Below, in pieces: positions 1-64,000 of a stretch of DNA of 64,000 nt. The stretch is from Mycobacterium branderi (GTDB lineage Bacteria; Actinomycetota; Actinomycetes; Mycobacteriales; Mycobacteriaceae), in NCBI RefSeq assembly GCF_010728725.1, contig NZ_AP022607.1, positions 800,258-864,257 of the forward strand, given 5' to 3'. The notes beneath the pieces are model-generated. The model worked only from the letters and a program-made list of their open reading frames with translations. It searched no databases and was not told the DNA's origin. Each line of letters opens with the position of its first letter. Position 1 is the first letter of the stretch. The translations under genes and the position numbers were made by a program.

Positions 1-380
1 AGGTGCAGGCGATAAGAACCATCGGTCCAGCGAGCCCCCGAAAGCAGTGCAGCCCCCAGGTCGCAAAGGTTTTGGCGACCGGTCGCACACCACGTGCATC
101 GGCCGCACGCGGGTATGAAGCAGAAGACGACCTTGTCCCCCGGAGCAAATCCAATCGTGTTGGGCCCCACCGAGTCGACGATTCCCGCACCTTCATGCCC
201 ACCGGCGAAGGGGTAGGTCTGCACGGGCAGATCACCGCTGGCGATGTGCTCGTCGGAGTGGCAGAGCCCAGCGGCAACCATCTTCACCCTGAGCTCTCCG
301 GCTCTGGGATCGTCGAGCTCCATATCGACGACCTCGTATTTTGCGGGAGGCTGGCGAATGATCGCGCCGCGTGTCCTCAC
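1..380 (-). CDS. Zinc-dependent alcohol dehydrogenase, N-terminal part, cut by the window edge
   Basis: The 126 visible residues are the N-terminal half of a medium-chain zinc alcohol dehydrogenase. The catalytic-zinc region AAGLCHSDEH, the GGHEGAG segment and the structural-zinc cysteine cluster (CGRCTWCATGRQNLC) are all present. The protein resembles the complete NDMA-dependent-type enzyme ending at 1621 and the broken one at 49474, so I infer the same family: NAD-linked oxidation of alcohols to aldehydes. The start is GTG at 380, because the overlapping ATG at 382 is followed at once by a stop; GAGGAG lies just upstream. It follows the LLM gene at 482-1375 by about 100 bases on the same strand and is probably co-transcribed. 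The cofactor domain lies outside the window. Confidence 0.85.
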   Translation of the reverse strand, partial: MRTRGAIIRQPPAKYEVVDMELDDPRAGELRVKMVAAGLCHSDEHIASGDLPVQTYPFAGGHEGAGIVDSVGPNTIGFAPGDKVVFCFIPACGRCTWCATGRQNLCDLGAALLSGARWTDGSYRLH

Positions 381-481
381 ATCCGCTCCTCAGTTACATA
401 TCACTCGAAAATGCCAGGCCGGCCATGCGTTTCGTCGTCATGAAAAGGTCAGTTCCGGACCCAAAGCACGTTGGTGGGCAC

Positions 482-1375
482 CTAAGCAACCAGGGCCGCC
501 GCCAGCTCGCGCCATTCCCTGCGCGGGAATTCTGGGGGCATTTGACCCCAGTTTTCGCCGATGACCTGGATGCAGACGTGATCTGCGCCGGCCTCGTGAT
601 GCGAGTACACCTTCTTTCGGATCTCTTCCGGCTTACCCCACGCGACCAATGCATCAACTAGCTGATCGCTGCCCCCATCCAGGAAGTCCTCTTCTTTCCA
701 GCCGAGGCGTAGAAGATTTCGACAATAATTCGGAAAGCCAAGGTAGGCGCCCGTGTATTTCCGGGCGATCTCCCGCGCTCGAGTGGCCTGCTGCTCGAGC
801 ACTACCGCGTGCTCGGGAGCCAATAATGCGTCGCCGCCCAACGATTCTCGCGCCCGCCGCGTATGCTCCGCAGTGACGAAATAGGGGTGAACGCCTGCGG
901 CTCGTTCCTTTGCCGTCTTGAGCATCTTCGGACCAAGGGCGGCAAGGACCCGGCGCTTCTGCGGAATCGCCGAGCCGGCCTCGTCGAGCGCATTCAGGTA
1001 GTTCGTCATCGCCCGGAAGGGGCGCCGGTAAAGATCGGCCTGTTCCTCCGTATTGACCATCGAGGCATGGCTCGACCCGATACCCAGGATGAATCGGCCC
1101 GGCGCTACATCGTCGAGGCGACTGAAGCCAGCGACCACTTCAGCCGGGGCGTGTTTCCACAGATTCAGGACACCCAGCGCTACGGGAATCCGTTGTGTTG
1201 CCCCCAGCAGAGTCGCACCCATGTCGAACACAGGCCCGCCGAAAGCGCCTGGGTACCAAATAGCCGCATATTCCAGCTCTTCGAGTTCAGCCGCGGTGGC
1301 CGCAGCCTCGTCAGGCTCTCCGAAGTGCAGTTCAGTGCTCCACACTCCGACGGCGCCGAGCTCGTTAGCGATCAC
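482..1375 (-). CDS. LLM-class F420-dependent oxidoreductase
   Basis: A 297-residue luciferase-like TIM-barrel protein. The N-terminal VGVWSTELHF strand, the AAIWYPG and ALGVLNLW segments and the ILGIGSSH segment match the mycobacterial F420-dependent oxidoreductases related to the MSMEG_4141 group. Such enzymes use reduced F420 for hydride transfer to or from alcohols, ketones or enones; the substrate here is unknown. The GTG at 1375 is the farthest upstream start in frame, because the ATG further upstream runs into a stop. A type-1 operator (1493-1508) lies 117 bases upstream, so this gene and the alcohol dehydrogenase beyond it probably form their own transcript. Confidence 0.85.
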   Translation of the reverse strand: MIANELGAVGVWSTELHFGEPDEAAATAAELEELEYAAIWYPGAFGGPVFDMGATLLGATQRIPVALGVLNLWKHAPAEVVAGFSRLDDVAPGRFILGIGSSHASMVNTEEQADLYRRPFRAMTNYLNALDEAGSAIPQKRRVLAALGPKMLKTAKERAAGVHPYFVTAEHTRRARESLGGDALLAPEHAVVLEQQATRAREIARKYTGAYLGFPNYCRNLLRLGWKEEDFLDGGSDQLVDALVAWGKPEEIRKKVYSHHEAGADHVCIQVIGENWGQMPPEFPRREWRELAAALVA

Positions 1376-1492
1376 ATTATTCGCCTTTGCTGGTCGTCAT
1401 TGCTATCCCACTCACACCGCGGACTGCTCGTCCGCCCAGCCGCCCGGTAACGGCGCACCTCAAAGTGAGTCTCGCCCAGGTTCACATCGTTG

Positions 1493-1508
1493 TCAACCGA
1501 GAGGTTGG
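1493..1508. promoter_or_regulatory. Type-1 operator, TCAAC-N6-GTTGG
   Basis: Imperfect copy (one mismatch) of the 16-bp palindrome CCAAC-N6-GTTGG found nine times in this window. The right arm continues as GTTGGGTA, as in several other copies. It lies upstream of the LLM gene starting at 1375. Inferred to be a binding site for a TetR-like repressor. Confidence 0.6.
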
Positions 1509-1620
1509 GTATGTCCGAAGAGGGGCGTCTGGATGCCACACCCCGCGGGGTGAACAGTCGCTCGCTCTATCCCCCGGGGGTAGGGCCATTAGTCGCTACA
1601 CGTGTCGCCGCCGCAGTCGA

Positions 1621-2754
1621 TCAAACAGTCACGACGCCGCGCAGGATCTTGCCGTCACGAAGGTCGTCGTATCCGTTGTTGATCTCGTCGAGCGAGTAGC
1701 GGCGGGTGATCAGCTCATCGATCTTCAACTTCCCGGATTCGTAGAGCGCGAGCAGCTCCGGAATCGCTATCCGAGGGTTCATCGAACCGAACACGGTGCC
1801 CTTCAATTCCTTGTTCCACAACACCAGGTCGTGAAGGGCCATCGGCACGTGAGTTTGGCTGAACGGTGCCACACCGACTGCCACGCACGTGGAGCCCTTT
1901 CCGGTGATGGACAACGCTTCGCTGAGAATATCGCCGTAAAGCACGCTGGGAGCCACGATCACCCGATGGCACAGCTGGCCCCGAGACAGCTCCTGGATCA
2001 GCGGTAGTGCCTCGCCGACCGATGACGCGGTGTGCGTCGCGCCGAACTCACGCGCCTTCTCTTGCTTGAACCCGATCGGATCGATAGCAATGACGACACG
2101 TGCACCAGCTGCGGCTGCGCCCTGGACCGCGTTGATGCCGATGCCACCTACGCCAATAACGGCGACGACGTCGCCCGGCTGGGTTTGTGCACGAACTACG
2201 GCCGCGCCCCAGCCTGTCGGAATACCACACGACAGCAGGGCAGCGATCTCGAAGGGGACGTGTTGCTCAACTTTGATCAACGAAAACTCATGTACGAGAG
2301 CGTATTCGGCAAAGGTGCCAAGGTTCGAGTAAACGTTCGTACCTTCTCCACGCCACAAGTGTTTGGGCTTGTCCGCCTTCTGCAGCAGACTGAATCCCAA
2401 ATCGCAAAGATATTGGCGTCCACTCGCGCACGATGGGCACGTGCCGCAAGCGGGCATGAAGCTGGTGGCCACGTGGTCACCGACTTGGAACCGTTCGACC
2501 GCCGACCCGACTTCGACGACAACGCCTGCGCCTTCATGTCCGCCAACGAGTGGAAACTGTGACGGCAAACCCATTGCCAAGCGCGCCTCTTCGGGTATGA
2601 CCATGTCACCGGTGGCCATGTGCTCATCGGAGTGACATAAGCCGGCGGCCCTGACTTCGACGATCACATCGTGAGGTTCGGGCTTGCCGAGCTCGACATC
2701 ATCCACGAGCCACTTCTCCCCTACCCCGGTGAGTAACGCTGCCCGCGTCTTCAC
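1621..2754 (-). CDS. NDMA-dependent-type alcohol dehydrogenase
   Basis: A full-length 377-residue zinc alcohol dehydrogenase. The catalytic-zinc ligands are Cys40 (GLCHSDEH) and His73 (GGHEGAG); four structural-zinc cysteines lie around 103-118 (CGTCPSCASGRQYLC). The nucleotide-binding loop GVGGIG is near residue 200, and the ending with LRGVVTV is typical of the group. Members oxidise primary alcohols with a tightly bound nicotinamide cofactor. The start is GTG at 2754, whose bases overlap the stop of the upstream FadD gene (GTGA), so translation is coupled. In context it would oxidise a P450-made or hydrolysis-derived alcohol. It is the last gene of the operon that starts at 8301. Confidence 0.9.
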   Translation of the reverse strand: MKTRAALLTGVGEKWLVDDVELGKPEPHDVIVEVRAAGLCHSDEHMATGDMVIPEEARLAMGLPSQFPLVGGHEGAGVVVEVGSAVERFQVGDHVATSFMPACGTCPSCASGRQYLCDLGFSLLQKADKPKHLWRGEGTNVYSNLGTFAEYALVHEFSLIKVEQHVPFEIAALLSCGIPTGWGAAVVRAQTQPGDVVAVIGVGGIGINAVQGAAAAGARVVIAIDPIGFKQEKAREFGATHTASSVGEALPLIQELSRGQLCHRVIVAPSVLYGDILSEALSITGKGSTCVAVGVAPFSQTHVPMALHDLVLWNKELKGTVFGSMNPRIAIPELLALYESGKLKIDELITRRYSLDEINNGYDDLRDGKILRGVVTV

Positions 2755-4355
2755 GATGTGCTCCCTACGGCGTTAGCGACCTCTCGGGCCCAGTTGTAAT
2801 CAGCCTTGCCCGCCGGCGACCGTCGGATCTCGTCGACAATCGCCACAGTTCGTGGAATCTTGTATCCCGCAAGTTGTTTACGCGCATGCGCTTGCAGCTC
2901 GGCAAGATTCATGGCGCATGCAGGGTGAATCGCGATAACAGCCGCCACCTGCTCCCCCAGCAACGGATCGTCAACCCCGACAACTATGGTGTCGAGCACG
3001 GCGGGGTGCTCTTTGAGCACCGATTCCACCTCATCCGGAAAAACCTTCTCTCCTCCGGTATTGACAACTAGCGACCCCCGGCCAAGGAGTGTGATTGTTC
3101 CGTCCTCGTTGCGGACGGCATTGTCTCCGATCACTGCCCACCGTCGACCATCAACGTCTGTTCGGAAGACTTCAGCGGTCTTTTTGTCATCTCGCCAGTA
3201 CCCGCTGGCAATGGCGCCTGAGGCCGCAAGTAGTCCAGTCTCTCCGACAGCCGCTTCGCTGAGGTCGCTTCGCAGGATGGCCGTGCCCGGGCGAACCTCG
3301 AACCTGGGAGGCTTCTCACCGTCGGCGCCCGCCCGGGTACCGATCGTGCCGGCCTCGCTTCCACCGTAGCCATCGACAATCTGGACGTGCGGCAACGCTT
3401 GTTTCAAGCCTGCCTTGACATGTGGAGACAACACCGCACCGCCTGATCCGAATGCCACTAATGACGAGAGGTCCCATCTGGCTGGATTCCGTTGCAGCTG
3501 TGCCAGTAACGGGGTCGCCATGGCGTCGCCGACAATGCTCATCACCTCAACGCCAAAATGCTGCACGGTGTCCCACACCCGCGGGGCGTCAAACGTCGGC
3601 CCTACCCACACAACCGCAGTGCCCGCGGATGCCCAGGCTCGTAGAACTGCCCATTGCCCGTTGCCGTGCATTAGGGGTGCGACAGCCATCGTCGCCGTGG
3701 CCGGCCGCTGGTCCCATTTCCCATCGGCCACATCTGAAATGAGTTGCCCCGTACCCGGGCCCCAATTGAGCGCTCCGTGAAACAAATTGTGATGCTTCCA
3801 ATAAACCCCTTTGGGCAGCCCGGTAGTTCCGCCGGTGTAGAGCAGGTAGCCATCGTTTCCGGACCTTCGGACAGAGACTCGCGCGGGATCCATATCGGCG
3901 AGCAGCGCCGAATAGCTCACCGACCCAGGGCTGTCCATCGGCGAGTCCATGTCGAGAACGACTACATGTGCACGTTGCCGTACCGTTTGTAGACAGGTCA
4001 GTATGACTTCCGCCAGTGCGGCTTCCACGACAACGACTTTGGGTTCGCAATCGGCGATGATGTGCGTGATTTCACTGGCGGTATAGCGGTAGTTGATGTT
4101 AACCGCCAGTGCGCGGATCTTGAAACAGCCCAGGAAGACGTCGAGCCACTCGATACGGTTGTGCGCCACGACTGCCACCCGGTCGCCTCGTTCGACTCCG
4201 AGACCCGCCAGCATATGGGCGCAGCGGTTACCGCGGTCGTCCATCTGCTGGTAGGTGTAGCTAAATCCGTCCGAGAGAGCCACCGCAGTTCGCTGAGGAA
4301 CGACGTCAACGATCACCTCGAAGAGGTCTGCGAGATTTACGCTGTGGTTGGTCAT
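2751..4355 (-). CDS. Acyl-CoA synthetase, FadD19-like
   Basis: Adenylate-forming ligase of 534 residues that activates a carboxylic acid as its CoA thioester. The P-loop-like motif YTGGTTGLPKGVYW lies near residue 175. The late GYGGSEAG, GRGSLVVNTGGEKVFPDE and AGYKIPR segments and the terminal RRSPAGKADY lysine motif are all present. The pattern resembles mycobacterial FadD19/FadD17-type ligases of steroid side-chain catabolism as I remember them. The reading frame extends upstream to 4514, but that would overlap the SDR gene. I chose ATG at 4355, preceded by GGAG. The stop overlaps the GTG start of the alcohol dehydrogenase by four bases. Confidence 0.88.
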   Translation of the reverse strand: MTNHSVNLADLFEVIVDVVPQRTAVALSDGFSYTYQQMDDRGNRCAHMLAGLGVERGDRVAVVAHNRIEWLDVFLGCFKIRALAVNINYRYTASEITHIIADCEPKVVVVEAALAEVILTCLQTVRQRAHVVVLDMDSPMDSPGSVSYSALLADMDPARVSVRRSGNDGYLLYTGGTTGLPKGVYWKHHNLFHGALNWGPGTGQLISDVADGKWDQRPATATMAVAPLMHGNGQWAVLRAWASAGTAVVWVGPTFDAPRVWDTVQHFGVEVMSIVGDAMATPLLAQLQRNPARWDLSSLVAFGSGGAVLSPHVKAGLKQALPHVQIVDGYGGSEAGTIGTRAGADGEKPPRFEVRPGTAILRSDLSEAAVGETGLLAASGAIASGYWRDDKKTAEVFRTDVDGRRWAVIGDNAVRNEDGTITLLGRGSLVVNTGGEKVFPDEVESVLKEHPAVLDTIVVGVDDPLLGEQVAAVIAIHPACAMNLAELQAHARKQLAGYKIPRTVAIVDEIRRSPAGKADYNWAREVANAVGSTS

Positions 4356-4425
4356 CTCTGCTCCGCCGTCGTCGGTCTGATTCCAAAAAGTCGGTGCCGA
4401 AGCGTCGTTGAGTTGTGCACCGGAA

Positions 4426-5214
4426 TCACAACGTCTCACCACCGTCGATGGCGATGACCTCACCAGTGAGGTATCCACTCTCCTCGCCGCAGAGATAAGC
4501 CGCCAGGGCCGCAAACTCTGACTCTGTGCCGTGGCGACCCGCGGGTATACGTGCGACCATCCGGCGGTAGGAGTCCTCGTCTTCGAATTGTGCCTGTGTC
4601 ATCGCAGTCCGAAAGTGGCCGGCCGCAATCGCGTTCACAGTGATGCCGTAGCGCGCCCATTCGCGCGCCAGTGAGCGAGTCAGCTGCACGAGGGCTCCCT
4701 TCGCCGTGTCATAGCAGGAGGTGAACGGGACTGTGCGCCGGACCACGTTGGAGACGACGTTGACCACCCGCCCATATCGTTGGTCGACCAAGGTGCCGCC
4801 GAATGCGCGCAGGACGCGCACTGCACCTCCGAGATGGGTTTCATGTAGTGCTGCCCACTCTTCTTCGCTGATCGCGGTATCGAAGCCCGGGAAGGAGTCC
4901 TCGATTCCGGGCAGCGGGATGAACGTCTTGTAAAGCAGACTTCCGGCGTTGTTCACGACGATGTCTACCCGGCCGAACAATCGTCTGACCTCGTCGTGGG
5001 CCTCCAGCACGGAGTCCGGTGCGGTCACGTCGGTGGATATTGCCGCAACTCGTACCCCGCAGGCACGAGCCTCATCGGCCACCGCGTCGAGCGCCTCACG
5101 AGACCTCGCCAATAACGCCACATCAGCACCCTCGTTTGCGAACCGAAGCGCAACGGCGCGACCCAGGCCGCGACTCGCGCCGGTAATCACCGCGACGCGT
5201 CCCCGCTGGATCAT
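4426..5214 (-). CDS. Short-chain dehydrogenase/reductase
   Basis: A classical SDR of 262 residues that would oxidise or reduce a hydroxyl/keto group using NAD(P). The cofactor motif TGASRGLG lies at about residues 11-18 and NNAG at about 89-92. The catalytic Ser and YDTAK fall at the usual 13-residue spacing. A loop insert between the NNAG strand and the catalytic Ser (GIEDSFPGFDTAISEEE) is longer than in most SDRs. The C-terminus ends in VIAIDGGETL, the normal substrate-side strand. It lies between the DUF7064-like gene and FadD in one operon; substrate unknown. Confidence 0.88.
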   Translation of the reverse strand: MIQRGRVAVITGASRGLGRAVALRFANEGADVALLARSREALDAVADEARACGVRVAAISTDVTAPDSVLEAHDEVRRLFGRVDIVVNNAGSLLYKTFIPLPGIEDSFPGFDTAISEEEWAALHETHLGGAVRVLRAFGGTLVDQRYGRVVNVVSNVVRRTVPFTSCYDTAKGALVQLTRSLAREWARYGITVNAIAAGHFRTAMTQAQFEDEDSYRRMVARIPAGRHGTESEFAALAAYLCGEESGYLTGEVIAIDGGETL

Positions 5215-5265
5215 GATGGCCTCACAGCGACCGCATCGAACAGGTCGGCAAGGTCGACTGAACGT

Positions 5266-6363
5266 TCAGCCACGTCGCTGCTTGCCACCCTTGCCCGCTT
5301 CGATCGATGCCGAGAACTCAAAGGGGGTTGTCCACCCGTAGCGTTGATACTGCAGCGCTACCAATTCGAAAACGCCGTAACCGGTTTCGTTACCCAGCCG
5401 GAATTCGCACAATGAGTCATGGATCGTGCCATGGCGCCGCGCCGCATCTGCATATTCCTTGTTGGGCCAGTGTTCCCAGCCGGCCTCTGGTCGGCCGAGC
5501 GCCGATGCGTAGGGGTTGGATAGATCCACTGGCTCGGGTGCCATGTAGCTCACCAGCGGGCCCAGGGCGCGGAACTCGAGAGCCTCATTCTTCCCATCAA
5601 CTGTTTGGAGCTGGACAGTGCCGCGGCTGGGCACCCGCTCGCCCTCGGCCAGCTCGAAGTCGTGATCCACGATCTGAACGCCCGGCCCAACTCGATCGGG
5701 ATAGCAGAATCCGCCGCTGGAGTACTGGATCTGTCCGGCCGCGTCCTCGAAGTGATACAAGCTAAGGCTCCGGTCCGGAAACTGGACACACGACCAGATC
5801 CAGAAGTCGAGTCCTTCGCGGATACCCCAGGTTCGGTCGCGCACACCGTACCAGCCGTCTGCCTCGTAGCGATTTCCGTCGATCTTCATCCAGCCGCGGT
5901 AAGTGCCCGACTGGTGCAGATGAGCGAAATCGTGTATTGCCTCCCCGTCGGGCTTTGCCGCCGAGATGCGATCGAACTCCCACGGCCGGTGTCGGGCCGT
6001 CCAGGAAAGGTCCATCTCCAGTCCGGACCCGTTGGGCATCATGGTTATTCGCCATTGCTTCATCGGCTCTACGATCTCGAAGGTGAATTCACCGATGTCC
6101 ATTCGGGCGCGATCGCCACTGATGGGTCGTACCCCGCGCCAGTCCGTCTGACCGCCGTTGATTCCCGGCACCGCCGAGATCACGTATGCGCTGGCCAAAT
6201 CGGTGTTCGGTGTGGTGCCCATACCGCACACCAACAGCACATCGCCATTGGTTGAGTGCACGTTGAAATAGTTACGTTCCTGCCATTCGGGCCTCCCGCC
6301 ACCCGGAATCGCAATGCTGTCAGTACTCTGGTGAATGAAGTAATCATCAAGTGGGACAAGCAT
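5266..6363 (-). CDS. DUF7064/CrtC-like protein, copy 1 of 4
   Basis: A 365-residue protein with no signal peptide or membrane helix. It belongs to a family I associate with DUF7064/DUF7065, distantly like hydroxyneurosporene synthase (CrtC) and AttH lipocalin-type folds. Characteristic segments are GWYGVRDRTWGIREG in the centre, an early WRGVRPIS, and ETGYGVFE near the end. The central R-D-x-(T/S)-W-G motif is shared with the copies at 24820, 40501 and 52390. The reaction is unknown; CrtC-type relatives hydrate terpenoid double bonds, so a lipid or terpenoid ligand is a reasonable inference. It follows the phosphotransferase gene at 6392 by 28 bases, a pairing seen three times in the window. 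Confidence 0.8.
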   Translation of the reverse strand: MLVPLDDYFIHQSTDSIAIPGGGRPEWQERNYFNVHSTNGDVLLVCGMGTTPNTDLASAYVISAVPGINGGQTDWRGVRPISGDRARMDIGEFTFEIVEPMKQWRITMMPNGSGLEMDLSWTARHRPWEFDRISAAKPDGEAIHDFAHLHQSGTYRGWMKIDGNRYEADGWYGVRDRTWGIREGLDFWIWSCVQFPDRSLSLYHFEDAAGQIQYSSGGFCYPDRVGPGVQIVDHDFELAEGERVPSRGTVQLQTVDGKNEALEFRALGPLVSYMAPEPVDLSNPYASALGRPEAGWEHWPNKEYADAARRHGTIHDSLCEFRLGNETGYGVFELVALQYQRYGWTTPFEFSASIEAGKGGKQRRG

Positions 6364-6391
6364 GCCGGTTCCTTAATCGCATGGCCTGCGG

Positions 6392-7423
6392 TCATTCCTT
6401 AACTGGTAAGAGGGCGAGCAAGTCGTAGGCCCGTTTGAGCAGGATGTCAATTACCGCTCCCCACTGCGCCATGCGCTCATCGGGTAATGCGCCGGTCTCG
6501 TAGGCGATAGCCCCCTGGTGGAGGATGCCGGCGAGCTTTGCGATCGCGGCTACCTCGTAGACCTCAACGCCACGAGCGCTCCGACCGCTGACCTTTTCCC
6601 AGGTTTTGATGGTTTCCCCGCGCGAAAACATGCCAGGCAGCGCGAAGTAGTCGTAGCTGGGCAATGGTATGTCGCGAACATCGATATCTCCCGGGAACCA
6701 CCCGAGTACGTAGCCGAGGTCATACAGCGGTTCACCGTTGTGTGCCATCTCCCAATCCAGGAGCGCGGTGAGCTTGCCGCCGTGCCAGAGCGTATTCCCG
6801 ATCTTGGGATCACCATGCACCACGGCAGGTTCGCCGCTGCGGACGAAGCCAAGATCTGACAGAGTGTCGAAGACCGTTGCGATCGCTAACCCTTGAGCCG
6901 CGTGTTGTTTCGATTTTGTGGAGTTCCGTTGCGCACGTTTGCGCCACTCCCCGTAGACCGCTTCCGGCGTTAGTGGGCGGCCCAGGCTGGGCTGCGGTGG
7001 CGTCCGGTTCACCGTCGCGATCGCCGTAATCCATTGTTCGCACAGCCGGTGGCGGAATTCAGGGGTGCACTCGGCGAGCCAGGCGGGTGCTTCGTACTCG
7101 AACGATTCGCCACGCATCGCCGAGCACAGATAGAAGGGTGCTCCGATGAATTTCTCGTCGGTGCACACGCCGTAGACGCGGGGCACCGGCACGTCGGGTG
7201 CAGCTTGCCGGATGTCCGCGAGCACGTCGTGTTGTCGCTTCATGTCGTAGGGCGGCAGCAGGCCCGGGCCCTCCGGCGGAGTTCGCAGGATCATGTCGAT
7301 GCCGCCGAGCCGGTAGGTTTCATTCGAGTGTCCCGCGGCCAACGTGTCGACAGTCGTGACCGCGCCCGGTCGACCCAGAAACGCCTCCACTCCTGCGGCA
7401 AGTGTCTTCGTGTCACGAGGCAT
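6392..7423 (-). CDS. Aminoglycoside-phosphotransferase-family protein (APT), copy 1 of 3
   Basis: A 343-residue kinase-like protein of the APH/ACAD10 type. The N-lobe has AGHSNETYRLG and ILRTPP. The catalytic loop is HGDPKIGN (about residue 205) and the metal-binding LLDWEMAHNGEP follows. All expected catalytic residues are present, so phosphotransfer to a hydroxyl is plausible; relatives phosphorylate hydroxyacyl-CoAs or small alcohols. It is unlikely to be a resistance gene, given its place in a catabolic operon between an SDR and a DUF7064-like protein. The start is ATG at 7423, 23 bases after the SDR stop. Confidence 0.85.
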   Translation of the reverse strand: MPRDTKTLAAGVEAFLGRPGAVTTVDTLAAGHSNETYRLGGIDMILRTPPEGPGLLPPYDMKRQHDVLADIRQAAPDVPVPRVYGVCTDEKFIGAPFYLCSAMRGESFEYEAPAWLAECTPEFRHRLCEQWITAIATVNRTPPQPSLGRPLTPEAVYGEWRKRAQRNSTKSKQHAAQGLAIATVFDTLSDLGFVRSGEPAVVHGDPKIGNTLWHGGKLTALLDWEMAHNGEPLYDLGYVLGWFPGDIDVRDIPLPSYDYFALPGMFSRGETIKTWEKVSGRSARGVEVYEVAAIAKLAGILHQGAIAYETGALPDERMAQWGAVIDILLKRAYDLLALLPVKE

Positions 7424-7446
7424 TGACGTCTCCGTCTTCTGAAGAG

Positions 7447-8301
7447 CTAGCGTGTTGGGCGGAATCCGGCGGATGCCACGAACTCCGGGCTGGTCGCCTT
7501 TTCGATGAGCGGATCGATATTCGGGCCACCACGCAGGTGATGGCCGCCGTCCACATCGAGGATGGCGCCGGTGATCCAGGCAGATTCGTCCGACAGCAGG
7601 AATGCGACAGCCGCGGCGACATCTTCGGGAGTGCCGGTCCGCGCCAGCGGCATCTTGTCCAGATAATCCTGGCGCACGGAAGGTGTCTGCACCAGCTCCG
7701 TTGACGCTTCCGTTGGCACTAGTCCCGGGCGCACGGCATTGACACGGACGCGCAACACGCCCAGTTCGTCAGCGGCGGTGCGCACGAGCATTTCCAGGCC
7801 GGCTTTAGAAGCGTTGTAAGACACCATGAATCGATGAGTCAACACCCCGGCGATGGATGACATCGCGACGATCGAACCGCCCCCGGCCTCGGCGATGGCT
7901 CGACCCGCATGCTTGATGGTCAAAAACGACCCAGTCAGGTTGGTGGCGAGGACGGCATCCCAGCTGGCTTTGTCAGCACTCAAAATGGGTCCGCCGGAGC
8001 CGAAGCCGGCATTGACTACCGCAAGGTCGAGGCGTCCAGTTCGCTCAGACGCCGCAGCCACGGCCCGGATCACCGCCGCCTCGTCGGACACGTCGCAGAC
8101 AACCCCGTTGGCTCGATCACCAAGTTGCGTGGCTGCGCTTTTCAGCTTCGTCTCGTCGCGGCCGCAGACCGTAACCCATGCTCCTTCTGCAATCAGAAGT
8201 CGGGCACACGCCAACCCCAGGCCGGAAGCCCCGCCGGTGACAATGGCGCTGCGGCCGACAAATCGACCCCGACTCCTCTGTGACACCTCGGTGTCTGGCA
8301 T
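7447..8301 (-). CDS. Short-chain dehydrogenase/reductase, first gene of operon
   Basis: A classical SDR of 284 residues. Visible motifs are TGGASGLG (cofactor binding, about residue 23), NAGFGSGG, the catalytic SSIAGV serine and YNASK, and the late PGLVPTE segment. It would interconvert a secondary alcohol and a ketone with NAD(P). The frame is open up to 8373, but that extension reads through the type-1 operator. I chose ATG at 8301, giving an MPDTEV start about 30 bases downstream of the operator. It heads the minus-strand operon running down to 1621. Confidence 0.87.
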   Translation of the reverse strand: MPDTEVSQRSRGRFVGRSAIVTGGASGLGLACARLLIAEGAWVTVCGRDETKLKSAATQLGDRANGVVCDVSDEAAVIRAVAAASERTGRLDLAVVNAGFGSGGPILSADKASWDAVLATNLTGSFLTIKHAGRAIAEAGGGSIVAMSSIAGVLTHRFMVSYNASKAGLEMLVRTAADELGVLRVRVNAVRPGLVPTEASTELVQTPSVRQDYLDKMPLARTGTPEDVAAAVAFLLSDESAWITGAILDVDGGHHLRGGPNIDPLIEKATSPEFVASAGFRPTR

Positions 8302-8330
8302 CGTACTACCCCACAGACCCACGAGCTTAT

Positions 8331-8348
8331 CCCAACTGGCTAGTTGGG
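8331..8348. promoter_or_regulatory. Type-1 operator, perfect 7-bp arms
   Basis: CCCAACT, four bases, AGTTGGG: the best copy of the type-1 palindrome in the window, with GTTGGGTA on the right. It lies 29 bases upstream of the SDR start at 8301, where a bound repressor would block transcription of the 8301-1621 operon. Confidence 0.75.
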
Positions 8349-8414
8349 TATAGCGCGAACGTAGCATCACCACCAGGTGGCGTCAACGCAGACCGGCCAC
8401 TTCCCGCCCCACCG

Positions 8415-8624
8415 TTAAGGCGGCGACTGCCTCAACCGCAACGCCCGTTTGGGGCAGCTGTCCACTGCCTGCCGGGCACGCTCGAGCATGTCGTGCTGCG
8501 GCCGGACCTCGAGTATCTGCAACGCATCTTCGTCGTCAAGAGCGAACAACTCGGGTGCTATGCCAACACATACGGCATTGGCCTCGCACACATCGGCGTC
8601 GACGGTCAGTTCGACATCAGCCAT
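8415..8624 (-). CDS. Small 3Fe-4S ferredoxin, P450 redox partner
   Basis: A 69-residue ferredoxin of the kind that passes electrons to cytochrome P450s. Cluster ligands are Cys13 and Cys19 (CEANAVC) plus a late CPKRAL cysteine. The fourth ligand position of the first motif is Asn, as in other mycobacterial ferredoxins with a variable residue there, so a 3Fe-4S cluster is expected. The frame extends upstream to 8675, but ATG at 8624 gives the normal MADVELTVD start. It overlaps the racemase stop by eight bases. It probably serves the P450 at 9836-11065 in the same operon. Confidence 0.9.
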
Positions 8625-9723
8625 GATCCTCTTCCCAACCGGCCAGAATTTGATCCAGATCGCACCATTTACCATCGAGTTCGGGCAGCTCAGTCCGAGT
8701 GCGCGAAAACCGTGGCGCGGGCATGGCCTGAACGACCCCGGTCCGCTTTGCCACTGTTTCGCGGGCAGCGATGTGAGGATGGTTGCATACCTCCCCGAAC
8801 GAGAGCACCGGCGTCACACAAGCATCGGTGCCGGCGAACAACCTCTCCCAATGCTCGCGCGGGCGAGACGCAAAGACGTTGGCAAATCTCGCTTTTGTCT
8901 CGGGCCAGTGTTGTCGATCCAATTGATCGGGAAGAGTCGCAGCATCTATACCCAGTCCGTCGATGAGCGCTCGGTAGAACTGCGGTTCGATGGCTCCCAC
9001 CGCCACAAAGCCGCCATCGGCGCACTCGTAGGTGTCGTAGAACGGTGCATAACCGTCAAGCAGGTTCGACTCACGCTCATCCTTCCATTGGCCCAGCGGC
9101 AGAAGCCCCCACACCATTTGCGCGAGAAGCGACGCGCCATCGATCATGGCGGCGTCGATCACCTGTCCGGAGCCTGAGCGCTGTGTTTCCCACAGCGCCG
9201 CAAGTATGCCGATTACCAGAAGCATTGAGCCGCCGCCGAAATCACCGATCAGGTTCAGCGGTGGCACGGGACGCTCCTTCGCTCGCCCGATGGCGTGCAG
9301 CACGCCGGTCAGCGAAAGGTAGTTGATGTCGTGGCCTGCTCTTAGGGCCAGCGGCCCTTCCTGCCCCCACCCGGTCATACGGGCGTAGACCAGGCGAGGA
9401 TTGCCGGCATGACAGTCCGCGGGGCCGAGCCCGAGCCGTTCGGCGACTCCGGGCCGGAAGCCCTCGAGCAGCACATCGGCAACCTGCACCAGCCGTAACA
9501 CGTCCGCTCGGCCAGCCGAATCTTTCAAATCAACCAGCATGCGGCGGCGACCACGCATCATCGGCTGTGGTGCGTCCGGCGAATCCAATTGCTCGCGGTA
9601 GGACGGCCGCTCGATGCGCACGACGTCGGCACCGAGGTCGGCGAGCAGCATCGCCGCGTGCGGGCCAGGGCCGATACCGGCCAGTTCCACGATCCGCAAT
9701 CCCGCCAACGGTCCCGGCGTCAC
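8617..9723 (-). CDS. CaiB/BaiF family protein, probable alpha-methylacyl-CoA racemase
   Basis: A family III CoA-transferase fold protein of 368 residues, close to the usual 360 for alpha-methylacyl-CoA racemases. The opening [19 protein letters not shown], the GHDINYL histidine and GDFGGGS aspartate segments match the racemase catalytic pair (His126/Asp156 in the M. tuberculosis enzyme, from memory). It would epimerise 2-methyl-branched acyl-CoAs so that beta-oxidation can start, as needed for pristanic-type or sterol side chains. The frame opens at TTG 9819, but the extra 32 residues are not family-like; I chose GTG at 9723, with GAGGGGG upstream. Its neighbours are a P450 and a ferredoxin. 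Confidence 0.85.
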
Positions 9724-9835
9724 GCCCAGCGCCCCCTCATGTTGCAAGCCGGTGTCGCGGTGCTTCTTCAGCAGCTGCTCGTATTTCGTTAATTGCCAAG
9801 ACCGTTCTCTCTCCTGCAAGGCCGCCCCGACTGGA

Positions 9836-11065
9836 TCAGTAGCGGACGCCCTTTAGTGACGGCGTGAATCTCAAGTTGACCTCGGTAGGGCCCGAGATGA
9901 AGTTCGACGCCAACCAAGTCGGTTCGCCGACCAGCTCCAAGTTCGGTAATCGGGTAAGCAGGCGGCTCATCATCGCCGAGATCTCGAGCCTGGCGAAATG
10001 TGCTCCCAGACAGAAGTGCGGTCCCCCCGCGCCGAATCCCATGTGAGGATTGGGATGCCGGTCCACGATGAAATCGTCGGGATCGGCGAAAACCGCAGGA
10101 TCCCTGTTTGCGGCCCCGAAGTATAGAAGAACCTTTTCGCCTGCGGCGATGTTGACCGCACCCAGCCGAGTGTCCTGCAATGCCGTCCTGCGCATGAAGA
10201 CCACCGGGCTTTGGTAGCGCAGAAACTCTTCGACGGCCCGGGGCATCAAACCTGCGATGTCAGCGATCAGTCGCGATTTGGCGTCGGGATGCTCGAACAG
10301 CGTTAACATCGCACCGCCCACCAGGTTCCGTACCGTGTCACCGCCGGCGTTGACGAGCAGCAGGATGAACAAGTTGAAATCCAGGTCATCGAGCCGGTGA
10401 CCGTCGACTTCCGCGTGCACCAAACGGCTGGCAAGAGATTCATCGGGCTGCCGGACTTTCCTCGCGCGCAGATCGGTTCCGAACTGGAGCATTTCCTCGC
10501 GAGCCGCGGCGCGCTGCTCATCGCTGACCGCATCCTGTGCCGAGTGCATGACCTCCGTCAGTTCGTATAGCCGGATACCGTCTCGACGTGGGACACCGAG
10601 CAGTTCGGCAACCAGATACGACGGGAGCAACCCGGCGACTTGGCTCATCAGCTCGCATTCACCGGCTTCGCAGACTTGATCGATGATCTCGTCGGCCAGC
10701 CGGTCGATCAGCGAGGCCCAGCGGGCGGCGCTGCGGGGGGTGAACTCGCTGCTGACCAGCTTGCGGTACTGCGTATGCCTCGGCGGATCCATGAACATCA
10801 TCATGTGCTGGATCGCTGAAAGTTCGGTTTCGCTGACGTCATACATCGTCATTCCGAATCGATTACTGAAAATCTGCGGGCGGACGCTGGCTTCCTTGAC
10901 CAAGCCAGCAGTTGTGACCGCCCAGAACCCCGCACCGCCGGGCTCATCATGCCAGTACACCGGTGCGTTCTCTTGCAACCAGTGATACTGATGCACTGGA
11001 TGGCCGTTGGCAAACGACGCGGAGCTCCAGAGATCGATGGAGACATTAGTTGTGGTTGCGTTCAC
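9836..11065 (-). CDS. Cytochrome P450
   Basis: A soluble P450 of 409 residues. The I-helix reads NAGGDTVRN (acid-Thr pair present), ExxR is EEFLR, and the haem loop is [12 protein letters not shown] with Cys352 as proximal ligand. The [20 protein letters not shown] segment is typical of bacterial lipid/sterol-hydroxylating P450s. The precise CYP family cannot be assigned by eye. It sits in an operon with an NTF2-like protein upstream and a racemase and ferredoxin downstream, which suggests hydroxylation of a methyl-branched or steroid-like substrate with the ferredoxin as electron donor. Confidence 0.92.
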
Positions 11066-11158
11066 GATGCCCTCTCCCGGGACAGCAAGTTCGGTCGTCC
11101 ACTACTTCACATTTCGCGCGATTGCCCGCACAGTCTGGTGAGCGTGCATTCTGCGGTG

Positions 11159-11638
11159 TCACAATCCGGTGTCCTGGAGCAGTAGCCGGGTCAAGTGCGA
11201 CGACGCGATCTTCCAGGCACCGTCGACCTTTCGGTATGTTTCGTGGTAATGCCCCCACCCATGGATCAGGCGGTGAAGGTGGGTCGCGACGACGATGTCC
11301 TCCATCGGCCAAATACCTCGCGCCTCAGTGTCCGAGATGATCTCCAGTACCGGCGTATGCCCCTGATGCACAGATGTCGTCGGGTTCAGGATGCCCCGCA
11401 CCACATTCTCCTTGATGGCATCCAGCCCGGTGAAGCTTCTCGTGTCGCCGTCACGCCCGCCCGTCGACACCGCGCTGTCCCAGGCCAGCGTTGCGTCGAC
11501 GGTGAATAACCCCAGCCACAAGTCCCATTGCTTCGTATCGATGTAGTAGAAATAGCGCGCCTTCAGCTGCCTCAGCGCCTCAAGCTCCGCTAATTCTCGA
11601 AATTGGCCCGGCGCCGGGCCTGTCACGGTGTCTTGCAT
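11159..11638 (-). CDS. NTF2-like/SnoaL-like protein
   Basis: A 159-residue cone-shaped NTF2-fold protein. The ARYFYYIDTKQWDLWLGLF helix-strand start and the later HGWGHYHETYRKVDGAWKI strands are typical of SnoaL-like isomerase, hydratase or dehydratase proteins. Specific chemistry cannot be read from sequence. The frame opens at TTG 11653, inside the operator; ATG at 11638 (MQDTVTGP) follows an AAGGA and is preferred. The type-1 operator at 11650-11665 lies just upstream. First gene of the operon leading into the P450, racemase and ferredoxin. Confidence 0.82.
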   Translation of the reverse strand: MQDTVTGPAPGQFRELAELEALRQLKARYFYYIDTKQWDLWLGLFTVDATLAWDSAVSTGGRDGDTRSFTGLDAIKENVVRGILNPTTSVHQGHTPVLEIISDTEARGIWPMEDIVVATHLHRLIHGWGHYHETYRKVDGAWKIASSHLTRLLLQDTGL

Positions 11639-11649
11639 ATTTTCCTTAG

Positions 11650-11665
11650 CCAACTCATTGGTTGG
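11650..11665. promoter_or_regulatory. Type-1 operator between divergent genes
   Basis: CCAAC, six bases, GTTGG, with GTTGGGTA continuing on the right. It lies 11 bases upstream of the NTF2-like start (minus strand) and about 200 bases upstream of the aldehyde dehydrogenase (plus strand). One bound repressor could affect both promoters. Confidence 0.72.
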
Positions 11666-11864
11666 GTAAGGGGGAAACTACCAGCACGGGCGACCTGGTC
11701 GCAACAGGTAAGGCCGCCACTAGCCGGTGCGCTGCCCCGCCCATCCGGGGAAAGCAACCGGCACCGAGCTCGGTTGTCAACTTTGTGGCTGGCAACCGTG
11801 CTGGGTCGGGCCTACGATCGAGCGCGGCAATGAATCGCCACCAACAACCAGGGAGAGTATCGAG

Positions 11865-13304
11865 ATGGATCGGTTAGGCAGCAGCCTGTTCATCGGTGGC
11901 AAATGGGTGCCTTCGCGGACCGACAAACACTTCGATATCGTGTGCGCCTCAACGGAAGAGGTTGTCGGCACCGCACCCGAGGCGACACCGGAGGATGTCG
12001 ACGCTGCGGTCCTGGCGGCACGATCGGCCGTCGACGATCCCGACGGGTGGGCGCACTGGGATTCCTCCAAACGCGCTGCGACCCTGGAGCAATTCGCTGA
12101 CGTAATGCAGCAGCGCGGTGACGAACTGGGTCGGCTTGTGACGCTGCAGAACGGTATGCCAACCACGATCGCGAACCTTTCCGAGGTGGTCGCACCTCCC
12201 AAGTTGCTGCGCTACTACGCCACGCTGGCGCGCAGTGTCCGGCTCGAAGAGGAGCGGGTGTCGATGAGCGGCGGGACAACGGTTGTACGCCGGGTACCGG
12301 TAGGTGTCGTGGCGGCGATCGTGCCGTGGAACTTTCCCCAGAGCGTCACCTTTTTCAAACTCGCACCTGCCCTGGCCGCAGGGAACAGCTGCGTCCTCAA
12401 GCCGGCGCCCGAAACGGTGCTGGACGCGTGGCTGATTGCCGACGCGGCAGCTGAGGCTGGAATCCCGCCTGGCGTCATCAATCTGGTCACCGGTGGGCCC
12501 GCCGTTGGTGCCTATCTTGTGCAACACCCGGACGTCGACAAGGTGGCCTTTACCGGGTCAACGCGCGCTGGTCGGTCGATCGGTGAGGTATGCGGCCGGC
12601 TGTTGCGGCCTGTGACTTTGGAATTGGGCGGTAAGTCGGCGACCGTGATCCTGGACGACGCCGACCTCGCGTCCACAGTTCAGGGGCTGTTTCCCTGCAC
12701 GCTGGTCAACAGCGGCCAGACATGCATGCTCGGTACCAGGGTGCTGGCGCCACGAAGTCGCTACGACGAGGTCGTCGATGCGCTCACCGCCTTCGCTTCG
12801 GCGCTGCCGATGGGAGATCCGTTCGACTTGCACACGATGCTGGGGCCGCTGGTCAGCAGCCGGCAGCGTGACCGTGTCGAGCGGTACATCGCTCTCGGCC
12901 GCAAGGAGGGGCGCCTTGTTCTGGGCGGGGGAAGGCCACCGGATCTGGACAAGGGGTGGTACGTGTCGGCAACGATTTTTTCCGACGTGTCCAACGATGC
13001 GACCATCGCCCGTGAAGAAATCTTCGGTCCGGTGCTCACGGTTATCCCTTACGACAATGAGGAAGATGCGATTCGCATCGCCAACGACTCCCGGTACGGC
13101 CTCGGCGGCAGTGTGTGGAGCGCCGATCCGGAGCGAGCGCGTGCTGTCGCATCCCGGATACGTACCGGGACGATCGGCGTGAACTTCTACGACATCGACT
13201 ACTGCAGCCCCTTCGGCGGTATCAAAGACAGCGGAATCGGACGCGAGCTCGGGCCCGAAGGGCTGGCCGCATTCCAACAGCTGCAATCTGTCTACCTCAG
13301 CTGA
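11865..13304 (+). CDS. Aldehyde dehydrogenase
   Basis: A 479-residue NAD(P)-dependent aldehyde dehydrogenase oxidising an aldehyde to the acid. Motifs in order: PWNFPQSV, FTGSTRAG (cofactor loop), the general-base glutamate in LELGGKSA, the catalytic cysteine in SGQTCMLG, and EEIFGPV. The start is ATG at 11865 with GGGAGAG upstream; the longer frame from 11727 is not family-like. It would act after an alcohol dehydrogenase and before the FadD at 13644. A damaged copy of its last 40 or so codons is found at 16729-16856. Confidence 0.93.
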   Translation: MDRLGSSLFIGGKWVPSRTDKHFDIVCASTEEVVGTAPEATPEDVDAAVLAARSAVDDPDGWAHWDSSKRAATLEQFADVMQQRGDELGRLVTLQNGMPTTIANLSEVVAPPKLLRYYATLARSVRLEEERVSMSGGTTVVRRVPVGVVAAIVPWNFPQSVTFFKLAPALAAGNSCVLKPAPETVLDAWLIADAAAEAGIPPGVINLVTGGPAVGAYLVQHPDVDKVAFTGSTRAGRSIGEVCGRLLRPVTLELGGKSATVILDDADLASTVQGLFPCTLVNSGQTCMLGTRVLAPRSRYDEVVDALTAFASALPMGDPFDLHTMLGPLVSSRQRDRVERYIALGRKEGRLVLGGGRPPDLDKGWYVSATIFSDVSNDATIAREEIFGPVLTVIPYDNEEDAIRIANDSRYGLGGSVWSADPERARAVASRIRTGTIGVNFYDIDYCSPFGGIKDSGIGRELGPEGLAAFQQLQSVYLS

Positions 13305-13643
13305 ACGCAGACACGTATCCGCACGCGGCTGCGGCGGTTCTGCGGCTGCCCGGTGCGCGTGACAGGCTAATAGTTGCATCGGCGGCTCTCATGGTTCAGG
13401 ATGTGCGTGTAACCAACTGCAGGGTTGGGTACAGCGCTTGGGCGCTGTAGAGACTGGCAGGGGAGGTTTACCGATTCCGCGCGCTGGCAGCGTAAATGGG
13501 TGAGAGCCAACATTGCCCGATAGCGGCCAGAAATCCAGCAGCAGCCGGATGAGGCGCCAAGATTGAGGATCTATGACGGCACCGGTGAGGAATTGAAGGG
13601 CGCCGAGTAGCCCCTCGTATCAGCCCGAGCGAGGAGGTAGTGA
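13305..13643. other. Intergenic region with a type-1 operator
   Basis: No gene is supported between the aldehyde dehydrogenase and FadD. The stretch holds the operator at 13413-13428, and GAGGAGG at about 13631-13637 is the ribosome binding site of the next gene. Nothing else is recognised. Confidence 0.6.
13413..13428. promoter_or_regulatory. Type-1 operator upstream of fadD-cyp124
   Basis: CCAAC, six bases, GTTGG, followed by GTA, matching the extended right arm seen elsewhere. About 215 bases upstream of the FadD start, farther than other copies, so the transcript probably has a long leader. Confidence 0.7.
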
Positions 13644-15335
13644 TTGGCCACCAGGCTGGACTGGAACCTGGCCGACGTGTGGGAGAAGGTCGCCGAGGTG
13701 GTGCCGGATGCCCCCGCTCAGATCCAGGGCGAACGGATGTTCACGTGGTCCGAGTTCGATCGCCGCGCGAACGGGGTCGCTGCCGCCCTGCTGGATAAGC
13801 GCGCGAGCCCCCGGGATCGGGTAGCGCAATATTTGCGGAACGGGCCCGAGTACCTGGAAGTCGCCCACGCCGCGCTCAAGGTCGGGATACCGGCCGTCAA
13901 CACCAACTATCGCTACGGCGGGGACGAACTGCTGTACTTGTGGGAGAACGCCGATGTCAGCTGCGTCGTCTTTCACGCTTCGTTTACCGAGCGTGTCGAC
14001 GAATTGCGCGCCAGAGCGAGCAGCGTGCGCCAGTGGATCCATGTCGACGACGGAACATTGCGATGCCCGCACTGGGCCCTTCCGTACGAAGCGGCCGCGG
14101 GCGGCTGCGGCCAACGCTCAGCGGTCCGTTCGCCATGGGGACGCAGCAGCGAGGACCTGTTTCTCCTCTACACCGGCGGCACGACCGGCATGCCCAAAGG
14201 AGTGATGTGGCGCAGCATCGACTTTCTAGAGCAGGTTAACGACGTCGGCGGAGTTTCATATCCGCTCGAGGAGGGCGTCGCCGCCATCCCGTCGCGGCTG
14301 ACGAGCCCAGGGCGGGTTCACATTTCAGCCTGCCCGATGATGCACGGCACCGGCCTGTTCGGCGCATTCATCACCATGCACCAAGGTGGTTGCGTCGTCT
14401 CATTGAACGGGCACAATTTCGACGCGGCCGAGCTGCTGAGTGAGATCGAGAAGCACAGCGTCTCGAGCCTCGCGATCACGGGCGAGGTCTTTGCGCGCCG
14501 CATCCTCGACGCCGCGAGTCGCGAACCCGATCGGTGGGACACCTCAAGTGTGCGAAACATCCTCTCCTCGGGAGGGATCCTCAGCGAGGCATGCAAGCGG
14601 GATCTGCTTGAGTACTGGCCGCAGGCAACCATCCTCGACGGATTCTCCTCATCCGAAGGATTCGGCATGGGCTGGTCGGTAGCGACGAAGAGCGACATTC
14701 CGGCCACTGCTGCGTTTTCCATCGGACCCGATGTGATGGTGCTCGACGCCGCCGACCAACCCATTTCTCCCGGATCCGGAGTCATCGGACGCCTCGCCGT
14801 CTCGGGACGCGTCCCGCAGGGTTATTACAAAGATCCCGACAAGTCAGCCGCTACGTTCGTCGAGATCGGCGGACGGCGTATGGCGCTGCCGGGTGACCAC
14901 GCCACCGTCGACGTCGACGGCCGGATTCACCTCGTCGGTCGAAACTCGTTGTGTATCAACTCCGGTGGGGAAAAGATCTACACCGAGGAGGTGGAGGCCG
15001 TCCTGCTCGATCATCCCGCAGTCACCGACGCCCTGGTCGTCGGAATTCCGGATCCGGTGTGGGGGCAGGCAGTCGCCGCAGTGGTGAGCGTGGACACTTC
15101 GGCCCCACCATCGCCGGCCGACCTGGTGGCTCATGTGAAGAAGCGGCTGGCCGGCTACAAGGCGCCGAAGGAGATCGCCTTCGTCGACGCTGTCCCGCGC
15201 GGCCCGAATGGCAAGCCCGACTACGCCGCCGCGCGTAATCTTGCCGAGCGACACCGCAACGCGCGCCCCGCATCTACCGATTTACCGTCAGCAGGGAAAA
15301 TCCACGATGTGGAGGAGTTTCCTGTAACCCGCTAA
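13644..15335 (+). CDS. Acyl-CoA synthetase, FadD19/FadD17-like
   Basis: An adenylate-forming CoA ligase of 563 residues. The signature YTGGTTGMPKGVMW is near residue 176. Later segments are DGFSSSEGFGMG, the hinge motif GRNSLCINSGGEKIYTEEVE and AGYKAPKEI, with the catalytic-lysine region PRGPNGKPDY. The start is TTG at 13644, six bases after a strong GAGGAGG. It would activate the acid made by the preceding aldehyde dehydrogenase or by CYP124, which follows after 18 bases in the same transcript. It resembles the ligase at 2751-4355, so the two may serve related substrates. Confidence 0.9.
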   Translation: MATRLDWNLADVWEKVAEVVPDAPAQIQGERMFTWSEFDRRANGVAAALLDKRASPRDRVAQYLRNGPEYLEVAHAALKVGIPAVNTNYRYGGDELLYLWENADVSCVVFHASFTERVDELRARASSVRQWIHVDDGTLRCPHWALPYEAAAGGCGQRSAVRSPWGRSSEDLFLLYTGGTTGMPKGVMWRSIDFLEQVNDVGGVSYPLEEGVAAIPSRLTSPGRVHISACPMMHGTGLFGAFITMHQGGCVVSLNGHNFDAAELLSEIEKHSVSSLAITGEVFARRILDAASREPDRWDTSSVRNILSSGGILSEACKRDLLEYWPQATILDGFSSSEGFGMGWSVATKSDIPATAAFSIGPDVMVLDAADQPISPGSGVIGRLAVSGRVPQGYYKDPDKSAATFVEIGGRRMALPGDHATVDVDGRIHLVGRNSLCINSGGEKIYTEEVEAVLLDHPAVTDALVVGIPDPVWGQAVAAVVSVDTSAPPSPADLVAHVKKRLAGYKAPKEIAFVDAVPRGPNGKPDYAAARNLAERHRNARPASTDLPSAGKIHDVEEFPVTR

Positions 15336-15353
15336 GCGACAAGGAAAGTCAAC

Positions 15354-16631
15354 ATGGGCATCGCGCCGCGAGTGAACGGCATAGCACCGCCGAACGTTCC
15401 ACTCACCGACATTGATCTCAGCTCATGGGACTTCTGGTCGCTCGACGACGATCTACGCGACGGGGCATTCACCACGTTGCGCCGTGAGGCACCGGTCTCC
15501 TTCTGGGCCGAGCCCGTCCAGCCCGGCTTCGAGCAAGGGCCCGGGCATTGGGCGCTGACCAAGCACGACGACGTGTTCTATGCCAGCCGTCATCCTGAGC
15601 TGTTCAGTTCGAGTCCCAATATGGTCATCAACGACCAGCCGCCGGAGATAGCTGAGTTCTACGGGTCGATGATCGTGCTCGACGATCCCCGGCATCAGCG
15701 ATTGCGGTCGATAGTCAGCCGCGCGTTCACCCCTCGGGTACTGGCCCGCGCCGCGGCATCGGTGCGCGAGCGTGCGCACAGCCTTGTTGCGTCGCTGATT
15801 GCCAATCATCCAGACGGCAGCGGCGAGGCCGTCAGCGAGCTGGCCGGGCCGCTGCCGCTGCAGGTGATCTGCGACATGATGGGCATTCCCGAGGAGGACC
15901 ACCAGCGGGTCTTCCATTGGACCAACGTGATCCTGGGCTTCGGCGACCCTGATCTAGCAACGGATTTCGAGGAGTTCGCTCAGGTCTCAATGGAGATCGG
16001 CGCCTATGCCACTGCGCTCGCCGAGGACCGCCGCAACAGTCCGGGCGACGATCTGACCACCAGCCTCGTGCAGGCCGAGGTTGACGGCGAGCGGCTCTCG
16101 TCGGCGGAGATCGCCTCGTTTTTCATACTGCTGGTGGTCGCCGGCAACGAGACGACACGCAACGCGATCAGTCACGGCCTTCTGGCGCTGACCCGCTACA
16201 CAGCGCAGCGGGCGAAATGGTGGGCAGACTTCGATGGTTTGTGTCCCTCGGCGGTCGAAGAGATTGTGCGATGGGCTTCGCCGGTGATCTACATGCGGCG
16301 CACCCTTACCGAAGACATCGAGCTCAGTGGTGTGAAGCTGGCCGCCGGAGACAAGGCCACGCTATGGTACTGCTCGGCCAATCGCGACGAGTCGAAGTTC
16401 CCCGACCCATGGATGTTCGACGTGACCCGCGACCCCAATCCGCATGTTGGGTTCGGCGGTGGCGGTGCGCATTTCTGCCTGGGCGCCAACCTGGCTCGCC
16501 GTGAGATCAGCGTCATGTTCGAGGAGTTGCACCGCGCGGTACCCGACATTGTCGTGACCGAAGAACCGGCACGGCTGCTCTCGCCGTTCATTCACGGAAT
16601 CAAGACGCTGCCGATCGCCTGGACCGCCTGA
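15354..16631 (+). CDS. cyp124: Cytochrome P450 CYP124 family, methyl-branched lipid omega-hydroxylase
   Basis: A 425-residue P450. Most of the chain follows M. tuberculosis CYP124A1 as I remember it: an opening RVNGxxPP, then DFWxLDDDxRDGAF, SMIVLDDPRHQRLRSIVSRA and a HWTNVILGFGDPDLATDF segment. The I-helix is AGNETTRN and the haem loop is FGGGGAHFCLG with Cys375. CYP124 hydroxylates the terminal methyl of branched chains such as phytanic acid, isoprenoids and sterol side chains. Here it follows a FadD gene in one transcript, which differs from the M. tuberculosis neighbourhood as I recall it. This could be the orthologue moved or a second copy. Confidence 0.93.
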   Translation: MGIAPRVNGIAPPNVPLTDIDLSSWDFWSLDDDLRDGAFTTLRREAPVSFWAEPVQPGFEQGPGHWALTKHDDVFYASRHPELFSSSPNMVINDQPPEIAEFYGSMIVLDDPRHQRLRSIVSRAFTPRVLARAAASVRERAHSLVASLIANHPDGSGEAVSELAGPLPLQVICDMMGIPEEDHQRVFHWTNVILGFGDPDLATDFEEFAQVSMEIGAYATALAEDRRNSPGDDLTTSLVQAEVDGERLSSAEIASFFILLVVAGNETTRNAISHGLLALTRYTAQRAKWWADFDGLCPSAVEEIVRWASPVIYMRRTLTEDIELSGVKLAAGDKATLWYCSANRDESKFPDPWMFDVTRDPNPHVGFGGGGAHFCLGANLARREISVMFEELHRAVPDIVVTEEPARLLSPFIHGIKTLPIAWTA

Positions 16632-16728
16632 TATCCGGGCGCGGGCGGGTGGTCAGACAACCACTGGTGCGAACACGGCTTCCTCAGTGTGCCAAGACAA
16701 CAACGTTTGCGTATCAGCGGCTGAATCG

Positions 16729-16856
16729 GTGAACTTCAACGACATCGACTACTGCAGCCGCCTTGGGCGATATCAGGGACAGCGGGATCGGAGTCGAGTT
16801 AGGGGCCGAAGGTCTGGCCGCATCCCAAACAGCTGCAGTCCCTGTGTCTCAGCTAA
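16729..16856 (+). pseudogene. Relic of an aldehyde dehydrogenase 3' end
   Basis: The stretch starts GTGAACTTC and then CGACATCGACTACTGCAGCC, matching the end of the aldehyde dehydrogenase gene from 13179 onwards with scattered substitutions. In frame it reads NFNDIDYCS. A one-base insertion after that breaks the frame, and the GPEGLAA region and the final codons are recognisable only at DNA level, ending at a TAA where the intact gene has TGA. No other part of the gene remains. It is a leftover of a tandem duplication or recombination. Confidence 0.75.
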
Positions 16857-16929
16857 ACTCAGCGACGCAGCATTACGGCGCAACTTCCTAGCCGCAGGCC
16901 GTTCGCTGGATTCGATGACGCGGGTCGGC

Positions 16930-18333
16930 TCAGGGGCCAACCATCGTGGCAGACAACCTTTCTGCGGCCATTGCGCGGGCTCCGAGTATCCCGGCGCTAG
17001 CGGCTGCCTCCATGTATGTGCCGCAAGTTGGCTCCGAACTTTCGTTCACGAACCACAGACCCGGGACCGAATCACTCTTCCGCGGGAGCTTGGGTCCAAC
17101 TGTGCAGTTGCCGAACCAGAGATGGCCGGGCTTGTGGCCAGAGGAGGCAGTTTCGCCTATCACCGATTTGTAGCCGGGAAAACGCTCTTCGAGAGTGTTG
17201 TACAGTCCGGCGATGATCGCATCGCGGCCGCCAAGGCGCTCAACGTCAGTCGGCTACAGAATTCTTTCAGCACAAAGAAATTGCTTACCGGGCTGGGTGG
17301 TCCACGGAGCGAGATCGTGCAGACGTACCGTCCACTCGAGGAGGCCGTCCTCGAAATCGACTGCGGCAACCCATTTTGCTTTGTCCCGCGGTACCACGGT
17401 TCCCTCGATGACGGCGAAGACAGTGAAATCCAGATGAGTCGTCTTTTCGCTGTACGCGATCGATGCCTCGAGCTCTGGCGGAATTGGATCGAGAAGTTTC
17501 GCGATCCGATCGTTCCCGCAGGCAAACGCAACGATGGGGGCTCGGGCTTCGGTCCCATCGTCCATAGCTATGCCATCAGCTCGGCCGTTCTTCATGAGAA
17601 TCTCATGCACTTTGCCGCCTCGCCGGATAACCCCACCCCGATTCTCGATCTCACGCGCCAGTGGGATGGCCAGACCATGCCGGTTGTCGGGATAGGGGAG
17701 CCCGTAAGTCGCCTCTCCACAAAACATGCTGCGAAAGTAACCGAATGCGCCAGATACGGAAATATGATTTCGGCAGAATTCTGAAGATGCTGCAGATACG
17801 AATCCGCCTAGCTTGATCAAGAAGTCTGATACCAGCTCGTCACACTTCATGTCCTGCAACCACTGGGCCAGTGGGGTTCGATGCATCTTCACGAGTTCGG
17901 GGTAAGGTATGCCCAGCGCTGCGTCAAGGACGCGACCAATCTCCTTTTGGTATTCAGCTAGGAAAGGGAAGCCTTCGACGAACGCGCCTGCCGCGGATTC
18001 GCCAGAGAGCGCGCATTGCGGAAGGGTTGCAGCATCTTCGCCTTTAAGGGCCATAGCATTATCCAGTTGTCCAAATCCCAAGGGCGTCCGTACTGGAACG
18101 TTCAGCTGCCGGACCAGCGTTGGCCACCAGCCTCCTCCCCATCCGACCTGCCACGTCGGGACTTGAGACAGGCCCCGATTCCCCCCCACCATGTGGGACT
18201 TGAGAGCGAAACCGACCTCTTTCGCCTCGCAGATCAGGAGCGGTCGGGCTCCGGCTAACATTAGTTCGCCAGCACAACACAACCCCGCCAATCCAGCGCC
18301 GATCACGATCACATCAAAGTCTTCGCTTCGCAT
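16930..18333 (-). pseudogene. Flavin (phytoene-desaturase-like) dehydrogenase interrupted by one amber codon
   Basis: The frame codes for about 467 residues if TAG at 17254-17256 (codon 360) is read through. The N-terminus has the FAD-binding VIVIGAGLAGL. The part after the stop is in the same frame and clearly belongs: RLGGRDAIIAGLYNTLEER, LWFGNCTVGP and GLWFVNESSEP, ending in the usual C-terminal FAD-contact helix. A C-to-T change in CAG or G-to-A in TGG would explain the stop. The start is ATG at 18333 with GGGGAG upstream. The family oxidises or isomerises hydrophobic substrates. It lies downstream of the Rieske oxygenase. Base composition looks somewhat lower in GC than neighbours, a possible sign of transfer. 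Confidence 0.82.
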
Positions 18334-18485
18334 ATTCTCCCCTTTCGACTCGCCAGTCATAGCATCAGAGCTTTGACTTGGTCCTCAGACAGCATTCGCG
18401 TAGCTCAGAATTCGAGAGTTTGCCTTTATGGAAGCCACCTAAAAGAATTGGACGAGCCAGTTGCCAATCTCTAAGCCCGTGATCG

Positions 18486-19547
18486 TTATGACTGCACCGA
18501 GCCGGGCACACGCGCCACGCTCGCCGCGGCATGCCGGTCGGGTCTCGTGGCATACGGGGCATCGCTGTAGAACTGGCGTGACCAGCGGCGGAAGCGTGCA
18601 TAATGTTGTTCCTCACCGCCGGCGAAGGGCGGGTGCTCGACGTAGCGCTGGTGTTCCCAGATCTTGAAGTCGTGCCGGATTTGGCCCTTCTGGAACTCGA
18701 TCATGCGCCCGGCGAGTCCCGATGGTTGAGGATCGTCGCTGCCGGGTTCACGAGTGGAGGTGATGGTATCGAACAGTTGCGAATGCTCCCTGTCGACGGG
18801 AGTGGTGGCAGTCAACTGGGAAGTGATGAAGTTGCCGAGCACGAACCGCGCATTGGACAAGCCCAGTCCCCATGCCTCGGTTTCTATCTCGCCGATGACC
18901 GGGCCATCGGGGGTCATCCAGGTCGACGGTTTGCCGGCACCGAACACAAACCCGATCCGCGTATGCAAGTAGTGCCCCTGCTCCTCCCACATCAGGGGCC
19001 GCCCCGACTCGCCTGCACCGTGCACCCACCTGAAGTGGTGGTAGTCCGGTGTGTTCTCTACCGGGGACTGCGGGATGATCTTACGGATCCCGACGTGGTC
19101 AGCACCTTGCGGGTAGATCGGGTAATGCTTGACGTCATCGGCGAATTCAGGGATTCCGGGCCACCGCCAAAACGGCTCCCGACCGAAAGCGTCATACCAC
19201 ATCAGGATCAGACCGTCGACCTCGTCGGTCACCCAGCGTTCGAGGCTGACGTTTCGCGTTTCGCCTGGGGCATAGGGGATCTCGGCCAATGTACCGTGCG
19301 ACGACCACAGCCAGCCGTGGAACGGGCATTCGATGCACTCACCCTTCACCACGCCGCCGTAGCCCAAATGTGCGCCCAGATGCGCGCAGAAGGCGTCAAG
19401 AAGTGACAGCACGCCGGTCTCGGTGCGAAAGAGCACCAAGTCACGGTCGAAATACTTGACCGCGCGGATCTCCCCGGGCGGCAGTTCGGCAGAGTAGCCG
19501 ATCTGATACCAGCCCGTCGGGAAGACGTCGTACGGCCAATCCTTCAT
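18486..19547 (-). CDS. Rieske non-haem iron oxygenase, KshA-like
   Basis: Terminal oxygenase of 353 residues. The Rieske 2Fe-2S motif is C-x-H near residue 54 (CAHLGAH) and CPFHGW about 17 residues later. The mononuclear iron site follows in ENTPDYHHFRWVHG. This order and length match 3-ketosteroid 9-alpha-hydroxylase oxygenase (KshA)-type proteins, which hydroxylate steroids with electrons from a separate reductase; no reductase gene is in the window. ATG at 19547 follows GGAG. A type-1 operator sits 40 bases upstream. Steroid-like substrate is an inference from family resemblance. Confidence 0.88.
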   Translation of the reverse strand: MKDWPYDVFPTGWYQIGYSAELPPGEIRAVKYFDRDLVLFRTETGVLSLLDAFCAHLGAHLGYGGVVKGECIECPFHGWLWSSHGTLAEIPYAPGETRNVSLERWVTDEVDGLILMWYDAFGREPFWRWPGIPEFADDVKHYPIYPQGADHVGIRKIIPQSPVENTPDYHHFRWVHGAGESGRPLMWEEQGHYLHTRIGFVFGAGKPSTWMTPDGPVIGEIETEAWGLGLSNARFVLGNFITSQLTATTPVDREHSQLFDTITSTREPGSDDPQPSGLAGRMIEFQKGQIRHDFKIWEHQRYVEHPPFAGGEEQHYARFRRWSRQFYSDAPYATRPDRHAAASVARVPGSVQS

Positions 19548-19587
19548 CGAGGCTCTCCTTTACTGGGCAGGCGCAACCAGATCGTAC

Positions 19588-19603
19588 CCAACCGCATAGT
19601 TGG
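19588..19603. promoter_or_regulatory. Type-1 operator upstream of the Rieske oxygenase
   Basis: CCAAC, six bases, GTTGG, preceded by TAC (the mirror of GTTGGGTA). It lies 40 bases upstream of the ATG at 19547, overlapping where the promoter should be. Confidence 0.72.
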
Positions 19604-19673
19604 TAATGATGCTCGATCGTTCGGCGGTTCGTCAAATGCCCCGGCCGTGAGCTGAAAGCCACGGATAGACAGT

Positions 19674-19764
19674 GTCAACGTTGAAGCCGTAATTCGGCGT
19701 CAAACGGCCGCCACCTCGACACCCAGTTGTCGCATGCCAGCACCGCGACATCACGCTCGCGGAG
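19674..19764 (-). pseudogene. Relic of a cyclase-family gene
   Basis: On the minus strand this segment translates in part as LRERDVAVLACDNW and, after a lost G, GVEVA; NYGFNV follows. It aligns with WLREHDVAVVACDNWGVEV and NYLFNV of the intact cyclase gene at 26101-27036, and the DNA match is easy to see. Frameshifts are present and the rest of the gene is gone. The relic abuts the 3' end of the FadD gene at 19766. Confidence 0.7.
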
Positions 19765-19765
19765 C

Positions 19766-21394
19766 CTACTGCGACTCTGACCGCGGACCGCGCCGAGCTC
19801 CTCGGCGGGCGCTTCGCTCCACGACCAGGCCGAGCGCCTGCAGGTCGACGGTCGTTGGCGTGTCCCAGGATTCGCGCAATTTATGTTTTTGCACCCGACC
19901 CATCGCGTTGACCGGAAGTTCGTCGAGGAACTCGACGTAGCGCGGCACCGCGTAGTACGGCAAGTTCGTGCGGAAGAAGTCGAACAGCTCCTCCGGCGTC
20001 AGCTGCGCTCCCGGCTTCAGCACAACGCACACCTTGATTTCGTCCTCGCGCACGTCGGCCGGCGTCGCGTGGACCGCGACCTCGGCAATGGCGGCGTGCG
20101 CGCAGATCGCCAGCTCCAGTTCGACGGAGGAGACGTTCTCGCCGTGTCGGCGCAGCGCGTCCTTTTTGCGGTCGACGTAATACAGCAGTCCCTCATCATC
20201 GAAGACACCGAGGTCACCGGTGTGATGCCACAGGTTGCGCCACGCTTGGAGAGTCGCCTGCTCGTTGCGCCAATAGCCACTGAACATCGAGTGCGGCTCG
20301 AGTGGCCGCACCACGATCTCGCCCGTTTGTCCCACGGGCAGCAGACGATCGTCGTCGTCGACGACCTGAACGTCGAGCCAGGGCACCCGGGCACCGGCGC
20401 TCGTGCGCTCGCCTGCGCTGCGTCGACCCGATCCCATCGTCGCCGGAAGCACCTCCGTCTGGCCGTAGCCTTCGCCGATGGCCCGCACCCCGAACCGGCA
20501 CGCCAGCTCGCGCTGGACCTGCGGCGCGAGTGGGATGAAGATGACCCGCTCGATGGTGTGGTCAGCGTCGTCGGCCCGCGGCCGCGTAGCCAGCAGCGCC
20601 GCGGCCATCGCTCCCACGCCGAACACCTGCGTCGCACCGATCTCGCGTGCCCGCTCGATGAGCCCCGACGCGCTGAAAGTCGGTTCGAAGCTGACCCGGC
20701 AGCCGGCCACCAGCGCGTCCATAAGCGCGCTCAGCGCAAAGCCGTGATAGAGCGAAAGCGGGCACAGCGACGTGTCGTCCGCGGTGAACCAGCCGTTGAT
20801 CATGTGCGCCCTGGGCATGCGCACGAAGTAGCCGTTGCTGATCATGCAGCCTTTGGGCATCCCCGTCGTACCCGACGTGTAGAGCACGGAGACCAGGTCG
20901 TCGGGCGTCGGATCCGGCCAGGCTTGGGTGGGATCGACAAACAGATCGCGATACCGGATCGCGCCGCTCGAACCCTCCGCATCGCAGTCAAGCGACACGA
21001 AAGTCACCTCGCTGAGCTCCGGCGACGAGGTCGCCACCTCGGCCATCAGGGGATACGCCGCGTAATCGGCGATCACGACGCCTGGATCGGCGTCGACGAG
21101 CTGATAGCGCAGGAACTCCCCCTTGAGGAACATGTTCAGCGGCACGTGCACGGCACCGAGTGCCGCACACCCAAACAACACATCGAGTGCCTCGTCGCGG
21201 TTGGCCATCATCGACGCCACGCGGTCGCCCGGGCGCACGCCCAGCTGGTACAGCCCGGCGGCCAACCGCCGGGCCCGGTCGTATGCCTGACCCACGCTGT
21301 TCCACCCGCCGCCGCAGGCGGCCAGGTGCCGGTCCGGATCCTGCTCGACGCGAGCACGTAGCCGCCCCAAGATCGTTGCGAGTCCATCTGACAC
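19766..21394 (-). CDS. Acyl-CoA synthetase (adenylate-forming, CaiC/FadD-like)
   Basis: CoA ligase of 542 residues. The ATP-binding signature YTSGTTGMPKGCM is near residue 173, GYGQTE near 315, and the hinge GLLYYVDRKKDALRRHGENVS near 430; the catalytic-lysine segment VNAMGRVQKHKLRE is close to the end. The pattern is nearer to carnitine/crotonobetaine-type ligases than to FadD19. The GTG start at 21394 is immediately next to the stop of the LLM gene, so the two are translated from one message. A strongly arginine-rich tail (RSARRGARRGPR) closes the protein. Confidence 0.9.
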   Translation of the reverse strand: MSDGLATILGRLRARVEQDPDRHLAACGGGWNSVGQAYDRARRLAAGLYQLGVRPGDRVASMMANRDEALDVLFGCAALGAVHVPLNMFLKGEFLRYQLVDADPGVVIADYAAYPLMAEVATSSPELSEVTFVSLDCDAEGSSGAIRYRDLFVDPTQAWPDPTPDDLVSVLYTSGTTGMPKGCMISNGYFVRMPRAHMINGWFTADDTSLCPLSLYHGFALSALMDALVAGCRVSFEPTFSASGLIERAREIGATQVFGVGAMAAALLATRPRADDADHTIERVIFIPLAPQVQRELACRFGVRAIGEGYGQTEVLPATMGSGRRSAGERTSAGARVPWLDVQVVDDDDRLLPVGQTGEIVVRPLEPHSMFSGYWRNEQATLQAWRNLWHHTGDLGVFDDEGLLYYVDRKKDALRRHGENVSSVELELAICAHAAIAEVAVHATPADVREDEIKVCVVLKPGAQLTPEELFDFFRTNLPYYAVPRYVEFLDELPVNAMGRVQKHKLRESWDTPTTVDLQALGLVVERSARRGARRGPRSESQ

Positions 21395-22369
21395 CTACCG
21401 CACCTCCGTCCGGGCGTCGTCGGGCTGGCCGCCGGGGCCGATCACCGAGCGGAACGCCTGACCGAGTTGCTCTAACAGCTCGCGTGCCGCCGGATATCCG
21501 ACTGGCAACCGCGGCATCATGCGAAAGTCCGCTACTCCCTGGGCCATCAGCTTCGGCACCGGCTCAAACATCGCGTCGAAGTCGAGGCGTCGCTGCCGGG
21601 ACAGGATCGTGGGTATCGCGTAGCACACCTGGACCGTCGAGAAATCGCGACCCTGCGCCGCTACCAGATCACGCATGCGCTCAAGAAGTTCCGGGAAGTT
21701 CTCCGGTGTGGCGCCCCACGGGATCCAACCGGCACCGTAGCGCGCGAGCCGGCGTGCTACGCCGGTAATCGGGCTGCCACCGATCCACACCGGCACACCG
21801 CCCGCAGCGGTTGGCTTAGGCATCATGTGCACGCCCGCAAGGCTGAACCGATCAGTAACAAGCCGGGCCTCGGTGGTCGTCCACAACTCCCGGCAAGCGG
21901 CCAGCAACTCGTCGAGGACCTGACCGCGCTTGGCGAAATCGATGCCGAGAGCGCGGAACTCGGCCTCCTGCCAGCCGATCCCGACGCCGAGCTCGAAGCG
22001 ACCATGCGACAGCACGTCTAGGGTCGTGGCGGTCTTGGCGAGCAGGACCGGGGGGCGAATCGGTGCGACGAGCACGTTCGTCGCGAGCCGCACCCGGCTA
22101 GTGACCGCCGCCATCGCGGCGAGCACGGTAAGCGGCTCCAGCCAGTCGCCGTCTGGACCGGTGGGCTGGACACCACCAACCCTGCCGCCGAGCCGCGGAT
22201 TGCCATAGGCCGACAGGTCCGACCCGAACACGACGTGATCATTGACGAAGATCCGATCGATGCCGGCATCGTCTGCGGCGCGGGCCTGGTCGAGCAGATG
22301 GCGCCAGTCGGTTGGCGGGGCGTTGGCGAAGTTGCGAACGCCGACCGACAGCTGCACGGATGCGCTCAT
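21395..22369 (-). CDS. LLM-class F420-dependent oxidoreductase
   Basis: A TIM-barrel protein of 324 residues. DRIFVNDHVVFG, RVRLATNVLV, RFELGVGIGWQEAEFRALG and VPVWIGGSP are the successive strands of this family. Predicted to use F420H2 for a redox step; substrate unknown. It is first in a two-gene minus transcript with the CoA ligase. It is divergent from the acyl-CoA dehydrogenase at 22478, with a type-1 operator between them. ATG start at 22369. Confidence 0.88.
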   Translation of the reverse strand: MSASVQLSVGVRNFANAPPTDWRHLLDQARAADDAGIDRIFVNDHVVFGSDLSAYGNPRLGGRVGGVQPTGPDGDWLEPLTVLAAMAAVTSRVRLATNVLVAPIRPPVLLAKTATTLDVLSHGRFELGVGIGWQEAEFRALGIDFAKRGQVLDELLAACRELWTTTEARLVTDRFSLAGVHMMPKPTAAGGVPVWIGGSPITGVARRLARYGAGWIPWGATPENFPELLERMRDLVAAQGRDFSTVQVCYAIPTILSRQRRLDFDAMFEPVPKLMAQGVADFRMMPRLPVGYPAARELLEQLGQAFRSVIGPGGQPDDARTEVR

Positions 22370-22442
22370 GGCTGAGCGCCCGGGAGCGGCAGTCCCTGAT
22401 TGACACCCGGATTTCCATCAGGCATAGTGCGGAATAGTGTAC

Positions 22443-22458
22443 CCAACTAATCGGTTGG
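22443..22458. promoter_or_regulatory. Type-1 operator between divergent LLM and fadE genes
   Basis: CCAAC, six bases, GTTGG, preceded by TAC. It lies 19 bases upstream of the acyl-CoA dehydrogenase start and 73 bases upstream of the LLM start, so one protein could control both directions. Confidence 0.75.
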
Positions 22459-22477
22459 CAACCGGGGTAGCCTCGCG

Positions 22478-23629
22478 ATGAGCTTCATCGAAACGGACGA
22501 ACACCGCGTGCTGAGGGCCGCGGTTCGCGCGATTGCTAGCAACTTTGGTCACGACTATTTTCTTCGATGCGTCGAGGACAAGCGGTTCACCGACGAGCTC
22601 TGGACTGCAATTTTCCAGCAGGGCTTCGGCGCGGTCAACCTACCCCAGGCGTACGGCGGGGGCGGCAGCGGTTTCCAGGAGATGGCCATCGTCATCGAAG
22701 AACTTGCGGCACAGGGTTGTCCGCTGTTGTTCCTCATCGTTGCCGGGATGTGCGGACCGGTCATCAACCAATTCGGGACCGATGAGCAGAAGCAATACTG
22801 GTTGCCGCGCATCGCCGAGGGCAGCTTCAAGATGGCCTTCGCCATCACCGAGTCCGATGCCGGTTCGAACATGTTTGGCATCAAGACGGCCGCACGCCGC
22901 GACGGCGATTGCTGGGTGTTGCGCGGCACCAAGCAATACATCACCGGTATCGATGTCGCCGACGCGGTGCTCGTCGTGGCCCGTACCGGATCGACGCAGC
23001 GCAACCGGGCCGAACTCTCACTGTTCATCGTCGACGTCGACTCACCCGGTTTAGCGTTCACGCCCATCCCAATGGCCATGCAGGTGCCCGACAATCAGAA
23101 CAGCGTCTACCTCGACGATGTGCGCGTCGACGGAACCCGCCTGATCGGCGGTGTCCCCGGCCAGGGCACAACGCAGATATTCTCGAGCTTGAACCCCGAG
23201 CGAATCTCAGTGGCTGCCCAAGCCACCGGCCTGTCGCGATACTTCATCAACAAGGCCACCAGCTACGCGAAACAGCGCGCCGTCTGGGGCGTCCCGATCG
23301 GTACACACCAGGGAGTCGCCCACCCGCTCGCCGAGGCGCGGATCGATATGGAACTGGCGCGGTTGATGATGCAGAAGGCAGCCTGGCTGTTCGACAACGG
23401 CATGGAAGTCGGTGAGGCGGCCGGGATGGCCAAGGTCGCCGCCGCGGACGCCGTGCTGAAGTGCTTCGATCAGGCCATCCAGATCCACGGCGGTAATGCA
23501 TTCGCCAGCGAGTACGGTCTCGCTGACCTTTGGGGGCTCACCCGGCTTATGCGCAACGCTCCGGTGAGTCGAGAAATGGTGCTCAACTACGTTGCCCAGC
23601 ACTGTCTGGGCCTCCCCCGCTCGTACTAG
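22478..23629 (+). CDS. Acyl-CoA dehydrogenase (FadE)
   Basis: A 383-residue FAD-dependent acyl-CoA dehydrogenase that introduces the alpha,beta double bond into an acyl-CoA. Visible segments: LPQAYGGGGSG, the FAD-contact MAFAITESDAGSN, WVLRGTKQYITG, the YAKQRAVWGVPIGTHQG helix and IQIHGGNAFASEYG. The usual glutamate base position is not obvious by eye. ATG at 22478; a weak GGGGTAG lies upstream. It heads the plus transcript with a hydrolase and a DUF7064-like protein. Confidence 0.92.
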   Translation: MSFIETDEHRVLRAAVRAIASNFGHDYFLRCVEDKRFTDELWTAIFQQGFGAVNLPQAYGGGGSGFQEMAIVIEELAAQGCPLLFLIVAGMCGPVINQFGTDEQKQYWLPRIAEGSFKMAFAITESDAGSNMFGIKTAARRDGDCWVLRGTKQYITGIDVADAVLVVARTGSTQRNRAELSLFIVDVDSPGLAFTPIPMAMQVPDNQNSVYLDDVRVDGTRLIGGVPGQGTTQIFSSLNPERISVAAQATGLSRYFINKATSYAKQRAVWGVPIGTHQGVAHPLAEARIDMELARLMMQKAAWLFDNGMEVGEAAGMAKVAAADAVLKCFDQAIQIHGGNAFASEYGLADLWGLTRLMRNAPVSREMVLNYVAQHCLGLPRSY

Positions 23630-23708
23630 TGGCGAAGCAACAGCGCATGTTGGCGGGCTCGGGCGACAGTTGCAAACACCGCTCGCGGTCAACAGTGAGG
23701 AGTGCAGC

Positions 23709-24722
23709 ATGAGCGCAGTGGACGCATCCGAATGCGTCCGAGCCGACCTCGTTGTCGACGTTTCCGGCAGCTGTGACATAGCTGGCCGACTCCGCGTGGC
23801 CGCCACCGTGTTTCTGCCCCGACCCGACGCGTTGGCTGCCGGTGCCACGGTTGTGTATGCGCTGCCTGGCGGTGGCTACAGCCGCGGTTATTTCGACATG
23901 CACTTTCCCGGTCGCGCCGGCTATTCGCAAGCAGAACATCACGTTTCGGCCGGGCTGGTAATGGTTGCCATTGATCACCTCGGCGTCGGGCAAAGCTCAC
24001 CGCAGGTGTGCGACCAGTTGCGCGTCGAGGACATCGCCGCTGCCAACCATGCCGCAGTAACGGCGATTTCGCGGTTACTCGAACAGGGCGGTGCGGCAGC
24101 GAAATACCCCCCGGTGCACATTGCACGTCGTATCGGTGTAGGTCAATCCATGGGCGGGGCCGTCACCGTCATCATGGCCGGCGTGCACGGTAGCTATGAC
24201 GCGATCGCGGTCCTGGGCTTCAGCGGCATCCATACCGTGTTGCCGTTGTTAGATCAGCATCAGACCGCCGAAGTCGCCGGAAGCATAGAACTAGGTGCCG
24301 ACCGTCGGGACGGAGATCCCGCCGATCAGTCCGTGGCCCGCACTGCCGCACTGATACCCGACTTCCTCTATCCGTTCTTTTGGTCCGACGTGCCCGACGA
24401 CATTGTGGATGCCGACACCCGCGGCGGCTACCCATTGCGAGAACAGGCACCGGTATTCGGTAGCGCGACGCTGCCCAACTGCGCCGGGGCAATGTTGTCA
24501 CCGGGTTACATCGCCGCCGAGGCTGCCATGGTGCGCTGTCCGGTGTTTATCGGCCTCGGGGAACGCGACGCCGCAACTAACCCCCACTCGGAGCCGTCGG
24601 CTTATGGAAGATCCACTGACGTCACGCTTTTCATCTGCGATCGGATGGCCCATATGCACAATTTTGCCTCCACACGCGGCAAGCTCTGGGACCGTTTGGT
24701 CGGTTGGTGTCAATCGCTATGA
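23709..24722 (+). CDS. Alpha/beta-hydrolase
   Basis: A 337-residue alpha/beta-hydrolase. The oxyanion region ALPGGGYSRGYFD, the nucleophile elbow GVGQSMGG and late acid and histidine candidates (GERDAATN, RMAHMHNF) give a complete Ser-Asp-His set. It could cleave an ester, thioester or C-C bond. The open frame begins at 23592 inside the preceding gene, but ATG at 23709 with GTGAGGAG upstream is the natural start. It lies between fadE and a DUF7064-like gene. Confidence 0.88.
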   Translation: MSAVDASECVRADLVVDVSGSCDIAGRLRVAATVFLPRPDALAAGATVVYALPGGGYSRGYFDMHFPGRAGYSQAEHHVSAGLVMVAIDHLGVGQSSPQVCDQLRVEDIAAANHAAVTAISRLLEQGGAAAKYPPVHIARRIGVGQSMGGAVTVIMAGVHGSYDAIAVLGFSGIHTVLPLLDQHQTAEVAGSIELGADRRDGDPADQSVARTAALIPDFLYPFFWSDVPDDIVDADTRGGYPLREQAPVFGSATLPNCAGAMLSPGYIAAEAAMVRCPVFIGLGERDAATNPHSEPSAYGRSTDVTLFICDRMAHMHNFASTRGKLWDRLVGWCQSL

Positions 24723-24819
24723 ATAGTGCACGCATACGGCCTTGGTGACAGATGTGCAGCATGGAAATGGATTGGATGCCCGCGACACTGGCGATATCGA
24801 GACAGGGACCTCAGTTACC

Positions 24820-25995
24820 GTGACAATCAAGGACATTGGACCACTATTGGGCGCCGACGAGGCCCTTACCCACCAGATCATCGACACCTTCGCCGTGCTC
24901 TCGCAGTCCGACTACACCTGGACCGAGAAGATCTGGGCCTCCATTGCACGCAGCGATGGCGCTCTGCAGATCGACTTCGGCCTGGGCAAGTATCAGAACC
25001 GGGGCATAATCGATGGTTTCGGCGGCGTATCACGTGGCTCTGAGCAATGGACCGTGCGGGCCAGCCGCGAACTACGCCTGGCGCCCGAAGAAATGACGAT
25101 CGGGCCGGTCCGCTACGAGATCATCGAGCCGTTGCGCAAAGTGCGCTTCGTCCTGGAGCCCAATGACGTGCAACCGATTTCGTTCGATGTAGTTCTTTCC
25201 GGGGTGACACCACCGTTCTTCGAGGACCGCAACTTCAGTCGCAACCCCGCCTCTAACCGCGTCGACATGAATGTCGTTCGATACCACCAGGGCGGATGGA
25301 CAACGGGGACGGTGACAATCGACGGACACACCGAGCACCTTGGAGAAGGCGAGTGGTTCGGATTCAGGGACCACTCCTGGGGGGTGCGTCAGGGTATCGG
25401 CGACCAGCCCCGCGACCTCATCGCAGGCCCGATAACGGCCGCTCAGTCTGGCCGCAGCATGCTGAACTGGATGCCGGCATTCTTCCGTCGGCCGGACGGC
25501 AGCCATTACGAGACAGCCGTTTTCCTCCTGCGGCTGCAGGCGTGGACGATGCACGGCGCCTACATCAACGATGCGCAGGGCCGACAGACTCCCGCACGGT
25601 CGGTCGACCCGCGGCTGCGCTACGACCCGCGCACCCGCGTCATCACCGGGGGCGAGTTGATTTTGACGATGGATGACGGCGAGCAACGGGTGATCGAGGT
25701 GGAGCGCCTCGGCGGGCTGGGTGGCTCGGGATTTTTTCTCAAGACAGCCGGCTACGGGAATTGGGCCGGCTTCTCACACGGCTCGTGGAAGGGTCCACTT
25801 GAAGTCAGCGGGGAACACATCGCCGACTGCTTGGACGATGAACACCTGGCCGCGCTCGGCCAATTCCGCGACAACCCCGTGCGCGTCCGCGACGGCGATG
25901 CGGTGGGCTACGGAATCCTGGAGAGCGTCATTCGCGGCGTTTGGCCCGAACTCGGACTGACCGCCGAATCAGATTGGCCGGAGGGCTTCGGATGA
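24820..25995 (+). CDS. DUF7064/CrtC-like protein, copy 2 of 4
   Basis: About 391 residues. It resembles the product of 52390-53553 along its whole length: ALTHQIIDTFAVLSQSDYTW, the KYQNRGIIDGFGGVSRGSEQ block, PLRKVRFVLEPNDV, and the shared motif EWFGFRDHSWGVRQG. There is no export signal or membrane span. Relatives include CrtC-type hydratases, but function is unproven. The open frame goes back to 24742; GTG at 24820 matches the start of the paralogue and is preferred, with moderate certainty. It is the only copy in the window not beside a phosphotransferase gene. Confidence 0.78.
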   Translation: MTIKDIGPLLGADEALTHQIIDTFAVLSQSDYTWTEKIWASIARSDGALQIDFGLGKYQNRGIIDGFGGVSRGSEQWTVRASRELRLAPEEMTIGPVRYEIIEPLRKVRFVLEPNDVQPISFDVVLSGVTPPFFEDRNFSRNPASNRVDMNVVRYHQGGWTTGTVTIDGHTEHLGEGEWFGFRDHSWGVRQGIGDQPRDLIAGPITAAQSGRSMLNWMPAFFRRPDGSHYETAVFLLRLQAWTMHGAYINDAQGRQTPARSVDPRLRYDPRTRVITGGELILTMDDGEQRVIEVERLGGLGGSGFFLKTAGYGNWAGFSHGSWKGPLEVSGEHIADCLDDEHLAALGQFRDNPVRVRDGDAVGYGILESVIRGVWPELGLTAESDWPEGFG

Positions 25996-26100
25996 TCACC
26001 GCGCTACGCGTCGACCAGTCCACCCGTCGCTGGTGCGCGCCGCCCACCAACGCGTTGATGCAGAAGCAGAACCACACCACTGGGAAGTACGACGATTCGC

Positions 26101-27036
26101 TTACTTGATGGCCAGCGGATTGATCGGCGACCCTACGCCACGAGAGAATTTCAGAGGCGGTGCACAGAAAAAGAAGTCCCAAACGCCATCGGTGGCGCAG
26201 TCCGCGGCCAACTCCTCGAAATCGAACATCTCGCCCAATGTCATACCCATGTCGCGGATCAGAACCATGTGGACGTTGAACAGGTAATTCGGATTCTCCC
26301 CGGGCGCCACCTCGACACCCCAATTGTCGCACGCCACTACCGCGACATCATGCTCACGGAGCCAGGCGCAGCAGGCCTGCCCCAAGCCGGGCTCACCGGC
26401 CATCCACGAAGCGGCATCTCGCTCTGCAAGGAATTTCTTTCGCCAGCCCGTACGGATCAGCAGGATGTCGCCGCTGCCGACCGTGACGCCGCCTTGTCTG
26501 TCAGCGGCTGCTTCCAATTCATCGGGGCCGATGACGTCACCGGCGTCCATCCACTCGACGCCTTTGAGCGCCGCAATGTCGAGCAGCACACCGCGTCCGG
26601 CAATCCCTTTGGCTTGCTTGTCGATGGCGTTGTGGGCTGCGCCCTTCACGCTGACATCGTGTGCGGGCCAACCGTTGTAAAGCTGATCGTCGTAGTAGAC
26701 GTGGGCGAGGGAATCCCACTGGGTGGCCGCCTGCAGTGGCATGAAGACATAATCGTCGGCGTATTTGAAGCCACCGGGAAACACTTGCAGATCACCGGTA
26801 GCCGACATCAGACGGATCGGGTTGATTCGGTCACCGCCCGGCTGCGGCCCGCTCTCGTCGAAAGGAATTCCCAGATCGAACGTTTTCCCCGCCTTGATCA
26901 ACTTGGATGCCGCGATCAGCTTCTCCGGAGTGATCAGGTTGGTCGTGCCGCGCTCGTCATCGTCGCCCCATCTCCCCCAATTGCTCAGCGACGCTCCTAG
27001 CGTTCTCACATCGTCCGCCTTGCTGGACGTCGTCAT
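26101..27036 (-). CDS. Cyclase-family (kynurenine-formamidase-like) hydrolase
   Basis: A 311-residue protein of the metal-dependent cyclase/formamidase family. RGTTNLITPEKL, FDLGIPF, the PLQAATQWDSLAHV strand (a variant of the usual H-x-G-T-H-x-D metal motif, with only Asp and the last His kept) and CDNWGVEV are recognisable. Members hydrolyse amides, lactones or formyl groups. The altered metal motif makes the exact reaction uncertain. It is convergent with the DUF7064-like gene. A fragment of a second copy survives at 19674-19764. Confidence 0.85.
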   Translation of the reverse strand: MTTSSKADDVRTLGASLSNWGRWGDDDERGTTNLITPEKLIAASKLIKAGKTFDLGIPFDESGPQPGGDRINPIRLMSATGDLQVFPGGFKYADDYVFMPLQAATQWDSLAHVYYDDQLYNGWPAHDVSVKGAAHNAIDKQAKGIAGRGVLLDIAALKGVEWMDAGDVIGPDELEAAADRQGGVTVGSGDILLIRTGWRKKFLAERDAASWMAGEPGLGQACCAWLREHDVAVVACDNWGVEVAPGENPNYLFNVHMVLIRDMGMTLGEMFDFEELAADCATDGVWDFFFCAPPLKFSRGVGSPINPLAIK

Positions 27037-27654
27037 CGTCGTTAGCCTCTCGTCACCCAGAGCGGCTCGCGGCGTTCTGCCCCGGGCTTTTCCGCCGATT
27101 TCAATCGCACGCTAACTTTTCACACAATAGACAGTCAAGACTTGAACAAATCCCGCAACCTGCTGCCGCGGTTATCTTCCCGGAAGGATTGGCGCGATGT
27201 CGATCAGGTATGGCCAGGGCACCAAAGCCCCGGCGCCACAGCGGATCTGCAAGCACCGCGACAACTGCGACCTTCGCTACAACGCCGGGTATGTCGGTTC
27301 ATCGACACGCAGCAGTCTCGCTTCGAGAGGTATCACAAACTCCTGAGTACCCTTGGTCAAAGTATCGGCACTGGTCATGTGGCTGCCCGGCGTCGGTCAA
27401 GGCCGCTACCACTTTGGAACGCCCGCCTTGAGTCAGCCGGTGTGCAGGAGTGGGCCACGGCGGCCTCTGCTTTGAGGAGATAGCCGGGACGAGAGGCTGA
27501 TGACACCGCAGATTGGCGCTAGTAAGTCGGATCCCAACCGAATAGTTGACAACGGTTGCGCAGATCTGACAGCCTTGGCACATCGACCGCTCTGACTTGG
27601 AAGGCTGCCGTGTGACTACAGGGTGGGCTGAACGCGGGAGGGGGTGATGCTCGC
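27037..27654. other. Long intergenic region with one operator
   Basis: This 618-base stretch lies between the divergent cyclase and P450 genes. I see no convincing gene; the frames here have no family motif or ribosome binding site. The only recognised element is the type-1 operator at 27534-27549. It could be a graveyard of an older gene, but I could not match it to anything in the window. Confidence 0.5.
27534..27549. promoter_or_regulatory. Type-1 operator upstream of P450
   Basis: CCAAC, six bases, GTTGA (one mismatch in the right arm). It lies 105 bases upstream of the P450 start, nearly the same distance as the copy before the paralogous P450 at 36291. Confidence 0.65.
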
Positions 27655-28902
27655 ATGAGCGGGTCTCGGCCTTACGACGAAATCGACATCTCCTCAGCAA
27701 AATTTTGGGCCAGCCCCTTGCAGGAGCGGGACAAGGCATACGCCATGCTTCGCCGGGAGCGGCCGGTGTCTTGGCACCGACCGGTCGAATCTGGAGCGCA
27801 TCGCGCCGAGGGTGATGGATTCTGGGCCGTCGTCCGGCATGCAGATGTGGCCGACGTACACCGGCGTCCCGCCGAATTCTGCTCGGGACAAGGCATCTTT
27901 TATCAAGATATGCCGCCAGAGGTGTCCAAGTACATGTCTTTCATGGCGCTCGATGCACCGCGCCATACCAAGCTCAAGCGCCTGGTTAGCACCGCGTTCA
28001 CGCCACGGGCAGTCGCGGCGCTCACCGAACGGGTAACCGAACGCGCACGAATGATTGTCGACGAGTTGATCAACCACGGCCCGGGAGACTTTCACGAGCT
28101 GGTCTCGAAACGCCTGCCGCTGTGGGCGATCAGCGAAATGGTCGGTGTGCCCGAAGATGAGCGGAAAGCACTCGGTGAGTTGACCGACGACATGGAGCAC
28201 ATCAACGACCCCAGCTTTGCGGTGAAGTATCCCGGCGTTGATCCCTATGAGTTCAATGTCCAGGGCCTGGCGCGGATGGCTGAGCTGGGCCGCCGGCTCG
28301 CTGCAGAACGGCGTCAGCGGCCGCAAAACGATTTGATGACCGCGCTTGTGCAGGCATCCGTGGACGGCGAGAAGCTATCCGATGAGGAGATTGGCGACTT
28401 CTTTGATCTGCTGATCTCGGCTGGCTACGCCACCACCGTCCACAACATCAGCATCGGCTTGCATGCGCTATCCCAGTTCCCGGGGGAACGCAAGCTGTTG
28501 TGCTCCGACATGGACAGCTACCTGCGTCCGGCTGTCGAGGAGATGCTCCGATGGACGACCGTCGGCGTCAACTTCCGGCGCACCGCAACAGCGAAAGCAA
28601 CGTCCATCGCCGGCCAGAAAATCGACCCCGGCGACAAAGTCGTGCTGTTCCTGCTGTCAGCGAATCGCGACGAAACAGTGTTCGACGATCCGTGGTGCTT
28701 CAAGATCACCCGCGACCCCAATCCCCATGTGGCGTTCGGGGGCGGAAGCCATTTCTGCCTCGGTTCCCCGCTCGCTCGCCTTGAACTGGAGACGATTTTC
28801 CGCGAGCTTCTGTCCCGTCTGCCCGACATCGAGGTGGTGGATGCGCAGTACATGGTAGGCAGTCACTTGAACGCGGTGAATCGGCTGGAAGTAGCCTTCT
28901 GA
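27655..28902 (+). CDS. Cytochrome P450, paralogue of the one at 36291
   Basis: A P450 of 415 residues. ExxR is EEMLR and the haem loop AFGGGSHFCLG carries Cys368. The I-helix reads SAGYATTVHN: the acidic residue that normally precedes the conserved Thr is Ala, while the paralogue at 36291 has AGYETTVHT. This could slow proton delivery during oxygen activation. The two proteins match from the N-terminal SSAKFW block to the final HLNxxNxL. ATG at 27655 follows GGGAGGGGG. Type-1 operator 105 bases upstream. Substrate unknown. Confidence 0.9.
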   Translation: MSGSRPYDEIDISSAKFWASPLQERDKAYAMLRRERPVSWHRPVESGAHRAEGDGFWAVVRHADVADVHRRPAEFCSGQGIFYQDMPPEVSKYMSFMALDAPRHTKLKRLVSTAFTPRAVAALTERVTERARMIVDELINHGPGDFHELVSKRLPLWAISEMVGVPEDERKALGELTDDMEHINDPSFAVKYPGVDPYEFNVQGLARMAELGRRLAAERRQRPQNDLMTALVQASVDGEKLSDEEIGDFFDLLISAGYATTVHNISIGLHALSQFPGERKLLCSDMDSYLRPAVEEMLRWTTVGVNFRRTATAKATSIAGQKIDPGDKVVLFLLSANRDETVFDDPWCFKITRDPNPHVAFGGGSHFCLGSPLARLELETIFRELLSRLPDIEVVDAQYMVGSHLNAVNRLEVAF

Positions 28903-29111
28903 GTGCGAGGCGCGTCGGGATACGAACATGATCCGGTTGATCGATTTGGCTTATAGCGCAACACTTTCCGTATCCACCATGTTAGTTGTTCCAAGCAGAA
29001 GCGAAGACGCACCACTCGGCAGCAGTCTGCAAGATCACTCTCAGGAAATTCACGTCGACGTCTTGGGATCCAATGAGCATCTTGATTCCGACTTAAGGAG
29101 GTCAGCGGGTG

Positions 29112-29945
29112 ATGGCTGGGCTGCTGGGAATGCGCACTGATCCGTTCCAGGAACCGTCTCACTGGACTTGGTCGATCGGACAGCAGACCGTCGCTGTGAT
29201 TGTGTTCGGTGCGGTGGCACTCGTTGGATTTGCAGTTTTCGCCGGGTTGGCGCGTCGGTGGGGTTCGCCATACCCGGTCTAGCTATATCTCGGAGCCGGG
29301 CTGGTCGTTTTCTACGAGGCGCTGTGCGAGGTGTTAGGGCACATCGAGTGGCCCGACAACATCGACGTGTGGTTCGTCGATCTATCCCAGCGAAAATTCT
29401 CGCTGTTCGTCGTTTTCAGTTACTTCTTCTACGTAGGTATTCCGGCACTGGTGACCATCCGCGTGCTGGAACGCCACCCTAACGCCCGCCGGGGGTGGGC
29501 GTCGTACCTACTGCTCGCGGTTCCCTTTTACACGATTTTCGAGATTCCGCCAGTGACGCTTGACTGGTTGCGCTACTACGGTGACCCTCCCCTGCAATCC
29601 CCTATTACCCTGCCTGCCACCTGGTCTTTCGGCAATAGTGCTGCCGTCGTGGCTAGCGGCGCGATGGTCTACGGACTCATGCATGGAACAACGGTGCTCA
29701 AAGGCCGGCGCTCAGCGCTTCTTGTCGTGCTCATGCCGATGCTTGTCGGCGGAATCCACCTTGCGGTGTTCGTTCCATACTTCACAGCGATTAACAGCAC
29801 TGACAACCGCGCTGTACAGAACGCGGGTGCGGTATTGACGATAGCCTTGTCATTGTTTGCGATCTGGCTCGTCTACGAGATCGTAAGTGGAATCAGGCCC
29901 AGAGAAAGCCATGAACCCACCCTCGTCAGCACGGTTGAGGGATGA
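29112..29945 (+). pseudogene. Multi-pass membrane protein interrupted by one amber codon
   Basis: The frame runs from ATG 29112 (or GTG 29109), after a perfect AAGGAGG at 29095-29101, to 29945, broken only by TAG at 29280-29282 (codon 57). Before the stop is a hydrophobic helix (VAVIVFGAVALVGFAVF). After it come several more, for instance LVVFYEALCEVLG, FSYFFYVGIPALVTI, ASYLLLAVPFYTIFEI and ALLVVLMPMLVGGIHLAVF, giving roughly six to seven spans in 277 codons. TGG to TAG would be one base. The layout recalls AveC-like spirocyclase-family membrane proteins of actinobacteria, but I would not insist on it. Translation could restart at GTG 29331. It lies between two P450 genes. Confidence 0.72.
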
Positions 29946-30126
29946 CAAGGCCTGCGCGGCTTCCCAACTCGATCTGCAGCACCTGCAGACGCATGAGCTT
30001 TACAGATCATGGTCACGGTGTCACAGTAAGTGCGAGCGAGGCATCTCAGTGTTGCTTGCTATGAGTCGGCCGTGCGGGTGATTACAAGCAGTTGCCTGGG
30101 CCACCGGTGTTGTGGAGTGTGAGGCG

Positions 30127-31329
30127 ATGACGACGTCCAGTTTGGTGTTCGATCCGTTTTCTCAAGAGTTCTTCGACGATCCTTACCCCATCTATCGCCG
30201 CCTGCGTGACGAAGCGCCGGTGTATTACAGCGAGCAGTACGACTTTTATGCGTTGACCCGCCATGGCGACGTGGCAGCTGCTTTCAGGGATTTCGAGACG
30301 TTTTCCTCGGCTCATGGTGTGACGTTGGAGGAGATCCATGGCGGCGAGGTCAAGCACGGTCAGTCGATAATCTGGATGGACCCGCCGGCGCATCGCCGGA
30401 TGCGCGGTCTGGTGAACAAGGTGTTCACGCCACGGGCGATTCGGGCGCAAGAAGCACTGGTTCGCAACAGGATTGCCCATCACCTGTCGCGGGTCGATCC
30501 CCGCGGTTTCGACGTGGTGGCCGATTTCGCGGCCTTGTTCCCCATCGACGTGATCACCACCATGCTGGGGGTGCCCGAGGAGCACCATCAGCAGATTCGG
30601 TTGTGGTTCGATGAATTCCTGCAGCGCGAGCCGGGCCAGGTGAACACTTCTGCCGGTGATGCGATGATGCAGTTAACGCTGTTGTACCACGGTCTGATTC
30701 GGCAGCGTCGCGCTAACCCGCAAGATGACATGATCAGTGGGCTGATCGCCGCGGAGGTTGAGCGAGACGACGGCAGTCGCACCAGGCTGGATGACGGTGA
30801 GATCGCCGGATTTTGCAGTTTGCTGGGTGGTGCCGGCGCGGAAACGGTCACCAAGTTGGTGGGCAGTGCGGTGGTGGTGTTCTCGCGGCATCGTGACCAG
30901 TGGGAGCTGCTGCGCGCCGATCGCAGCAAGATCCCGGCGGCAGTAGAGGAGCTGCTGCGATTCGAGGGGCCCGTGCAGTACGACTGCCGCTACACGCTCA
31001 AAGACATTGAACTGCATGGCGTGACGATTCCAGCAGGTAGCGCGGTGATGCTCTTCGGTGCAGCTGCCAATCGCGATGACCGTGCGTTTACCGACGCCGA
31101 GACCTTCGATATCAATCGCGATCGCAGCGAAGCGCAAAATCTTGGCTTCGGATACGGCATCCACAGCTGGCTGGGCGCTGCCTTGGCCCGCATGGAAACG
31201 GCCATCGCACTCGACAATCTTCTCGACTTCCTGCCCGACTACACCGTTGATTACGAGGGTTTACGCCGGGTAGCGATGACCAGCGTGGCCGGCTATTCGA
31301 ATGTGCCGGTCTCGGCGAAGCGGGCATGA
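30127..31329 (+). CDS. P450-like protein with Trp in place of the haem cysteine
   Basis: Full-length P450 fold, 400 residues. PYPIYRRLRDEAPVYYSE, WMDPPAHRRMRGLVNKVFTPR, I-helix GGAGAETVTK and EELLRFE are all intact. The haem loop reads GFGYGIHSWLGAALARME: residue 348, the proximal thiolate ligand in every functional P450, is Trp (TGG at 31168-31170). TGC or TGT to TGG is a single change. Without the cysteine, oxygen activation of P450 type is not expected, so the protein is either inactive or has another role. ATG at 30127 after GTGAGG; the frame itself opens at 30112. Confidence 0.88.
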   Translation: MTTSSLVFDPFSQEFFDDPYPIYRRLRDEAPVYYSEQYDFYALTRHGDVAAAFRDFETFSSAHGVTLEEIHGGEVKHGQSIIWMDPPAHRRMRGLVNKVFTPRAIRAQEALVRNRIAHHLSRVDPRGFDVVADFAALFPIDVITTMLGVPEEHHQQIRLWFDEFLQREPGQVNTSAGDAMMQLTLLYHGLIRQRRANPQDDMISGLIAAEVERDDGSRTRLDDGEIAGFCSLLGGAGAETVTKLVGSAVVVFSRHRDQWELLRADRSKIPAAVEELLRFEGPVQYDCRYTLKDIELHGVTIPAGSAVMLFGAAANRDDRAFTDAETFDINRDRSEAQNLGFGYGIHSWLGAALARMETAIALDNLLDFLPDYTVDYEGLRRVAMTSVAGYSNVPVSAKRA

Positions 31330-31334
31330 CGCAA

Positions 31335-31358
31335 CGCTGATCACGCAGCGCTGATCAC
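31335..31358. repeat. Short direct repeat between convergent genes
   Basis: CGCTGATCAC occurs twice, at 31335-31344 and 31349-31358, four bases apart, each with the palindrome TGATCA. It lies between the stops of the P450-like gene and the hydantoinase-A-like gene. No function is evident; it could help form a terminator structure. Confidence 0.4.
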
Positions 31359-31386
31359 TTCCGGTTAAGTTCGTACGCACAGTGGT

Positions 31387-33519
31387 TCATATGCTGAGGA
31401 TCAGGCTGTTCCAGCGGTCCATCACGGCCCGTTGCCGATCGCGTAACGCGAGGACGGTGTCTGCGAACTCAACCACCGCCGGACCATCAACGGCGGCGCC
31501 GGCGGTAAGTTTCGCGCCCGAATACACCGGCGTCGGCACGGGGTGCGGCCCGCTGTCGTACCAAATCACGGAACGTTCGTCCATGGGTTCGGCGCGGTAG
31601 GCCGGCGCGTCTACCCCGGGCCGCAGTTGAAAGTCGGTAGTGCGCGCGCGGGCAGCTACCCGCAATGAGGTGATCACGTAGCCGGCGAGCGGATACCCGC
31701 TACCGCGACCGTAGAGCTGCTCGTACTCTTGCTCGAACGCCGCAACCAGTTCGTCTAACGCGGCCGCGCTGCACGGTCCGGCGGGAGCGGGCACGGTCAG
31801 CTGGTTCACCTGCATCGCATAACGCATCTCGACGAAGCGTTGATACGTCGGGCCGGCCCGCCGAACCTCAGGTGAAAGCTCAGCCTCGACATTGCGTTCG
31901 AGCTGACTCCATAAATCCTCAAGGTCGTTCGGGTTGAACGGGGAGGACAACAGTACGGCGGCGTCGCGGACGACGACAGCGTCGGCAGAAGCGACTCCGA
32001 ATGCCGACCACCCGGCCGCGAGGTCGCCGAGGGGCATTACCACGGTCGTTATTCCCAGCGCACGTGCAACTGCGGGACAGTGCAGCGCGCCGGCCCCTCC
32101 GTAGCAGTACATGACGCACCCGCGCGGGTCGTAGCCCTGCTGGATACTCGACATCCGGATGGCGTCGGCCATGTGAGCATCCAAGATATGTGCCGCACCG
32201 GCGGCCGTTTGCTCGGCACTGAAACCGAGCGGGGCCCCGGCCCGCTCCAGCGCTTCGCGCGCGGCCGGCACGCTCAACTCCAGCTGCCCACCGAGGAACG
32301 TCGACGGATTCAACAGGCCGAGAACCAGATCGGCGTCGGTTATGGTGGCCTCCACACCGCCGCGGCAATACGCGGCCGGGCCGGGTACTGCACCCGCGCT
32401 GCGTGGTCCAACCCGCAGACTTCCTGTCTGGTTGTCGTAACCGACAATACTGCCCCCACCCGCGCCGACTGAGCGTACGTCGAGTGTCGGCACGAAGTAC
32501 TCGTACTGGCCGTAGCGGGTGGTCATGCGGGTTACCGGGCGGCCCCGCCGGATGATTCCCACGTCGAATGTCGTGCCGCCCATGTCAGCGGTCAGCACGT
32601 CGGGCCGCTCCGCCTGCTCTGTGACTGCCGATGTGCGGGCCAGCCTGCCCGCACCGATCACGCCAGCGACCGGTCCCGATCCGATTGTGAGCAACGGTCG
32701 TTCACGCGCGGCTCGCACGTCGATGAGCCCGCCCGTACAACTCATGATGGACAACTGCCCGCGGTAACCGAGTTCGGTGAGCCGTGACTCCAACTCTTTC
32801 AGATAATTAGAGGTAATCGGACCGATCATCGCGTTGATAACCGTCGCCACGGTGCGCGGGTACTCTCCCCGGCGCGCGACGACCTCCGAACTCAGCGATA
32901 CGAAGGCTCCCGGTGCTTCTTGCACTACCAATTCGCCCAATCGCCGCTCGTGCTTCGCATTCACGGTCGACCAGAGCAGAGCGATCGCGAACGTTTCGAC
33001 TCCGGCGCCCAGCAGTTCGCGAACCTGACGGCGGGCAGCCGTGTCGTCCATTTCGACAACCACTGCCCCGTCAGCGGCTACCCGCTCATCGACTTCGCGG
33101 ATGAGCTGCTTCGGAACCAGCGGCGCGGGCTTCGTGTGACCCGCCAGGCGGGCGATCTCACGGGCGTCCAGCTCCGCCAGCCGGTGACCGGCCTGCATGA
33201 AACTCAGTGTGTCGCCGTGGCCGGCCGTGGTGAGCAGCCCGACCGGCGGAGTGCGCCGTTCCACCAGGGCATTGGTACCCACCGTGCACCCGTGCAGAAC
33301 CGCCCCGGCCCTGCAAAGAAGTTCAGCGGCGCCAAGGCCGAGATCGCGGGCCGCGGCGGACACCGCGTCGACGAACCCATCCTGGAAGGTGGGCGGGGTG
33401 GAAGGCGCTTTGCCGATCACGATCTGCCCGGTTGGGTCGAGGACCACGCAATCGGTGAAGGTGCCACCGACGTCCACACCGATGATGTATCCGCTCGCGG
33501 GGAAATCGACCCCGTTCAC
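31387..33519 (-). CDS. hyuA: Hydantoinase A/acetone carboxylase beta-like ATPase subunit
   Basis: A 710-residue HyuA-type protein. The ATP-binding ASKHA start is GVDVGGTFTDCVV, followed by HGCTVGTNALVERR, the DMGGTTFDVGIIRRG phosphate loop and the YCYGGAGALHCPAVARALG segment. Together with the gene upstream it forms the two-subunit core seen in N-methylhydantoinases, 5-oxoprolinases and acetone/acetophenone carboxylases, where this subunit hydrolyses ATP. GTG at 33519 overlaps the stop of the alpha subunit gene by four bases (GTGA), so the two are coupled. Confidence 0.92.
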   Translation of the reverse strand: MNGVDFPASGYIIGVDVGGTFTDCVVLDPTGQIVIGKAPSTPPTFQDGFVDAVSAAARDLGLGAAELLCRAGAVLHGCTVGTNALVERRTPPVGLLTTAGHGDTLSFMQAGHRLAELDAREIARLAGHTKPAPLVPKQLIREVDERVAADGAVVVEMDDTAARRQVRELLGAGVETFAIALLWSTVNAKHERRLGELVVQEAPGAFVSLSSEVVARRGEYPRTVATVINAMIGPITSNYLKELESRLTELGYRGQLSIMSCTGGLIDVRAARERPLLTIGSGPVAGVIGAGRLARTSAVTEQAERPDVLTADMGGTTFDVGIIRRGRPVTRMTTRYGQYEYFVPTLDVRSVGAGGGSIVGYDNQTGSLRVGPRSAGAVPGPAAYCRGGVEATITDADLVLGLLNPSTFLGGQLELSVPAAREALERAGAPLGFSAEQTAAGAAHILDAHMADAIRMSSIQQGYDPRGCVMYCYGGAGALHCPAVARALGITTVVMPLGDLAAGWSAFGVASADAVVVRDAAVLLSSPFNPNDLEDLWSQLERNVEAELSPEVRRAGPTYQRFVEMRYAMQVNQLTVPAPAGPCSAAALDELVAAFEQEYEQLYGRGSGYPLAGYVITSLRVAARARTTDFQLRPGVDAPAYRAEPMDERSVIWYDSGPHPVPTPVYSGAKLTAGAAVDGPAVVEFADTVLALRDRQRAVMDRWNSLILSI

Positions 33520-35846
33520 GTGAACAACACCTCCGCCAGCGCCGGCTCGGCGGCCCGCACGACCTCAGTGCTCATCAGCACCTGGCAAGCCGGACAGCAG
33601 TAGCGCCGAAAGACCATGTCTTCGTCGAGGAACACCCGCGGATCGCCCACCGTGGGAATGAGACTCACATCGGCCTGCTCGACGAGCAGAGCCAGCTTGT
33701 AATTCGCGCGATAGTCGGTGAGGACTACACCGCATCGAGCGCACGCGAGCACTCGATGCCTCGCCTCGTCGCGCTCGATCAGGTACTCATGTACGGGCCT
33801 GGGCGGGGCGCCGGTCGCCGGTGAGGTCAGCGCGGGGACGGGTTCACCGAAGAATTCCGCGGCCGGTCGCCATCTACCGCGCTCGGCGCGGATCTCGTTG
33901 CGCCGCCGCGAGGTTGCAGCGAAGTCCACGTCGCCGGAGTCGGCAATCGCCACGCCATAGACCCGCAGCGCCGCATCGGCCGAAACGTACCCGCCCGCGA
34001 CGTCATATCCGACCTTGCTCGGCTCCCGTTCCAGCGGGTCGCCGTATCCGCCCCCTCCGCATACGACCAGCAACAGCGCATCGCCGTCGCGGAAGGGGGT
34101 GCCGTTGGACTTTCCGCGCAGCCGCAGGCGTTCTGCACGTTCGAGCTCATCGACCGTGCGAGGCATGTGCTTGCATTCCCAGTGCTTGGCCAGGTCGGTC
34201 TGGGTAAGCATTTGATAGTGCGCGGTAGGCGACGGATAGCCACCGAATACTCCCGCGGCCTGATTTGTCGAGACCGATTGGCCCGCAGCATTGGTGATGA
34301 TCTCGATGCCGCCGGCTCGATAGGGTGTGATCGCGACCTCGTTGCCGACCCCACCGCGCCACCGCCCGGCTCCACCGGTGTCCTCTGCCTGTCTGCGATA
34401 GAGCACGAGTATGGGATAGAACTGTTCACTATCCTCCACGTTGGGCATCCGGATGAGCGGATCCGATGATGAGCCGCACGTTTCGACGCCATCCATGTGG
34501 GAGCGCGCTCCCCCGCCGAAACCGCACGCTTCTGTCAACGCAGTTCCGAAGAAGTTGCCGCGATCATTGGTTCCCGCGATCACCGTCAACGGCGTATCGG
34601 GGCCGGAGACGCTGGCATCATGTGCCAGCTCGGGATCGTTGATCATGAGCCGGGTGAAGATGTTGCGCAGCCGCTCATAGCAGCTGCTGATGTTGAGCAC
34701 CCCACCGCTGACGGCAGCGGGATGGTCAACGCAGGTCAGCTTGCCGGGCAGAGGATGGAAGTCGATCTGCCGCTCCGCGCCGCCGACAGAGAAGGTGTGT
34801 TCGTGCAGCAGGGTTTGACCTGTTACGCCCAGGACAATCCCGACGAAGTTCGTGTAGGTAAACCCGTTGGGCCCTTCGCTTTGATCATCGGTGCCGACAT
34901 TGTCGACCAGCAAGCGTGACCCGCGCTTCGTGATATTGAACTGCACGCGGTGGGTTGTCCGATCGCCTGGAAGATTCTCGTCAAAGTACAGCACTTCACT
35001 TAGCACGCAGTCAGGAATGCGTTCTAGCTTGCGCGCGAAGGCTTTTTGGGCGTTGTCCAGGATGCGGCGCATCCCGGCTTTGACAGCGCGTGCTCCGAAC
35101 TCATCGCAGGCTTCACACAACCGGCGAGCCGCGAAGCGGCAACCTGCCAGCTGGGCACGCATATCCAATGCAACCATGTCCGGCGTCCTCGACTGACGCC
35201 GGTACATTTCTTCCAAATCCATACGCAGAACGCCCTTTTCGACCATTTTGAATGGCCGGAACACCACCGGGTCGCTGAAGACGTCGGGTGCGTTTTGCGG
35301 CCATCCCCCCGGAACGATTCCTCCGAGGTCGTACTGCTGGGCGGCGTTGGAAACCCATGCGAAAAGGCCCCCATTGACGAACACGGGCATTGCCACACAG
35401 ACGTCCATCTGATGCGACGCCCCGATCCACGGATCATTGGCCACGAAGATGTCGCCATCCTCGATACCGGGGCTCTCGCTCATTCGCTCCATCACATAGC
35501 GCACAAGCAGTGTCGACCCGGTGTTGAGGTACTGCATGAAGGGCGCTCCCATGACAATCTCGCCATCCTCGCTGAGCAGCGTCATGTTGAAATCGAGTGC
35601 CTGAAAGATCGGTGAGCCGGACATCCGGGTCAACGTGTCGCCGTGGCCGATGTTGATCGTCCAGAGGCGGTTGCGAAGCACTTCGAAGGTGATCGCATCC
35701 AGGTCCTCATCGACATCAGTGTTGAACCTGAGCTTGGAGGAGAGCCGATCCCGCCAATCCGGCGCGGGACGGTAGCTATGCGTCCAACCGTCCCACTCGA
35801 TTCCGTCAAGTGCGCCCATGCGCTCGCCCCTGAGATCGTCCGTCAT
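33516..35846 (-). CDS. hyuB: Hydantoinase B/acetone carboxylase alpha-like subunit fused to a gamma-like zinc-ribbon domain
   Basis: A protein of 776 residues. The first 600 or so are a HyuB-type subunit: ITFEVLRNRLW, VANDPWIGASHQMDV, GGWPQNAPDVF, TNFVGIVLG, and a GGAGRWRGGVGNEV glycine-rich segment. The last 100 residues add a module with CARCG, YRANYK and CCPAC pairs, like the small zinc-binding gamma subunit of acetone carboxylase. HyuB-only hydantoinases lack this domain, so an ATP-dependent carboxylase of a ketone is more likely than a hydantoinase. I chose ATG at 35846 after GGGAAG; another ATG is at 35819. The frame from 35906 would run through the operator. Confidence 0.88.
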   Translation of the reverse strand: MTDDLRGERMGALDGIEWDGWTHSYRPAPDWRDRLSSKLRFNTDVDEDLDAITFEVLRNRLWTINIGHGDTLTRMSGSPIFQALDFNMTLLSEDGEIVMGAPFMQYLNTGSTLLVRYVMERMSESPGIEDGDIFVANDPWIGASHQMDVCVAMPVFVNGGLFAWVSNAAQQYDLGGIVPGGWPQNAPDVFSDPVVFRPFKMVEKGVLRMDLEEMYRRQSRTPDMVALDMRAQLAGCRFAARRLCEACDEFGARAVKAGMRRILDNAQKAFARKLERIPDCVLSEVLYFDENLPGDRTTHRVQFNITKRGSRLLVDNVGTDDQSEGPNGFTYTNFVGIVLGVTGQTLLHEHTFSVGGAERQIDFHPLPGKLTCVDHPAAVSGGVLNISSCYERLRNIFTRLMINDPELAHDASVSGPDTPLTVIAGTNDRGNFFGTALTEACGFGGGARSHMDGVETCGSSSDPLIRMPNVEDSEQFYPILVLYRRQAEDTGGAGRWRGGVGNEVAITPYRAGGIEIITNAAGQSVSTNQAAGVFGGYPSPTAHYQMLTQTDLAKHWECKHMPRTVDELERAERLRLRGKSNGTPFRDGDALLLVVCGGGGYGDPLEREPSKVGYDVAGGYVSADAALRVYGVAIADSGDVDFAATSRRRNEIRAERGRWRPAAEFFGEPVPALTSPATGAPPRPVHEYLIERDEARHRVLACARCGVVLTDYRANYKLALLVEQADVSLIPTVGDPRVFLDEDMVFRRYCCPACQVLMSTEVVRAAEPALAEVLFT

Positions 35847-35902
35847 GCTTGCTTCCCGGCCCAGGGACCACAGGATGCGGCGAAGCGAAGACAGGACAGA
35901 TA

Positions 35903-35918
35903 CCAACCATCGAGTTGG
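35903..35918. promoter_or_regulatory. Type-1 operator upstream of hyuB-like gene
   Basis: CCAAC, six bases, GTTGG; the arms extend to ACCAAC and GTTGGT. It lies 56 bases upstream of the ATG at 35846. Confidence 0.74.
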
Positions 35919-36174
35919 TTACGCTATTTCCAAGGGATGGCGATAGTCAAGCACTGGCAAAGGGCAGTTGTGCTCTCGGCGGTGTCCTCGGGTCTGCCGG
36001 TTCTCGATTTCGGGCAGCAGCTACCGGCGGTGTCAGTCTCATTTCGGTTTACCGAGGTGCAAGCCTAGGCAAGGCTCGCGATCGAGCATGATTCTCAGGG
36101 GCTGCGCAACATCCGTTCATCGTGGCTGCTGCAAGCCGTAAGAGCTAAGCGGCAACCTGTCCTCGGGCCGTTAG

Positions 36175-36190
36175 CCAACTAACTAGTTGA
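36175..36190. promoter_or_regulatory. Type-1 operator upstream of P450 at 36291
   Basis: CCAAC, six bases, GTTGA, the same single mismatch as the copy at 27534. It lies 100 bases upstream of the P450 start. Confidence 0.66.
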
Positions 36191-36290
36191 CAACGTTGAT
36201 TGGCGTGCAGGAGACTACGCGAAGGTCGCTGTTCACTGGCTGCACGTCGCTGCCGGCGGTGGGTGTTGGCCGCTTGCGAAGGTGGATGTA

Positions 36291-37535
36291 ATGGTGTGCA
36301 CGGGTCGTGCTTACGATCAGGTCGACGTTTCGTCGGCGAAGTTCTGGTCGAGTCCGATGCGCGAGCGCGATCGTGCGTATGCGGTATTGCGCCGCGAGCG
36401 ACCGGTGTCGTGGCAGCGGCCGATCGAGTCGGGTGCCCAACACTCTGACGGCGAGGGGTATTGGGCGGTGGTGACCCAGGCGCTTGCGTCGGAAGTGCAT
36501 CGGCGTCCAGCCGATTTTTCTTCCGCGCGCGGGGTGACATTTGATGACCTGCCGCCGGAGGCATCCAAGCACATTTCGTTTCTGACGATGGATGCACCGC
36601 GGCACACCAAGTTGAAAAAGCTTGTTAGTACGGGTTTCACGCCGCGGGCGGTGGCCGAGCTGGAATCAAAGGTGGTCGCGCGGGCACGGATGATTGTCGA
36701 TGACCTGATGATCAAGGGGCCAGGTGATTTCGTGGACGCCGCCAGGCGTCTGCCGTTGTGGGCGATCAGCGAGATGGTCGGGGTTCCTGAGGAGCAGCGT
36801 GAGTCGTTGGCGGAGTTGGTCGATGACCAGGGACACATGAATGATCCCAGTTTCGCGGTCAAATACCCGGGTGTGGATCCCTACGAGTTCACCGTGCGGT
36901 GTCTGCAGCGGTTGGCCGATACCGGTCGGGGTCTTGCCGCGGAACGCCGCAGGCGTCCGCAGCCGGACTTGATGACCGCGTTGGTGCAGGCCTCCGTCGA
37001 TGGTGAGCGGCTCACCGACGACGAGATTGGGGATTTCTTCAACCTGTTGATCATGGCTGGCTATGAAACCACCGTGCACACGATGTGTGTGGGGTTGCAT
37101 GCCTTGTCCCTGTTTCCCGACCAGCGGGCATTGCTGTGTTCAGACCTGGACCGCTACCTGCCCGGCGCGGTCGAAGAGATGCTGCGCTGGGCGACTACGC
37201 TGCCGAATCTCCGGCGTACCGCGACTCGCCGGACCGCCCTTGGTAACCAGGTCATCGAGGCCGGCGACAAGGTGGTCGTTTTTCTGTTGTCGGCAAACCG
37301 CGACGAGGCGGTGTTCAGCGACCCGTGGCGTTTCGACATCCAGCGCAACCCCAACCCCCACATTGCGTTCGGGGGAGGCAGCCACTATTGCCTGGGGTCC
37401 CCGCTTGCCCGCCTGGAGCTTCGGGTCATGTTCCACGAACTGCTATCGCGGCTACCCGGTATCGACGTCACCGACGCCGAATACATGGTCAGCACCCACC
37501 TCAACGGCATGAACAAACTAACGGTGACGTTTTGA
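36291..37535 (+). CDS. Cytochrome P450, paralogue of the one at 27655
   Basis: A 414-residue P450 with normal key residues: I-helix MAGYETTVHT, ExxR EEMLR, haem loop AFGGGSHYCLG with Cys367. It matches the P450 at 27655 through nearly the whole length, including VDPYEF and the C-terminal MVxxHLN. ATG at 36291 has AAGGTGG upstream; GTG at 36282 and 36294 are alternatives. It is controlled by its own type-1 operator and is convergent with the broken P450 that ends at 37544. Substrate unknown. Confidence 0.92.
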   Translation: MVCTGRAYDQVDVSSAKFWSSPMRERDRAYAVLRRERPVSWQRPIESGAQHSDGEGYWAVVTQALASEVHRRPADFSSARGVTFDDLPPEASKHISFLTMDAPRHTKLKKLVSTGFTPRAVAELESKVVARARMIVDDLMIKGPGDFVDAARRLPLWAISEMVGVPEEQRESLAELVDDQGHMNDPSFAVKYPGVDPYEFTVRCLQRLADTGRGLAAERRRRPQPDLMTALVQASVDGERLTDDEIGDFFNLLIMAGYETTVHTMCVGLHALSLFPDQRALLCSDLDRYLPGAVEEMLRWATTLPNLRRTATRRTALGNQVIEAGDKVVVFLLSANRDEAVFSDPWRFDIQRNPNPHIAFGGGSHYCLGSPLARLELRVMFHELLSRLPGIDVTDAEYMVSTHLNGMNKLTVTF

Positions 37536-37543
37536 GCGAGACG

Positions 37544-38760
37544 CTATTGCGCACAATCGGCTGCACGGTGTTGAGTGGAATCCGGTACGGATGGCGCCAG
37601 TCGGACAAGCATTTTGGCGTACCCACGGTTGTTATCTGTACGGGTGCGCTCGAGCCCGGAGGGGTTGACCACGTACTCGGGGAACGCCGCCAGCAGCTCT
37701 TCGATCGCAATCCGTGCCTCCAGGCGCGCAATCGAGGAGCCTAGGCAGGAAGGACACCGCGGCCGAAGGCGAGATGCCTGCCGGGCGGGCGCGTGATGTC
37801 GAAGCGGTCGGGCTCAGGGAACACCTCGGCATCGCGGTTCGCAGAACCTAGCAGAAGTGCGACTTTGTCTCCCTTCGGCATTGTGACGCCATCGATCGTG
37901 ACGTCCTTGGTCAAGGTTCGTGCCATGTAGGGCGTCGGGCTGTCGAAGCGCAGCACCTCCTCGACCGCTGAGGGAAGCATGGTGGGGTCGGCGGCGAGCA
38001 GACGACGTTGATCGGGATGGCGCCACAGCAAATACGCGGCGTTACCTATCAGCTTGGTGCTCGTCTCGTAGCCGGCAATCAGCAGCAGGAACGTGAATTG
38101 CAGCAGTTCGTTGTCGGTGAGTCGCTGCTCGTTCTCCTCGGCGGCGATCAGTGCGCTGACGATGTCGTCACCCGGGTTCATTCGACGTTGCGCGATGAGA
38201 GACGCCAGAGCTTCGAATGCGTGCGACGCGGCGGCCAGCCCTTCTGGCGTCACCGTGTCACGCCCCGGGGCTCGGAAGAGGAATGTGTCGATCCACTGCT
38301 GGTAGTTTTTGCGATCCGCGTCGGGTACGCCCAGCACATGGGTAATGACTGCCATTGGCACAACATTGCAGTACATTTCGACGAAGTTGATCTGTGTGAC
38401 GCTGTCTGCCTCATCGAGTAGGCGACGACACATCGCGCGGACCGACGTTTCCAGTACGGCAATACGCCTAGGCGTGAACGCCCGGCTGATCAGCCGGCGC
38501 AACTCGTCGTGCCGGGGCGGGTCCATCATGATGATCATCTCGGCCCCGTCTTGTTGCTTCGGCCCGAGCGTAATGCCATCGGCGGAACTGAAACGCCGAA
38601 AGTCGAGCAAGGCTGCCTCGACGTCACGATGGCGTGACAGCGCCCAAAAGCCGCGTTCGTCGTTGTGGTACACCGGCGCGTGCTTACGCATCAATGCGAA
38701 CACCGGATAGGGATCTTCTTGCTGGTCCCAGTCGTAGGGGTCCCAGACGACTTGCGTCAT
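37544..38760 (-). pseudogene. Cytochrome P450 with a one-base deletion in the haem motif
   Basis: From ATG 38760 the frame reads a normal P450: AGYETSTKLIG I-helix, EEVLRFD, and HLAFGRGV before the haem loop. Then a base is missing near 37751 and the frame stops at once. One frame over, CLGSSIARLEARIAIEELL, EYVVNP and GYAKMLVRLAP continue the protein to a TAG at 37544-37546. Restoring one base gives VHSCLG, so the cysteine is present in the DNA. Either a real inactivating deletion or a sequencing error. The start overlaps the cupin stop (ATGA). Confidence 0.82.
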
Positions 38761-39233
38761 ACCAGGATGCCCTCCGGCGCGTCGATGCCTTGCGCTGTGC
38801 ATTCCTCGAGGTAGCTACGCAGCACGGAGCGGCCGTCTTGGACGTCGATGATGGTGCCGTCCGGGTTGTAGTTCACGTAGGCTCCGTTGACGACGAACTG
38901 GATCTCGGCCCCCGCCGAACCGATCACTAACGTGTGCACCGCTCCGGCCTGCTCGTGGACATAGGATCCCGGGGTGGAGACGAAATCGTATTCTTCGTAG
39001 CTCCACGTGCCGGCGATGGTGAAGGCGTGCACTTCACCGGTATGCAGATGCGTCGGCGCCCGGAAGTCGGGAGGGAAACGGTTGCGGATCACCCAGAGGC
39101 CGGTGTCGGCGGAGACTCGCAACACCTGGGTGCCGACGATGCCGTACATGTCCACCCATGGACGGGTGGTTTCGTTCACGCAGCAGGTAAGGTCCCGAAA
39201 GCCCATATCGTCCTGGTTGTGAGAACTGTTCAT
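38757..39233 (-). CDS. Cupin protein, 2,4'-dihydroxyacetophenone-dioxygenase-like
   Basis: A single-domain cupin of 158 residues. The metal motif is in PTHLHTGEVHAFTIAGTWSY, followed by GSYVHEQAGAVHTL, giving three or four His and one Glu as iron ligands. The spacing and the GTWSYEEYDFV block look like the 2,4'-dihydroxyacetophenone/acetylacetone dioxygenase-like cupins, which cleave a C-C bond next to a ketone. That assignment is tentative. ATG at 39233 follows GGAGAATCCCG. It lies between two P450 genes in the operon and overlaps the next start by four bases. Confidence 0.83.
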   Translation of the reverse strand: MNSSHNQDDMGFRDLTCCVNETTRPWVDMYGIVGTQVLRVSADTGLWVIRNRFPPDFRAPTHLHTGEVHAFTIAGTWSYEEYDFVSTPGSYVHEQAGAVHTLVIGSAGAEIQFVVNGAYVNYNPDGTIIDVQDGRSVLRSYLEECTAQGIDAPEGILV

Positions 39234-39311
39234 CGGGATTCTCCTTCCTGGGTGCTGTGCAACGGGTCGGGTTGGTCGAAGTGCGCCCGGTGTTGGGCTG
39301 AGGGCGCTAGC

Positions 39312-40517
39312 TCAGACCTTCCAGCGCAACGGGAGTCGGTCGAGGCTGTAGACGCCGCCACTGTGCTCTGACACCACTGACTGGTCGGCTATTTCATAGT
39401 CCGGGATGCGGCGATGCCACTCCTGGAGTGCAACCGTCATTTCCTGTCGGGCCAGGTGAGAACCGAGGCAGCGGTGCGGTCCCGCGCCGAAGCTGATGTG
39501 GCGCGGCCGCGGCGCGTCGAAATCAACTGTGCCGCCGCGCGAGAATTCGTTCGGATCGCGGTTGGCCATGCCAAGCGGGAAGGCCACGATGTCGCCCTTC
39601 TTGATGGGGCAACCGTGGAAATCCATGTCCTTGGTGGCGATTCGAGCGGTCTGCACGATCGCGTAGGCGCGCACCAGCTCTTCCACAGCCTCGGAGGCTT
39701 TGGACGGATCGGCAACGAGTTTCTCGCGGTCGCAGGGATGAGTCGCCAAGTGGTAGAACGCATATGACAACTGCGCGGCGACGGTGTCGAGCCCCGCCAT
39801 GAACAACAACAGCATGCAGGACAGCAGATCGTTATCGGATGGCGCCTCACCGTCGATCTTCCATTCGATGGCGTGGCTGACGATGTCGTCGCCGCGGGCG
39901 CCGGGGTCTTCACGCTTCTGGGTAATCAGTCCGGAGAAGTAGCCCATTACTTCCAGCATGGCGTTCAGGGCGATGGAGCGGTCCGGATCGCTTTCCGGTG
40001 TGGCATGCAAAATCTTGTCTTCCCAGCGCATGAAGTCCTCGAGCTTGTCGGTCGGAAGGCCCATGATCTGCAGGAAGATGGTTGTCGGGAACACGGCGGC
40101 GAAATCGGCGTAGAAGTCGCATGAGCCGTTCTCGCGGAACTTCTCGATGAGTTCAGCGGCGAAGGCGCGCTGTGCGTCCTCGAGCTTGCTGACGCGTCCG
40201 GGCGAGAAGTACAGCCCTAACACGTGCCGCCATTTCCCGTGCTCGGGCGGATCGAGCATCATCGGGATCCACTTGTACGGCGGGTTGGGCTCGATGGGCA
40301 CCATGACCGAGTTTGAGAACAGCTCGGGGTGTTGAAGACCCTCGAGGATCGCGTCGTGGTCGGTCATCACCCAGTAGTCGTTGGCGTCCTCGTGAACGCG
40401 CAGAAACGGACGGTGGCTTTCCTGGAACCGATCCAGTCTGGCGAAGTTGGAACAGGGCGGGTCGCCGCCACGTAAGAAGCGGTACTCCAATACAGGATCG
40501 TTACTCTGGTCGATCAT
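39312..40517 (-). CDS. Cytochrome P450
   Basis: A 401-residue P450. I-helix MAGLDTVAAQ, ExxR EELVR and haem loop SFGAGPHRCLG with Cys350 are complete. MMLDPPEHGKWRHVLGLYFSPGR is the meander-side conserved block. The variant I-helix with Asp-Thr followed by Val is common in bacterial terpene or aromatic P450s. ATG at 40517 with AAGGAG upstream; the frame opens at 40577 but that would lengthen the overlap with the DUF7064-like gene. The start overlaps that gene's end by 17 bases. Confidence 0.9.
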   Translation of the reverse strand: MIDQSNDPVLEYRFLRGGDPPCSNFARLDRFQESHRPFLRVHEDANDYWVMTDHDAILEGLQHPELFSNSVMVPIEPNPPYKWIPMMLDPPEHGKWRHVLGLYFSPGRVSKLEDAQRAFAAELIEKFRENGSCDFYADFAAVFPTTIFLQIMGLPTDKLEDFMRWEDKILHATPESDPDRSIALNAMLEVMGYFSGLITQKREDPGARGDDIVSHAIEWKIDGEAPSDNDLLSCMLLLFMAGLDTVAAQLSYAFYHLATHPCDREKLVADPSKASEAVEELVRAYAIVQTARIATKDMDFHGCPIKKGDIVAFPLGMANRDPNEFSRGGTVDFDAPRPRHISFGAGPHRCLGSHLARQEMTVALQEWHRRIPDYEIADQSVVSEHSGGVYSLDRLPLRWKV

Positions 40518-41493
40518 CACTGCTCCTTTGTGAGGGGTAGGTGGGGTCATTGCCGGACCTCTGTCTGCCGGCCGCACGCAGCGCCCGCCATTCCGGTATC
40601 GGCCAGACGTCCTGGTCCTCGCCGGCGAGCCGTTGGCCGTCGAGTTGCCAGTCGAGCAAGGTGCATGCGCACATGTGGTTGCCGATCGAGAGCAGCAACC
40701 GGCTCAGTCCGCGGGCTTGCCCGCGGACCCGCTCCCCGTCTTCGGTCTCGGCATCGACCGTTATGGCGGTGACCCATCCTTCAACCGGGTGGCGCTTAAC
40801 TCGCCGGACACCGTTGACAATTCGCGACAGCGTGGTTTCACGGCGCAGGTATCCACAGTAGATGCGCTCCTCCCCATCACCGGCGGGCGCGGTGTAGCTC
40901 AGCAGACTCACCGCGGGTCCGGCGGCCCAGGTGTAGCCGACACGCCGGTATCCCCGTTCGGGGCGAGGGCCCCAGGAGCGGTCCCGCATCGCGAAGCAGT
41001 CCACGGGGATCGGTTCCCCGTCGAGCGTGATCGTCCCGGTGACATGACCGGTTTGGTCGAAGTGCTGCGCTTTCGGGTATGGCGGTTCGCCGGTGGGCAA
41101 GGGCACCGGGGGCTCGAGGGCCTTGAACTGGAGTTGTGCGCTCATGCGGTTGCGATCGTCGTAAGCGATGCCGTAGATCATCAGCGGCTCGTGGACCTCG
41201 ATGCGCATCCCGGTCGGGAAGGCAAGACATGCCGGTTCGTGTTGTGTCGGCAACTTCAGATGAGCGAAGTACTCGTAGAACGGCGCGTCGGGCGGGTGCG
41301 GGCTGGAGTCGTCCCACAGCCACATGCCGCCCGCGGTCACCCCGGCGTTCTGGCGTACCGAGGCGTAGATCCAGCCGCCCATGCGGCGCTCGGGCACAAC
41401 CAACGAGTACCAGAAGGTCTCGGTCTCATAGTGACTGTCGCCTGGAGCATGCAGGCGATCGTCGTTGGGCCCGAACACATTCCGGATGTTCAT
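40501..41493 (-). CDS. DUF7064/CrtC-like protein, copy 3 of 4
   Basis: A 330-residue relative of the proteins at 5266, 24820 and 52390, more divergent than the others. The shared motif appears as DCFAMRDRSWGPRPERGY in the centre; GGWIYASVRQNAG and LMIYGIAYDD precede it. No signal peptide or membrane segment. The role is unknown; a beta-barrel lipid- or terpenoid-binding fold is inferred from the family. It overlaps the phosphotransferase stop by four bases (ATGA), so it is coupled with that gene as in two other operons of the window. Confidence 0.78.
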   Translation of the reverse strand: MNIRNVFGPNDDRLHAPGDSHYETETFWYSLVVPERRMGGWIYASVRQNAGVTAGGMWLWDDSSPHPPDAPFYEYFAHLKLPTQHEPACLAFPTGMRIEVHEPLMIYGIAYDDRNRMSAQLQFKALEPPVPLPTGEPPYPKAQHFDQTGHVTGTITLDGEPIPVDCFAMRDRSWGPRPERGYRRVGYTWAAGPAVSLLSYTAPAGDGEERIYCGYLRRETTLSRIVNGVRRVKRHPVEGWVTAITVDAETEDGERVRGQARGLSRLLLSIGNHMCACTLLDWQLDGQRLAGEDQDVWPIPEWRALRAAGRQRSGNDPTYPSQRSSDDRPE

Positions 41494-42893
41494 CGTGAGC
41501 CGCCTCCGGCCGACAGTTCATCGGGTAGCGGATCGAAGTGCCGGTCGGCCAGCACACCCATCGCCGGGCGCATCAACTCGTGCTGCAGGCGAGCCCGGAT
41601 CAGCAGGTAGCCGACGATGTCAGTGTTGGTCAGCGAGTCCTGGTCGATGTTGGCGGCGAGCTGCCGGCGGCCTTCGTCGATGGTGTCGGGGCGTCGGCCG
41701 AGCACCTTTTCCAGCGCATCGAGTTCTTGCTGCTCTGCGGCCGGCCCGCCGCGGTCAATCTCGCGCAGGTACTTGACGATTCGGGCCAAGCCCTTCCCGC
41801 GCAGTGTGGCGAACGGATCCTTGGTAGCCGGCACGATGATGTCTTTGAGCTGCGCGAGGATCGTGTCGTAAAGCCATTGCCGGTCGGTCCGCTCACCGTC
41901 GATCTGCACGGGGATTTCGCCGCGAAGCCCGTACTGTTCGGCCAGTGCATCGGCGAACAGGGTGTTGTGTAAGGTCTCGTAGATCAGCGTGTTGCCGACT
42001 TCTCCGTGAACGTCGGCCCCAACGGTGCGACGGAACCCGAGTACCACCACTTTGAATTCGGCCAGCAGCCGGTAGTAGCGGACGCGGTCGAGGTCGACCG
42101 ATATTCCGGAGAACTTCTCATAGTCGTCGAGCCGATCGGCGAGACAGGTGAATGGCTCCTGGACGGCGCGCAGCGCAAGCCAGCCCAGATCGGCCATCGG
42201 ATCGCCGAAATGAGCTAGTTCCCAATCCAATACGGCGGTGATGCGCCCGTTGGAATACAGGAAGTTACCCGGGCCGGTGTCGCCCTGGACGATCACCGGG
42301 TCGGCCTCGACGTCGGGGATGTTGGCCTTCAGCCAGGCGAAGCCGAACTCGATCGTCGGGTCTTTCGGCGGGTCGGCGAACCGGTAGAGCGATTCCCATC
42401 GGGCGATGTCCGCTTCGACGCAACGCCGTAACGGACCGCGTGGCTCGTCGATCTGCACGCGAGCAGGATCGACGCGGTGCAGTGCGGCGAGCTTGCTCAT
42501 GAACTCGCGGGCGATTGCCAGCCGGGCGTTCTCATCCTCGAGACGGGAGAACCACGTCTCACCTTCGACCCGCTCGCACAGCATGGCCTGCAGGCTCGGA
42601 TGGGATGCCACCAGTCGCGGGACCGGCACCTTCGTGTCCTGCAACGCCGCGTAGAAGCGTGCTTCACGGTCGAGCGTGAACGGATCACCCGTGGTGGCCG
42701 GGTTCGAATCGTCGAAACGCAGGAACAGCGATTGCGTTGTTCCCTCGGGTCGTTGCGCGTCGATCAGCCAGGCTTCGCGCCGACCGCCGCCGGGACGACG
42801 CCGAGCCTGAATACGCGCGGCGCCGGTGGTCTGCTGTAGCCAGGACCTGATCGCCTCCGGCAGGGCAGCGGCCGCTTCGGTCAGCTCGGTCAT
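41490..42893 (-). CDS. Aminoglycoside-phosphotransferase-family protein (APT), copy 2 of 3
   Basis: A 467-residue protein: an APH-type kinase domain (about residues 25-320) plus a C-terminal alpha-helical extension of about 130 residues absent in the other two copies. The catalytic loop reads VQGDTGPGNFLY, with Gln in place of the usual His but with Asp and Asn retained. AVLDWELAHFGDP is the metal-binding motif. Relatives act on hydroxyacyl-CoA or unknown alcohols. ATG at 42893 overlaps the stop of the lactonase gene by four bases. Confidence 0.85.
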   Translation of the reverse strand: MTELTEAAAALPEAIRSWLQQTTGAARIQARRRPGGGRREAWLIDAQRPEGTTQSLFLRFDDSNPATTGDPFTLDREARFYAALQDTKVPVPRLVASHPSLQAMLCERVEGETWFSRLEDENARLAIAREFMSKLAALHRVDPARVQIDEPRGPLRRCVEADIARWESLYRFADPPKDPTIEFGFAWLKANIPDVEADPVIVQGDTGPGNFLYSNGRITAVLDWELAHFGDPMADLGWLALRAVQEPFTCLADRLDDYEKFSGISVDLDRVRYYRLLAEFKVVVLGFRRTVGADVHGEVGNTLIYETLHNTLFADALAEQYGLRGEIPVQIDGERTDRQWLYDTILAQLKDIIVPATKDPFATLRGKGLARIVKYLREIDRGGPAAEQQELDALEKVLGRRPDTIDEGRRQLAANIDQDSLTNTDIVGYLLIRARLQHELMRPAMGVLADRHFDPLPDELSAGGGSR

Positions 42894-43753
42894 GGCGATG
42901 CCGCCGGGGTATCGACGCGGACGGTATCGATACGGCCCCGTGAGTCGCCGTTGAAGAACCGGCGCTGATCGGTGTCTGCGCTAAGCAGGAAAAGCGTGTG
43001 ACCGTCGGGGCCGCCCAGTTCGGCTCCGGTTGCCCACCTGCCCGCGGTCGTGATCACGTCGGTGATCCGCCCGCCCTGCAGGACTCGGACGAACTTCTCC
43101 TCCCGATAGCAGCCGACCCAGGCCGCGCCGAGTTCGTCGACGGCAAGTCCGTCGGGATGAAGTCCGGGCAGCGCCGCCCATGTTCGGCGATTCAGCAGCC
43201 GGCCGTCCTCACCGATGTCGAACGCGGTGATCCGCTCCCCGAATGTCTCGTTGACGAGCAAAGTGGTGTTTGCGTCCGTCAGGACCGCACCATTGGGAAA
43301 CGCCAGGTTGTCTGCATCGCGGCTGACCACGCCGCTCGGCGTCACGCGAACGAGTGCGCCGCCCGGTGGCGTGCCCTCCGTATCGGCGGACATGTTTCCT
43401 ACGGCGCCGACGTACGCAGTGCCGTCGATAGCGACCGCCATGTCGTCGAGATGTCCTCTTGCCGCATCACCCAGCTCTGCATACACCGCGGCACAACCAT
43501 CCCGGATGGCCAACAGGCGCGCCGTGGCCATAGCGACGACCAGCGGTGTGCCATCCGGCAAAAACCCGATTCCGCCGGGCATCTCGTCGAATTGCGCAAC
43601 CGTTGCAACGGTTCCATTCAGGTCCGTGGTGCACACGCGCTTGGCGATCATGTCGGAAAACCACAGCTGCCCGGCTCGCCAACGCGGCGCTTCCGGAAAC
43701 AGCAGCTCATCCACGAGCGGCGCGGCACGGGCTACGTCAGTGGTGGGCTTCAT
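42890..43753 (-). CDS. SMP-30/gluconolactonase-like protein
   Basis: A six-bladed beta-propeller lactonase-like protein, 287 residues. EAPRWRAGQLWFSDM (metal-binding Glu), GGIGFLPDGTPLVV, HLDDMAVAIDGTAYVG, AFPNGAVLTD and LHPDGLAVDELGAAWVG correspond to the repeated blades. Family members hydrolyse lactones with a bound divalent metal. It is the first gene of the operon running to 37544. A possible operator (43794-43812) lies about 40 bases upstream, and a TetR gene is divergent. Confidence 0.88.
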   Translation of the reverse strand: MKPTTDVARAAPLVDELLFPEAPRWRAGQLWFSDMIAKRVCTTDLNGTVATVAQFDEMPGGIGFLPDGTPLVVAMATARLLAIRDGCAAVYAELGDAARGHLDDMAVAIDGTAYVGAVGNMSADTEGTPPGGALVRVTPSGVVSRDADNLAFPNGAVLTDANTTLLVNETFGERITAFDIGEDGRLLNRRTWAALPGLHPDGLAVDELGAAWVGCYREEKFVRVLQGGRITDVITTAGRWATGAELGGPDGHTLFLLSADTDQRRFFNGDSRGRIDTVRVDTPAASP

Positions 43754-43793
43754 CGGCTTCTTCGTTGCGCGGATGGTGGTAAGGTCAGCAATT

Positions 43794-43812
43794 GTAGTGA
43801 ACTAGGTTATAC
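43794..43812. promoter_or_regulatory. Possible operator between lactonase operon and TetR gene
   Basis: The central AACTAGGTT is palindromic around AAC and GTT, with partly matching flanks GTAGTG and ATAC. It lies in the 220-base gap between the lactonase gene (minus) and the TetR gene (plus). It is unlike both repeated operator types in this window. A private site of the adjacent TetR is the simplest idea. Confidence 0.4.
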
Positions 43813-43973
43813 AGGTTGGACCGGTGACTCAATGCTTCCTTCGCTGCGGCCGGCCGACAACCAACAGAACCGCCGCCCGCGGCCTGACGTTGCCACCGGA
43901 CACCCGTCGAGTTGGTTGTGCGACCGCAACGTGGGTCCGAGCCGAGACCAGTGGGATTGCTTAGGCTGATCGT

Positions 43974-44603
43974 GTGACCGCTCAGCCCGGGGAACGGCGC
44001 ACGCCCTCGTGGCGCGCTGACTTGCCCGCAGATGAAGAAGAGGCGCGTGAACGGTTGCTGGCCGCGGCCGATGCCTGCTACGCCGAGAAGGGTCCGGTAC
44101 GCACCCGCATGAGCGACATCGCCCGGCGCGCAGGCGTGCACCGGTCAACGGTCTACTACTACTTCCCGACGAAGGATGCGCTGCTGGCAGCCTCCTTCGT
44201 GCGAGCGATGACCGCCACGCTGGAAGCCGTCGAACAATGCTGGCAGACTGACGAACCCTTCTTGGCTCAGCTGGTCGCGGCGTGCCTGCGCGGCAACGAG
44301 ATTGCCCGCAGCTCGCCGACGATGCGATCACTGCTCGAAGACCACCAAGCCCTGGGCGCCACATATCACGCTGCCGAAGGCTCTGAATTGTGGCGGGCCC
44401 AGCTCGCCGAGATGGTCGGGCGACGCCTGGAGGCTGCCGCCGCAGCCGGCCAGATTCGCCGCGACCTTCCGGCGGACACCCTGGCCCGCTGGATCGTCCG
44501 GATCAACTTCAGCCTGCTCGCCGAACCGGCCAAGCCCGAAGATGGCGGCGATGAGGGCGTCCTGCGGAACTTGCTCGTCGCCTCGCTGCATCCTCGGCCA
44601 TAG
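43974..44603 (+). CDS. TetR-family transcriptional regulator
   Basis: A 209-residue repressor. The helix-turn-helix is in the first 75 residues: LLAAADACYAEKGPVRTRMS, then DIARRAGVHRSTVYYYFPTK, a textbook TetR recognition helix and YYYF motif. The ligand-binding domain follows. GTG start at 43974. Divergent from the lactonase/P450 operon, which makes it the likely local regulator of 43753-37544. It is also a candidate binder of one of the two repeated operators. Confidence 0.9.
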   Translation: MTAQPGERRTPSWRADLPADEEEARERLLAAADACYAEKGPVRTRMSDIARRAGVHRSTVYYYFPTKDALLAASFVRAMTATLEAVEQCWQTDEPFLAQLVAACLRGNEIARSSPTMRSLLEDHQALGATYHAAEGSELWRAQLAEMVGRRLEAAAAAGQIRRDLPADTLARWIVRINFSLLAEPAKPEDGGDEGVLRNLLVASLHPRP

Positions 44604-44610
44604 CCGCTCG

Positions 44611-44632
44611 CCGGGCCGATCTGCGGCCCCGG
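44611..44632. terminator. Possible bidirectional hairpin between convergent TetR genes
   Basis: CCGGGCCG and CGGCCCCGG pair with one bulged base around a five-base loop. It lies just after the stop of the plus-strand TetR gene and before the end of the minus-strand one. There is no T-run, as is usual in GC-rich actinobacteria. Confidence 0.35.
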
Positions 44633-44746
44633 GCGGGCGTTCGCATGCGGGAAATGCCTTCTCCCTCACGCGGTTACCCGAGCGGTCAGCCGATACTCAC
44701 AGAGTGCTTGCGCTGCCGATGAGCCCGGCGTGTGCTGCGGCGGCCG

Positions 44747-45403
44747 TTATCCCCGACCGCGGTGCGTCGTTCCGTCAACGATGAGCGTGGACAGCTCCCG
44801 GATCATGCGAGTCCTGCCCGGCACGCGCTTGTTGGCCGGATAAGCCCAGTCCTCGAGCAAGACCGAACCGATGATCATGCTTGCTACCGCGCCGATCGTG
44901 GCGGGTTTGTCATCGGCGGGTAATCCGTGTTTCTGGGCGATGACGAGGGAGGCATCGTGGACCGCGCGCAATCCCTTTCGCAACTCGCCACTGACCGCGA
45001 CAGCCGACGGGTACAGGTCACTCAGCGGATCCGAACGTGCTGCGACCAACTCCTGGAAGATGCGACGATCCTGCCGGATGAGTGTATAGAGGCCCTCGAC
45101 GAGGTTGTCCGCCATTTCGTCGAGGGTTGCCTCGCTGGAGAAATCGACCCAGGAACGGCACCACTGGTCGATGTAGGTCTTGACCGGCGTGAGGATGCTG
45201 GCTTCGAAAATTTCCACCTTCGAACCGAAGTGGCGAAACAGGCTGAGTTCGGCGACACCTGCCCTCACCGCGATTTCTTTGGTAGTCGTCGCCCGATAGC
45301 CCTTTTCGGTGAAGAGCTCATGTGCGGCCTTGAGCAGTCGCGCGCGAACGCCGTCGCGCTCGGGTTCTACCCGGCGGGCTGCATTTTTACCACGCGGCGG
45401 CAT
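44747..45403 (-). CDS. TetR-family transcriptional regulator
   Basis: A 218-residue regulator. N-terminal DNA-binding domain: LLKAAHELFTEKGYRATTTK, EIAVRAGVAELSLFRHFGSK. The frame opens at 45445, but ATG at 45403 (MPPRGKNAARR, a basic arm) is preferred. A palindrome at 45406-45420 ends three bases before the start, so the message is probably leaderless and the protein autoregulated. Convergent with the other TetR gene. It may control the nearby cluster. Confidence 0.88.
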   Translation of the reverse strand: MPPRGKNAARRVEPERDGVRARLLKAAHELFTEKGYRATTTKEIAVRAGVAELSLFRHFGSKVEIFEASILTPVKTYIDQWCRSWVDFSSEATLDEMADNLVEGLYTLIRQDRRIFQELVAARSDPLSDLYPSAVAVSGELRKGLRAVHDASLVIAQKHGLPADDKPATIGAVASMIIGSVLLEDWAYPANKRVPGRTRMIRELSTLIVDGTTHRGRG

Positions 45404-45405
45404 AG

Positions 45406-45420
45406 TAGACAGAGTATCTA
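45406..45420. promoter_or_regulatory. Palindrome at the start of the TetR gene
   Basis: TAGA, seven bases, TCTA. It lies three bases upstream of ATG 45403 on the minus strand, where it would overlap the transcription start. Probable autoregulatory operator. Confidence 0.5.
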
Positions 45421-45505
45421 ACGGCGGCGTCCGATTGCGCGTCATGGCGCGACCAGGTGCCTGTCGCTGTCAACGGCGGGCTTGGTGCGTTCGGCGGGCA
45501 TGCTG

Positions 45506-45928
45506 CTACGTTCGCCCTTCGGCGGCATACTCGGTCAGAGATGCCGCGTGTGCCCCGCCCTCGGGTAAGTCCCACCAACAGCGCACGGTCACGATGCCGT
45601 TGTCGAACTTCCAGATCTCGATGTCGCGAATCTCGACGATCTCCCCGGCGGTGTTCATCTTGTGGTAAAAGGCGATCGCCGCTTCGGTGCCGCAGACGTA
45701 GACGCGCTCCGGGCGGTATTCGTCCATGTACGGATTGAACCGGTCCCACATGTCCGACCATTGGTCCCATCCCACCTTCGGGGGTGTGCCGACGGGATCT
45801 TCGAATATGACCTCCTTGGTGGCAAAGCTCTTCCAGAGCTTGATGAAAGCCTCCTTGTCCCGGGTCATCCAGATCCTGCAGTGTTCGGCCACGAAGTCTC
45901 TGATTTCCTGCTCGCTCGGGTTCGCCAT
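45506..45928 (-). CDS. NTF2-like/SnoaL-like protein
   Basis: A 140-residue NTF2-fold protein: IRDFVAEHCRIWMTRDKEAF, then FEDPVGTPP, RVYVCGTEAAIAFY, IRDIEIWKFDNGIV. Such small proteins act as isomerases, dehydratases or hydrolases on steroid- or polyketide-like ligands; the reaction cannot be told from sequence. ATG at 45928 follows AAGGAGG. It lies 32 bases after the flavin dehydrogenase stop and is co-transcribed with it. Confidence 0.85.
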   Translation of the reverse strand: MANPSEQEIRDFVAEHCRIWMTRDKEAFIKLWKSFATKEVIFEDPVGTPPKVGWDQWSDMWDRFNPYMDEYRPERVYVCGTEAAIAFYHKMNTAGEIVEIRDIEIWKFDNGIVTVRCWWDLPEGGAHAASLTEYAAEGRT

Positions 45929-45960
45929 CGGTATCCTCCTTGCTCGGGGCGGTGCCGCGG

Positions 45961-47466
45961 TCAGTGGCCGTGCGCGTCGCTGACGAGGTGACCTCGTTCT
46001 TGCTGAGCCAGTTCAGCGGCCTCTAGTCCGACAGCACACTCGATGTCTAAGAAGCTGCCCTTGGTTTCTGCTGTCGCGCTGGCGACGTAGAAGCCGTCGA
46101 TCGTCGACACTTTGACTGGATGCCGATATGCCGGCTTCAAGTACCACGACAGCCACGACGGCGGTGTCTTGTATTGGTAGCGCGACCATTCCACGCACTC
46201 ATCAAGGTCGGCGTAGTACTGGTGCAGGTAATCGATCGCGACATCGAGGTCTGCGCGGGCATCCGCCCAACTGCGCCAGCCCGGCTTACCGGACTCACTG
46301 AAGGTTTCCAACCAGAATGTGAGCAAGTGCTTACCGGGTGGTGCCGAGTTCCTCGAAAATGCGGACGTGAAAAACCAACCGCCGTATGCGTGTTTCACAT
46401 CAGCACGGCCACGGAAGATCCGCTGCCAGGGACTTGCGTGGTCTTCCACCTCACCGTCGGACCTGCGCCGGGGCAACCGACTAAGCCCCGCCCACCACGA
46501 AGGCAACGCGACGCTGTATTGGCGCAAGTCGCTGGCCGCTTCGACGAATCCGGCCGGCAGCAAATCGGGATCGACGAATTCGGGCAGCCGCCAGCCCTCG
46601 TAGTCGGTGATGACGATCGGTGCGCGGAATTCGTGAACGAGGCTCGACTCGTCAAGAGCGATAACGCCCTGCACCTCGTGGTCGCCGACCATTACCTCCA
46701 GAGGCTTCATGTTCAGCAGGATCTGTCCGCCGTTGTCTTTCACGACGTCGGCGAATGCGGTGACGATCCCCTGCACACCGCCGACGCGTTCGTGGTCGAT
46801 CACCACCGCGCCGGCTTCCCCGGCGAAGGTCTTGAGATGGGTGATATAGCGGCCAAGCGACTCGTTCGGGCCCAGTGGGACAAGCTCATTTTGCTGCAGA
46901 ATCACACGCCTGGCCTCAGGCTCACTGACGTTTCGCACCAACCAGTCGGCCAGTCGCGCGGGTATCAGAGCGTGTGCTTCTTCGTCGCTGATGCCGACCA
47001 ACTGCATCATCGCGTCAAGGATGGATTTGGTGACCTGCTCCAGGCGGTCCGGCGCGACGCCGAAGCAGGTGCACAAGCTGCGGACCTGCTGGACCGGGTC
47101 GGCGCTGGTTCCCACCACCGACTCCATCGGGAGTTCGGTAACCCGCTGATCGGGCAGCCAATGCACCCGAAGGCACGAGCCAACGAAGGGACGAAGCGGC
47201 GCGGAGATGCCCACCGCCTCCGCGGCGCGCCTGGTGAAGACGGGAGCAAACGCGATGTCACCCACGCCGTGGCCGTCGCGGTGCCCCCAGTCGATCCAAT
47301 AGCCGTCTACTTGCGTCCCCCCGACCCGCGAGCCGAGGTGTCCGGTCTCCTCCAGCACGATGACCCGGTAGCCCTGTCGCGACAACACGGCCGCGGCGAC
47401 GAGCCCGGCCAACGATCCCCCCGCCAGAATCGCATCTGCGTGGATGACTTGCCCGTCCGATGCCAT
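45961..47466 (-). CDS. FAD-dependent phytoene-desaturase/amine-oxidase-like dehydrogenase
   Basis: A 501-residue flavoprotein. ILAGGSLAGLVAAAVLSRQGY followed by VIVLEE is the dinucleotide-binding start; GGVQGIVTAFADVVKDNGGQ is the typical second motif of this superfamily. The C-terminal IDGFYVASATAETKG is the FAD-closing region. It would dehydrogenate or isomerise a hydrophobic substrate. ATG at 47466 has GGAGG seven bases upstream and is better than ATG 47478. A type-2 operator lies about 80 bases upstream. It is a distant relative of the broken gene at 16930-18333. Confidence 0.87.
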   Translation of the reverse strand: MASDGQVIHADAILAGGSLAGLVAAAVLSRQGYRVIVLEETGHLGSRVGGTQVDGYWIDWGHRDGHGVGDIAFAPVFTRRAAEAVGISAPLRPFVGSCLRVHWLPDQRVTELPMESVVGTSADPVQQVRSLCTCFGVAPDRLEQVTKSILDAMMQLVGISDEEAHALIPARLADWLVRNVSEPEARRVILQQNELVPLGPNESLGRYITHLKTFAGEAGAVVIDHERVGGVQGIVTAFADVVKDNGGQILLNMKPLEVMVGDHEVQGVIALDESSLVHEFRAPIVITDYEGWRLPEFVDPDLLPAGFVEAASDLRQYSVALPSWWAGLSRLPRRRSDGEVEDHASPWQRIFRGRADVKHAYGGWFFTSAFSRNSAPPGKHLLTFWLETFSESGKPGWRSWADARADLDVAIDYLHQYYADLDECVEWSRYQYKTPPSWLSWYLKPAYRHPVKVSTIDGFYVASATAETKGSFLDIECAVGLEAAELAQQERGHLVSDAHGH

Positions 47467-47548
47467 CGCAACCTCCATGAGCCCCCGCTGAACAGGATGT
47501 TAGCCCTCTGTTTCCAATGATCGCAATAGAAATCACCGCCAAATGTCA

Positions 47549-47577
47549 GTGCCACATACAGGGGCTGTTAGTGATAA
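47549..47577. promoter_or_regulatory. Type-2 operator (site A)
   Basis: GTGCCACATACA, four bases, then CTGTTAGTGATAA. The weakest of four copies of a 29-bp imperfect palindrome. It lies about 80 bases upstream of the flavin dehydrogenase start (minus strand). Confidence 0.55.
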
Positions 47578-47650
47578 TTACCGAAAGGTCGGGCGGATTC
47601 GCCGCACCGGTCACGCCCCCGGTGGTGACGAAATGCCTTGATTAGTGTCA

Positions 47651-47679
47651 GTGCCACCCACATACTGGGTAAGTATCAC
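47651..47679. promoter_or_regulatory. Type-2 operator (site B)
   Basis: GTGCCACCCACA, four bases, then GGGTAAGTATCAC. It lies 88 bases upstream of the aldehyde dehydrogenase start at 47768. TGTCA precedes this copy as it does site A. Confidence 0.65.
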
Positions 47680-47767
47680 CTACGGAATCGACCTCCCGGA
47701 CGAGAGACGTTGGGGTGATTAGGAGTCCGGATGCACACCTCGAGCTCATCGACCCAGGAGCGATGAC

Positions 47768-49228
47768 ATGCCTATGACCGCGCCACCCCTCGAGGTCCTA
47801 CCGGACCCGCACCTGCTGGTGGGCGACGAACGGATCAGCACCTCCAGCGGTGGATGGCACGAGCACCGGTATGCGGCCACGGGGACAGCCACCCGGCGTG
47901 TCCCATTGGCCGGCGACGCCGAGATCGACGCTGCCGTACGAGCAGCACGTGCTGCGGCGCCCGCCTGGGCGGCTCTTCCCCGCGACAACCGGCGTCGGCT
48001 GCTGTTAGCGGTAGCCGAGTTGATCCGGACCAACGCCGACGAACTCACGACGACCACGGTCATCGAGAACGCCACACCGGTGTCGCTGGCCGCCCACTCC
48101 CCACATTTGACAGCAGACTTGTTCGAATACAACGCCGGCTGGGCGGACAAGATCGGCGGAACGGTCGAAGCGACCTGGCCCGTACCGGCATTCGACTACA
48201 CGGTGGAAGAGCCGTACGGCGTCATCGGTGTCATCATTCCGTGGAACGGACCCCTTGCCTCCATCGGCATGGTTGTCGCGCCGGCTCTTGCCGCCGGAAA
48301 TTGTGTCGTGTTAAAGCCTCCCGAACTCGCACCATGGACCAGCTTGCGTTTCGGAGAATTGTTGTTAGAGGCCGGTATTCCACCGGGAGTCGTCAGCGTG
48401 GTGCCGGGCGGGCCCAGCGCCGGTGAAGCCCTCACCAGCCATCCCGGTATCGACAAGCTGCACTTCACCGGCAGTGGAGCGACGGCTCGTCGCGTGCTGG
48501 CCGGCGCACAGCAGAACCTGACGCCGGTGTGCCTGGAACTCGGCGGCAAGAGTGCCAATCTGATTTTCGCCGACGCCGACCTACCGGCGGCCGTGCAGCA
48601 GGCGGTCGGGGGCATCGTGCAACTTGCCGGGCAGACATGCCTGAGCGGAACACGCGTCATTGCCGAAGACAGCGTTTATGACGCGGTGGTCGATATGGCC
48701 GTTGACATCCTTTCGCAGCTGACCGTCGGCGATCCCTTCGACGCCGACACCCACATGGGGCCCGTGGTCAGTGCAGCGGCCGCAGACCGGATCATGTCGA
48801 TGATCGAACGCGCCCGCACCGAGTGCCGCGTCGTTATGGGGGGCGAACGGATGTCCGGCGAATTCGCCGCCGGTTACTACATACCTCCGACCGTGTTGGC
48901 CGACGTCGACAACGACTCCTACATCGCCCAGAACGAGGTGTTCGGGCCGGTGTTGGCGCTACTTCGGTTCAGTGATGCCGCCGAGGCCGTGCGGTTGGCC
49001 AACGACACCCCCTATGGGCTGGCGGCCTACGTGTGGGGCAAGGATCTCCAACACACGCATCGGGTCGTAGCTGAGCTCGCCGCGGGAAACGTATGGGTCA
49101 ACGGCTTCTTCGGGATTCCGCCGTCAGTGCCCTTCGGTGGTGTCAAAGCCAGCGGTTACGGACGCACCGGCGGCCGCGAAGGGATCCGCGAGTTCACCAG
49201 ACCCAAGAATGTCTGGATCGCGCTGTAG
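47768..49228 (+). CDS. Aldehyde dehydrogenase
   Basis: NAD(P)-dependent aldehyde dehydrogenase, 486 residues. PWNGPLASIG, FTGSGATAR, the base glutamate in LELGGKSA, catalytic Cys in LAGQTCLSG, and NEVFGPVLALL are present. It differs clearly from the enzyme at 11865, so it is not a recent duplicate. It would oxidise the aldehyde made by the alcohol dehydrogenase that follows at 49474. ATG at 47768 with CAGGAG upstream. Regulated, by inference, through site B. Confidence 0.93.
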   Translation: MPMTAPPLEVLPDPHLLVGDERISTSSGGWHEHRYAATGTATRRVPLAGDAEIDAAVRAARAAAPAWAALPRDNRRRLLLAVAELIRTNADELTTTTVIENATPVSLAAHSPHLTADLFEYNAGWADKIGGTVEATWPVPAFDYTVEEPYGVIGVIIPWNGPLASIGMVVAPALAAGNCVVLKPPELAPWTSLRFGELLLEAGIPPGVVSVVPGGPSAGEALTSHPGIDKLHFTGSGATARRVLAGAQQNLTPVCLELGGKSANLIFADADLPAAVQQAVGGIVQLAGQTCLSGTRVIAEDSVYDAVVDMAVDILSQLTVGDPFDADTHMGPVVSAAAADRIMSMIERARTECRVVMGGERMSGEFAAGYYIPPTVLADVDNDSYIAQNEVFGPVLALLRFSDAAEAVRLANDTPYGLAAYVWGKDLQHTHRVVAELAAGNVWVNGFFGIPPSVPFGGVKASGYGRTGGREGIREFTRPKNVWIAL

Positions 49229-49372
49229 CCGACGGTCTTCCGGCAATTCACCCACCTGCTGTTCGGGGTGCTCAACAGCCGGCCAAGAAACAATGGGAAC
49301 GCTTTTGGCGCCGGACGCGCAACCGGTGGGCGCAGACTGTGCAGCGGCCGCGCCATCCCTTGACTGATGTCA

Positions 49373-49401
49373 GTGGCACCTACAGACTAAGTAAGTAGCA
49401 C
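49373..49401. promoter_or_regulatory. Type-2 operator (site C)
   Basis: GTGGCACCTACA, four bases, then AAGTAAGTAGCAC. One of the clearest copies. It lies 72 bases upstream of the alcohol dehydrogenase start at 49474. Confidence 0.7.
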
Positions 49402-49473
49402 ATACGGCGCGCACGTCCGAAGCATCGACGGGTATGGGTCGAGGCGGGGCGCAGGGCCAGAACGGGAGCCGGG

Positions 49474-50639
49474 ATGCGAACACGAGGGGCCGTATTGCAC
49501 GGAGTGGGCAAGCCGTGGTCGGTGGAGGAGTTTGAACTCGACCCGCCCAGGGCCGGCGAAGTATTACTCAAGAACGTGGCGGCCGGCATGTGCCACTCCG
49601 ATGAACACATCGTCACCGGAGACCTCTCCGCACCCAACGACGTGATGAAGTCCATGGGCATGCCCGAGATGTTCCCGTTGATCGGTGGTCACGAGGGTTC
49701 CGCGGTCGTGCTGGAAGTCGGTGACGGGGTCAGCGAGTTCCAGCCCGGCGACCACGTCGTGATGTCATTCGTCGCCAGCTGTGGGCATTGCCGATGGTGT
49801 GCATCGGGCACGCAGTACCTGTGCGACGCGGGATCGTTGACCATGGTGCCCGGTATGCCGACGGACGGGACGTTTCGCCACCACACGCTGTCGGGTCAGG
49901 GCTTGGGCCACCTGTCGAAGGTCGGCGCATTCGCCGAGCACACCGTCGTGGCCGAGACCTCACTGGTCAAGATCGACCCCGACATTCCCTCACGCCGGCC
50001 GCGCTGGTGGCCTGCGCCGTGCCGACCGGCTTCGGCTCGGTGACCAACCGGGCGAATGTCCGCAGCGGCGACACCGTTGTCGTGGTCGGCTGCGGCGGTA
50101 TCGGCACCAGCGCAGTTCAGGCCGCACACATCAGCGGGGCAGCCCGCATCGTCGCGGTCGACCCGAGCGAGTTCAAGCGCACGTCGGCGACCCGCTTCGG
50201 CGCGACCCACACCGCGGCATCGACCGAGGAGGCCATCGATCTCGTCCGCGACATCACTCGCGGCGTGATGGCAGACGCCGTCGTTTTGTCCCCGTCACTG
50301 GTGCACAGCGACCTTCCCGCGGCGGGGCTGGCGATGACACGCAAAGGCGGCACCTGCGTTGTCACGGGAATGTCGCCCCAAACGATGACGTCGATCAATA
50401 TCAACATGCAGGACTTCACATTGATGAACAAGACACTGTGCGGCACCATCCTGGGCTCGATGAATCCGCGCGCCGATGTGCCAAAGCTGTTGGAGCTCTA
50501 CAGCTCTGGAATACTCAAGCTCGATGAGATGATCACCAACACATACTCGCTGGACCAGATCAACGACGGATACGACGACCTGCGCGAGGATCGCAATATC
50601 CGCGGCGTGGTTGTCTTCGACCAGGAGGTGACCAGATGA
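49474..50639 (+). pseudogene. NDMA-dependent-type alcohol dehydrogenase with a one-base frameshift
   Basis: The two halves together make a complete zinc alcohol dehydrogenase. The first has AAGMCHSDEH, GGHEGSA and the CGHCRWCASGTQYLC structural-zinc block. The second has VGCGGIG (cofactor loop) and LDQINDGYDDLREDRNIRGV at the end. The frame breaks near 49988 in a short C run (ATTCCCTCACG); adding one base restores DIP-LTPAALVACAVPTGFGS. Apart from this break the gene looks well preserved, so a sequencing error or a very recent mutation is likely. The stop overlaps the ATG of the next P450 (ATGA). Confidence 0.87.
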
Positions 50640-51855
50640 CAACGGCCGCAATCGACCTGTCCGATCCGGCGATTTGGCAATCCGGATTCCCGCACGAGGT
50701 GTTCACCCGGTTGCGCCAGGAATCACCGATCATCCATCACGAATACGCCGAGCTGGTGCAGCGCGACTTCTGGGTGTGCACCAAGCACCGGCATGTCGTG
50801 CGGATCCACCGTGACACAGACAGTTTCACCGCGACCGACGGCCCGCTCATTCAGGCGCTTGACACCTTTTCGTCCTATCCCAGCATCATCAACATGGATC
50901 CGCCCGATGTGAACAAGCGGCGCAAGATTCTCAGCGGCGCGTTCACTCCCCGCGCGATCTCCAAACTCGAAGCGGGTATTCGCGAACGCGCCAAGAAGAT
51001 GGTCGACGAACTGTACGCATCGGGCGGCGGTGATTGGGTCACCCAGGTCGCCGGGCACCTGCCGATGACCGTCATCGGCGACATCGTCGGCATCCCCGAA
51101 GCCGACCGGCCCCGCATATTCACACTGATCGACGACATCATCATGAGCAAGTCGCCGACCTCGCGCATCAAGCCCGAAGACGAGCCCGGCATCTACATGC
51201 AGATCTTCGAGTATGCGTCCGCGCTGACCGCCGAGAAACGGCGCAACCCCACCGACGACATCTGGAGCACGTTGTGCGCCGCGATCGCTACCGACGACGA
51301 CGGCAATCGTTATGCGCTCGAGCAGAACGAGCTGGAAGTGTTCTTTTTCGTCTTGAGCCTCGCCGGCGCCGACACCTCGAAAAACGCCCTCACGGCGGGC
51401 CTTCAGGCCTTCATCGACAATCCGGATCAGCTGGAGCGCTACCGATCTGATGAGTCCGTCCGCACATCTGCTGTCGAAGAAGTATTGCGGTGGACATCGC
51501 CGATCGCGTTCTGGGTGCGCGGCGCGAAACGGATCTGGAGATGGACGGTCAGACGATACCGGCCGGATCACGCGTGGTGTCGATGATCGCGTCGGCGAAC
51601 CGCGACGAGGACGTATTTCCGGACCCGTTCACCTTCGACATCTCACGCGCCGACAATCCGCATGTCACCTTCGGCGGCGGCGGCCCTCACTACTGTTTGG
51701 GTGCGATGTTGGCCCGCGCCGAGATACGCGCAGCCTTCGATGAACTACTGACCCGCCCGGCACGGATGACGATCGGCGAACCGACGGCCACCTATCCGAA
51801 TCTGGGACTCAACATGTATGTCTACGAACACCTTCCGATCGAATTCAGCAAGTAA
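50636..51855 (+). pseudogene. Cytochrome P450 with a one-base frameshift
   Basis: About 406 residues when the break near 51524 is repaired. Before it: NMDPPDVNKRRKILSGAFTPR, I-helix LAGADTSKNA, ExxR EEVLR. After it, in another frame: TDLEMDGQTIPAGSRV, ANRDEDVFPDPFTFD and the haem loop TFGGGGPHYCLG with its Cys intact. A single missing base in the GCGCGAAAC region explains it. ATG at 50636 overlaps the alcohol dehydrogenase stop, so the two were translated together. Confidence 0.86.
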
Positions 51856-51887
51856 GCAACAGCGGCCCAGGCCGAGGAAGGCAACGG

Positions 51888-52370
51888 ATGACCACCGACA
51901 TCGGGACCCACGAACTGGAGATGCTTCGTCGTGAGGCGGCAGTACGGCGCGTCATCGAGGGCTACGCCGACGCGGTCACCCGGCGTGATGTCGCGACATA
52001 CGCTGCGATGTACGCACCGGACGCAGTGTGGACGATCGGACCACCCGTTGATCAACGCATCGAGGGCCGCGACGCAATCGTCGCTGAATTGTCCTCGCAG
52101 ATATCGAGGCTCGACTTTTTTCCTGTTCACCGTCAGCAACATCGTCGTCTCGGTGCACGACGAGATCGCCCACAGCAGAGCGACCGTGCACGAGCTCGGC
52201 CGCGCCGCCGAGGGCGCTCCCCCCCCGGACTCGCGGCCATGAACCTGTACGCGCTCTATGACGACGAGCTGCGCCGTGACGGTGACCGCTGGGTATTCGC
52301 TGCGCGCCGGTACTCGATCCTCTACCTCGACACGGATGCGCCTGCCGGGCAGTCGTTCCCGATCACCTAA
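51888..52370 (+). pseudogene. NTF2-like protein with two compensating frameshifts
   Basis: The start (EMLRREAAVRRVIEGYADAV, TYAAMYAPDAVWTIGPP) and end (AMNLYALYDDELRRDGDRWV) are in one frame and are good NTF2-like sequence. Between 52116-52121 (a run of six T) and 52219-52226 (a run of eight C) the right protein is in another frame: LFTVSNIVVSVHDEIAHSRA, then TVHELGRAAEGAP. A +1 in the T run and a -1 in the C run restore one protein of about 160 residues. Such paired homopolymer slips favour sequencing error. Last gene of the plus operon that starts with the alcohol dehydrogenase. Confidence 0.78.
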
Positions 52371-52389
52371 CCACGGATCAACGCGCCGG

Positions 52390-53553
52390 TCAGACGAACG
52401 AGGTATCGGCGTCCAGGCCCAGGCCGGGGTGTGCACCGATCACCATCGTCTGAATGTTGCCCCAGCCGCGCGTGCCGTCGCCCTGGTCGTGGACTTCCAC
52501 CACGGCATCGCGCAGCTGGTGCAGCCGGCGCGCAGTTTGCGGCGCGTCGCAATCTGCGATGTATTCGCCCGTGACGTGCAGGGGACCGTGCCAGACACCA
52601 TGGATGTCACCGTCAAAGCCGAAGTACAGACCGGTTCCCAGATGAAAACCCGTGTCAGACATCGGGGTAACGGTGAGGAGATGGTCCTCACCACTCGCCA
52701 GCGTCACGGCGATGGTGCCGCCGAGCAAGCGGCGATTGTCGGGACGGTACTTCAGCTCGGGTACCGCCGAGACGACCACATCCCTTCGGCCATCGGGATA
52801 CTCGAAGCCGCCCTGAACCTGTAACGACGATCCCACCAGTTCGGAGGTGCTCGCCGTGTAGTACAGATGAAAGCCGCACCGGGAGCCGTCCTCACGTTGC
52901 ATCAGGACCGGCATCCAGATCATGTGGTGCGACGATGCGCCGAGCTCGGGCGCCGGTGGGATGTCAGTCACCGGATTGCCGACGTAGTAGCGAACCCCCC
53001 AGGAATGGTCGCGGGTGGAAATCCAAGTCGAGTCATCGAATTCGGTTCGCTCACCGTCGACCTCGACCCATCCGCTGGCCACTCCGATCTGGTGGTATCG
53101 CACCAGATCGGCATCGATGCGCGTACCGCCCAGCGAGCGGTGCTGCTCGCGGTTTTCCAGCACGGCGGGAACGACAGCGGTGAAGTTCCATTCGAAGCTG
53201 ATCGGTACGACGTCGTTCGGGTCGAGCGCGAAACGCACCCGCGTCATCGGCTCCACGATTTCGTAGTGCAACGGGCCCACCGACACCGAGTCCACGTCCG
53301 GCGTCAACGACCTGCTCGCCCGTACAGTCCACTGATCGGTTCCGCGACTGACCCCACCGAACGCGTCGATCACCCCACGGTTGGTGTATTTGCCGACGCC
53401 GAAGTCCATTTGCAGTCGGCCGTCGTTCGAGTACGCCGAGGCGGCAACCTTCTCGGTCCATGCCCGATCGGTCTGCGACACGGTGGCAAAGGTGTCGGCG
53501 ATCTGATGGTTGAGGTGATCGTCTGCGGGCACCAGAGGTCCGGCGAACATCAT
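52390..53553 (-). CDS. DUF7064/CrtC-like protein, copy 4 of 4
   Basis: A 387-residue protein very like copy 2 (24820): LNHQIADTFATVSQTDRAWT, GKYTNRGVIDAFGGVSRGTD, MTRVRFALDPNDVVPISF, and the shared motif TWISTRDHSWGVRYYVG. The intact reading frame extends to 53700, but ATG at 53553 with GGAGG upstream is preferred; a second ATG follows directly. It overlaps the phosphotransferase stop by four bases. Function unknown; the pairing with a phosphotransferase is the third in the window. Confidence 0.8.
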   Translation of the reverse strand: MMFAGPLVPADDHLNHQIADTFATVSQTDRAWTEKVAASAYSNDGRLQMDFGVGKYTNRGVIDAFGGVSRGTDQWTVRASRSLTPDVDSVSVGPLHYEIVEPMTRVRFALDPNDVVPISFEWNFTAVVPAVLENREQHRSLGGTRIDADLVRYHQIGVASGWVEVDGERTEFDDSTWISTRDHSWGVRYYVGNPVTDIPPAPELGASSHHMIWMPVLMQREDGSRCGFHLYYTASTSELVGSSLQVQGGFEYPDGRRDVVVSAVPELKYRPDNRRLLGGTIAVTLASGEDHLLTVTPMSDTGFHLGTGLYFGFDGDIHGVWHGPLHVTGEYIADCDAPQTARRLHQLRDAVVEVHDQGDGTRGWGNIQTMVIGAHPGLGLDADTSFV

Positions 53554-54634
53554 GGGGCGGCCTCCATCAGGTCGTAGATCCAATCCTGCAGCGGTGGAAT
53601 CGTGTGGACGATGTGGTCGGTGATGCCGCGCTGGTGCAGCAGTCCGGCCAGCGCCTTGAGGACGGCGCCCATCCGGACCATGGCGAACACCTCGTACCAT
53701 CCAAGTGCCTGGATCGGCCGGCCGAGGCGCCGTGCGTACCGATGGATGGTCGCCGCGCGATCGGGAAAGCCGGGTAGTTCACGGTCAAGTGGTAGCCCAT
53801 TGCCGCGCTGGATCGAGCGCCGGACCGCGAATGACCATCCGAGGTCGACCTCCGCCGGGCCGGCCGTTGCCATTTCCCAGTCCAGCACTGCGCGCACCCG
53901 GAAGGCATCGTCAAAGATCACGTTTCCGAAGCGGGCGTCGCCCCACACCAGCGTTGCGGGTGGCTCTGGGTCCGGGCGGTTGCGGTGCAGCCATGCTAGC
54001 GCCTCAACCATTTCGGTTGGCGGCAAACCGTCAGTGGCCCAATCCAGGTAGCTCGACCACCACGCCAACTCACCTGCCGGTCCCTCACCCTGCGGGCGAT
54101 GCAGAAACGACAGGTCGGCGCCGGTAGTGGCGCCGATGCGGTTGATATCGGCCAACGTGTCGTGAAAGTTGTTGTACAGCTCGCGTTGCCGATCCGGTGC
54201 GGCCTCGAACAACCACCCGGCGACGCAGTACTGGGGTGCTTCGTCGGCGGGAATTCTTCCCGGCACCAGATCCATCGCGAGGAACGCGGAACCGAGATAG
54301 GACTCATCGGTTTCCACGGCGATGACCTCAGGCACCGCCACCCCGTGGCAGCGCGCGAGCGTCATGGCGCGGGCCTGCCGGACCAGGTCGTAGTCGGGGA
54401 ACACCCCTTCGCCCGCCGGCGGGACCCGCAGTACCATTCCACGTGAGCGTGGCACCCCCTGCTCGCGCCACGACACATCCAGCAGCGCGCTTCACTCGAA
54501 AAGCCGTTTGTACGAACGGCTTCTGCCATGTTCACGCAGATCGCGCTGGCGCCGTGCCAGCGCTCGGCCAGAAACGACCGGAAGCCATCCAGCACCATGT
54601 TCCAGTCGCGGTCACCGCTGCTGATCGTCGACAT
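53550..54634 (-). pseudogene. Aminoglycoside-phosphotransferase-family protein (APT), copy 3 of 3, with a frameshift
   Basis: The main part carries LVWGDARFGNVIF (catalytic loop with Trp in place of His, Asp and Asn retained) and AVLDWEMATAGPAEVDLGW. Its open frame begins without the N-lobe. The missing start lies in another frame from ATG 54634: WNMVLDGFRSFLAERWHGAS, then NGFSSE. A one-base deletion near 54488 would join them (SSE-x-ALLDVSWREQG). With repair it is about 361 residues. A type-2 operator lies about 100 bases upstream. Confidence 0.82.
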
Positions 54635-54738
54635 GTCGCCCGCCTTTTCTCCGCCGCATCACGCATATCGCCGGCGCCGGCCGCTTACTGCGCGCGGCCG
54701 CCGCCGCCGCGCCGGCCCGCGTGCTTGATTCGAAGTAA

Positions 54739-54767
54739 GTGGCACATACATAATGTGTAGGTGTTAC
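54739..54767. promoter_or_regulatory. Type-2 operator (site D)
   Basis: GTGGCACATACA, four bases, then GTGTAGGTGTTAC. It lies between the divergent phosphotransferase (minus) and epoxide hydrolase (plus), 79 bases before the latter, and could control both. Confidence 0.68.
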
Positions 54768-54846
54768 CTACCGACGGTGTCAATGCCGGACTCTTACACG
54801 GCCCGCCCGGGACACGGATGCTGGGCATTCAGGCCATGGCAGCGCC

Positions 54847-55978
54847 ATGACAGACCCCAGGCCGTTTCGCATCACGGTTGGCGACGACGTCCTTACCGAT
54901 CTGCACGCACGCCTGTCGCGAACCCGCTGGCCAGAGCGCGAATGCGTCGATGACTGGAGCCAGGGTCTGCCGCTGCACTACGCCCGGGAGCTCGCCGCCT
55001 ATTGGGCAGACGGCTACGACTGGCGGGTGCGGGAGGCGGCACTGAATCGCTACGACCAATTCACCACCGACATCGACGGGCTCGAGATCCACTTTGTGCA
55101 CCAACGTTCCCCGCACCCCGAAGCGTTGCCGCTGGTGATCACGCACGGCTGGCCCGGATCATTCGTGGAATTCCACAAAGTCATCGAGCCGTTGTCCAAC
55201 CCGACGGCACACGGAGGGCAAGCCGAAGACGCGTTTCACGTCGTCTGCCCCTCCCTTCCCGGGTATGGCTTCTCCGGGAAACCGGTCGCGACCGGCTGGG
55301 GTATCGGCAAAGTCGCACAGGCGTGGGAAACACTGATGGTCCGGCTGGGCTACGACCACTACGGCGCACAGGGCGGCGACTGGGGGGCGGCGGTCACTAC
55401 ACAGCTGGGCCGAAACCGTGGCCACTGCATCGCCATTCATACCAACATGCCCTTCGGCGCGCCACCCGCCGGCGCCCTGGACAATCCGAGCGACGATGAG
55501 CGGGAGGCGCTGGCCCGCCTCGAATATTACGAAACGTGGGACTCCGGCTACGCCAAGCAGCAGTCGACCCGACCGCAGACTCGGTTACGGCTTGGTGGAT
55601 TCGCCAGCGGGCCAGATGGCGTGGATCATCGAGAAGTTCTGGTCGTGGATGGACTGCGACGGCCACCCGGAAAACGTGGTCAGCCGCGACGAACTGCTCG
55701 ACAACGTGATGGTGTATTGGCTCACCGCCTCGGCGGCGTCCTCAGCGCGAATGTACTGGGAAAGTTTCAAGAGCTTCCAGGCCGCCGGCAGCGTCGACCT
55801 GCCCACCGGTGTGGCGGCCTTTCCGAAAGAGATCATCCGCTCACCGCGAGCGTGGTGCGAAGCGAACTACAACATCACACACTGGTCCGACATGCCGCGC
55901 GGCGGACACTTCGCGGCATTCGAGCAACCCCAGCTTTTCGTCGAGGACGTCCGGGCCTTCTTCGCCGGATACCGGTGA
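54847..55978 (+). pseudogene. Microsomal-type epoxide hydrolase with a one-base frameshift
   Basis: The N-terminal region (FRITVGDDVLTDLHARLSRT, WPERE) is the epoxide hydrolase N-terminal domain. ITHGWPGSFVEFHK is the oxyanion region and GAQGGDWGAAV holds the nucleophilic Asp. The frame breaks near 55580. One frame over the protein continues: LGYGLVDSPAGQMAWIIEKF, then MYWESFKSF, with the catalytic His in PRGGHFAAFEQP. One base added in CAGACTCGG repairs it, giving about 377 residues. The enzyme opens epoxides to diols, a sensible partner for P450s. Confidence 0.86.
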
Positions 55979-56026
55979 GAAAGCCGTTGCAGGGGCAGCT
56001 TGTAAGCCACTCGGGAGGAGGTCTCG

Positions 56027-58783
56027 ATGAATGGCCCGACGATCTTTGGGTTTGAAGACCTTGCTGATCTTGACGAGTCCGTGTGCAGGAACCTGGTTGG
56101 CGGCAAGGCCCTTAATCTCGGAGTGATGGCGGCGTACGGGCTACCCGTACCACCAGGGTTTTGTGTGTCGGCGCAGGCATACGCGACATTCCTAGAAGCC
56201 AACGCCATGGACGAACTGATCCGGGATGCGCTGGACACGATCGACTTTGGCGATGCGGGGCTGGTTGAGGATGCGACGGCCACCATCCGCGAACTGGTCC
56301 GCTCGGCGAAGGTGCCGGCTGAGGTCGCGGCTGACATCGAGAAGGCCTACAGCGCACTCGGTGAGGAAGTACTGGTCGCGGTGCGGTCGTCAGGAACAGC
56401 AGAGGATATGGCCGATGCATCATTTGCGGGGTTGCACGACACGTATCTCAACGTCAAGGGAGCGACCGAGCTGCTTGAACAGATTAGGCGGTGCTGGGCG
56501 TCGCTGTGGACAGCGCGGGCAACGGCATACCGTCACCAGAATGGGTTCGATCAGTGCCGGGCGCGTATCGCCGTGGTGGTGCAAACAATGGTCGACTCGG
56601 ATGTGTCCGGGGTCATGTTTACCGCCAATCCCGTCAACGCCGCGACTGACGAGATCCTGATTAACGCGAGCTGGGGGCTGGGAGACTCGGTGGTTTCGGG
56701 CACCGTCACACCCGACGAATTCGTGGTGAAGCATGGCGACTTACGGATCCGCGCAAAGACGCTCGGTGACAAGGCGACCCGCGCTATCCCCAACCGGGAC
56801 ACGGGCAGCGGAACCATCACCGAAGAGCTTCCGGCGGCCGACCGCAATGCCTTTAGTTTGTCGGATGATCGGGTGGTGAAGCTAGCCGAGCTCGGTCGGC
56901 ATGTACAAGAGATCTACCACGATGTGCCTCAAGATATTGAATGGGCGTTACACGCAGATACCTTCTTCCTGTTGCAGTCCCGTCCGATCACGGGCGTCGA
57001 GTTCAGCTGGGATGTAGATCTGGACGACTGGCAGCGAGTACCCGAGCCAGATGACACGATCTGGACACGCGCGACAGCTGACGAGGGATGGACGGGCCCA
57101 TGCAGCCCAATGATGTATTCCATGCGCGCACCCGGCCAACACCAAGCGCAGCTATATGCCGTTAAGGGCTGGGGATGCGCTGAGCTCGACCGGCTGAGGT
57201 ACTGGAAGTTCCACAGGGCTAAGGTCTATTCCAACTGCGAGTTGCACAGAAGGCTTCTGGAGGCAACGGCACCGCCGCCCATCCGCGCGAATATGCTTCA
57301 GAACTGGCTGCCGCCATCGTGGCACGCCGACGTCATGTCCGCGAAGTTCAACTACCTCGACTATGTCCGCATGTATATGCGGATCCGAATGCTGAATCCC
57401 GACGACGGTTTCTATCGTTGGCTAAACGTCTTTCGGCAATGGATGGACCAGCGAGAGCAGTGGTACAACGGAACCACGCCAGAGCGGCTCGCTCGAATGA
57501 CCGACCGCCAACTCGAGACGTATCTGCAGAAATACGCCGCCGCAGAAGCGACGCTTTCGGAAAGGGTCTGGCACGGCTACGTCATCTACGCACGCGATGC
57601 CCTCGCCGTCGTGGGCTTGATTCTCGCCCACTGGTACACCGGCAACAATCCAAACGCGTTCGGAGACCTGATCTCCGGATCTACGACGCGCTCAGCGACC
57701 CAGATCGAGAACGCGGAGGTATGGGAACTCGCGCAGACGATTCGCGAATCCGAAGCGCTTCTGCATTGCTTCCGCAACCACAGTGGCGACGAGTTCTTCG
57801 AGCGCCTACGCAACTTCCCGGCAGGCCGGGAATTCCTCTGCCGCTACGAAGATTTCGTCAGCCGGCATGGCCACCGGGGCATGACGGACCGTGACATGTA
57901 CTTTCCCCGGCGATGTGAGGACCCTTCGATCGACTACGAAGCGTTCCGGGCATTGCTCAACGTGAGCGATCCAGTGCGCCCGTCTGTCCTCGAACAACGC
58001 GTCAATGCAAAACGCGAGGCCGCCACCAAGGAAGTCATCGCCAACCTCAAACAAGGACCCCTCGGCACGTTGAAGGCCGAAGCCTTAAAACTCGCACTCG
58101 ACTACGTGCACAGGTGGACTGTGATACGAGACGATGAGCGCTACTTCGTCGACCGCGGCCTACTCGCAATGAAAAGAGGCTACGTTGAACTGGGATGGCG
58201 CCTCGCCGAGCGTGGCCTCATCGACTATCCAATGGACGTGTTCTTCCTCGGTCACCAAGAAGCCTTCGACCTGTGCTACGGCCGCGGCAACCCGGTCCTG
58301 GACCGGCTGAAGATAAAGGGCCGCTTCCGCGATTGGAAACGCGAAGACGATAAAGAGGTCGTTGCACCGCTGTTCTTGCGTAACGGTCAAGGCGTTCAAT
58401 TCGACGAAACGCCCGACGCTGATGCCGATTTGAGCGGAGCCGGATTATCCGCCGGGCGCGCCGTAGGGACGGCCCGAATCATTAAGAGCCTCCGAGAGAT
58501 TGGCACTCTAACCGACGGAGACATCCTGGTCTGCAACAGCACCGATCCGGGATGGACACCAGTGTTCGGCGTCATATCGGGACTCGTTCTCGAGACCGGC
58601 GGAAGGCTCGCACACGGTTCCTGCCTTGCGCGCGAGTATGGACTGCCCGCCGTCCAGGTCCCGACCGCGATGAGCCGAATCTCCGACGGTGCCACCATTA
58701 CGATCGACGGCACTACCGGCGCCATCACCGTGGATGCCCATGTCGGCGCACAAAATCCGCCAGTCCAGTTTCAAGCGGAGTAG
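56027..58783 (+). CDS. PEP-synthase/rifampin-phosphotransferase-like enzyme
   Basis: A 918-residue three-part protein. Residues about 10-330 are the ATP-grasp PPDK_N domain: NLVGGKALNLGVMAAYGLPV, VAVRSSGTAEDMADASFAG, and PQDIEWALHADTFFLLQSRP. A middle region of about 450 residues, rich in Trp and Tyr, matches nothing I know. The C-terminal swivelling phosphohistidine domain has STDPGWTPVFGVI and GGRLAHGSCLAREYGLPAVQ, with the phospho-accepting His present. It lacks the PEP-binding barrel of true PEP synthase, as rifampin phosphotransferase and phenylphosphate synthase subunits do. So it probably phosphorylates a small or aromatic molecule with ATP; substrate unknown. ATG at 56027 with GGGAGGAGG upstream. 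Its stop is one base from the convergent VOC gene. Confidence 0.85.
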   Translation: MNGPTIFGFEDLADLDESVCRNLVGGKALNLGVMAAYGLPVPPGFCVSAQAYATFLEANAMDELIRDALDTIDFGDAGLVEDATATIRELVRSAKVPAEVAADIEKAYSALGEEVLVAVRSSGTAEDMADASFAGLHDTYLNVKGATELLEQIRRCWASLWTARATAYRHQNGFDQCRARIAVVVQTMVDSDVSGVMFTANPVNAATDEILINASWGLGDSVVSGTVTPDEFVVKHGDLRIRAKTLGDKATRAIPNRDTGSGTITEELPAADRNAFSLSDDRVVKLAELGRHVQEIYHDVPQDIEWALHADTFFLLQSRPITGVEFSWDVDLDDWQRVPEPDDTIWTRATADEGWTGPCSPMMYSMRAPGQHQAQLYAVKGWGCAELDRLRYWKFHRAKVYSNCELHRRLLEATAPPPIRANMLQNWLPPSWHADVMSAKFNYLDYVRMYMRIRMLNPDDGFYRWLNVFRQWMDQREQWYNGTTPERLARMTDRQLETYLQKYAAAEATLSERVWHGYVIYARDALAVVGLILAHWYTGNNPNAFGDLISGSTTRSATQIENAEVWELAQTIRESEALLHCFRNHSGDEFFERLRNFPAGREFLCRYEDFVSRHGHRGMTDRDMYFPRRCEDPSIDYEAFRALLNVSDPVRPSVLEQRVNAKREAATKEVIANLKQGPLGTLKAEALKLALDYVHRWTVIRDDERYFVDRGLLAMKRGYVELGWRLAERGLIDYPMDVFFLGHQEAFDLCYGRGNPVLDRLKIKGRFRDWKREDDKEVVAPLFLRNGQGVQFDETPDADADLSGAGLSAGRAVGTARIIKSLREIGTLTDGDILVCNSTDPGWTPVFGVISGLVLETGGRLAHGSCLAREYGLPAVQVPTAMSRISDGATITIDGTTGAITVDAHVGAQNPPVQFQAE

Positions 58784-59244
58784 TTAGTGCGAGCGAGGCC
58801 GCGGCGGCAGGACCGCAAGCCAGGAGTCCGAAAGCAGTTCAATCAGCTGTCCATCCGGATCGCGGATCATTGCTGATTGCTCAGAGACCGTTTCTTCGAT
58901 CACCGATCCCCCGAAACTGTCGACCATCTCCAACACGTCGCGCAGATCGGACACCGACAACGACAGATGCGTCAACCCGATCTGGTCCATGGCACGTTTC
59001 GGCCCGGCGTGGACTTCGCGCCGGGCGTAGTCGAAAGCTCCAGCACCAAGCCGTCTCGTACCAGGTAGGTCGCACGCAGTCCGATCGGTTCGTTCAGCTG
59101 CAGAAGACGGTCGGTGCCGTCATCGGGCGGTTCGAGCTCCCACCAGAACACAAAACCGAAGAGCCCTTCGTAAAAGCGGCGCGAGCGCTCCCGATCGGCA
59201 ACACACAATCCGACATGGTTGAAGACAGTTCGGTGGCTCGTCAC
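58784..59244 (-). pseudogene. VOC-superfamily (glyoxalase-like) protein with a one-base frameshift
   Basis: The first half (FNHVGLCVADRERSRRFYEG, LFGFVFWWE, LRATYLVRDGLVLEL) and second half (GLTHLSLSVSDLRDVLEMV, IRDPDGQLIELLSDSW) are the two beta-alpha modules of a VOC protein, with metal-type His and Glu. The frame breaks near 59034 in a three-T run (minus strand); four T would restore FDYARREVHAGPKRAMDQIG. About 153 residues when repaired. GTG at 59244 overlaps the stop of the small ORF upstream. Reaction unknown. Confidence 0.82.
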
Positions 59245-59450
59245 AGGTCACTCCTGCTGAGCCGCACTGCATCTAGGCTCACGATCAGATGCTCCCCGAT
59301 GATACTGCGCTCGACCATTCCGCCGAAGCATTCGCGGGTCTGTTCGTCGACAGATCGGGACGACCCTGATCGGCAACGGAAAGTGCTCTCGCCCAACAAC
59401 TTCACCGATACCCGCACCGTCTCGTCAAGATCCCCTACAACCCCGCTCAC
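59241..59450 (-). CDS. Small unrecognised protein in the P450-VOC operon
   Basis: A 69-residue frame that I do not recognise. It starts at GTG 59450, overlapping the P450 stop by four bases (GTGA), and its own stop overlaps the GTG of the VOC gene in the same way. That double coupling is the main reason to consider it real. It is rich in Ser, Arg and Val, with two cysteines (FRCRS, RECFG) and a C-terminal GEHLIVSLDAVRL strand. The two cysteines do not form a ferredoxin motif. It might itself be altered by the indels common in this region. Confidence 0.5.
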   Translation of the reverse strand: MSGVVGDLDETVRVSVKLLGESTFRCRSGSSRSVDEQTRECFGGMVERSIIGEHLIVSLDAVRLSRSDL

Positions 59451-60707
59451 GCTGCAGTGAAGCTAAGGTACAGCTCGGTGAGCCCGCGCAGCATGTACGT
59501 CGGCTCGTAGGTGTAGCGACGGTGCCCGGCAGGTCCGTGTTTGTCTTCGTTGATCTTGATGTCGGGTATCCGGTCGAGGATGCGTTCAATTGACACGCGA
59601 CCCTCCACTCGGGCCAGCGGCGCGCCGGGCAGGAATGCACCCGCGGACAAACGCCATGTGCTCGCGAACATTCCTGCGGTCGAGCCGAAACTCGTGCGGA
59701 TCGTCGAACCGGCGCGGATCACGGTTGGCGCCACCCACCAGCACCGTCACGATTGTGCCGGCGGGAATATCAACACCACCCACGGTCACGGGTTTGCGGG
59801 CCAGCCGGTAGGTGGCCTTGACCGAGCTTTCCATGCGCAGTGCTTCCTCGATGAACGACGGGATCAGGCTCCGGTCACCTCGCAGCTTTTGCTGGATGTC
59901 GGGCCGGTCACCCAGGATCTGTACGGCGGCGCCGAGCAGCTTGGCGGTGGTCTCGCGGCCGGCGGCGAACAGGAAGGTGGCCGAGCGAACCACCTCGATG
60001 ACCTTAGGAATGGATTCGTCAGGATACTTCGCGGTGGCCAGCGCAGTCAGCACGTCGTCGCGGGGTTCGCGTCGGCGGTCCTCGATATAGGAGCAGAACT
60101 TCTCGTCGAGCCTGTCCAGCGGTGCACCGACCGACTCGTGGTCGAGTGTCCCCACCGGCGGGTCGTCGCCCAACAAGATGCGGAACTCCTGGTGGTCTTC
60201 CTCGGGCACGCCGAGTAGATCGGCGATAACCAAGGTGGAGAAGGGCTTGGAGTATTGGCTGATGAACTCGCGTTCGCTGCTGCCGAGGAACTCCTCAAGC
60301 TGGCGGTCGGCGAGGCGCCACATGAACTCCTCGTTCTCCTTCAGCCGGCTCGGCGTCAGCAGCCGGCTCAGCAGTGACCGTGCACGCGTGTGTACCGGCG
60401 GGTCCATCGTGAGCATGTGCTCGGACATCGGAAACTGATCGCGGTGCGCCTCGATCTGCGCACTGATGTCATCGCCTTCGGCCTCGAACGGCAAAGGTGG
60501 AAACGGTCCCCCAACTGCGACGCAACTCGAAAAGGTATCGGTGTCTTTGTAGACCGCGGCGGCCTCCTCATGGCCGGTGACCGCGACGACGTTGTGGTGC
60601 GGCAGCCGAAGCACCGGGTTCTTGCCGCGCAGGTAGTCGAAGTAGGGGTAGGGATCCGGAATGACGGCGGAGTCGGTGAAGAAGTCGACAAAATCGAAAT
60701 TGCTCAT
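59447..60707 (-). pseudogene. Cytochrome P450 broken at the haem-binding loop
   Basis: From ATG 60707 (GGGAGG upstream) the frame is a good P450: LTMDPPVHTRARSLLSRLLT, I-helix AAGRETTAK, ExxR EEALR, ANRDPRRFDDPHEFRLDR. After HMAFVRG the frame goes wrong and ends at 59586. Another frame gives PLARVEGRVSIERILDRIPD and continues to 59447. Adding one G near 59642 and one near 59627 rebuilds RGVHSCPGAPLARVEG, the expected haem loop with Cys. Both missing bases fall in G/C runs. About 420 residues when repaired. Confidence 0.82.
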
Positions 60708-61005
60708 GGCCTGCGCCTCCCGAGCGTGGTTCAGTGTGATCATCGGCTCAACGAATAGCCAGCGTCACCGGCCCGCCTGTGGCTAACGGTGCGCAGCGCG
60801 CCTGCAACTGCGCATCCGATACCGACCGGTAACAGTGGCTCGTCAATGGCCATACCTTCAGTGCCGCAGGGCATCAGCGCTCACGATCACAGCCTCCATA
60901 CCCTCAGAGCACTAACATTGCTAAGATTGCCATTTAATGCCGAGTCTAGAGATGCCGCCGCCGGCGCAAAGCGAATTTGCTGGTTTGCGTGTGTTGGAGG
61001 TTTTG

Positions 61006-62314
61006 ATGGCCGCACGCCGTGATGTCAGTGCCGACGCGGTTGTCGATTTCGACCATCACTCACCGGACTTCAATCAAAACGAGCTGCAAGTCAACGCCGG
61101 CCTTCGACGGCGCTGCCCGGTGGCATGGAACGAGAACTACGGCGGATTCTGGTTCGTCACAAGCTATGACGCGGTGGCACAAATCGCCCGGGACGGTGAA
61201 ACCTTCGCGCACAAACGAGCCGAACTCCGCCGACGGGGTCGATTACCAAGGCGAGATGGGTGTCCCGCGCCCCGAAGGCCAGCCGGCCCTGGGAATCGGT
61301 GAAGTCGACGGGCCGTACCACCGGGCGTTAAGGCGCGCGCTCGCCCCATTCTTCTCGCCGGGAGCTGTCCAGAAAATACGGCCGTTTATGGAACAGTCGG
61401 TGCACTGGTTTCTCGATCAACGGATCGCAGACGGTCGCATGGACCTCGTGCTGGACTACGCCAGCCCCGTTCCGGCCATCCTGACCATGCGGTTGATGGG
61501 CCTGCCCTACGACAACTGGCAGCTGTATGCCAACCTGTTCCACTCGGTGATGGCTCTTCCGCAGGACAGTGCCGAGTACGCCGGCGCGGTCGCCGAGGTA
61601 CCCGCGATGATGGAGGGTCTGCTGAAGTTTGCGGCGACCCGGCGAGCCGCCCCTCGCGACGACTTGACGAGCTTCCTCGTCCAATTCGAGTACGACGGCA
61701 GGCGGCTGGATGACACACAGCTGCTCGATATCTTGTGGAACCTGGTCGCCGGCGGCGTCGACACCACGACGTCACAGACGGCGCTGAGTCTGCTTCACCT
61801 GGGCACGCATCCCGATCTGCGCCGGCAACTCATCGATCGCCCGGAGCTTTACCGCACCGCCACCGATGAGTTTCTGCGCTACTTCTCGGTCAATCAGCAG
61901 CTCAGCCGGACGGTGACACGCGATGTCGTCCTCGGTGGACAACACCTTCGACGCAACGACCGCCTCATCATCAGCTGGTTGGCCGCCAACCATGACGAGC
62001 AAGAGTTCGCCCGAGCCGGCGACGTGGTCCTGGACCGGGCACCGAATCGCCATGTCGCCTTTGGGCTGGGGCCGCATCGGTGCATCGGATCTCATCTGGC
62101 GCGGGTCATGTTCGAGGTGATGGTGAGGGCGGTTCTTGAGCGCATTCCCGACTACCGGGTTGATACCGACGGCGTCTACCAATACCTGGGCAACCCGACC
62201 ATGACGGGCTTGGGCAAGCTGCCGGTCACCTTCACGCCGGCGCGGCCCGGGAACGCCACGGCCATGACCGCTCAGCCGGTCGTGCCCCTCAGTACGCGCT
62301 GTTGCTGCCCATAG
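61006..62314 (+). pseudogene. Cytochrome P450 with a frameshift near its N-terminus
   Basis: ATG at 61006 follows TTGGAGG. The first 70 residues (VDFDHHSPDFNQN, CPVAWNENYGGFWFVTSYDA) are in one frame; from about 61222 the protein continues one base over with SADGVDYQGEMGVPRPEG. One extra base would explain it. The rest is intact: AGGVDTTTSQ I-helix, DEFLR, and haem loop AFGLGPHRCIGSHLAR. The tail after FTPARPG runs on to TAG at 62314 and overlaps the 3' end of the opposite-strand SDR relic. About 435 residues. Confidence 0.82.
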
Positions 62315-63003
62315 CTGTCGATGGGACTGTGCAACGCCAGCCCACCGTCGGCGAACACGATTTGCCCGGTGACTCAGGACATCTCGAGTACTGCAACAAT
62401 CGCCTCGGCGACGTCATCGGCCCGACCGAGGCGACCCAGGGCAGTCCGCTCGGTCAGCGCCTGAACCCAGCCCGGCAACTGTTCGGCCTCGGCCAGCATG
62501 GGTGTGCGGGTGACCCCGGGGCCCACCGCGTTGACGCGGATACCATGGACCCCCCACTCGGCGGCAGCCACCCGCACCAACATGTCAACGCGCGGCTTTG
62601 GACACGCAATAAGCGTCCATGTCCCGATCGGCGATGGTCCCGCTGATACTCGACACCGCGACAATGGATCCTGGCGCGCCGGCGTCGATCATGGCGTACC
62701 GGCCCGCATGGTCAGCCACGTACCGGTCAGGTTGGTGTCGAGGACCCTGCGCCAGTCGGCGGGTCCTTGCTCGAGCAGAGTCCCCAACGCGCCGACGCCG
62801 GCGCACGCCACCAGCCGGTCCGGCGTTCCCCGCTCGGCGACGGTCTGCCGGATAGCCGCCCCGACCGCGTCGCAATCGCTGATGTCGCAGTCGATATCGC
62901 CGCCCGCGATATCCCAGGCCACCACATCCTGGCCCGCTTTACGCAGCCTTTCCGCTACCGCCTTGCCGATTCCGGATCCACCGCCGGTGACGACCGCCGT
63001 CAT
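62272..63003 (-). pseudogene. Short-chain dehydrogenase/reductase, broken in three places
   Basis: SDR sequence is spread over three frames. First VVTGGGSGIGKAVAERL, DCDISD and CAGVGALG from ATG 63003 to about 62702. Then IVAVSSISGTIADRDMDAYC and VSKAA to about 62590. Then VDMLVRVAAAEWGVHGIRVN and PGVTRTPMLAEAEQLPGW. Finally TGA at 62374-62376 stands where Trp is expected (MS-W-VTGQIVFADGG), with the gene continuing in frame to 62272. A -1, a +1 and a nonsense change together make true decay more likely here than at single-break genes. The start overlaps the monooxygenase stop (ATGA). Confidence 0.78.
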
Positions 63004-64000
63004 GCGCTGCTGCCTGCCTTCTCCAGCTGCCGGTCGTCCTCGCCCGGCGGGGCGCAGTCAAACACATCCAGCGTTACCTGCTGCAGTCGCTTTGCGAACG
63101 CGGAACCGCTGTAAGGGAATTGGGTGATTATCTTACCGTTGGGGTGCCGGAAGTAGTTGTTGCAGTTGGCCGCCCACACTTTACCCGCCAGCGCATCTTG
63201 GATCTCGCGGTTGTAAGCGTCGTGCACGCTGCGTTTGACTTCGACCGTGCGGATGTTCCGGTAAACCATCTCATCAAGGACGCGGCGAGCGAATTCGGCT
63301 TGGGCCTCGAGGATATAGATGATCGAGGTGACCCCGTTGGTGTTGGGTCCATACAGGGTGAACAGATTCGGATAGCCGGGCACCACGGTTCCCAGATACG
63401 CCTCGGCACCGTCACGCCACTCGTCACGAAGACGACGGGCGTCCCTGCCGTAGACGTCAAGGCTGCTCAGATAGTCGGCGGCTTTGAATCCAGTCCCGTA
63501 GACGACGGTGTCGACGCGGTGTTCGGTGCCCTCGGCGGTGCGCAAACCGTGCTCGGTGAACGCCACGATCGGCGAGGTCTCCAGCGTGACGTTCGGCAGC
63601 GCAAACGTGGGAAGCCAATCATCGGAGAGCAGCGGGCGTTTGCAGCCCAGCGGATAGTTCGGTAGCAGCTTGGCCCGTAGTTCGGGATCGCGCACGTTCG
63701 CGGCCAGGAATTCGTGGGCCTCCGCGGTGAGCTGCTTGGTCTGCTCGGAGTCGGTGTCGAAGTCCATCTGCTCGTACTGCTGAAAAGCCGCGTCGCGCAG
63801 CTTGCGCGCCTGCTCGGGGTTGCGCTCGAAAAACTCCTGCTGTTCAGCAGTGAACGGCGCGTCCAGGCGCGGGCTGACCCAGGTCGGTGTGCGCTGAAAT
63901 ACCGTCAGGTGCTTTGTGTCGGCGGCGATTGCGGGCACGTACTGGATGGCGCTGGCTCCGGTACCGATTGAGGCGACCCGTTCTCCCGCAGTTGATTTCA
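63000..64000 (-). CDS. Flavin-containing (Baeyer-Villiger-type) monooxygenase, C-terminal part, cut by the window edge
   Basis: The last 330 or so residues of a two-dinucleotide-domain monooxygenase, open to the window edge. The NADPH-binding loop IGTGASAIQ lies near the edge. HLTVFQRTPTWVSPR, GCKRPLLSDDWLPTF, VVYGTGFKAADYLS and FTLYGPNTNG follow in the order expected for BVMO/cyclohexanone-monooxygenase-like proteins. It would insert oxygen next to a ketone. The FAD-binding N-terminus and the BVMO fingerprint lie outside. It is followed with a four-base overlap by the SDR relic. Confidence 0.87.
   Translation of the reverse strand, partial: KSTAGERVASIGTGASAIQYVPAIAADTKHLTVFQRTPTWVSPRLDAPFTAEQQEFFERNPEQARKLRDAAFQQYEQMDFDTDSEQTKQLTAEAHEFLAANVRDPELRAKLLPNYPLGCKRPLLSDDWLPTFALPNVTLETSPIVAFTEHGLRTAEGTEHRVDTVVYGTGFKAADYLSSLDVYGRDARRLRDEWRDGAEAYLGTVVPGYPNLFTLYGPNTNGVTSIIYILEAQAEFARRVLDEMVYRNIRTVEVKRSVHDAYNREIQDALAGKVWAANCNNYFRHPNGKIITQFPYSGSAFAKRLQQVTLDVFDCAPPGEDDRQLEKAGSSA

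Follow-up and report, generated by a model that had tools for sequence, protein, structure and literature searches.

A palindrome that recurs in front of catabolic genes raises the question of whether its copies are the sites of one regulator and, if so, which protein reads them. Here, we address this for a 64-kb stretch (the window; plain coordinates are positions within it) of a 5.98-Mb Mycobacterium genome whose contigs are denoted C1 and C2. The palindrome is confirmed and much more frequent than chance would give, and it is very probably a putative docking site of one regulator, encoded just outside the window. The reading we consider highly likely is that the palindromes are putative operators of a single autoregulated TetR-family repressor, g34; clustering, placement and cross-genus association were computed, and binding, repression and autoregulation are proposed from them. 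The analysis extends an earlier note on this DNA: it names a candidate regulator, lengthens the site, follows the regulon into its left half and places it on a megaplasmid.

Abundance and form of the palindrome

All nine copies of CCAAC-N6-GTTGG listed in the earlier note are present in the window, six exact and three with one mismatch, although the copy placed at 8331 should read 8332. A scan of the window allowing at most one mismatch gave 11 matches against 2.14 expected, a count reached by none of 100 shuffles; the two matches omitted from the list, at 16435 and 17096, both stay at or below 8 bits with the site matrix. Across the genome the exact palindrome occurs at 15 places and the backward-read pattern at 4, and nine of the 15 copies lie within 52 kb (C2:784279-836175), six in the window and three to the left of it. 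A longer pattern with at most one mismatch has 10 of its 11 genome-wide matches in the cluster. That the array arose by chance or composition has a practically negligible probability: one-mismatch matches outside the cluster do stand at background level (166 genome-wide against 172 for the control), so that only the cluster is special, but the shuffles, the genome-wide clustering and the conservation described below all speak against it.

The cluster sites read YCAACY-N4-RGTTGR, with a 16-bp core and a spacer of 6 between AAC and GTT, and the full operator-like site extends to about 22 bp (WWnYCAACYrnnyRGTTGRnWW). The array continues to the left of the window, with sites at C2:784279, 789015, 790046, 795261 and 797422. 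A matrix built from 37 core matches of three other genomes recovered, with scores above 12 bits, the 15 cluster sites that reach 20 bits with the site matrix, and one further site. De novo palindrome counting lent partial support to the predicted operator: CCAAC-N6-GTTGG ranked first in this cluster (9) and tied for first in genome G424 (10), coding repeats ranked above it in G761 and G755, whose GC content is higher, and among the upstream regions of 14 TetR genes CAAC-N6-GTTG was found in 4 loci against 5 for CGCC-N0-GGCG.

Placement of the sites and the genes behind them

With genes called by a simple codon-usage script, all 15 sites of at least 20 bits are intergenic and upstream of catabolic operons, in 13 intergenic regions. 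The earlier statement that every copy is intergenic and precedes a catabolic gene is borne out by these calls, with the reservation that the longest ORF forms, which begin at earlier GTG or TTG codons, extend up to or over 8332, 11650 and 35903. Its count of two copies between divergent genes was too low, since 11650/11777, 22443 and the pair 35903/36175 are so placed, as are C2:790046 and 797422 outside the window. An equal spread of the motif inside genes or before unrelated ones had been named as evidence against a regulon; in the genome-wide scan the good sites are not so spread. The sites (without strand; signs in brackets refer to the genes) and the genes are as follows.

1493..1508, predicted operator before LLM oxidoreductase, Zn-ADH and SDR genes (-); 25.4 bits, 117 bp from called start
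8332..8347, predicted operator before the SDR-APH-DUF7064-SDR-FadD-ADH operon (-); exact core, 30.8 bits, 30 bp from called start
11650..11665, predicted operator before SnoaL-like, P450 and CoA-transferase III genes (-), divergent from ALDH (+); exact core, 32.4 bits, 11 bp from called start
11777..11792, operator-like site, new relative to the earlier note, 72 bp before the ALDH gene (+); 20.5 bits, 12.4 bits with the other-genome matrix
13413..13428, predicted operator before FadD and P450 genes (+); exact core, 30.3 bits, 215 bp from called start
19588..19603, predicted operator before the KshA_C-type Rieske oxygenase gene (-); exact core, 31.2 bits, site before 4 of 4 orthologs counted
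22443..22458, predicted operator between LLM/FadD genes (-) and the FadE operon (+); exact core, 33.7 bits, site before the FadE ortholog in 2 of 2
27534..27549, predicted operator before the CYP268/CYP124-like P450 gene (+); 30.0 bits
35903..35918, predicted operator before the carboxylase-like HyuB-HyuA pair (-); exact core, 26.3 bits, site before the HyuB ortholog in 2 of 3
36175..36190, predicted operator before a P450 gene (+); 32.3 bits, 100 bp from called start
482..1375, - strand, LLM (luciferase-like) oxidoreductase, first gene after site 1493; PF00296
1621..8301, - strand, six genes (SDR, APH-like, DUF7064, SDR, FadD, Zn-ADH) by Pfam; a probable operon from gene order
8617..11638, - strand, SnoaL-like, P450 (CYP125-like), CoA-transferase III; Pfam and PDB sequence search
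11865..13304, + strand, aldehyde dehydrogenase; PF00171
13644..16631, + strand, FadD and P450; Pfam
18486..19547, - strand, Rieske oxygenase with KshA_C domain; PF00355 and PF19298, PDB matches at 1e-10 being KshA structures only
19766..22369, - strand, LLM oxidoreductase and FadD; Pfam
22478..25995, + strand, FadE, a gene without family match and an Rv3169-family gene; family search
27655..28902, + strand, P450, CYP268/CYP124-like; best PDB sequence match CYP268A2
31387..35846, - strand, hydantoinase A and B / acetophenone-carboxylase-like pair; PF05378/PF01968/PF19278 and PF02538/PF08882, B part with acetophenone carboxylase delta subunit as best PDB match
36291..37535, + strand, P450; PF00067

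The operons encode P450s, alcohol and aldehyde dehydrogenases, acyl-CoA ligases, a FadE pair, enoyl-CoA hydratases and SDRs, along with a thiolase, the KshA-like Rieske oxygenase and the acetophenone-carboxylase-like pair. As a set, they resemble a pathway for a putative isoprenoid (sterol- or terpenoid-like) substrate.

A candidate TetR-family regulator

Inside the site array, 1.8-2.6 kb to the left of the window, lies a TetR gene of 263 aa, g34 (C2:797674-798465). Its product carries an N-terminal TetR helix-turn-helix (PF00440, 58.1 bits against a cut-off of 24) and a PF17932 domain (73.3 bits), and the AlphaFold model is almost all helical, with TetR proteins as best structure matches. The divergent promoter between g34 and the APH-like gene g33 holds a site that is among the weaker ones of the cluster (21.4 bits) and sits 70 bp from the APH-like gene as against 236 bp from the TetR start. 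When the model was used in a fold search KstR2 (4w97) came first, and AibR with isovaleryl-CoA ranked 10 and 11.

In the mechanism proposed here, one or more g34 dimers would occupy WWnYCAACYrnnyRGTTGRnWW when inducer is absent and block the catabolic promoters in the 13 intergenic regions. Release would be triggered by an acyl-CoA intermediate of the pathway, and g34 would control itself through the site in its own divergent promoter. That g34 instead activates these promoters, or represses some and activates others, would be favoured by four of the 15 sites (1493, 13413, 27534 and 36175), which lie at least 100 bp before the nearest called start. We hold this unlikely: 14 of the 15 are within 120 bp of a called start and nine within 60 bp, where a bound protein would block transcription, and the characterised relatives KstR2 and BkaR are repressors according to the available text of PMC3068626 and PMC3920632.

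Conservation in other actinobacteria

Orthologs of g34 with 50-77% identity were accompanied by the site at 13 of 15 loci, compared with 0 of 13 control loci of distant TetR genes; the 15 loci represent 13 records, since L050 and L054 come from one record, as do L051 and L055. The site and the g34 family occur together in five other genera, Dactylosporangium, Actinomadura, Nocardia, Actinophytocola and Nakamurella, and at 8 of the 15 loci a site lies at most 150 bp upstream of the TetR start. The loci were fetched with the TetR gene as anchor, and linkage to the operons alone could therefore bring site and TetR gene together. No site above 14 bits was found at L059 (Mumia) or at L063, which is cut off at the TetR gene. 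In 16 ortholog loci 44 sites were counted, against 1, 0, 0, 0 and 0 in five Markov copies; three of the 44 are called inside genes, which apparent shadow-frame calls in L050 and L064 would explain. Three fetched clusters held 24, 16 and 11 sites, and all eight Markov copies of each held none.

This association bears on whether another regulator, either a different TetR protein or an activator encoded elsewhere, binds the sites and g34 is a mere neighbour. The window does contain two further TetR-type genes, at 43974-44603 (by eye) and 44747-45403 (PF00440). No site of at least 14 bits lies near either, for which reason both were rejected as the regulator, and the recurrence of the site with the g34 family, often close to the TetR start, also makes a different regulator quite improbable. 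There is strong support for the earlier proposal that these operons answer to one TetR-type regulator: a TetR gene with a site in its divergent promoter lies within the array, and TetR gene, site and operons recur across genera.

In whole genomes, matches lay in the cluster round the TetR gene in 18 of 22 cases in G424 and 10 of 12 in Dactylosporangium sp. AC04546, as counted from the listing. Packing was weak in three Nocardia genomes, where the contig with the TetR gene held 4 of 11, 3 of 13 and 3 of 15 forward matches, and the counts in G759 (Actinophytocola; 7 against 6 for the backward control) and G763 (Mumia; 6 against 4) were barely above control. Sites preceded the orthologous enzyme gene in 4 of 4 cases for the Rieske oxygenase, 3 of 3 for the thiolase, 2 of 2 for FadE (g55) and 5 of 7 for FadEa (g30), and conservation was poor before the first genes for enoyl-CoA hydratase (g23, 0 of 4), the APH-like protein (g33, 1 of 5) and FadD (g31, 2 of 5). 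Overall, a site stood before 24 of 41 first genes and 16 of 47 operon-internal genes, a modest difference (one-sided p 0.018). A lack of conservation in orthologous intergenic regions had also been named as evidence against a regulon; many sites are kept before orthologous genes. Among 395 other sampled genomes of the genus no g34 ortholog was found; the genus, order and class samples used for the TetR gene share genomes and are not independent. The presence of switch, word and genes together in unrelated soil actinobacteria is a pattern pointing to a putative, undescribed breakdown pathway.

Replicon and excluded members

The cluster is on C2, a circular replicon of about 845 kb whose contig ends share a 19.4-kb overlap (99.6%) in dovetail order. 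All 45 tRNA matches are on C1 and none on C2, and a TrwC relaxase domain is found at C2:531018, with one on C1 too. In a collection of 72,556 plasmid records a 24-kb DNA query gave a single 47-base match only, and the best-ranked match to the TetR protein was 36%, all being below 60%. The location on such a replicon would suit partition or nucleoid sites of a megaplasmid rather than an operator set, but a similar array stands on a 4.88-Mb contig in G424, and there are one or two sites per promoter region before orthologous enzymes such as the Rieske oxygenase and thiolase, which renders a replicon feature extremely improbable.

The mce operon at C2:771870-782971 was not counted in the regulon, because its first called gene starts 1.3 kb from the nearest site. 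Single chromosomal sites at C1:480093, 1158458 and 1365856 (17.5-21.9 bits) precede, by eye, genes for an LLM protein, a FadE5-like acyl-CoA dehydrogenase and an ALDH. They were likewise not accepted as distant g34 members: AACCGGTT is carried by two of the three, and the 20-mer at C1:1158456 is letter-identical in G071, a sampled genome without g34 ortholog, so that another regulator is likelier for them. C1:4676759 has an exact core, yet no matrix match above 12 bits.

Relation to known regulators

KstR, which controls a large sterol (cholesterol) regulon, is a TetR protein that also recognizes an AAC...GTT palindrome, but in its operator consensus TnnAACnnGTTnnA the two halves are spaced by 2 whereas the spacing is 6 in the cluster sites. 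This difference, and that from the published KstR2 site, agree with the earlier remark that the motif is unlike those of KstR and KstR2; the published BkaR site differs from it too. KstR2 (steroid catabolism), the best fold match of g34, is likewise a TetR repressor of an adjoining catabolic regulon with palindromic operators in divergent promoters; its operator AnCAAGnnCTTGnT, as given in the available part of PMC3068626, has 14 bp and occurs in three promoter regions, whereas the present site measures 16-22 bp, has a 6-bp spacer and is found in 13 intergenic regions. Identity of g34 with KstR2 can be dismissed, as the two (4w97) share 24% over the aligned part, 3dcf, 3vpr and 5k7f rank above KstR2 in a profile search, and the operator differs; the KstR2 orthologs examined in that paper are more than 50% identical to the M. 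tuberculosis protein. BkaR / Fad35R is similar in being an autoregulated TetR repressor with a 16-bp palindrome core, and differs in core letters, GTTA(N)T(N4)A(N)TAAC, and in its targets, branched-chain keto-acid genes (PMC3920632, available text). Mce3R also exerts TetR-type control over lipid genes close to an mce operon but is described, in the portion available of PMC11667970, as a double TetR protein with non-palindromic operators, and KstR3 of Mycolicibacterium neoaurum resembles g34, by description, as a TetR/AcrR gene in a sterol side-chain operon (PMC10398937, in part). No paper on the motif or regulon was among the matches listed in the openly licensed literature, including those by TACCCAAC.

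Implications

For a catabolic system of which we found no description, the analysis names a candidate regulator, defines its putative operator in a precise matrix and lists the operons that it would control. The operator word may be used to find the pathway in other genomes and to sort its genes. As a candidate sensor, the regulator could be combined with a site-driven reporter; an inducer found in this way among sterols, terpenoids and bile acids would reveal the substrate. It is conceivable, at a little under even chances, that a regulon of 50-80 kb, unified by a single undescribed TetR repressor and a single operator word, is passed between lineages of actinobacteria, in this Mycobacterium on a megaplasmid of about 845 kb. 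It would encode an undescribed pathway whose KshA-like Rieske oxygenase and acetophenone-carboxylase-like enzyme act on an isoprenoid substrate and whose inducer is an acyl-CoA.

Results

With at most one mismatch, the core word CCAAC-N6-GTTGG was found at 11 places in the window against 2.14 expected, a number reached in none of 100 shuffles. All nine palindromes that the earlier note had placed over 36 kb are among them, and that observation is right. In the genome of 5.98 Mb, consisting of contigs C2 (NZ_AP022607.1, with the window at 800258-864257) and C1, the exact word has 15 places, nine of them within C2:784279-836175. The GlmS protein of this genome shares 98% identity with one from Mycobacterium kyorinense, in line with its placement in Mycobacterium. 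The genome-wide one-mismatch count (166) equals that of a backward control (172), and elsewhere in the genome the core word is therefore background. For a longer pattern of about 22 bp, 10 of 11 genome-wide places at one mismatch or fewer lie inside the cluster; with up to three mismatches the counts are 46 and, for the backward control, 21. The strict pattern has 13 places on either strand, 10 in the cluster, and eight on the forward strand (five in the cluster and three on C1), compared with 0-3 forward occurrences in each of 117 other genomes of the genus.

In a symmetric matrix built from 13 cluster sites, conserved A/T pairs directly flank both half-sites; the inner edges carry Y and R, and the centre is loose. 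Over C2:760000-864257, 17 places score above 8 bits with this matrix. At least 20 bits are reached by 15 of them, every one intergenic by the gene calls; the remaining two are C2:797507 (12.6 bits, intergenic) and a match of 12.5 bits within a gene. The latter, at C2:862405, is the same as C2:17566 (window 62148) and is doubled only by the assembly overlap. Above 16 bits, 15 places were observed against a mean of 0.025 in 40 Markov copies. The matrix adds the site C2:797422, in the gap that separates an APH-like gene from a TetR gene (g34), and window 11777, before an ALDH gene. The nearest called start is within 60 bp for 9/15 sites and within 120 bp for 14/15. A cross-genome matrix, made from 37 core matches in three other genomes (G424, G761 and G755) with unconstrained flanks, has the same A/T flanks (70/74 and 66/74 letters) and over the same stretch gives 16 places above 12 bits: the same 15 sites and C2:764183. 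This weak extra site (locus L016; 15.3 bits) precedes a gene starting at C2:764226, by eye a GntR-type regulator.

Genes downstream of the sites, left to right (FadD g31, APH-like g33 and the left-edge ADH and SDR were read by eye)
Left part of the array: two enoyl-CoA hydratases
Right of the hydratases: LLM and FadD
Next, divergent: SDR and thiolase
Right of SDR/thiolase: FadD and FadE pair
Divergent from TetR: APH-like and DUF7064/7065 genes
Right of TetR: LLM, ADH and SDR, the last two at the left window edge
Window 1621-8301: six-gene operon
Right of the six-gene operon: SnoaL, P450 and CoA-transferase
Right of these: ALDH
Right of ALDH: FadD and P450
Right of FadD/P450: KshA_C-type Rieske oxygenase
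Divergent from FadE: LLM/FadD
Right of FadE: P450
Right end, divergent from P450: hydantoinase-type carboxylase-like pair

By sequence, two P450s have their best solved relatives among CYP268A2 and CYP125/CYP124 types, the Rieske protein in KshA, HyuB in acetophenone carboxylase delta, and one FadE in the chains 4x28 and Tcur3483. Both chains are linked to steroids, 4x28 being FadE26-FadE27, a steroid enzyme, and Tcur3483 a steroid-related protein. Pairs of an APH-like kinase and DUF7064/DUF7065 genes occur twice in the regulon (window 5266-7390 and L017:15286-17352) and recur in clusters of other genera. An mce operon, read by eye at C2:771870-782971 (L016/L017), adjoins the regulon on the left; the 1.3 kb upstream of the first called gene of this operon contain no operator.

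The candidate regulator g34 (C2:797674-798465) has TetR_N and TetR_C_24 domains. Its AlphaFold model is mostly helical (mean pLDDT 80.7), with low confidence beyond about residue 200. Foldseek ranks KstR2 first (4w97, 24% identity) and AibR with isovaleryl-CoA 10th and 11th, which makes an acyl-CoA plausible as the putative inducer.

At E 1e-50 or better, the g34 TetR was found, in overlapping samples, in 1/396 genomes in the genus (the source genome itself), 3/397 in the order and 1/394 in the class. The gene is not unique in the genus, since Mycolicibacterium sp. XJ1819 has a protein with 59% identity over 74% of the query. Two peptide patterns, run against a collection of species genomes, picked out 28 loci. 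Close relatives (50-77% identity) occur at 15 of these (L050-L064, from 13 records), in Dactylosporangium, Actinomadura, Nocardia, Actinophytocola, Mumia, Nakamurella and two MAGs; the other 13 (L065-L077) have distant TetR similarity only. The site, scored above 14 bits with the window matrix, is present in 13/15 of the former and 0/13 of the latter. Sixteen ortholog loci hold 44 sites, 41 called intergenic, while five Markov copies gave 1, 0, 0, 0 and 0.

Clusters of 92 kb in G424, 70 kb in Nakamurella lactea (G761) and 60 kb in G755 hold 24, 16 and 11 sites, with none in each of eight Markov copies. In whole-genome scans of 10 carriers, counting forward places among the matches listed, 18/22 in G424 and 10/12 in Dactylosporangium sp. 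AC04546 lie in the TetR cluster, and in the three Nocardia genomes only 4/11, 3/13 and 3/15 are on the TetR contig. The matches listed cover G761 in part and do not extend to G756, G757, G759 and G763. Forward totals clearly exceed the backward control in some carriers (13 vs 2) and hardly at all elsewhere (7 vs 6).

Conservation of the sites at orthologous genes, raised in the earlier note, held for the Rieske oxygenase (4/4 with a preceding site), thiolase (3/3) and FadE g55 (2/2) and failed for the hydratase g23 (0/4), with a site rare before APH-like g33 (1/5); HyuB had 2/3 and FadEa g30 5/7. Genes heading an operon in the present genome had a site in 24/41 ortholog cases versus 16/47 for operon-internal genes (one-sided p 0.018).

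Discussion

Among published operators, that of KstR2 is AnCAAGnnCTTGnT (PMC3068626), that of BkaR is GTTA(N)T(N4)A(N)TAAC (PMC3920632), and Mce3R operators are non-palindromic (PMC11667970). No description of the present site was found in the literature searched, in so far as its text was accessible; a survey of mycobacterial TetR motifs (PMC4482099) lay outside this comparison.

Single palindromes of similar sequence stand on the chromosome before LLM-, FadE5- and ALDH-like genes (C1:480093, C1:1158458 and C1:1365856; L084, L085 and L083, respectively). The 20-mer at C1:1158456 is found again in a second sampled member of the genus, which lacks the g34 TetR, and another conserved regulator may thus be behind this near-identical word.

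The two ends of C2 are 99.6% identical over 19.4 kb and stand in dovetail order (window 44557-63999 is the same DNA as C2:1-19419, at 99.64%). Very probably, therefore, C2 is a circular replicon of about 844.8 kb, and the assembly overlap was left untrimmed. All 45 tRNA genes are on C1; a TrwC relaxase domain is encoded on C2 and likewise on C1. The g34 TetR has a scattered occurrence: 395 other sampled genomes of the genus lack it, and members of other families have it, a pattern in keeping with horizontal gain.

A single TetR-type regulator for these operons, as suggested earlier, is supported and sharpened by g34 as candidate, and by a defined operator and gene set. Each enzyme is too distant from its relatives to name a substrate, and the set points to an isoprenoid or sterol-like one. 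The analysis supports the array as a new TetR regulon with a candidate regulator, a predicted operator and a defined set of genes.
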